22,283 nucleotides of DNA from a virus. Below are positions 1-22,283 of the stretch, piece after piece. Each line of letters opens with the position of its first letter. The stretch's first letter is position 1. The position numbers and the translations under genes are program-made. The DNA is taken from positions 1 to 22,283 of IMG/VR virus record IMGVR_UViG_3300030108_002577; one strand, 5' to 3'. The notes under the pieces were generated by a model. That model searched no databases and had not been told where the DNA came from. It saw only the letters and a list, made by a program, of their open reading frames with translations.

Positions 1-1
1 A

Positions 2-1417
2 GCATTACTCAATGGTGGACAACAAATGATATTGTCACCACCAAGACACGGTAAAACAGAACTACTAATACATTTTGCTATATGGCGTATTATGAAAAAT
101 CCTAACATAAGAATTATGTGGGTAGGCGGTAATGAAGACATTGCAAAGAACTCTGTGTCATCTGTAATAGATACATTAGAATCAAACGAAGGACTTAAAG
201 AAGACTTCTGTGGACCAGGAGGGACATTCAAACCTAAAACAAGAACAGGTAAGTCTTGGTCACAAAATGGTTTTACCGTATCAACAAGAACAGTACACGG
301 TATAAAGTCACCAACAATGATAGGTATTGGTAAAGGTGGTAAGATTTTATCACGTGACTGTGACTTAATTATTGCAGACGACATAGAAGACCACGCATCT
401 ACAGCACAACCTAGTGCTAGAAACAATACAAAGAACTGGTGGACAACAACACTTGCATCACGTAAAGAAGAACATACAGCTATTGTTGTTATAGGTTCAA
501 GACAACACCCTGATGATTTATATAGTTCATTACTTGACTCAGAGGCCTGGGAAACAATAGTTGAAGAAGCTCACGATTCAGGATGTTCTATAGCCGAACT
601 AGAAGAAGAAGAACATTTTGACTGTATGTTGTGGACAGGATTTAGAAGTTACAAATGGTTAATGTCAAGAAAAAGAGATGCTATGACTACAGGTGGTTTA
701 CAAAGATTTGAAATGGTTTATCAGAATAGGCCAGGAGAAGGTGGAGCAACTATATTTAATATTGAGGCTATATCTCAGTGTATGGACACAAGTAAAGTTG
801 TAGGCCAAATACCACAACACTCTTATTTAGTTGCAGGCTTAGACCCTGCAGCAACAGGTTACCAAGCTGCTTTTCTTTGGGCAATACTAGATGATGGTGA
901 AGATGCTTTGTTACAAATGGTAGATATACAAAATAACAAAGGTGGTGGTATAGAAGAAGCATTACAGATTATTAAAGAATGGCACAGAGACTATAACTTA
1001 TACCATTGGGTAATAGAAGAAAACAACTTTCAGAAAGCTATAAGGCAAGACCCTCGTATAAAAGATTATGCAAATAGAAATGGAATAATACTAGAGGGAC
1101 ACGAAACATACAAAAACAAATGGGATAGTCATTTTGGTGTTACATCATTAGCACCTATGTTTCAAGACAAGTTAATTGTTTTACCGTATGGCAATACTGA
1201 ATCACAAGTTAAATCAGAAATGTATAGAAAACAATTATCCTATTTTTCTGCAAGAAGAAAAAACATATATAAATCTGATATAGTTATGGCTAGTTGGTTT
1301 CCTATTAAAGTATTAAGAAAGTTGCAAAAAGCACATTACTCTGATATAGGAATTGACTACACTCCTAGCTATGACGGCTTTGATATAGTAGAATGGAATG
1401 ACGCTCCGTGGAGATAA
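2..1417 (+). CDS. terL: Terminase large subunit (5'-truncated by window edge)
   Basis: This is the ATPase/nuclease that drives DNA into the prohead through the portal and cuts it. The reading frame is open from base 2, so the true start lies upstream; the first ATG is at 26, immediately before the ATPase motif, and is not a plausible start. Residues counted from that Met: Walker A PPRHGKTE at 5-12, Walker B LIIADD at 114-119 followed by IED, a coupling-type segment IVVIGSR at 153-158, and an RNase-H-like nuclease with AGLDPA (D273), WVIEENN (E331/E332) and KSDIV (D418). The order ATPase then nuclease is complete apart from the N-terminus. The gene ends 20 nt past the first possible portal ATG. 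No small terminase is visible in the window. The family assignment is firm. Confidence 0.95.
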   Translation, partial: ALLNGGQQMILSPPRHGKTELLIHFAIWRIMKNPNIRIMWVGGNEDIAKNSVSSVIDTLESNEGLKEDFCGPGGTFKPKTRTGKSWSQNGFTVSTRTVHGIKSPTMIGIGKGGKILSRDCDLIIADDIEDHASTAQPSARNNTKNWWTTTLASRKEEHTAIVVIGSRQHPDDLYSSLLDSEAWETIVEEAHDSGCSIAELEEEEHFDCMLWTGFRSYKWLMSRKRDAMTTGGLQRFEMVYQNRPGEGGATIFNIEAISQCMDTSKVVGQIPQHSYLVAGLDPAATGYQAAFLWAILDDGEDALLQMVDIQNNKGGGIEEALQIIKEWHRDYNLYHWVIEENNFQKAIRQDPRIKDYANRNGIILEGHETYKNKWDSHFGVTSLAPMFQDKLIVLPYGNTESQVKSEMYRKQLSYFSARRKNIYKSDIVMASWFPIKVLRKLQKAHYSDIGIDYTPSYDGFDIVEWNDAPWR

Positions 1418-3206
1418 ATTGTTAGTTAAAGACATACTAGACAGAACAAAATATTTAAAAGCAATGCACGACCAAGCATTGCCTGATAGAGCTAGATTTC
1501 GTGCAATTATCAACGGAGGAGAACACGGTATAAAAGCTTTACTAGGTCAATCTTTATCTAGCACAGATGCAGATATGTTACCTGCTCCTAACTTATTACT
1601 ATCAGCACTAGACAGACTTGCACAGAAAATAGGTAGAGTTCCTGCTTTAGATGTACATATCACAAACCCTAGAGATAGTGAAAGAAATAAAAAGAAAAAA
1701 GATAAGCTAGAACGTATTGTTACATCATACGACCAGTTTCAACAACTTGAATTACAGTTACCACAAGTGGCTAGATGGTTACCAGGATATGGATTTGCTG
1801 TATGGGTTATAACAACTAAGACTGACCCTCAAGGTCATACATTCCCTGTGGCTGAATTAAGAGACCCATACACTACATTCCCTGGTTATCAAGGTGCAAA
1901 TCAAATGGCAGAAGAATTAGTGTCAATTAGAAATGTACCTGTTAACAATCTAATTCAAATGTATCCTGAACTTAAGAGTTATTTTGCAGAACGTAGTGAT
2001 GAACAAGACGACCCTTATGGATTTACTGTAGGTTTATATAACAACTATGCACAAGAAGGTTCTTGGGAAAACTCAAATGACAATGGTGAGTTAATAGTAG
2101 AGTATATAAACCCTGAAGGAACATACATTGTACACGTTGCATCACAGAAAATAGTTGACTTTGTACCTAATCCACTGAAATCAGGCCCTGCTTTTGTTTG
2201 TGCTAAAAGATATTCTTTTGACCAAATACAAGGACAGTTTGACCAAGTAATAGGATTAATGGCTGCTATGGCCAAAATCAATGTTATGTCAGTTATTGCT
2301 ATGGAAGATGCTGTATTTACAGAAACAAACATAGTAGGTGAAATAGAATCAGGACAGTATAGAAAAGGCCGTAATGCTATAAATTACTTAACACCAGGTT
2401 CTCAAGTAATCAAACCAGTAAATAATTTGCCTTACCAGTTGTTTGAATCTGTATCAAGAATTGAAAGACACCTAAGAACAGTAGCAGGTTATCCAGTAAG
2501 TGATGATGCTATATCTCCTAATTCTTTTGTTACTGGTAGAGGCCTAGAAGAATTAAATGCAGGTATAGGTGCTATGGTCAACGAGTATCATAAAGTATTA
2601 CAATTTGCTATTCAAGAAATAGATTACAAAAGATTAGAGCTAGATGAGTTAGTTTTGAACAAACGTAAACCATTAGTAGGAACTATTAGAGGTTCTGCTT
2701 TTGCTGAAAACTACACACCTAGTACAGATATTGATGGTAATTACCTTACAAGACGTAAGTATGGAGCTATGGCTACATTTGACGAAGCAAGTAAAGTAGT
2801 TACAGGATTACAGTTGCTACAAGCAGGCATAATAGATAAATCTACAATGCAACGTGAAATGGATGGTTTAGAAGATTTACAGGCTATAAATGAAAGAATT
2901 ACAAAAGATAAGGCCGAAAGTGTTATGTTTGATTCTTTATTAGCACAAGCTAGTCAAGGAGACAGTAAAGCACAAATGGCCTTGGTTGATATTTATAATA
3001 AACCAAATCAAATGGGTGCAATACTTAAGAAATTTTTTACAGCAGATGAACCTGCTATGAGTCCACAAGAACAAGCAATGGCACAGATGCAAGGAGTAGG
3101 CGGCCCACCACCACAACCTGGAGGAGGTCAACCACCAAGCCCTGAAGAAGTGCTAGGCCTAATTAATCAAGGAGCATTACAACAAGCTCCTTTAGGAGGA
3201 GGATAA
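1398..3206 (+). CDS. Portal protein
   Basis: Probable portal, the dodecameric ring at the packaging vertex that binds TerL and later the connector. At 602 residues it lies in the usual range, directly after TerL. It has an alpha/beta N-terminal half, a long central region (about 280-430) with a segment like AAMAKINVMSVIAMEDAVF, and a helical C-terminus. The tail is Pro/Gly-rich and low-complexity (about 570-602, GGPPPQPGGGQPPSP), as in many podoviral portals. The ATG at 1398 overlaps terL by 20 nt and lacks a clear Shine-Dalgarno. An in-frame TTG at 1419-1421 is preceded by GGAG at 1410-1413 with a 5-nt spacer and lies 1 nt after the terL stop, so it may be the real start. The assignment rests on position, length and general resemblance rather than a diagnostic motif. 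Confidence 0.85.
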   Translation: MTLRGDKLLVKDILDRTKYLKAMHDQALPDRARFRAIINGGEHGIKALLGQSLSSTDADMLPAPNLLLSALDRLAQKIGRVPALDVHITNPRDSERNKKKKDKLERIVTSYDQFQQLELQLPQVARWLPGYGFAVWVITTKTDPQGHTFPVAELRDPYTTFPGYQGANQMAEELVSIRNVPVNNLIQMYPELKSYFAERSDEQDDPYGFTVGLYNNYAQEGSWENSNDNGELIVEYINPEGTYIVHVASQKIVDFVPNPLKSGPAFVCAKRYSFDQIQGQFDQVIGLMAAMAKINVMSVIAMEDAVFTETNIVGEIESGQYRKGRNAINYLTPGSQVIKPVNNLPYQLFESVSRIERHLRTVAGYPVSDDAISPNSFVTGRGLEELNAGIGAMVNEYHKVLQFAIQEIDYKRLELDELVLNKRKPLVGTIRGSAFAENYTPSTDIDGNYLTRRKYGAMATFDEASKVVTGLQLLQAGIIDKSTMQREMDGLEDLQAINERITKDKAESVMFDSLLAQASQGDSKAQMALVDIYNKPNQMGAILKKFFTADEPAMSPQEQAMAQMQGVGGPPPQPGGGQPPSPEEVLGLINQGALQQAPLGGG

Positions 3207-3442
3207 TGTCTGAACCTTTAGATTTTGAAAGAAACAACAGAAGATTTCACGAAATTGTAATGAATGAAGAATGGGAAGTAAATAAACTTGATGTTGCTGA
3301 GTTGTACTTAAATGACCAACTAGCAGATTATCAAAGAGACACATTAGATAATGAATGGAGCAATATGGATGGATTAACAATTATTTACGTTCCAGGGTAT
3401 GGAAAGTTGCAGATGGTTTGGGTAGAAGATGACCCGAGGTAG
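3206..3442 (+). CDS. Small acidic protein of unknown function
   Basis: A 78-residue acidic protein with no motif I recognise. Its ATG overlaps the portal stop by one base (TAATG), and a strong Shine-Dalgarno run (AGGAGGAGG, about 3194-3202) sits just upstream inside the portal gene, so it is translated by coupling and is very likely a real gene. The N-terminal half is charged and probably helical; the C-terminal part (residues 55-74, with IIYVPGYGKLQMVWV) is hydrophobic and strand-like. There is no signal peptide or membrane segment. Position between portal and the giant virion protein suggests a head-assembly or virion accessory role, but this is inference only. Confidence 0.75.
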   Translation: MSEPLDFERNNRRFHEIVMNEEWEVNKLDVAELYLNDQLADYQRDTLDNEWSNMDGLTIIYVPGYGKLQMVWVEDDPR

Positions 3443-3770
3443 TAAAAAAGCATTTGCTATAGATGCACAAAGAGGTGAAGGTTCTGCTGAAAGAGAAGAT
3501 TTACTTAGAGCAGCACCATTAGAAGCAGAAGTTGCAGATTACACTCCTGCTGTAGAACCACTTCCTGAAACTGCACAACCACCAAGTCCATTAGCAGGTA
3601 ATGTATTTAGAGGAACTGAAAAACCTAATGTAGAAATAAAAGACACTTTACCTACAGTACCAGGGTTTGAAGTAGATAAACCTGAAGGTTTAGATAGAAC
3701 TAATGCAATATTAGCTGCAATAAATGATTTACTGGGAGGTAGCGAAGAAGCAACGGCAATGATGAGGTAG
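3429..3770 (+). CDS. Small Pro/Glu-rich protein of unknown function
   Basis: A 113-residue protein whose ATG overlaps the previous gene by 14 nt in another frame. The N-terminus is basic (MTRGSKK). The middle (about 25-80) is rich in Pro, Glu and Ala and is probably disordered, and the C-terminal 30 residues (DRTNAILAAINDLLGG) look like one amphipathic helix. This disordered-plus-helix plan is common in small virion linkers or cargo-type proteins, but I recognise no family. It ends with TAG one base before the giant gene begins, and its last codons supply that gene's GAGG ribosome-binding sequence. Gene status is supported by tight spacing and typical codon use. Confidence 0.7.
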   Translation: MTRGSKKAFAIDAQRGEGSAEREDLLRAAPLEAEVADYTPAVEPLPETAQPPSPLAGNVFRGTEKPNVEIKDTLPTVPGFEVDKPEGLDRTNAILAAINDLLGGSEEATAMMR

Positions 3771-3771
3771 T

Positions 3772-6700
3772 ATGGGAATATTTGGATACGAGCCAGTTGA
3801 TTTAGAGCTAAACAGTTATAACAATCGTCAAGCAAGAGAGAAGCAATTCAAAGCTATCAAAGATACAATTTCTAACAAACCTGAATTAGGAAATAACTTA
3901 GAAGAAATTGTAAATAAGTTTGGAAATATATTACCAAGAGATGTAATGGTAGGTTCTGCTTTAATGGGATTTACTGTTGATAACCCTGAACTATCTTCTT
4001 TAGTTAGAAGACAAATAGAACTAGATAACGAAAAGAATGAAGCTGTTTTAAAAAAAGCAGGAAATTTTGGTAAAGGATTTGTACGTTCTGCATTTGTAGG
4101 TATGGATTCACTAGCAGAGTGGCTAATAAAAAGACCATTTCAAGCAGGTGTTAAAACACTAACTGAAGCAGGCCAAAGTCCTTTTGCTGCTTATGCTGCA
4201 ATGTTTGGAAGCCTTGTTACAGGAGGTTTAGGTGACGAAGTAATATTTAACTCAATGGGCCTTGGAAAGCAATATAGTGAAAATAAAAAAGAATTAGGCC
4301 CTACTCAAGCAGGAATGGCTATAAGAAAATTAGCTAAAGGAGAGAGGGTAAACTTAGGTGAAGGGTTTTTTGGTAACTCTACATTAGCAAGAGATACAGA
4401 AATATATAAAGAAGTAGCTTCACAAATACAAGACCCTAGTCAATTAGCACAAATTGAAAAAGTTATACAACAACAATTAGGTACTCCTATTACACAAGTT
4501 GAAAGAGATAGAGTAGAAAACAATTTATACAAGGGTGTTGTTGTAAGTCCTGGTAGAGTTGCTGCTATAAATATAGCAGAACCAGGTACAGATAGATTTA
4601 AACTTGTTTCAGGTCTTATAGATGGTGTTGTAACTTTAGGTCTTGACCCTGCAAACTTAGCAGGTGGTTGGGCAAATACAGCTACAAAAGCAGGTAGACA
4701 GTTTGTAACAAAAGTAAACAATCCTGGTATGGCTAAAGCTAGAAGAGTGTTAACTGCAGACGTTTTTCAAAAAGTAAATATTGTAAATCCTAAAGGTGGA
4801 GACGATTTAATTAGATATGTAGATGTAGGTGACTTGTATCTGACCCAACCAAAATATACCTTTGATGAATTAAATATGTTAGCAAAAGAAAGAGGCAAAA
4901 GAGGTGCATTTTATGCAAGAGAGGCGAACGGTAATATTATTACTAATACAGATTACTACACCCGTGGAGGAGCATCTTTTTGGCCACAAAACTTACGTGA
5001 TTCTGCTAGAGGACAAATAAAAGTATTTGACCCTGGTGGTCCTTCACCATACACTAAAACTCTTGGTGGTTATGACATATTGATTGAAAACACTCCTGTA
5101 AGAGCTAAAGGTTTTAGTAAAGAGAGAATATTTATAGATAGAGATAAATTATTAAAAAGCAGAATTTTTAAAAATGCAGATGGAACATACGGCACAGACG
5201 GTGCTGCTCTGAAGGGTAAAAAATTTGCAAGTGAAGAAGAAATTATAGATTTTGTTTTGGCACACGAAGCGGAACACGCTTTAAATTATATTGGACAAGG
5301 TGATAAAACTGTACAAAAATTGCACGCAGCTAAAGTAAAAGAAATGCGTAGAGCTAAAGAGTTAGGTGTTGACCAAACTGATAATTATGCAGAAGTTAAT
5401 AGAAAATATGAAAGAGCTATAAATGAAAAAGTATTAACAGAATTAGAAAATGGCACAATACGTAATTATAGGGGACGAAGTATAGATGTTAATAAAATGA
5501 ACTCAGGTTTATCACGTGTGCTTAGACCTTCTTTAAATAAGACAGTATTTGAAGATTGGCATAGTACTACTGGTAAAAAAATATATGATTTCTTATATGA
5601 CAATATACAAAAAGGTGGCATAGATTATGAAGCAATTAGAAAAATACTACCTGATGTATCGCCTGCAACAAAAGGAAGAATACTAAATGCTGCTAATGGA
5701 GATGAGATTGGTGACATTATTGCAAAAGAAGTAAGAGCAGGAAACATTTCTAAAAGGCTCGACCCATATAGTTTTACTTTTAGAGGTGGTGTATCAAGAC
5801 GTTTAGGAAAAGTATTTGGAACAAACAATAAATTATTAGATGATGGTAGTCGTATAGACTTTTCAGATATGGGAGACTTTCTAGGGGTGGGTGCTGTAAT
5901 AGGACGCAAGTCTACAGACAATGCAATATCAAGAATGTTTAAGACAATAGCACCAGGAAACATAAATGTTTATTCACATACTGTAGGCTACAAACAAATG
6001 GAAGACTTAATATCTGCCTTACCCTTTTCTAAGAAACAAAAAAAGAAATTGTATGACGAACTTATACAAAGTAATACCAATATACAACAAGGTATGTTAG
6101 AAGGTAGAAAGTATTCTCGTATAAGAATTACAGAAGAAATGTACAATTTGTTATTAGGAAGTAAAGAAAATCCAGGTGGAGTATTGACTGAACTTAACAA
6201 GTTAATGAAAGCTAAAGGTTATGGAAAAGAAGTATCTAGCGGTATAACAAAATTTATAGCTGAAGTTAGAGAATCAAGAAGATACTGGCAATCACTTGTT
6301 GGAGATGAAATAGTAGATGTAGGTTTTACTGGTGCTAAATCTACAAGACCAGGAGCTTCTGCATTAGGTTCAGCACAAGCACAATTAAAATTAGATGAAT
6401 TAGATGGCTTAGTCAATAAAGCAGATAGTGATGCAATACAAGATTTCTTTTATAGAAATTATGATGGTGATAAAGAGATAGCACAACCAACAGCACAACT
6501 AATGACAGAGATGCTTACTGGTAATATACCTTTACCTGATATGCGTGAAGTATATAGAATACTTGGTGAATTTAGAAATAACCTATACAAACTAACAGGA
6601 CTAAGTAGATTACCATTTACTCCATCAAGAATAGATTTACCACAAGTATTAAGTAAAGAAAATAAATTTTTTAAACTTGTTGATAGCGTGTATGATGATG

Positions 6701-9700
6701 ACTTTGCAATAGCAGCAAGGGAAAATAAAGAGTTTGCTGAATTTTTAAGTAAGTGGGAATACCCTGATTATGCAACTTTACAAAAACGTGGTGATATAAA
6801 AGATTTTAGAAAATATGTAGAAAAAGCACAGCAAACTGCAAGAGATGAGTTGTATGATGCTTATAAAAAATTTACTGGCAAAGATGCACCTAAACAGTTT
6901 GATGGTGAATTACTAAGTATATTTGGTTCATTAGATGAAACAGAAATGATACAAAGTGCTGCAAATGCAGGTAATATAGCAAGCAATGCTGTGTCACAAA
7001 GAATCGCTAGATTGTTTTACAGAGTAGATAAAAGTGCTACAGAAAACAATAGACTTGTTAATACTGCTATAACAAGGTACGCAAACAATATAGTTAGTCA
7101 GGCGTGGAAACCTTTACAGTTATTAAGATTTGCTTGGACTGCAAGAGTTATATCTGAAGAACAGTTACGTATGTATGCTGCAGATATGGGCAATATGTGG
7201 ACAAGTCCTTGGTCGTTATTTGCTTATGCCTTTGGTAAAAAAGCAGGTAAAGATATATTAGGTTCTGATATTCAAATGTCTTTAATACATAAGATGGCAA
7301 TGTCTAAAGGTTCACAAGGCCTTATTATGAGAAAAGGAACTTCAATAGATAGATTTTATGATGTAGTTAGAAAAGAACTGTCTTTAGGTGAAACTGCATC
7401 AAGAAGTAGATATGCACAAGGATGGGCAACTGAACTTACTCAATTAGCTAATGATGACTTATCTGTGGCTATCGCCCAAGTAATGACTAACAAAAGCAAA
7501 CAATTTAAATCATTAGATGATATTGCAAAGCATTTAACTAATGAATCTAACAAAGGTGATATATTGTATGAATCTTTTAAAGACTGGATTGATTCAGGAG
7601 ATTTAATATCAGGCCCTACTAGACAAAAAATAGGTAATGATTTGGACAGAACACTTGAGTATCTTGAAAGTATACAGGCAAGGATAGTAGATAAAACAGG
7701 TGGTACTTTTAAAAAGTATATATTAAAGGATGGTAAAAAAATAGAAATACCACTTAACGTTATGTACAGAAATTCTGCAGACCCAAATGGTTTGCCTTTA
7801 CGTATGTACTATGAAATTGATGAACTTAATTCATCAAGACGTTTTATTGATGGTATAGCAAAGAGAGAAATATCATTTTTAAAAACAAAGCCAGGTAGCA
7901 ATGTAGAAGAGTTTAGAAGAATTAAGCTAGGTGGAGAATCTATGTCTGATAAAAACTATGATGAGCTAGTAAAAGAGTTAGCTAGACAAGTAGAGTATGG
8001 CCCTGAAATAGTTAAAGTATCAAGACGACTAGACAAAACAGGAACACTATCAGATGTAGTAATAGACAAATCTGTTAAAGCAACTAACGCATTGTTTGAT
8101 TTATTTATGTCAGCTCCTACAAATAAATTATCTAGGTCCCCTGCTTTCAAACAATTTTACTGGAGAAGAGTATCAGAGTCTGCAAAAGGTTTAGAGCCAA
8201 GAGCTTTACAAAAAGTTATACAACAAGCTAAAAAAGCAAAGGTAGATAAAAAAGTTATAAGACAATTAGAGGCTACCCCTGGAACTGTTGGTGGTATTAC
8301 AGAAGCAGGATTAAAAGATTTTGATGAGTTAGCTAAATCATTTGCTTTAACAGATGTTCAAGACTTACTTTATGATATAAACAGACGTTCACAGTTTTCA
8401 GAAGCGTTAGAGTTATTATTCCCATTCGCAGAAGTCCACAAAGAAATAGCAGGAACTTGGACTAGGTTAATTAAAGATAATCCAACAAAATTAAGAAAAA
8501 TGTATATTACTGTAGATAGTTTGAAGGAAAGTGACCCAACAGGGTTTGATGTATTAGGTGGAGATTCTTCTGACCAAAATAGTAGCTTTATATATACAGA
8601 CCCTCTTACACAAGAACAAGTATATGTTATACCTGCATTCGACCCAGTATTTAACAATATATTTCAAAATATAACAAATATACCTGGTTCAACAAGTCAA
8701 CAAAATATTAACAATCAACTTCAAGGTGATGACCCTAGGTTCCAAGAATTGTTACAAGAAGGAATGCCTAATGTAGGTGCAGATGTCAGAATGAGAACTA
8801 TAGGTTTTACATCCTCTGCAAACATAGTAGCAGGAGGTGTATTACCTGGTGTAGGTCCTGCAATACAAATCCCTGCAAGATTTTTATTACCTAACAAAAA
8901 AGAAAAATCTGCTATTTATCAAACTATATTTCCTTATGGAAAAGGCGACTTTATATCTACCTTTGTACCATCCTGGTTACAAAAAGTAATTGGAGCTTTT
9001 GAAGCTGGTACAGATGAATGGAATCGTGCATATACAAATACATCTAAAGATATATTAAGAGCAAAAGTATTATCAGGAGATATTGTTATAAACAGTCAAG
9101 ACGATTTATTAGAAGCATTAAACGTTATTAAAAGACAAGCTACATTTATGACAATCCTAAGAGGTGTAGTACAGGGTGTATCTTTAACAGGAGGTAGCTT
9201 TAGATTTGAAGCTGCAGTATCTCCAGGTGGTGATTTATATTGTGACTTAGGACGTATGAGAGATTTAGGAATAGACCCTGAAGGTAAGTACTTTGCATTC
9301 AATGTATTAGCTTCTGCTTATTACAGAATATATTCTGAAAATGAAGGGGACCAAGTTAAGACAATGCAAGAGTTTACTAACTTGTTTGGATATGACCCTA
9401 CTGCTTTACTTATATCTAAATCAAAAGAAATAACAAGAACACCATACACTATAGACAATCTTGATTATGCAAAGACTAATGAAACAATGCAGTATGCTTT
9501 TGAAAATCATCCTAATGTGGCTTACTATTTAAGCCCTGATATTCCTATTGATGAGTTTAGTTATCAGGGATTCGTAGATGCTTTTGATGAAGACAACATT
9601 TTAGGGATGGTTGCAAGACAAGATTTAACTTTATCAGAATGGGCTTTGCTATATAATCAAGTTGCAGGTAAGTTTGCAATGGAAAACTTTAGAAGAGAAG

Positions 9701-10152
9701 TATCAAATGTTGGTGGAAGTAACTATGTAGGTAGCGATAAAATTAGAAATGAACTACTTGGTAGAGCTAATGATTCTATAGTAGAAATGTTTCCAGGATA
9801 TGATGTAAGGCCTAGAACAATAGGTACTGCAGACTACGAACAACTTGAGCGTGAAATAAGACGTATGATAAATGACCCTCAGATTCCACAAAACTCAGAA
9901 ATGGTAATTGCAACTAAAGTATATTTAGAATCTTTAGATGTATTTAGAAGTAAGTTGCAAGTTAAATTAAATAGTCCTGATGTATCAGATAAAAATTACT
10001 TTGGATATGAAGCAAGGAGAGCATTAGAAGAAAAAGCAAAAGAATTGTATACTAGGTATCCACAATTTTATTTTATATACAATGATATTTTTAGACCACA
10101 ATTACAAGAAAATGTTAGTAAACTATTACAAGAAGGAGCAGGATTACCGTGA
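3772..10152 (+). CDS. Giant (2126 aa) internal/ejection-type virion protein with HExxH motif
   Basis: The largest gene in the window. It encodes a mostly helical soluble protein with no signal peptide. Around residues 450-560 lies a zincin-like segment: hydrophobic strands, then FVLAHEAEHALNY with HEAEH at 498-502, followed about 50 residues later by YERAINE (E552), which resembles the third zinc ligand of phage HExxH peptidases; E541 is an alternative. A conserved-looking central block (near 1115-1145, WKPLQLLRFAWTARVISEEQ) and a later block (near 1545-1585, LLFPFAEVHKEIAGTWTRL) resemble huge virion proteins of other phages from memory. A GAGG sits at 3764-3767 before the ATG, and the stop overlaps the next gene's GTG. 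Position between portal and capsid, and size, suggest a protein packed in the head and ejected with DNA. A tape-measure role is less likely because no tail-tube gene is seen. The family name is uncertain. Confidence 0.75.
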   Translation: MGIFGYEPVDLELNSYNNRQAREKQFKAIKDTISNKPELGNNLEEIVNKFGNILPRDVMVGSALMGFTVDNPELSSLVRRQIELDNEKNEAVLKKAGNFGKGFVRSAFVGMDSLAEWLIKRPFQAGVKTLTEAGQSPFAAYAAMFGSLVTGGLGDEVIFNSMGLGKQYSENKKELGPTQAGMAIRKLAKGERVNLGEGFFGNSTLARDTEIYKEVASQIQDPSQLAQIEKVIQQQLGTPITQVERDRVENNLYKGVVVSPGRVAAINIAEPGTDRFKLVSGLIDGVVTLGLDPANLAGGWANTATKAGRQFVTKVNNPGMAKARRVLTADVFQKVNIVNPKGGDDLIRYVDVGDLYLTQPKYTFDELNMLAKERGKRGAFYAREANGNIITNTDYYTRGGASFWPQNLRDSARGQIKVFDPGGPSPYTKTLGGYDILIENTPVRAKGFSKERIFIDRDKLLKSRIFKNADGTYGTDGAALKGKKFASEEEIIDFVLAHEAEHALNYIGQGDKTVQKLHAAKVKEMRRAKELGVDQTDNYAEVNRKYERAINEKVLTELENGTIRNYRGRSIDVNKMNSGLSRVLRPSLNKTVFEDWHSTTGKKIYDFLYDNIQKGGIDYEAIRKILPDVSPATKGRILNAANGDEIGDIIAKEVRAGNISKRLDPYSFTFRGGVSRRLGKVFGTNNKLLDDGSRIDFSDMGDFLGVGAVIGRKSTDNAISRMFKTIAPGNINVYSHTVGYKQMEDLISALPFSKKQKKKLYDELIQSNTNIQQGMLEGRKYSRIRITEEMYNLLLGSKENPGGVLTELNKLMKAKGYGKEVSSGITKFIAEVRESRRYWQSLVGDEIVDVGFTGAKSTRPGASALGSAQAQLKLDELDGLVNKADSDAIQDFFYRNYDGDKEIAQPTAQLMTEMLTGNIPLPDMREVYRILGEFRNNLYKLTGLSRLPFTPSRIDLPQVLSKENKFFKLVDSVYDDDFAIAARENKEFAEFLSKWEYPDYATLQKRGDIKDFRKYVEKAQQTARDELYDAYKKFTGKDAPKQFDGELLSIFGSLDETEMIQSAANAGNIASNAVSQRIARLFYRVDKSATENNRLVNTAITRYANNIVSQAWKPLQLLRFAWTARVISEEQLRMYAADMGNMWTSPWSLFAYAFGKKAGKDILGSDIQMSLIHKMAMSKGSQGLIMRKGTSIDRFYDVVRKELSLGETASRSRYAQGWATELTQLANDDLSVAIAQVMTNKSKQFKSLDDIAKHLTNESNKGDILYESFKDWIDSGDLISGPTRQKIGNDLDRTLEYLESIQARIVDKTGGTFKKYILKDGKKIEIPLNVMYRNSADPNGLPLRMYYEIDELNSSRRFIDGIAKREISFLKTKPGSNVEEFRRIKLGGESMSDKNYDELVKELARQVEYGPEIVKVSRRLDKTGTLSDVVIDKSVKATNALFDLFMSAPTNKLSRSPAFKQFYWRRVSESAKGLEPRALQKVIQQAKKAKVDKKVIRQLEATPGTVGGITEAGLKDFDELAKSFALTDVQDLLYDINRRSQFSEALELLFPFAEVHKEIAGTWTRLIKDNPTKLRKMYITVDSLKESDPTGFDVLGGDSSDQNSSFIYTDPLTQEQVYVIPAFDPVFNNIFQNITNIPGSTSQQNINNQLQGDDPRFQELLQEGMPNVGADVRMRTIGFTSSANIVAGGVLPGVGPAIQIPARFLLPNKKEKSAIYQTIFPYGKGDFISTFVPSWLQKVIGAFEAGTDEWNRAYTNTSKDILRAKVLSGDIVINSQDDLLEALNVIKRQATFMTILRGVVQGVSLTGGSFRFEAAVSPGGDLYCDLGRMRDLGIDPEGKYFAFNVLASAYYRIYSENEGDQVKTMQEFTNLFGYDPTALLISKSKEITRTPYTIDNLDYAKTNETMQYAFENHPNVAYYLSPDIPIDEFSYQGFVDAFDEDNILGMVARQDLTLSEWALLYNQVAGKFAMENFRREVSNVGGSNYVGSDKIRNELLGRANDSIVEMFPGYDVRPRTIGTADYEQLEREIRRMINDPQIPQNSEMVIATKVYLESLDVFRSKLQVKLNSPDVSDKNYFGYEARRALEEKAKELYTRYPQFYFIYNDIFRPQLQENVSKLLQEGAGLP

Positions 10153-11765
10153 GCGTTAAATATGCAGACATAGAATCATTACAAGATATATTTGAATTTG
10201 TAGATGCAGGTAATCAACTTACCGCGTCACAAGTATCATTTCTTGCTAATAAATTAGATATTGATAGAGACCGTATTGCACGAATAGCAAATGCAAGCCA
10301 AGAACCTGAACCTGAAGAATCTGATAATAAATCTCTTACTAGCTCAGAACTTTTAAATATATTTACTTTAGAAGATATAACTGAGCTTTCACTAGATGGT
10401 CGGACGTTTGACGACTTCCAAATAAAAATTTTAGCAAAAAGTTTACGTGTTCCTGAAGCGTCAATAAATAATGCGATAGAACAAGGATTTGCAGAATTAG
10501 CTGATGATGTAAAAAGAGTTGGACCTGCAGGTGGACCAGGTGCAGGTGGTGCAACTTTATCAAGTCCAGTACCGTTAACTGATGTTGACTTTGATTCTAT
10601 ACCTCCTAGTCCTTCTTACATATTTGGTTCTCCTGGAGGTAAGCCAAGTGACAGTGTCAAAGTAATAAGGGAAGCAGAAAGCGACAGGGTTTTACCTTTA
10701 AACTATGAAGACACAATTACTTACTTGCTAGGTATTGGTGTTAATGTAAAGTTTTTAGGATTAGATACTCCTGGTTATCCACTAGGTTACAGGTCTAGGC
10801 AAGAGGGTGGAACTTTAACTGATGATAAGTATGGAGACTTTCCTGTATATCTTCCTGATATGGCTGATTCATTATTCGGAGATTTAATAACTAGCGAGAC
10901 AGAAATTATAAATTTACAAAGGAAGTTAGTAAATGCAGGTTATTTAACTACTACATTTGAACCTGGTTCGTTTGACGCTGCTACAGAACAAGCAACAGAG
11001 ATAGCTATGGGTGTCCATAACTCAGACGGTAGAACACCTAATGTACCTGAAATTGCAGGAGCTTTATTAGATTTTTATGGAGTAAAACCTGATGGAACAC
11101 CAGTAGATTCAACTATGTATGGATTTACACCTGAAAGAGCTTTAGAAATAAAACAGTTTTTGTTAAATGAATTAGATGTAGATATACAAAACGAAGACCA
11201 AAGAATACGTGATGACTTAGTTGTAGAAGCACCAAGACTAGATGAGGAACAAGCTGCTTACACAATGTTACAAGTATTGCAACAACAATACGGTTCTCTA
11301 GGTATTAGATATGACAGCATTTCTAATGCAAGCACATTGGTAAATAAACTTCTTAAAAACGTAGCAGTAGAATCAAAGATAAAAGAAAAAGAATCTATTG
11401 CAGCTAGTAAACGTGCTGCAGAAGCAGCTTTAGATAAAGAGACAAGACTAAATGTACTAAGACGTGCTAATCCAAACTTATCAGATGATGAACTAAAAGA
11501 ACTCTATCCTGAAACCTTTGCAATAGAAACTGTAGATGTAGTAGGAGAGTTAGGCCCATTTGGTGAAGGAGTAGGAAACTTTAGAGAAAACTTATTTGCA
11601 AATAGACTACAAAGAAGTATGCAAGATTTATTACAACCTGAATTAGATTTAAATGAAAAAAGAAATAATATTAATCAAGCAACTTCAAACTTTTATAGGG
11701 CTGCAAGAGGTGCAAGAAACTTAGTACAATCCGCACCTTCTTTAAACAGAGGTATTAACACGTGA
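10149..11765 (+). CDS. Virion protein with duplicated N-terminal module and peptidoglycan-binding-like segment
   Basis: A 538-residue protein starting at GTG within a 4-nt GTGA overlap with the giant gene, indicating translational coupling. Residues about 9-48 and 67-112 look like two copies of one helical module, sharing the pattern L-x(3)-F/I, then F/L-A-N/K-K/S-L, then a basic or Ile-rich helix. A Gly/Pro-rich linker follows (about 123-165). Residues about 251-290 (INLQRKLVNAGYL, then GSFDAATEQA) resemble the PG_binding_1 fold pattern of LQ-x-L-x-x-x-G-Y-L followed by G-x-F-x-x-x-T. The C-terminal third is charged and helical. With a transglycosylase-like gene next door, it probably belongs to the wall-penetration and ejection apparatus. 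The domain call is by eye and moderate. Confidence 0.65.
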   Translation: MSVKYADIESLQDIFEFVDAGNQLTASQVSFLANKLDIDRDRIARIANASQEPEPEESDNKSLTSSELLNIFTLEDITELSLDGRTFDDFQIKILAKSLRVPEASINNAIEQGFAELADDVKRVGPAGGPGAGGATLSSPVPLTDVDFDSIPPSPSYIFGSPGGKPSDSVKVIREAESDRVLPLNYEDTITYLLGIGVNVKFLGLDTPGYPLGYRSRQEGGTLTDDKYGDFPVYLPDMADSLFGDLITSETEIINLQRKLVNAGYLTTTFEPGSFDAATEQATEIAMGVHNSDGRTPNVPEIAGALLDFYGVKPDGTPVDSTMYGFTPERALEIKQFLLNELDVDIQNEDQRIRDDLVVEAPRLDEEQAAYTMLQVLQQQYGSLGIRYDSISNASTLVNKLLKNVAVESKIKEKESIAASKRAAEAALDKETRLNVLRRANPNLSDDELKELYPETFAIETVDVVGELGPFGEGVGNFRENLFANRLQRSMQDLLQPELDLNEKRNNINQATSNFYRAARGARNLVQSAPSLNRGINT

Positions 11766-12646
11766 CACCTGCACAATTAGCAGGACTTCTTATAGCAGCA
11801 GCTACACAATTAAAAGGTGCAGGTATGCCATTAGAAGTAGACCCATCAGAAAACTTTAACGATTTAGCAACTCTTGTATCTATTGCATTTGCAGAAAGTC
11901 AACAAGGTGAGAATATAGGTACAGGCCAATCAATCCTTACAGATGAAGAAGGTAACAGAGAACAATCATTTGGGCCATTTCAAGTAAATAAATTTTGGTA
12001 TAAAGATAGAAATGATAGTGGTGATACGAGTGTAGTAAACAACAAATACACAGATGTCTTTAATGATAAGTCACCTGAAGAAATGGAGAAATTAGTTCAA
12101 GACCCAATAAATGCAGCATTAGCAGCAATAATTATTGCTAACAGTAATAATGGATATGAGAATTGGTCTGTGTATAATAGTAAAGTATATGGTATTAAAG
12201 ACCAAAATTTTGAATCAGAGTTTTGGCGTACTGGGTTTAATACTGCTGCAGCAGAATATTATAAGATACCTGAGGAAGATATGAATAAATTTAAGCCAAC
12301 AGTACAAGGCCCTGAAGGTGAGCCACCTAGGGATGAAGAAGATAAAGTAAGTAAAATAGAAACTTCAGAAGGTAACCTAGGTAAAGCAATGAGAGCTAGA
12401 GGCTATGGTGAGAGAGAAGTTGTTAGATTTCAAAGGGCATTAGATAAATTAATTGCAGACTTTTTTCCTGGCCAAGAAGATAACGAAGAAGTTATTAGGC
12501 AAACAACAATAGCTGCAGCACAAACTATAGGTATGCCTTCTAATGCTATGACGCTAGAAGAATCACAGAATATGGATGCAGTCAATTCAGTAGTAAAAGA
12601 TTTTGTTTACAACATAGGAAGACAGAAAGCTCTATTAAATAAATAA
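11762..12646 (+). CDS. Virion-associated lysozyme/lytic transglycosylase-like protein
   Basis: A 294-residue protein beginning at GTG in another 4-nt GTGA overlap. The N-terminal 145 residues carry the hallmarks of the SLT/lysozyme-like fold: a helix with the putative catalytic Glu (IAFAESQQG, E45), a SFGPFQVN segment at 69-76 matching the G-L/P-F-Q-I/V-N motif, a helix with PINAALAA (about 115-122), and a WSVYNS end motif at 135-140. Such domains cleave peptidoglycan glycan strands. The other half (about 185-294) is charged and helical and unassigned. No signal peptide is present, and the gene sits among virion proteins, so it is more likely carried in the particle to open the wall at infection than used for lysis from within. 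Assignment to the fold is fairly secure; the exact activity is not. Confidence 0.8.
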   Translation: MTPAQLAGLLIAAATQLKGAGMPLEVDPSENFNDLATLVSIAFAESQQGENIGTGQSILTDEEGNREQSFGPFQVNKFWYKDRNDSGDTSVVNNKYTDVFNDKSPEEMEKLVQDPINAALAAIIIANSNNGYENWSVYNSKVYGIKDQNFESEFWRTGFNTAAAEYYKIPEEDMNKFKPTVQGPEGEPPRDEEDKVSKIETSEGNLGKAMRARGYGEREVVRFQRALDKLIADFFPGQEDNEEVIRQTTIAAAQTIGMPSNAMTLEESQNMDAVNSVVKDFVYNIGRQKALLNK

Positions 12647-14010
12647 TGAAGTACGAAGTATATCAATTATCAGACGGCACTTATAGTATCAGACCTATTT
12701 CAGATGGAGTAGTTGACGGTGTAACAATCTTTGCAGATGCAGCAAGAGCTATGATAGCTGCAAATAAATTAAACGCCGCACAGAAAACAGATGAAGAAGA
12801 TTCTGATATAGAAGTAGAAACTACTATTGTTCCTGATGAAGTAAGGATTGTAGATGGTAAATACTACTATGTATATTCTATTGACCCTGAAGAAGTTAAT
12901 CTACCTGCTAGTGAACCTACAGTATATTTTTATTATGTATCTGATTACTTGTATGACCCTGCTAAGGGTGTTCCTCAAAAAGAAGGCATTGATGATATAG
13001 AAGATTTTGCAGTAAGTTTTGGAAACTTAGAAGAAATAGATGGCGACCTAAGAGGTAATCCACTAGAACTATTAGCTGCTGATATATTTAATGAAACAAA
13101 ACGTAATCCATTTTTATTACTAAAAGAAGAAGAAGGTGCTGTAAACAATCTAGGAGAAGATGTTGGTGGTCAATATGCTACTCTTTACACATACTTAGAA
13201 GATTTATTTGAACAAAAAGGGTATGACACAAAAGATTATGATTTAAGAAGCCCTGCTTTGATGGCTCTGTCTGCTGAAGAAAGAGCATACGCAACAGCTT
13301 TATTCTTGGGAGATGATGTAGAATCTAACGCTTCACTCAGAGCTTTACAAGATACAGCTATGTTTGAAGTCTCAAGCCTTATGTTAAAATATGGCCTAAC
13401 TGATATGGATGAGGAATTAGTAAATACTTTATATGATATGAGATATAAAGGAAAGTTAAATACCAAAACACTATCTGAGCAATTTAGATTAGCTGTCTTT
13501 ACAGAATTACCTGGCTACAGAGACCCAAGAATTGTGCAAGCTATGAAAGATAACAATATAAGACAAGCATCCTCCAAAGCATATATGAAAAAAGTTGATG
13601 ACAGGATTAATTCTAAATTAGGTAAAACATTAGGTTCAGGATTTACTAAAGAAGATAAACAGTTTTTAACAAATGTTTATGGACTAGATGGTGGCGAAGC
13701 TATATTAGATGCAGAGTTACAATCTATATGGGATAGTAATGTCTCTGAAAAGTATCAAGGAAGAAACTATGCAACAGTTATGGCAGGACTAAGGCCTGTG
13801 TTATTACGTGAAGGTAACTTTGATGAGAATGGTAGAGATGTAGATTTTGTTCAAGACTTGTTAAGGTCAGAAGAAGATGTTCAAAAGAATGCAAGAAAAT
13901 ATTTCTTAGGAGTAGGAGACCAAGGAGCATTGAACAAAATGGCAAGTACACTTAAAGGCTCAGGATTAGGTAATGTAATCAGAGGCGGAGCTGCTACAGG
14001 AGTTTACTAA
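12646..14010 (+). CDS. Virion-type protein of unknown function (454 aa)
   Basis: The ATG overlaps the preceding stop by one base (TAATG). The first 45 residues look like a small beta-alpha domain (YEVYQLSDGTYSIRPI, then DAARAMIAANKLNAA), and residues 50-115 are acidic and strand-rich. The rest (about 140-454) is mainly helical with many Leu/Ala heptad-like stretches, ending in a Gly-rich tail (GSGLGNVIRGGAATGVY). I recognise no catalytic motif and no membrane segment. Its place in the same coupled block as the giant protein and the transglycosylase suggests another internal virion or ejection protein. Gene reality is well supported by length, spacing and codon use; function is inferred from context alone. 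Confidence 0.7.
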   Translation: MKYEVYQLSDGTYSIRPISDGVVDGVTIFADAARAMIAANKLNAAQKTDEEDSDIEVETTIVPDEVRIVDGKYYYVYSIDPEEVNLPASEPTVYFYYVSDYLYDPAKGVPQKEGIDDIEDFAVSFGNLEEIDGDLRGNPLELLAADIFNETKRNPFLLLKEEEGAVNNLGEDVGGQYATLYTYLEDLFEQKGYDTKDYDLRSPALMALSAEERAYATALFLGDDVESNASLRALQDTAMFEVSSLMLKYGLTDMDEELVNTLYDMRYKGKLNTKTLSEQFRLAVFTELPGYRDPRIVQAMKDNNIRQASSKAYMKKVDDRINSKLGKTLGSGFTKEDKQFLTNVYGLDGGEAILDAELQSIWDSNVSEKYQGRNYATVMAGLRPVLLREGNFDENGRDVDFVQDLLRSEEDVQKNARKYFLGVGDQGALNKMASTLKGSGLGNVIRGGAATGVY

Positions 14011-15164
14011 TGGAATTTTCAGACGAAGTATTACAACAATTTAGTATTAGCAAAGGCCTAGTAGAAGAAGATGGTACTTTAAATTTATACGTAAATGGTG
14101 CGTTTAAAGAAGTAACAGATGATGAAGGATTAATTAGAGAACTTACTGGAGATGGTGTAAGAGTTGCTATAGCAGCTAATCTTGTAGGAAGTTATGACCC
14201 TGATAATCCTGGAACAGCAGATACATCATCTGCATCAGGACTTACTAGCACACAAGATTTCTTCGATTCTCTTACAGCTATATTTGAAAGTTATGCTACA
14301 GGTGATGATGATGAAGAAGTACAGATAGAAGAAGAAATATTAACACCTTCACAAATAGAAGACTTAGTACCGTGGTTAGCAGGTAAAGGAGACTTACTTA
14401 ATACTTATACAGAGGCTTATGTTGAAACTGGTAATGGAGATTTCTCTATTGCTGCAGTAAGACAATCAGAAGATTACGCAAAATATTATCCAGGCATAAC
14501 TAGAGATGATGGCTCTCTAAGAATGAATGAAACTCAGTATGAACAAACAAGAGAAGGATACTTTAGAATTTTACTGGAAAATGGGTTGAATCCCACAGTG
14601 TTTGATTCTGCAGGTAAAGTTGCAGAGTTAATTGCAGGAGACGTTGATGTTCCTGAGTTTAGAACAAGAGTAGAAGCAACACGAAGAGCATTTATTGATA
14701 ATATAAAAGCTGATGAAATAAAAGCATATTACCAAGCAAACTTCGGTGTTGACCTATCTGACAACGCAGTGTTTGCAGCAGCACTCGACCCCGATATGTC
14801 TAGGGCTATTTTGTTAAATCAAATAGATGTATCAGAGTTAGGTGCTGAAGCAGCATTAAGAAACTTAGATTTGAATACAGACCAGGCACAAAGATTACTA
14901 CAAGCAGGAATAACTGAAGAAGGTTCAACTAGATTGTTTGCTAGAAGTGCTGACCAAATAAGAAGACTATCAGAATTAAGTGCAGCACAAGGTAGAAACA
15001 CCCCTATAAATCTACAACAACAATTAGATGTACAAGTATTTCAAGACCCTACTGCAATAGAGGAACAGAATAGAATATTACAACAACAACAATCTGCTAG
15101 CTCTGCACAAATGGGTGCAGCTAAAACTCAAACTGGAGAGGTTGCAGGCCTCGAAGAAAGATAG
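14010..15164 (+). CDS. Virion-type protein of unknown function (384 aa)
   Basis: The last gene of the coupled block; its ATG overlaps the preceding stop by one base. It is acidic in the first third (a DDDEEVQIEEE run near 98-108). Residues about 148-195 (AAVRQSEDYAKYYPGI, then LRMNETQYEQTREGYFRILLENGLNP) match a segment I have seen in ejection or tape-measure-adjacent proteins of many phages, though I cannot name the family. A second recurring-type region spans about 215-315. The C-terminus is Gln/Ala-rich and probably disordered (about 330-384). No enzyme motif is seen. The stop lies inside the 10-bp palindrome TAGTATACTA, just before a structured intergenic region. A role in the internal virion complex is inference. 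Confidence 0.7.
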   Translation: MEFSDEVLQQFSISKGLVEEDGTLNLYVNGAFKEVTDDEGLIRELTGDGVRVAIAANLVGSYDPDNPGTADTSSASGLTSTQDFFDSLTAIFESYATGDDDEEVQIEEEILTPSQIEDLVPWLAGKGDLLNTYTEAYVETGNGDFSIAAVRQSEDYAKYYPGITRDDGSLRMNETQYEQTREGYFRILLENGLNPTVFDSAGKVAELIAGDVDVPEFRTRVEATRRAFIDNIKADEIKAYYQANFGVDLSDNAVFAAALDPDMSRAILLNQIDVSELGAEAALRNLDLNTDQAQRLLQAGITEEGSTRLFARSADQIRRLSELSAAQGRNTPINLQQQLDVQVFQDPTAIEEQNRILQQQQSASSAQMGAAKTQTGEVAGLEER

Positions 15165-15176
15165 TATACTACATAT

Positions 15177-15198
15177 AGTGCCTGTCGAGGTCGGCACT
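15177..15198 (+). terminator. Hairpin AGTGCC/GGCACT, possible terminator or attenuator
   Basis: A perfect 6-bp stem with a 10-nt loop lies 13 nt after the stop of the preceding gene. It is followed by CTAAATATA rather than a T-run, so it is not a canonical intrinsic terminator. It could slow or partly stop transcription from the internal-virion block, or act as an mRNA 3'-end stabiliser. Confidence 0.35.
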
Positions 15199-15206
15199 CT
15201 AAATAT

Positions 15207-15262
15207 AGGGTCGTAAATTCGGTAACGCCACCAAGGTGCGTTATCTGTCATTCGTAAACCCT
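15207..15262 (+). ncRNA. Predicted two-helix RNA element in capsid-operon leader
   Basis: An outer 5-bp helix (AGGGT at 15207-15211 with ACCCT at 15258-15262) encloses a strong hairpin at 15221-15245: GGTAACG pairs with CGTTATC (one G-U), then a bulged C and a CAC/GTG stem with a CAAG loop. No T-run follows, so it is not a simple terminator. The direct repeat TCGTAAA flanks the inner hairpin on both sides. No known riboswitch or tRNA is recognised. It is a candidate structured leader for the scaffold and capsid message. Confidence 0.4.
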
Positions 15263-15325
15263 TGTGTAAAATCCCTTTAATTACCTAGCGATTATGTTAT
15301 GGGATATTTATATGCTAGAGAAGAT

Positions 15326-15330
15326 GGAGA
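15326..15330 (+). promoter_or_regulatory. Ribosome-binding site deciding the scaffold start
   Basis: GGAGA lies 5 nt before the ATG at 15336. The three upstream in-frame ATGs (15294, 15312, 15324) have no comparable Shine-Dalgarno, so this site favours the shorter scaffold product. Confidence 0.6.
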
Positions 15331-15335
15331 AAATT

Positions 15336-15803
15336 ATGGAAGATATTAAACCAATAGAAGATACAGAAGTTGTAGATGAATCTACAGATGGTATCAAACA
15401 ACTTAGAGAAGAGTATAAAAAGCTAAAAGCTGAGAATAAACAGTTTAAAGCTGATGCTATGAATACTGCTTTAGGTTCATTAGGACTTACAGCAGATAAA
15501 GGTATCGGTAAGGCCGTTACAAAACTCTATGATGGTGATGTCACAGTAGAGGGTATCAAGGAGTTTGTTGCTCAAGAGTTTGGAGAAGTTAGTAGTTCTG
15601 AACAGCCTAGTGCAGCTCCTGCAAATAATGTAGTTGAAGCTCAATCACGTGTAGAGCAGCTTAATAAAATTGGTGTAAATGCAGAACCTGTTGACGTAGG
15701 TCAAGAGTTTCTGAACTTCGTAAGTGACCCAAATACAAGTGCTAAAGATTCTATGAACGCAAAACTGCGGATGCTAGATACTTTAGCCGAACAAGACAAG
15801 TAA
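15336..15803 (+). CDS. Head scaffolding protein
   Basis: A 155-residue acidic, coiled-coil-rich protein directly before the major capsid gene, which is the classic position and composition of a scaffold that templates procapsid assembly and then leaves. From the chosen start the first 25 residues are acidic, a coiled coil follows (IKQLREEYKKLKAENKQF), then a short domain with LGLTADKGIGKAVTKLYDGD and a C-terminal helix (MNAKLRMLDTLAEQDK) that may contact the capsid. An in-frame ATG at 15294 would give 169 residues, but it has no ribosome-binding site; the ATG at 15336 has GGAGA 5 nt upstream. The gene ends 24 nt before the capsid ATG. The function is inferred from context and composition, and is typical. 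Confidence 0.8.
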   Translation: MEDIKPIEDTEVVDESTDGIKQLREEYKKLKAENKQFKADAMNTALGSLGLTADKGIGKAVTKLYDGDVTVEGIKEFVAQEFGEVSSSEQPSAAPANNVVEAQSRVEQLNKIGVNAEPVDVGQEFLNFVSDPNTSAKDSMNAKLRMLDTLAEQDK

Positions 15804-15813
15804 TAATTTATAT

Positions 15814-15819
15814 AGGAGA
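15814..15819 (+). promoter_or_regulatory. Strong ribosome-binding site of the major capsid gene
   Basis: AGGAGA stands 8 nt before the capsid ATG in an A/T-rich unstructured stretch, consistent with high translation of the most abundant virion protein. Confidence 0.75.
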
Positions 15820-15827
15820 AGATAAAA

Positions 15828-16952
15828 ATGGGAGCAATTAGCTTAGGTGCATCAAGCACTACAATTTATGCTCAACATATTAATAACTTCACTGGTGAAT
15901 TGTTTAAAGTTGGTGGTCAAAGAACACCTCTACTTACTGCAGTTGGTGGTTTGAATGGCGGCAAAACATTAAATTCTACATTTTGGCAAGTCCAAGTAGA
16001 AGATAATGCAACCGTTTCTTCAGAACCAACTAAAGGTCAAGAGGGTTCTACACCTACAGAATATCTTGGAAGAGACAGAGCTGCATATACTTATGTAACT
16101 CAGATTTTCCACAAGGGTGTACAAATGACATACACAGCTTTAGCATCTACACAAAACCAAAATCCTTTCGACTTATCTGCAAACATTGCCAACTTTTCTG
16201 ATGGAACAGGCGGCAACACAGCAGGTGACAAGTTAGCACTATTTGGTGGTAGCCCAGTGGCAGATGAATTTGCTTTCCAAATGGAAAAAGCAATGGAAAA
16301 AGTAGCAAGAGAAGTTGAGTGGTTTGCATTCAACGGTTCTTTCTCTGACGGTGCTAATACCACCCCAGGTGATGGAACTAGAGAAATGTACGGTCTTGAC
16401 GTATGGATTACCATAAACAAGAACGCCGACAACTCTGCAGCAGTCAACCCATTAGGCGGTAACTGCTACTACAACGACACAGCAGGAGACGGAACTGGTT
16501 CGGCACAAGTTATATCCTTTAAGACTATTTCAGAGTCATTAAAGAGAATGTATGACAACCACGCACCAATGACAAACCCTGTATTATGTGTTAGTCCAAA
16601 ACAATTACTAGACCTTAACAACGAGCTTGTTAAAGGTACAGTTGATATAGCAGGTGCAATCATTCCTAGAGATAGAAGTGTTGCAGGTGTTGACATTGAC
16701 ACAATCATTACACCATTCGGTTCAATCGGACTTATGGTTATTGACCCTGATGTTATGCCAACAGGAACTGCTTTCATCTTAGACTTAGCTTACATACAAC
16801 CAGTATTTACCAACATCCCAGGATTTGGTACTGTGTTCGTACGTGACTTAGACCAAGATGCCAATGCTAGAATTGGTAAAGCAATTTATATGGAGATGGG
16901 ATTCGAGTTCGGACCTCCTTCATATCACTGCAAAATTCAAGCAGTAGCATAA
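15828..16952 (+). CDS. Major capsid protein (SU10/DUF5309-like)
   Basis: The 374-residue shell protein. The N-terminal region has the pattern QRTPLLTAVGGL (about 31-42) followed by a strand ending FWQVQVEDN (about 51-59) and then RAAYTYVTQIFHKGVQMTY (about 84-102). This resembles the SU10-type HK97-fold capsid family, in which a TPF/L-L-x-x-x-G-G motif precedes a W-Q strand and an N-V-T-Q-I-F-type strand. The C-terminal half carries strands such as ITPFGSIGLMVIDPDVM, as expected for the P- and A-domains. It follows the scaffold and has a strong ribosome-binding site and an intrinsic terminator. Codons differ from the neighbours: Asn, Asp, Tyr and Phe often end in C, as in highly expressed genes. 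Family placement is by recognition, not search. Confidence 0.92.
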   Translation: MGAISLGASSTTIYAQHINNFTGELFKVGGQRTPLLTAVGGLNGGKTLNSTFWQVQVEDNATVSSEPTKGQEGSTPTEYLGRDRAAYTYVTQIFHKGVQMTYTALASTQNQNPFDLSANIANFSDGTGGNTAGDKLALFGGSPVADEFAFQMEKAMEKVAREVEWFAFNGSFSDGANTTPGDGTREMYGLDVWITINKNADNSAAVNPLGGNCYYNDTAGDGTGSAQVISFKTISESLKRMYDNHAPMTNPVLCVSPKQLLDLNNELVKGTVDIAGAIIPRDRSVAGVDIDTIITPFGSIGLMVIDPDVMPTGTAFILDLAYIQPVFTNIPGFGTVFVRDLDQDANARIGKAIYMEMGFEFGPPSYHCKIQAVA

Positions 16953-16967
16953 ACAATTTGAAGATTA

Positions 16968-16994
16968 GGGTGGAACTCCACCTCCACCCTTTTC
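16968..16994 (+). terminator. Rho-independent terminator after the capsid gene
   Basis: GGGTGGA (16968-16974) pairs perfectly with TCCACCC (16983-16989) around an 8-nt loop, followed by TTTTCTT. It lies 15 nt after the capsid stop. The loop contains a second CCACC that can pair instead with GGTGG (16969-16973), giving an alternative shorter hairpin. The site would make capsid and scaffold the most abundant messages upstream of it. Confidence 0.88.
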
Positions 16995-17015
16995 TTCTGC
17001 TATAGTAAGGAAGAT

Positions 17016-17348
17016 ATGATTAAATCAAAACAGGCTTTAATAGATATTTCTGCAGACAACAATAACTCTCTTGGAGTTCAAACAGAAGGTATGTTACTTT
17101 GTGGTATACAATTTCCTGCAGCTATGACAGGTTCAAATATAACATTTGATTTCTCAATGGACAATTCAACATTTGTTGATGTTAAAGAAACAGATGGAAC
17201 TGATGTAAGCTACACAGTATCAGCAGGAGACATTGTTAGAGTTGACCCATCAGGTTGGGCCTTTGCCAGTAATGGTTACATAAGAGTTACCTCTGATGGA
17301 AACGAAGCTGCAGATAGAAAATTAATATTACACTTTAGACATAGTTAG
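17016..17348 (+). CDS. Small beta-rich head/virion protein (decoration- or stopper-like)
   Basis: A 110-residue protein predicted to be almost entirely beta strand, with short hydrophobic segments alternating with Asn/Asp/Ser turns (ITFDFSMDNSTF, IVRVDPSGWAFASNGYIRV). AAGGAAG lies just before the ATG. Its place right behind the capsid terminator and before the connector gene suits a capsid decoration protein or a head-completion protein. The WAFASNGYIRVTSDG segment resembles small beta-sandwich virion proteins in other phages, but I cannot give a family name. No membrane or signal segment. Gene status is secure; role is inferred. Confidence 0.7.
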   Translation: MIKSKQALIDISADNNNSLGVQTEGMLLCGIQFPAAMTGSNITFDFSMDNSTFVDVKETDGTDVSYTVSAGDIVRVDPSGWAFASNGYIRVTSDGNEAADRKLILHFRHS

Positions 17349-17356
17349 GAGACCCA

Positions 17357-18346
17357 ATGAGCAATATTGGTAACCTAGTAGATAGAACCTACAGGGAATA
17401 TCTTGAACCTATGGACGACCTAGTTAGTTATACAACACTATCTACAGGCATAAACAATTCAGTAACAACTTTAACTTTTAATGGTGACTTGTTATCTGTA
17501 GAAGAAGAAGATGCTATGGATGCAGGTACTGTCATTGAAATAAATCAAGAGCTTATGTTGTGTACAGATTTAAACGCTGTAACTAACACAGTTACCGTAA
17601 CTAGAGGTGCAAGAGGTACAACTGCAGCAGCACATACTGCAGGTGATTTAGTTAAAATTTCACCACCATTCCCACGTAAAAATGTATTTGATGCTGTATG
17701 TGACCAAATAAAAAATTTATATCCTACATTATTTGCAGTAGAAACTAAACAAGTATCAGCTAAAGTTGGGTATATCCCATTGAGTGGTACAAATGATAAT
17801 TACTTAATAGCTCCAATAAAAGCTATATCTCAATATACAGATTTTTCTGCAGGTACAGATGACACAGGTATTGTATATTCAGGTGTTACAGTAGAACTTG
17901 TAGACCTACCTAACCCATTTACTTATACAGATTCGGATGGTGTATCACAAACAATAACATATAGTAACAATGGACCTAACAAAGTAAATGCTGTTCAAGT
18001 GTATAACGTAAACGCAGGCCATACAGTGTATATCACATTTAAAAAGAAATTTGTAGAACCAACTGCAGAAGATAATACGCTAGCTGAAATAGGTTTAGAA
18101 AGTGAATACGAACCAATAATTATGGCAGGTGTTGCAGCACAAATAATGGCAGGTAGAGATATACCAACAGCTACTACAGACTACATATCAGACCAATTAG
18201 CTACACAATCCTTTCCTGTAGAATCTGCAGCTAGGATAAGAAACTCTTTATTGGCCTATCAAAGAGCTTTGATACAGCAGGCTAGAAAAGATTTAAGAGC
18301 TAGGTATCCTGAACCAGTAACAATAAATAACTTGAGTTATGGATAA
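17357..18346 (+). CDS. Head-tail connector/adaptor-like protein
   Basis: A 329-residue protein in the neck-gene position, after the head genes and before the large tail protein. The N-terminus is helical (VDRTYREYLEPMDD), followed by a beta module (about 27-100) ending with VTVTRGARGTTAAAHTAGDLV. A helix follows (NVFDAVCDQIKNLYPTLF), then a beta-rich middle (about 135-235) and a C-terminal helical part (about 240-320). The N-terminal helix and helical C-terminus would fit a ring adaptor of the T7 gp11 or neck type, but homology to those is not shown. The module at 27-100 recurs in the fibre gene at 20317. GGAG precedes the ATG, and the stop overlaps the next start by one base. Confidence 0.65.
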   Translation: MSNIGNLVDRTYREYLEPMDDLVSYTTLSTGINNSVTTLTFNGDLLSVEEEDAMDAGTVIEINQELMLCTDLNAVTNTVTVTRGARGTTAAAHTAGDLVKISPPFPRKNVFDAVCDQIKNLYPTLFAVETKQVSAKVGYIPLSGTNDNYLIAPIKAISQYTDFSAGTDDTGIVYSGVTVELVDLPNPFTYTDSDGVSQTITYSNNGPNKVNAVQVYNVNAGHTVYITFKKKFVEPTAEDNTLAEIGLESEYEPIIMAGVAAQIMAGRDIPTATTDYISDQLATQSFPVESAARIRNSLLAYQRALIQQARKDLRARYPEPVTINNLSYG

Positions 18347-20316
18347 TGCCTAGAATTGCATCAACTATTAATATTTCTAACCCTAAAAGATATGGGTATG
18401 ATGTCAGAATAGATGATATATTATTACGTTCTGCTGTTGGTCCAGGTAGAGAAATGCAAATACAATCATCAGATGTACAAGAAGGACAGATAAATGTTAA
18501 ACAAAATCCTGAAGATTTTACTTCTAACTTAGGCCGTAAGTTCTCTCGTAATAACTTTTCAGGTGGTCAAGGATTAGATACAGCACACAGAGTTAATGGT
18601 AATCCTAAAGATGTAACTAGATTTTTTGACAGCAAAGGGGTAGATGTATTTCACGCAGATGATGAAACAGCTTATAGTGCTAAGTTACTACACACAACAA
18701 CAACACAAAGTCAAAGTTTTAGTGCTGATAATAACTATTTAGCACAAATTACAAATGGAGATGTATTCGTAACTGACGGTACAACCATACATAAGTATGA
18801 TTTATCAGCAGAATCTTGGTCTGAAATATCATCTAGTACTACAGGAGCTACACATAACTTTACAGGGTTAGTTGCAGTAGGAGACAGAATGTATGCTACA
18901 ACTGCTAACGGTACTTCAGGTTCACAGTTAATAGAATTTACAGGTAGTTCCTGGGTAGTAAGAACTACAGACCAGGCCTCAAATGGTTTAACAGGTATAC
19001 ATTTTGCTAAGGGTCAGTTGTTTATATCAGGAGATGATGGAACTGTAGGTTACTTGTGGGGTATAAGTCCTATAGGACAAACTTGGGATTCTAGTGATTT
19101 AACAGAAGCTAGTGCAATAGTAACGTTTGATAATAGTTTTAGTATAACATCTGTGATAGATGCAGGTTCAGTGGTTTTAGCTGCGTCAACAAGCGGGGAT
19201 ATATTTTCAATAAAAGATATAACAGGCACTATGACACTGAAAGGTCAGACCAATATACCTTTTGAAGAAGTACATTCATTAGCTGCATCTGAAGGTATTG
19301 TATTTTTTGGAACAAAAGAAAAAACAAAATCTGTAGGTAGATTTTATACAGCTCAGCTAGTTACTGCTGATGACTTATACGTTGTAGCACAAAGACAATT
19401 AATAAAAGAATGGGATATAACAGGTGTAGATAGTACACCAAAATTTATGTTTGTATCAAGAGATAGTGTTTACTGTGGTGTAAAAGAAAGTGGTAGTGAG
19501 ACATTTTTGTGGAGATATTACTTACCAACTGCAGGTTTTGCTAGAAACATAAAGATGGGTGCAGGTGGATTTGTTACTGGTATTACACAAGTAGAAGGTA
19601 AGTTTATGGTGGTAGTAGCAGCAAGTGATGTATATTTAGAAACATCTGCATTTGAATCTGAAGGTTATATATTGTTATCTGCTGCAGATTTCTTTACTGC
19701 TGAAGCAAAACAATTTGTAGGTGCAGAGATGTCTACACAAACTTTAGCTTCAAATACCACAACAGAATTATTTTACTCTACAAAATTTGAGGCATTAGAT
19801 AATCCTAGTGATTCAAGTTTTATAGAGGCTATAGTACAAACAACAGGCACAGGTGACGTAGAAAAACAGATAGCTGAAGTATCAAGGTTTATAGTAGGTA
19901 AAGTTATTCTTAAAACTTCTGATGGTATAAATACACCTAAAGTAAAATCAGTACAGTTTCGTGCATTAGCAAGGCCTGAACTTGTAGTTGCACAAATACC
20001 TGTAAATGTATCAGATAGAGTAGAAAGGCCTAATCGTAAACCTATAAAAGTAAAAGGTTTAGGTGAAGCAATATATTCTGAGTTACGTACAAAAGAAGGT
20101 GCGTCTGTTACTTTAGAATTATTTGACCCTGCTGAAGTTATCCGTGGTGTGGTAGAAAGAATAAGCTATCCAATAAATTCAAATGTTGAAAGAGGAAGTG
20201 TAACCCAGTATGCTATAATTACGGTGCGTGGTACTAGACAGCAAACTGTTACAGATGTAACTAGCACAGAAGTGTTTGGTATTCAGCAATTAGGATTATT
20301 GAAATTTGGAGCATAG
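18346..20316 (+). CDS. Large beta-rich tail protein, nozzle/hub-like
   Basis: A 656-residue protein whose ATG overlaps the preceding stop (TAATG). Residues 1-85 include VGPGREMQIQSSDVQEGQ and a RKFSRNNFSGGQGLDTAHR segment that I associate with tail proteins of marine phages. Residues about 105-430 show repeated strand blocks of the type ITNGDVFVTDGTTIHKYDL, LVAVGDRMYATTANGT, IHFAKGQLFISGDDG and IVFFGTKE, spaced 40-55 residues apart, as in a beta-propeller. The C-terminal part (about 450-656) is another beta domain. A propeller tail protein directly after the adaptor matches the T7 gp12 nozzle plan, so it probably closes the portal channel and anchors fibres. This is a structural analogy, not demonstrated homology. 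Confidence 0.7.
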   Translation: MPRIASTINISNPKRYGYDVRIDDILLRSAVGPGREMQIQSSDVQEGQINVKQNPEDFTSNLGRKFSRNNFSGGQGLDTAHRVNGNPKDVTRFFDSKGVDVFHADDETAYSAKLLHTTTTQSQSFSADNNYLAQITNGDVFVTDGTTIHKYDLSAESWSEISSSTTGATHNFTGLVAVGDRMYATTANGTSGSQLIEFTGSSWVVRTTDQASNGLTGIHFAKGQLFISGDDGTVGYLWGISPIGQTWDSSDLTEASAIVTFDNSFSITSVIDAGSVVLAASTSGDIFSIKDITGTMTLKGQTNIPFEEVHSLAASEGIVFFGTKEKTKSVGRFYTAQLVTADDLYVVAQRQLIKEWDITGVDSTPKFMFVSRDSVYCGVKESGSETFLWRYYLPTAGFARNIKMGAGGFVTGITQVEGKFMVVVAASDVYLETSAFESEGYILLSAADFFTAEAKQFVGAEMSTQTLASNTTTELFYSTKFEALDNPSDSSFIEAIVQTTGTGDVEKQIAEVSRFIVGKVILKTSDGINTPKVKSVQFRALARPELVVAQIPVNVSDRVERPNRKPIKVKGLGEAIYSELRTKEGASVTLELFDPAEVIRGVVERISYPINSNVERGSVTQYAIITVRGTRQQTVTDVTSTEVFGIQQLGLLKFGA

Positions 20317-21318
20317 ATGACATTACAGACAGCTACATACAGTAACTTTTTTGAGACAACACTAAATGGTATTGTAGCATCAGGTGCTACTAACTGTACA
20401 TTAACAGCAGCACCTACAACAAATGGAACTACTCCAATAGCTGCACCGTATTATTTAGTAATAGACCCTGACAATGCTTCTAACAGAGAAGTTGTATTAG
20501 TAACTGCATCCTCAGGTACAACAGTATCAGCTATGACTAGAGATGTAGAAGGTAGATATACTACTGACCCAACACACGTAGATGGTACAACCGTACGTAT
20601 GGCCGTTGTAGGTGAAATGTTTGAAGATATTCACGACAGAGTAAATGACATAGCACTTACTGGAGATATAACAGGAACCATAAGTAGTTCAACGCAAGAT
20701 ATAGCTACAAGTTTTGGTAGTGGTGTTATTGTTAACGCAGATGTAAATGCTAGTGCTGCTATAGATGCCTCTAAAATACACGACGGTTCAGTATCTAATA
20801 CAGAATTTGGACATTTAGATGGTGTATCATCTGCAATACAAACACAGATAGACAACATATCAGCAGGTGCAGTAACACTTACAGTACCTATAACAGTCAA
20901 AGTAGCTGATGATGGTTCAGGTTCACAAAATGTTTTTTACTTTTTATCAGGTACAGATTCAGGTGCAGGAACTAGGTCATCTAATTTTATATTCAAGATA
21001 GGTTTTAAATATAAGTTTGATACATCTGACAGTTCACTAGCAACTCACAACTTTAAATTTTCATTAACACAAGATGGTTCGCATAACAGTGGTTCAGAAT
21101 TTACAACTAACGTAACAACTGCAGGTACACCAGGTAGTTCAGGTTCATCTACAACAATAGAGATTACACCTGAAACTTTAGGTATAGCAGGAGCTACATC
21201 AACACTTTACTATTACTGTTCTAGTCATAGCGGTATGGGTGGAGATGGTGCTATAAACTTATACTCATCAGGTGGTGGCGGTGGTGACATCCACGGTTTC
21301 TTATTGATGGGAGCATAA
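20317..21318 (+). CDS. Tail fibre protein with cupredoxin-like C-terminal domain
   Basis: A 333-residue appendage protein starting directly after the preceding TAG. Residues about 22-96 are a beta module (NREVVLVTASSG, then TRDVEGRYTT) that resembles the module in the connector gene and is probably the attachment end. Residues 100-180 are fibre-like, with ADVNASAAIDASKI and the common phage fibre segment FGHLDGVSSAIQTQIDN. Residues about 190-316 look like a cupredoxin fold: FKYKFDTSD, H244 in ATHNFKFSL, and LYYYCSSHSGMGG with C301, H304 and M307, the spacing expected of a type 1 copper site (C-x2-H-x2-M). The C-terminus is Gly-rich and ends FLLMGA. Similar C-terminal segments occur in marine phage proteins from memory. 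Receptor binding or display is likely; metal binding is unproven. Confidence 0.75.
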   Translation: MTLQTATYSNFFETTLNGIVASGATNCTLTAAPTTNGTTPIAAPYYLVIDPDNASNREVVLVTASSGTTVSAMTRDVEGRYTTDPTHVDGTTVRMAVVGEMFEDIHDRVNDIALTGDITGTISSSTQDIATSFGSGVIVNADVNASAAIDASKIHDGSVSNTEFGHLDGVSSAIQTQIDNISAGAVTLTVPITVKVADDGSGSQNVFYFLSGTDSGAGTRSSNFIFKIGFKYKFDTSDSSLATHNFKFSLTQDGSHNSGSEFTTNVTTAGTPGSSGSSTTIEITPETLGIAGATSTLYYYCSSHSGMGGDGAINLYSSGGGGGDIHGFLLMGA

Positions 21319-21319
21319 T

Positions 21320-21520
21320 ATGGGTATGTTAATGATGCTCAAAGAAGGTGGAAGTTTAGTAATAGATACTATTGGTAACTTACCTATAGACGAAGATATA
21401 GATTTACTGCCTGAAGCAACTGTATCATTAAATGTAGATTTACAATTAATGTTATGGTCTGATACAGGTTTCGCATTACAGTACCTAGATGTGGATGAAA
21501 TGCTATTATTAGGTGCATAA
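21320..21520 (+). CDS. Small tail-region protein of unknown function
   Basis: A 66-residue acidic protein. GGGAG (21309-21313) lies 6 nt before the ATG, which supports it as a real gene; a second ATG 6 nt later is possible. It reads as a hydrophobic start (MGMLMMLKEGGSLVI), an acidic loop (IDEDIDLLPE), then alternating strand residues and the end DEMLLLGA. That end resembles the C-termini of the two genes before it. No transmembrane helix long enough is seen. Position among fibre genes suggests a small structural or chaperone-type protein, but nothing specific is recognised. Confidence 0.6.
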   Translation: MGMLMMLKEGGSLVIDTIGNLPIDEDIDLLPEATVSLNVDLQLMLWSDTGFALQYLDVDEMLLLGA

Positions 21521-21547
21521 GATAAAATATGATAATATAGGAGATAT

Positions 21548-21874
21548 ATGGCAAACGAATATAAGATATTAGCACAACACGCAGGTGGTACATCCGCTAC
21601 CACTTATGCTGTGCCTGCTAGCACAAGTGCTATTATTTCATCTGTAGTTGTTGCAAACAGAGCTTCCTCTGCGAAAACATTTAGGATAAGTGTTTTTCCT
21701 AGTGGTGGTTCAGGAACTGCTGACGCAAGTTACTTAGCCTTTGATACATCTGTTGCTGCAAATGATGTAGTAACAATGACTTTAGGTATAACTTTAGCAA
21801 CAGGAGAATCACTGCAACTATATGGTGAAGATACTAATATTTCAATAAATGCTTTTGGAACACAAATTACATAA
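21548..21874 (+). CDS. Small beta-rich tail/fibre-associated structural protein
   Basis: A 108-residue protein with AGGAG about 7 nt before the ATG. It begins NEYKILAQHAGGTSATTYAV and continues PASTSAIISSVVVANRASS, then TFRISVFPSGG, and ends GESLQLYGEDTNISINAFG. This order (YKIL, T-x-x-T-x-Y-x-V-P-A, S-x-V-V-x-N-R, F-R-I-x-V-x-P) is a recurring small beta-sandwich virion protein in many marine and cyanobacterial phages, seen near tail-fibre genes. It probably forms a trimeric or jelly-roll appendage. Role is from resemblance and context only; no enzyme motif. Confidence 0.7.
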   Translation: MANEYKILAQHAGGTSATTYAVPASTSAIISSVVVANRASSAKTFRISVFPSGGSGTADASYLAFDTSVAANDVVTMTLGITLATGESLQLYGEDTNISINAFGTQIT

Positions 21875-21886
21875 TCGGAGAAACTA

Positions 21887-22283
21887 ATGGGTTTTAAAAG
21901 ACTAGCATTAAATGATGGTGCTTCTGCACATATAAGCAGAGGTGATGACCTCAATGCAAAAGCTATGACACTTGTTCAAACAAGCAATAGTAATGGCTCA
22001 TTTGCACCTGATAGCAATAACACCAAATACCAAGTGTTTGCCGTTGGTGGTGGTGCAGGTGGAGGAGGTTGGCGTGCAGGTGGAGGGGGTGCAGCAGGAG
22101 CTGTATTCTTTGAAGGCGTACAATTTAGTGGTACTTCTAATATATCTATAGGTAGTAGAGGTAATGGAGCTAACTCAGGTCAATTTTTAAATGGTGGTAA
22201 TGGTGGCACTACAAGTATGAATGCTGCAACTTTTATAGCTCAATCAAATAATAAAAATACTTTATCAAATGTATCTGTAGCAG
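21887..22283 (+). CDS. Glycine-rich tail adhesin (3'-truncated by window edge)
   Basis: The ATG at 21887 has GGAGA 6 nt upstream and the frame stays open to the last base, giving at least 132 residues. The start reads MGFKRLALNDGASAHISRGD. Residues about 52-75 form a Gly-rich block (VFAVGGGAGGGGWRAGGGGA), followed by Ser/Asn/Gly-rich strand residues. This resembles glycine-rich phage tail-tip adhesins and fibre ends, which fold into polyglycine-type sandwiches and often determine host range. Since the 3' end is missing, the final domain is unknown. It is the last of the tail appendage run in the window. Confidence 0.75.
   Translation, partial: MGFKRLALNDGASAHISRGDDLNAKAMTLVQTSNSNGSFAPDSNNTKYQVFAVGGGAGGGGWRAGGGGAAGAVFFEGVQFSGTSNISIGSRGNGANSGQFLNGGNGGTTSMNAATFIAQSNNKNTLSNVSVA

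Follow-up and report, generated by a model that had tools for sequence, protein, structure and literature searches.

The stretch of DNA analysed here (the window; 22,283 nt) contains neither GATC nor CATG and covers structural genes of a tailed phage genome. Taken as a whole, the evidence makes it likely that this phage, probably one of marine actinobacteria, has been purged of the restriction sites of its hosts. The features of the window are as follows:

Positions 1–22,283, no strand assigned: stretch without any GATC or CATG (word counts).
Positions 2–1417, plus strand: open frame of the terminase large subunit, its 5' end cut by the window (phrog_38, 6.3e-60).
Positions 1398–3206, plus strand: open frame of 602 aa without a PHROG match, portal-like by position only, its cluster present in 24 of 24 records.
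Positions 3772–10,152, plus strand: open frame of 2126 aa (open frame list).
Positions 15,828–16,952, plus strand: major capsid protein (phrog_1328, 8.2e-27), the query with which relatives were found.
Positions 17,357–18,346, plus strand: tail-related protein that is conserved across all 24 records compared.
Positions 18,346–20,316, plus strand: 656-aa open frame, likewise conserved in each of the 24 records.
Positions 20,317–21,318, plus strand: tail-fibre-like protein (phrog_693, 8.3e-6).

The initial annotation had reported that GATC is missing from the window where several dozen copies would be expected, and both statements hold: the count is 0 against 55.2 expected from trinucleotides (Markov), nowhere near expectation and far from chance in all nulls run (paired word counts are given here as a against b, so that a pair such as 465/582 reads 465 against 582). 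CATG is likewise absent (0 against 53, Markov), and the full record of 28,042 bases contains no GATC (0 against 66) and no CATG. Since TCYRGA (0 against 17), GNGCNC (0 against 15) and CCAGA/TCTGG (0 against 21) are also missing from the window, the further claim that avoidance is specific to GATC has to be given up. As claimed, CTAG is frequent and normal (98 against 98) and GANTC-type sites are present (49 against 46.6); GTAC does occur in many copies (67), yet is mildly low (against 100). GGCC is over-represented (37 against 12). In the window and its relatives, the missing words are mostly short palindromes of the sort that Type II enzymes recognise; some, such as CCAGA and CCAGC, are non-palindromic, a point against such avoidance.

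GATC is under-represented beyond what composition, codon and protein constraint account for. When codons in the 18 open reading frames of the window were shuffled synonymously 1,000 times, GATC occurred 67.6 ± 5.9 times with a minimum of 49, and CATG 25.4 ± 3.9 times, against none of either in the real sequence; 100 dinucleotide shuffles of the window gave 41.6 ± 5.8 GATC. The loss thus persists beyond coding constraint in the codon-shuffle comparison that the initial annotation had proposed alongside the Markov one. Five core genes of a GATC-positive relative (G027) contain 18 GATC sites, and across 21 GATC-poor records GATC was kept in 0 of 377 aligned cells at these sites, the changes being 193 synonymous and 184 amino-acid ones (one gap left aside). 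CTAG was retained in 174 of 481 aligned cells in the same comparison.

The annotation had also suggested counting the word in related phages, and GATC is absent from 75 of the 80 best relatives among the loci found with the capsid protein. Among 25 records, each lacks between 3 and 12 palindromes (mean 6.6) and the sets differ among relatives, while none of 100 Markov nulls contained any eliminated palindrome. These differing purged sets are combinatorial restriction-site avoidance. By the same count, the cultured phages Venkman (OM43), HMO-2011 (SAR116) and HTVC010P (SAR11) have eliminated 15, 13 and 10 palindromes, respectively. Venkman and HMO-2011 resemble the clade in lacking GATC (0 against 99 and 0 against 156), though their hosts are different, whereas HTVC010P, also of a different host, keeps it (126 against 137).

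The relatives provide a natural experiment with and without a methyltransferase, in which GATC avoidance is relaxed where the phage carries MT-A70. Only one of 78 records, G027, encodes an MT-A70 adenine methyltransferase (PF05063, 8.5e-31, with a DPPW motif); its GATC count is 101 against 119 at 34.3% GC, and it stands beside a GATC-free sister (G021). All ten MT-A70 loci of the clade, namely G027 and nine fragments, have GATC, at 0.30–1.28 of expectation, and in five of these nine fragments CATG is 0. GATC is part of every one of the nine words whose release is most specific to G027; these are low in 22 of the 24 other records, and the next released word is low in only 15 of 24. Judged from this word contrast and the GATC counts of the carriers, the G027 enzyme may methylate GATC, and the word would have returned in the MT-A70 lineages after an older loss. 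Several points count against this explanation: the carriers are not numerous, and some of them are related (L143–L145 with G027, and L202 with L207); Venkman encodes a 57%-identical MT-A70, yet lacks GATC; four of 80 MT-A70 loci have a GATC ratio of 0.1 or less; and Venkman, L157, L185, L214 and L219 are carriers outside the clade that break the pattern.

Other GATC-positive phages and other methyltransferases fit less simply. GATC-positive G042, G046, L283 and L285, as well as L301 (14 against 11), showed no DNA-methyltransferase motif, their early regions being missing or partly covered; the last three came from two further scans for the early regions of G042 and G046, which covered the missing region in part. 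A Dam-type (PF02086) methyltransferase as the cause of GATC in the positive phages was rejected, as it was found in none of 51 records. The C5 methyltransferase found in two records (G011 and G024) is not matched by any clearly released word, as even the best candidates are low in no more than 10 of the 23 other records; this counts against the explanation. Likewise, a phage in an actinobacterial metagenome-assembled genome (MAG) has its own N6/N4 methyltransferase, yet its GATC count is 0 against 124. On MAG contig C30, two methyltransferase matches of identical score are separated by 43,860 bases, which had suggested a circular permutation of the phage with 14 kb of overlap; this was rejected, as the ends, compared without gaps, were only 62% identical, and the unit length of 43,860 is accordingly an assumed one.

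The hosts are probably uncultured streamlined marine actinobacteria, and they may belong to the Candidatus Actinomarinales. One relative sits in an Actinomycetota MAG of ~1.1 Mb; against this assignment count the lack of any WhiB family member among 110 scanned phage proteins and a terminase that resembles phages of many hosts. In 48 loci of the host order GATC is retained (465 against 582). D12/Dam-type methyltransferases occur in seven of 42 host-order genomes, one as a partial match, and nuclease-like neighbours were seen beside such genes; one of these Dam-family proteins has DpnM as its closest solved structure, and another adjoins a protein that matches a Type II endonuclease model and is predicted to be one. 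The DpnII and MutH/Sau3AI families were each found in none of the 42 genomes. Nothing follows for CATG from the same result with the NlaIII/ICEA family, as the control was unmatched everywhere, and the putative endonuclease of G104, paired there with a Dam-like methyltransferase (L225), gave an uninformative best E of 0.005 against solved structures. On the proposed reading, the hosts would make GATC- and CATG-cutting endonucleases.

Selection by a GATC-cutting host restriction system, as the initial annotation proposed, is the best-supported cause because the loss is also synonymous, host-order DNA keeps GATC and MT-A70 phages have it, even though the avoidance extends to other words and no GATC endonuclease was identified in the 42 host-order genomes. 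Incoming phage DNA free of sites would escape cutting, and the purging of GATC, CATG and other palindromes would most likely let the phage escape bacterial cutting enzymes.

The adaptation belongs to a known kind; in this clade it is extensive, varies among relatives and seems reversible. According to Rusinov et al. (2018; PMC6286503), non-temperate phages lose short palindromic Type II sites, about one tenth of viral genomes show complete or almost complete site loss, and coliphages with hydroxymethylated DNA show hardly any avoidance. The loss of such sites is shared with the present phages; these, however, are uncultured marine phages in which several sites are lost per genome, the sets differ among relatives, one word is back in carriers of one methyltransferase gene and the host enzyme is putative. 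In a report on HF1-group haloviruses (PMC7230728), GATC and CTAG are absent from seven of seven isolates together with many 6-mer palindromes, and methyltransferase genes are gained and lost at one place. The absence of GATC and many palindromes and the coming and going of methyltransferases are thus alike, but those are archaeal viruses in which GATC stays absent even from methyltransferase-bearing members, from which their authors conclude that the enzymes must target other motifs.

The second option of the initial annotation, selection against methylated GATC, is less likely because methyltransferase carriers keep the word, which presumes that MT-A70 methylates GATC. In its wider form, hosts would attack methylated GATC by DpnI- or Mrr-like enzymes, or act through a system based on phosphorothioation, and the word would be avoided by phages for this reason. 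Both mechanisms are discussed at GATC for haloviruses (PMC7230728), phages of hosts with a Type IIM GATC enzyme under-represent GATC in 46 of 46 cases (PMC6286503), and a DpnI-like gene is present in one of the 42 host-order genomes. One such gene is little for a nearly clade-wide loss, and the GATC kept by MT-A70 members is the opposite of what would be predicted if their enzyme methylates it; we therefore consider this alternative improbable. It is still less probable that a nuclease of the phages themselves cuts GATC, for example in degrading host DNA, while their own genome is kept free of it. Such a nuclease would yield complete, clade-wide absence of one word, but a separate one would be needed for each other missing word, and no cluster tracks GATC absence: all clusters found in more than nine of the 18 long GATC-poor records also occur in GATC-rich G027 (frames of at least 50 aa), and a Pfam scan of 110 of 181 cluster representatives detected a single SNase but neither HNH nor restriction-enzyme families. 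Base composition, codon choice or mutational bias could make many words rare in an A+T-rich genome (35–36% GC), but as a sole cause they are refuted by the synonymous shuffles and Markov simulations, by normal GATC in nested relatives of like composition such as G027 and by its normal count in host-order DNA, and we give them very little credence. Although every clade record is a metagenome assembly, a library-preparation or assembly artefact losing GATC-bearing DNA is refuted, with hardly any doubt, by metagenome 3300030090 having yielded both G027, rich in GATC, and G001 and G017, free of it, the same result being obtained in relatives from many metagenomes and sites being replaced by substitutions, not gaps.

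Beyond host restriction as the cause of the purge, we regard a broader picture as somewhat favoured, with less assurance. In this clade, the list of purged words would be a legible record, open to reversal, of the restriction systems that uncultured marine hosts possess; a GATC purge that was old and near-clade-wide would have been undone in those lineages that gained an MT-A70 GATC methyltransferase; and recombination would move modules between phages with unlike purge lists, leaving visible seams such as stray GATC, CATG or ACGT limited to one block. If true, phage genomes alone would reveal the restriction specificities circulating in uncultured small-genome marine bacteria, the methyltransferase carriers would offer a natural comparison of how site avoidance relaxes, and the shifting purged sets among near relatives would serve to make recombination among phage populations visible.

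The window contains no GATC in its 22,283 bases, as the initial annotation had reported, against 55.2 occurrences expected from trinucleotides and 41.6 +/- 5.8 in dinucleotide shuffles. Synonymous codons were also shuffled 1,000 times among 18 open reading frames, with proteins and pooled codon usage left unchanged, which yielded 67.6 +/- 5.9 GATC (range 49-86). Consequently, the absence is explained neither by base content, in agreement with the annotation, nor by protein sequence. CTAG (98 vs 98 expected) and GANTC (49 vs 46.6) are present, as had likewise been noted. The claim that avoidance is specific to GATC did not hold: CATG is also missing (0 vs 53.4 expected; 25.4 +/- 3.9 in codon shuffles, minimum 13), as are TCYRGA (0 vs 17), GNGCNC (0 vs 15) and CCAGA/TCTGG (0 vs 21).

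The window constitutes the first 22,283 bases of a 28,042-base IMG/VR record that carries terminase, capsid and tail genes. No near DNA match was found among 50,697 annotated phage records. The capsid protein matched 24 records at 25-30% identity, all but two of them from phages that infect Mycobacterium, Propionibacterium or Bifidobacterium, and the terminase matched 364 records from many hosts (best about 28% identity). No WhiB family member was detected among 110 phage proteins scanned. A capsid-alignment scan of GTDB genome contigs, restricted to two peptide patterns, returned a single relative, located in the Actinomycetota MAG RS345 of about 1.1 Mb; a second contig of this MAG encodes a capsid protein 67% identical. 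The two phage contigs of the MAG (G078, C30 and C36) differ from each other, and both have no GATC where counted (0 vs 124 and 0 vs 48 expected). The order of MAG RS345 was represented by 42 genomes of 0.6-1.1 Mb. From genome size, GC content and a published account (PMC7771536), we infer both the identity of this order, Candidatus Actinomarinales, and its role as host of these phages; that account describes restriction-modification islands in two genera and the order's first phages.

A capsid protein search identified 142 stretches, the best 80 of which (78-99% identity, from 78 records) were counted. GATC is absent from 75 of these 80, the others holding 1 (L023), 2 (L078), 32 (L049), 33 (L072) and 27 (L077) copies, and CATG and ACGT are absent from 6 and 23 of the 80, respectively. 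Twenty-five records were studied further, comprising the window's own record, 23 relatives in full or nearly so and the phage of the MAG. GATC lies at or below 6% of expectation in 22 of them. Among 256 palindromic patterns, each record has eliminated 3-12 (mean 6.6), whereas second-order Markov simulations, 100 in all at four per record, eliminated none. The purged sets vary by record and include CATG, ACGT, TCGA, GGCC, GCGC, GANTC, GCNNGC, GGNNCC, CTYRAG, AAGCTT and others. A tree built from five concatenated proteins calls for two changes in GATC avoidance, three in CATG avoidance and six each in GGCC and GCGC avoidance. GGCC is enriched in the window (37 vs 10.3 in codon shuffles) and above expectation in the relatives G001 and G015; it occurs at most once in 15 of the 22 other records so counted and in the MAG phage. 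Two 52-kb IMG/VR records (L010/L027 and L008/L075) carry two clade capsid genes each and are perhaps joined genomes or assembly chimeras.

In several relatives, an otherwise avoided word is confined to one block:

G015, 1-8000: block carrying otherwise avoided word (CATG)
G020, 1-9900: block carrying otherwise avoided word (ACGT)
G032, 40000-42199: block carrying otherwise avoided word (GATC)
G047, 31168-34189: block carrying otherwise avoided word (GATC)

All GATC copies of G032 (four), G047 (four) and G014 (two) fall into a single block per genome, in tail or lysis-side genes, with none elsewhere against 126, 87 and 102 expected. G015 exhibits 13 CATG within bases 1-8,000 and 4 vs 97 expected elsewhere, and G020 five ACGT within 1-9,900 and 0 vs 24 expected elsewhere. 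The simplest reading of this confinement is that phages whose purge lists differ have recombined with each other.

One relative, G027, offers a natural experiment, as it has GATC at 101 vs 119 expected. GATC-poor phages surround it in the five-protein tree, and its sister, G021, has 0 vs 120. Eighteen GATC sites in five core genes of G027 were aligned to 21 GATC-poor records: GATC was kept in 0 of 377 aligned cells (one gap set aside), with 193 synonymous replacements and 184 that change an amino acid. The control words CTAG and TGCA were kept in 174 of 481 and 404 of 1,282 cells. Six of the 18 sites are shared by G042 and five by G046. When every 4-mer, 5-mer and degenerate palindrome was contrasted, GATC was part of each of the nine words with the most specific release in G027; these were low in 22 of the 24 other records, and the next word in 15.

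G027 is also the only one of 78 records encoding an MT-A70 adenine methyltransferase (PF05063 match, DPPW motif); none was found in 18 long GATC-poor records (0-4 GATC). Among the best 80 loci of a longer list returned with this enzyme, ten, G027 included, can be assigned to the clade because they share at least five genes with it. All ten contain GATC (observed/expected 54/51, 28/29, 15/14, 32/25, 27/28, 8/27, 28/33, 19/25, 9/20 and 14/22). Some of them are closely related: L143-L145 to G027, and L202 to L207. Five of the ten have no CATG and 0-1 ACGT; the enzyme is therefore not tied to a general release of words. The locus with 8/27, L147, matches G032 at 94% identity across 1.1 kb; G032 has just four GATC, all within 40,676-41,821 of its 42,199 bases. 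We read L147 as having gained the gene recently.

Several results do not fit a simple methyltransferase model. The cultured phage Venkman encodes an MT-A70 protein 57% identical, yet has GATC at 0 vs 99 expected, and four of the best 80 MT-A70 loci show a ratio of at most 0.1, while all 12 loci of 70% identity or more exceed that ratio; GATC protection may be limited to enzymes closely related to that of G027. An N6/N4 methyltransferase is encoded by the MAG phage, whose GATC count is 0 vs 124. No methyltransferase motif was found in the GATC-positive G042, G046, L283, L285 and L301, all of them fragments that lack the early region or cover it only in part. G011 and G024 carry a C5 methyltransferase, with which no word was clearly released.

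Attack on GATC of another kind, methyl-directed for example, is less likely, as it accounts poorly for the methyltransferase carriers. A GATC-cutting nuclease encoded by the phages themselves is unlikely: every protein cluster shared by more than nine of the 18 long GATC-poor records also occurs in G027, and Pfam revealed no restriction-enzyme or HNH family among 110 of 181 cluster representatives. An artefact is excluded, as GATC-rich G027 and GATC-free G001 and G017 derive from one metagenome.

In the host order, PF02086 methyltransferases occur in seven of 42 genomes (in G084 the match is partial, and PF01555 fits that gene better). Both of those tested passed the NCBIfam "dam" cut-off, and one is closest to DpnM among solved structures (5e-31). 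Neighboring genes of these methyltransferases include PD-(D/E)XK proteins; in G104 the neighbor is a predicted endonuclease (PADLOC Type II model, 4.6e-27), and plasmids of Megamonas and Enterococcus carry relatives of this pair as adjacent genes. A DarT1-associated NADAR antitoxin family match (L224, 647-1357) adjoins a D12 methyltransferase. C5 methyltransferases are present in nine genomes and PF01555 methyltransferases in 37, the latter beside a gene we take to be sufB in four of six loci read. At L241, L250, L260 and L261, a conserved N6/N4 DNA methyltransferase with no visible endonuclease partner adjoins a sufB-like gene. The known GATC endonuclease families DpnII and MutH/Sau3AI were found in none of the 42 genomes, which as species representatives and MAGs can miss strain-variable islands. 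One genome (G112, L321) has a DpnI-like gene, with no methyltransferase beside it. Host-order DNA keeps GATC (465 vs 582 expected) in 48 loci of 182,607 bases chosen mainly for methyltransferase genes.

That phages avoid restriction sites is well documented, as is the near absence of such avoidance in hydroxymethylating coliphages (PMC6286503), and loss of multiple palindromes including GATC is similarly described for HF1-group haloviruses (PMC7230728). No literature titles on this clade or on MT-A70-linked GATC return were found, which, judged by titles, argues only weakly for novelty. Counted in the same way, the cultured phages of marine heterotrophs Venkman (L315, OM43), HMO-2011 (L318, SAR116) and HTVC010P (L317, SAR11) have eliminated 15, 13 and 10 palindromes, and P-SSP7 and the soil phage Bernal13 one and two; these five isolates provide a comparison and no general proof. 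Venkman and HMO-2011 both lack GATC. Taken together, this clade offers a genuine and strong example of an already known strategy, whose form here is unusually extensive and informative.
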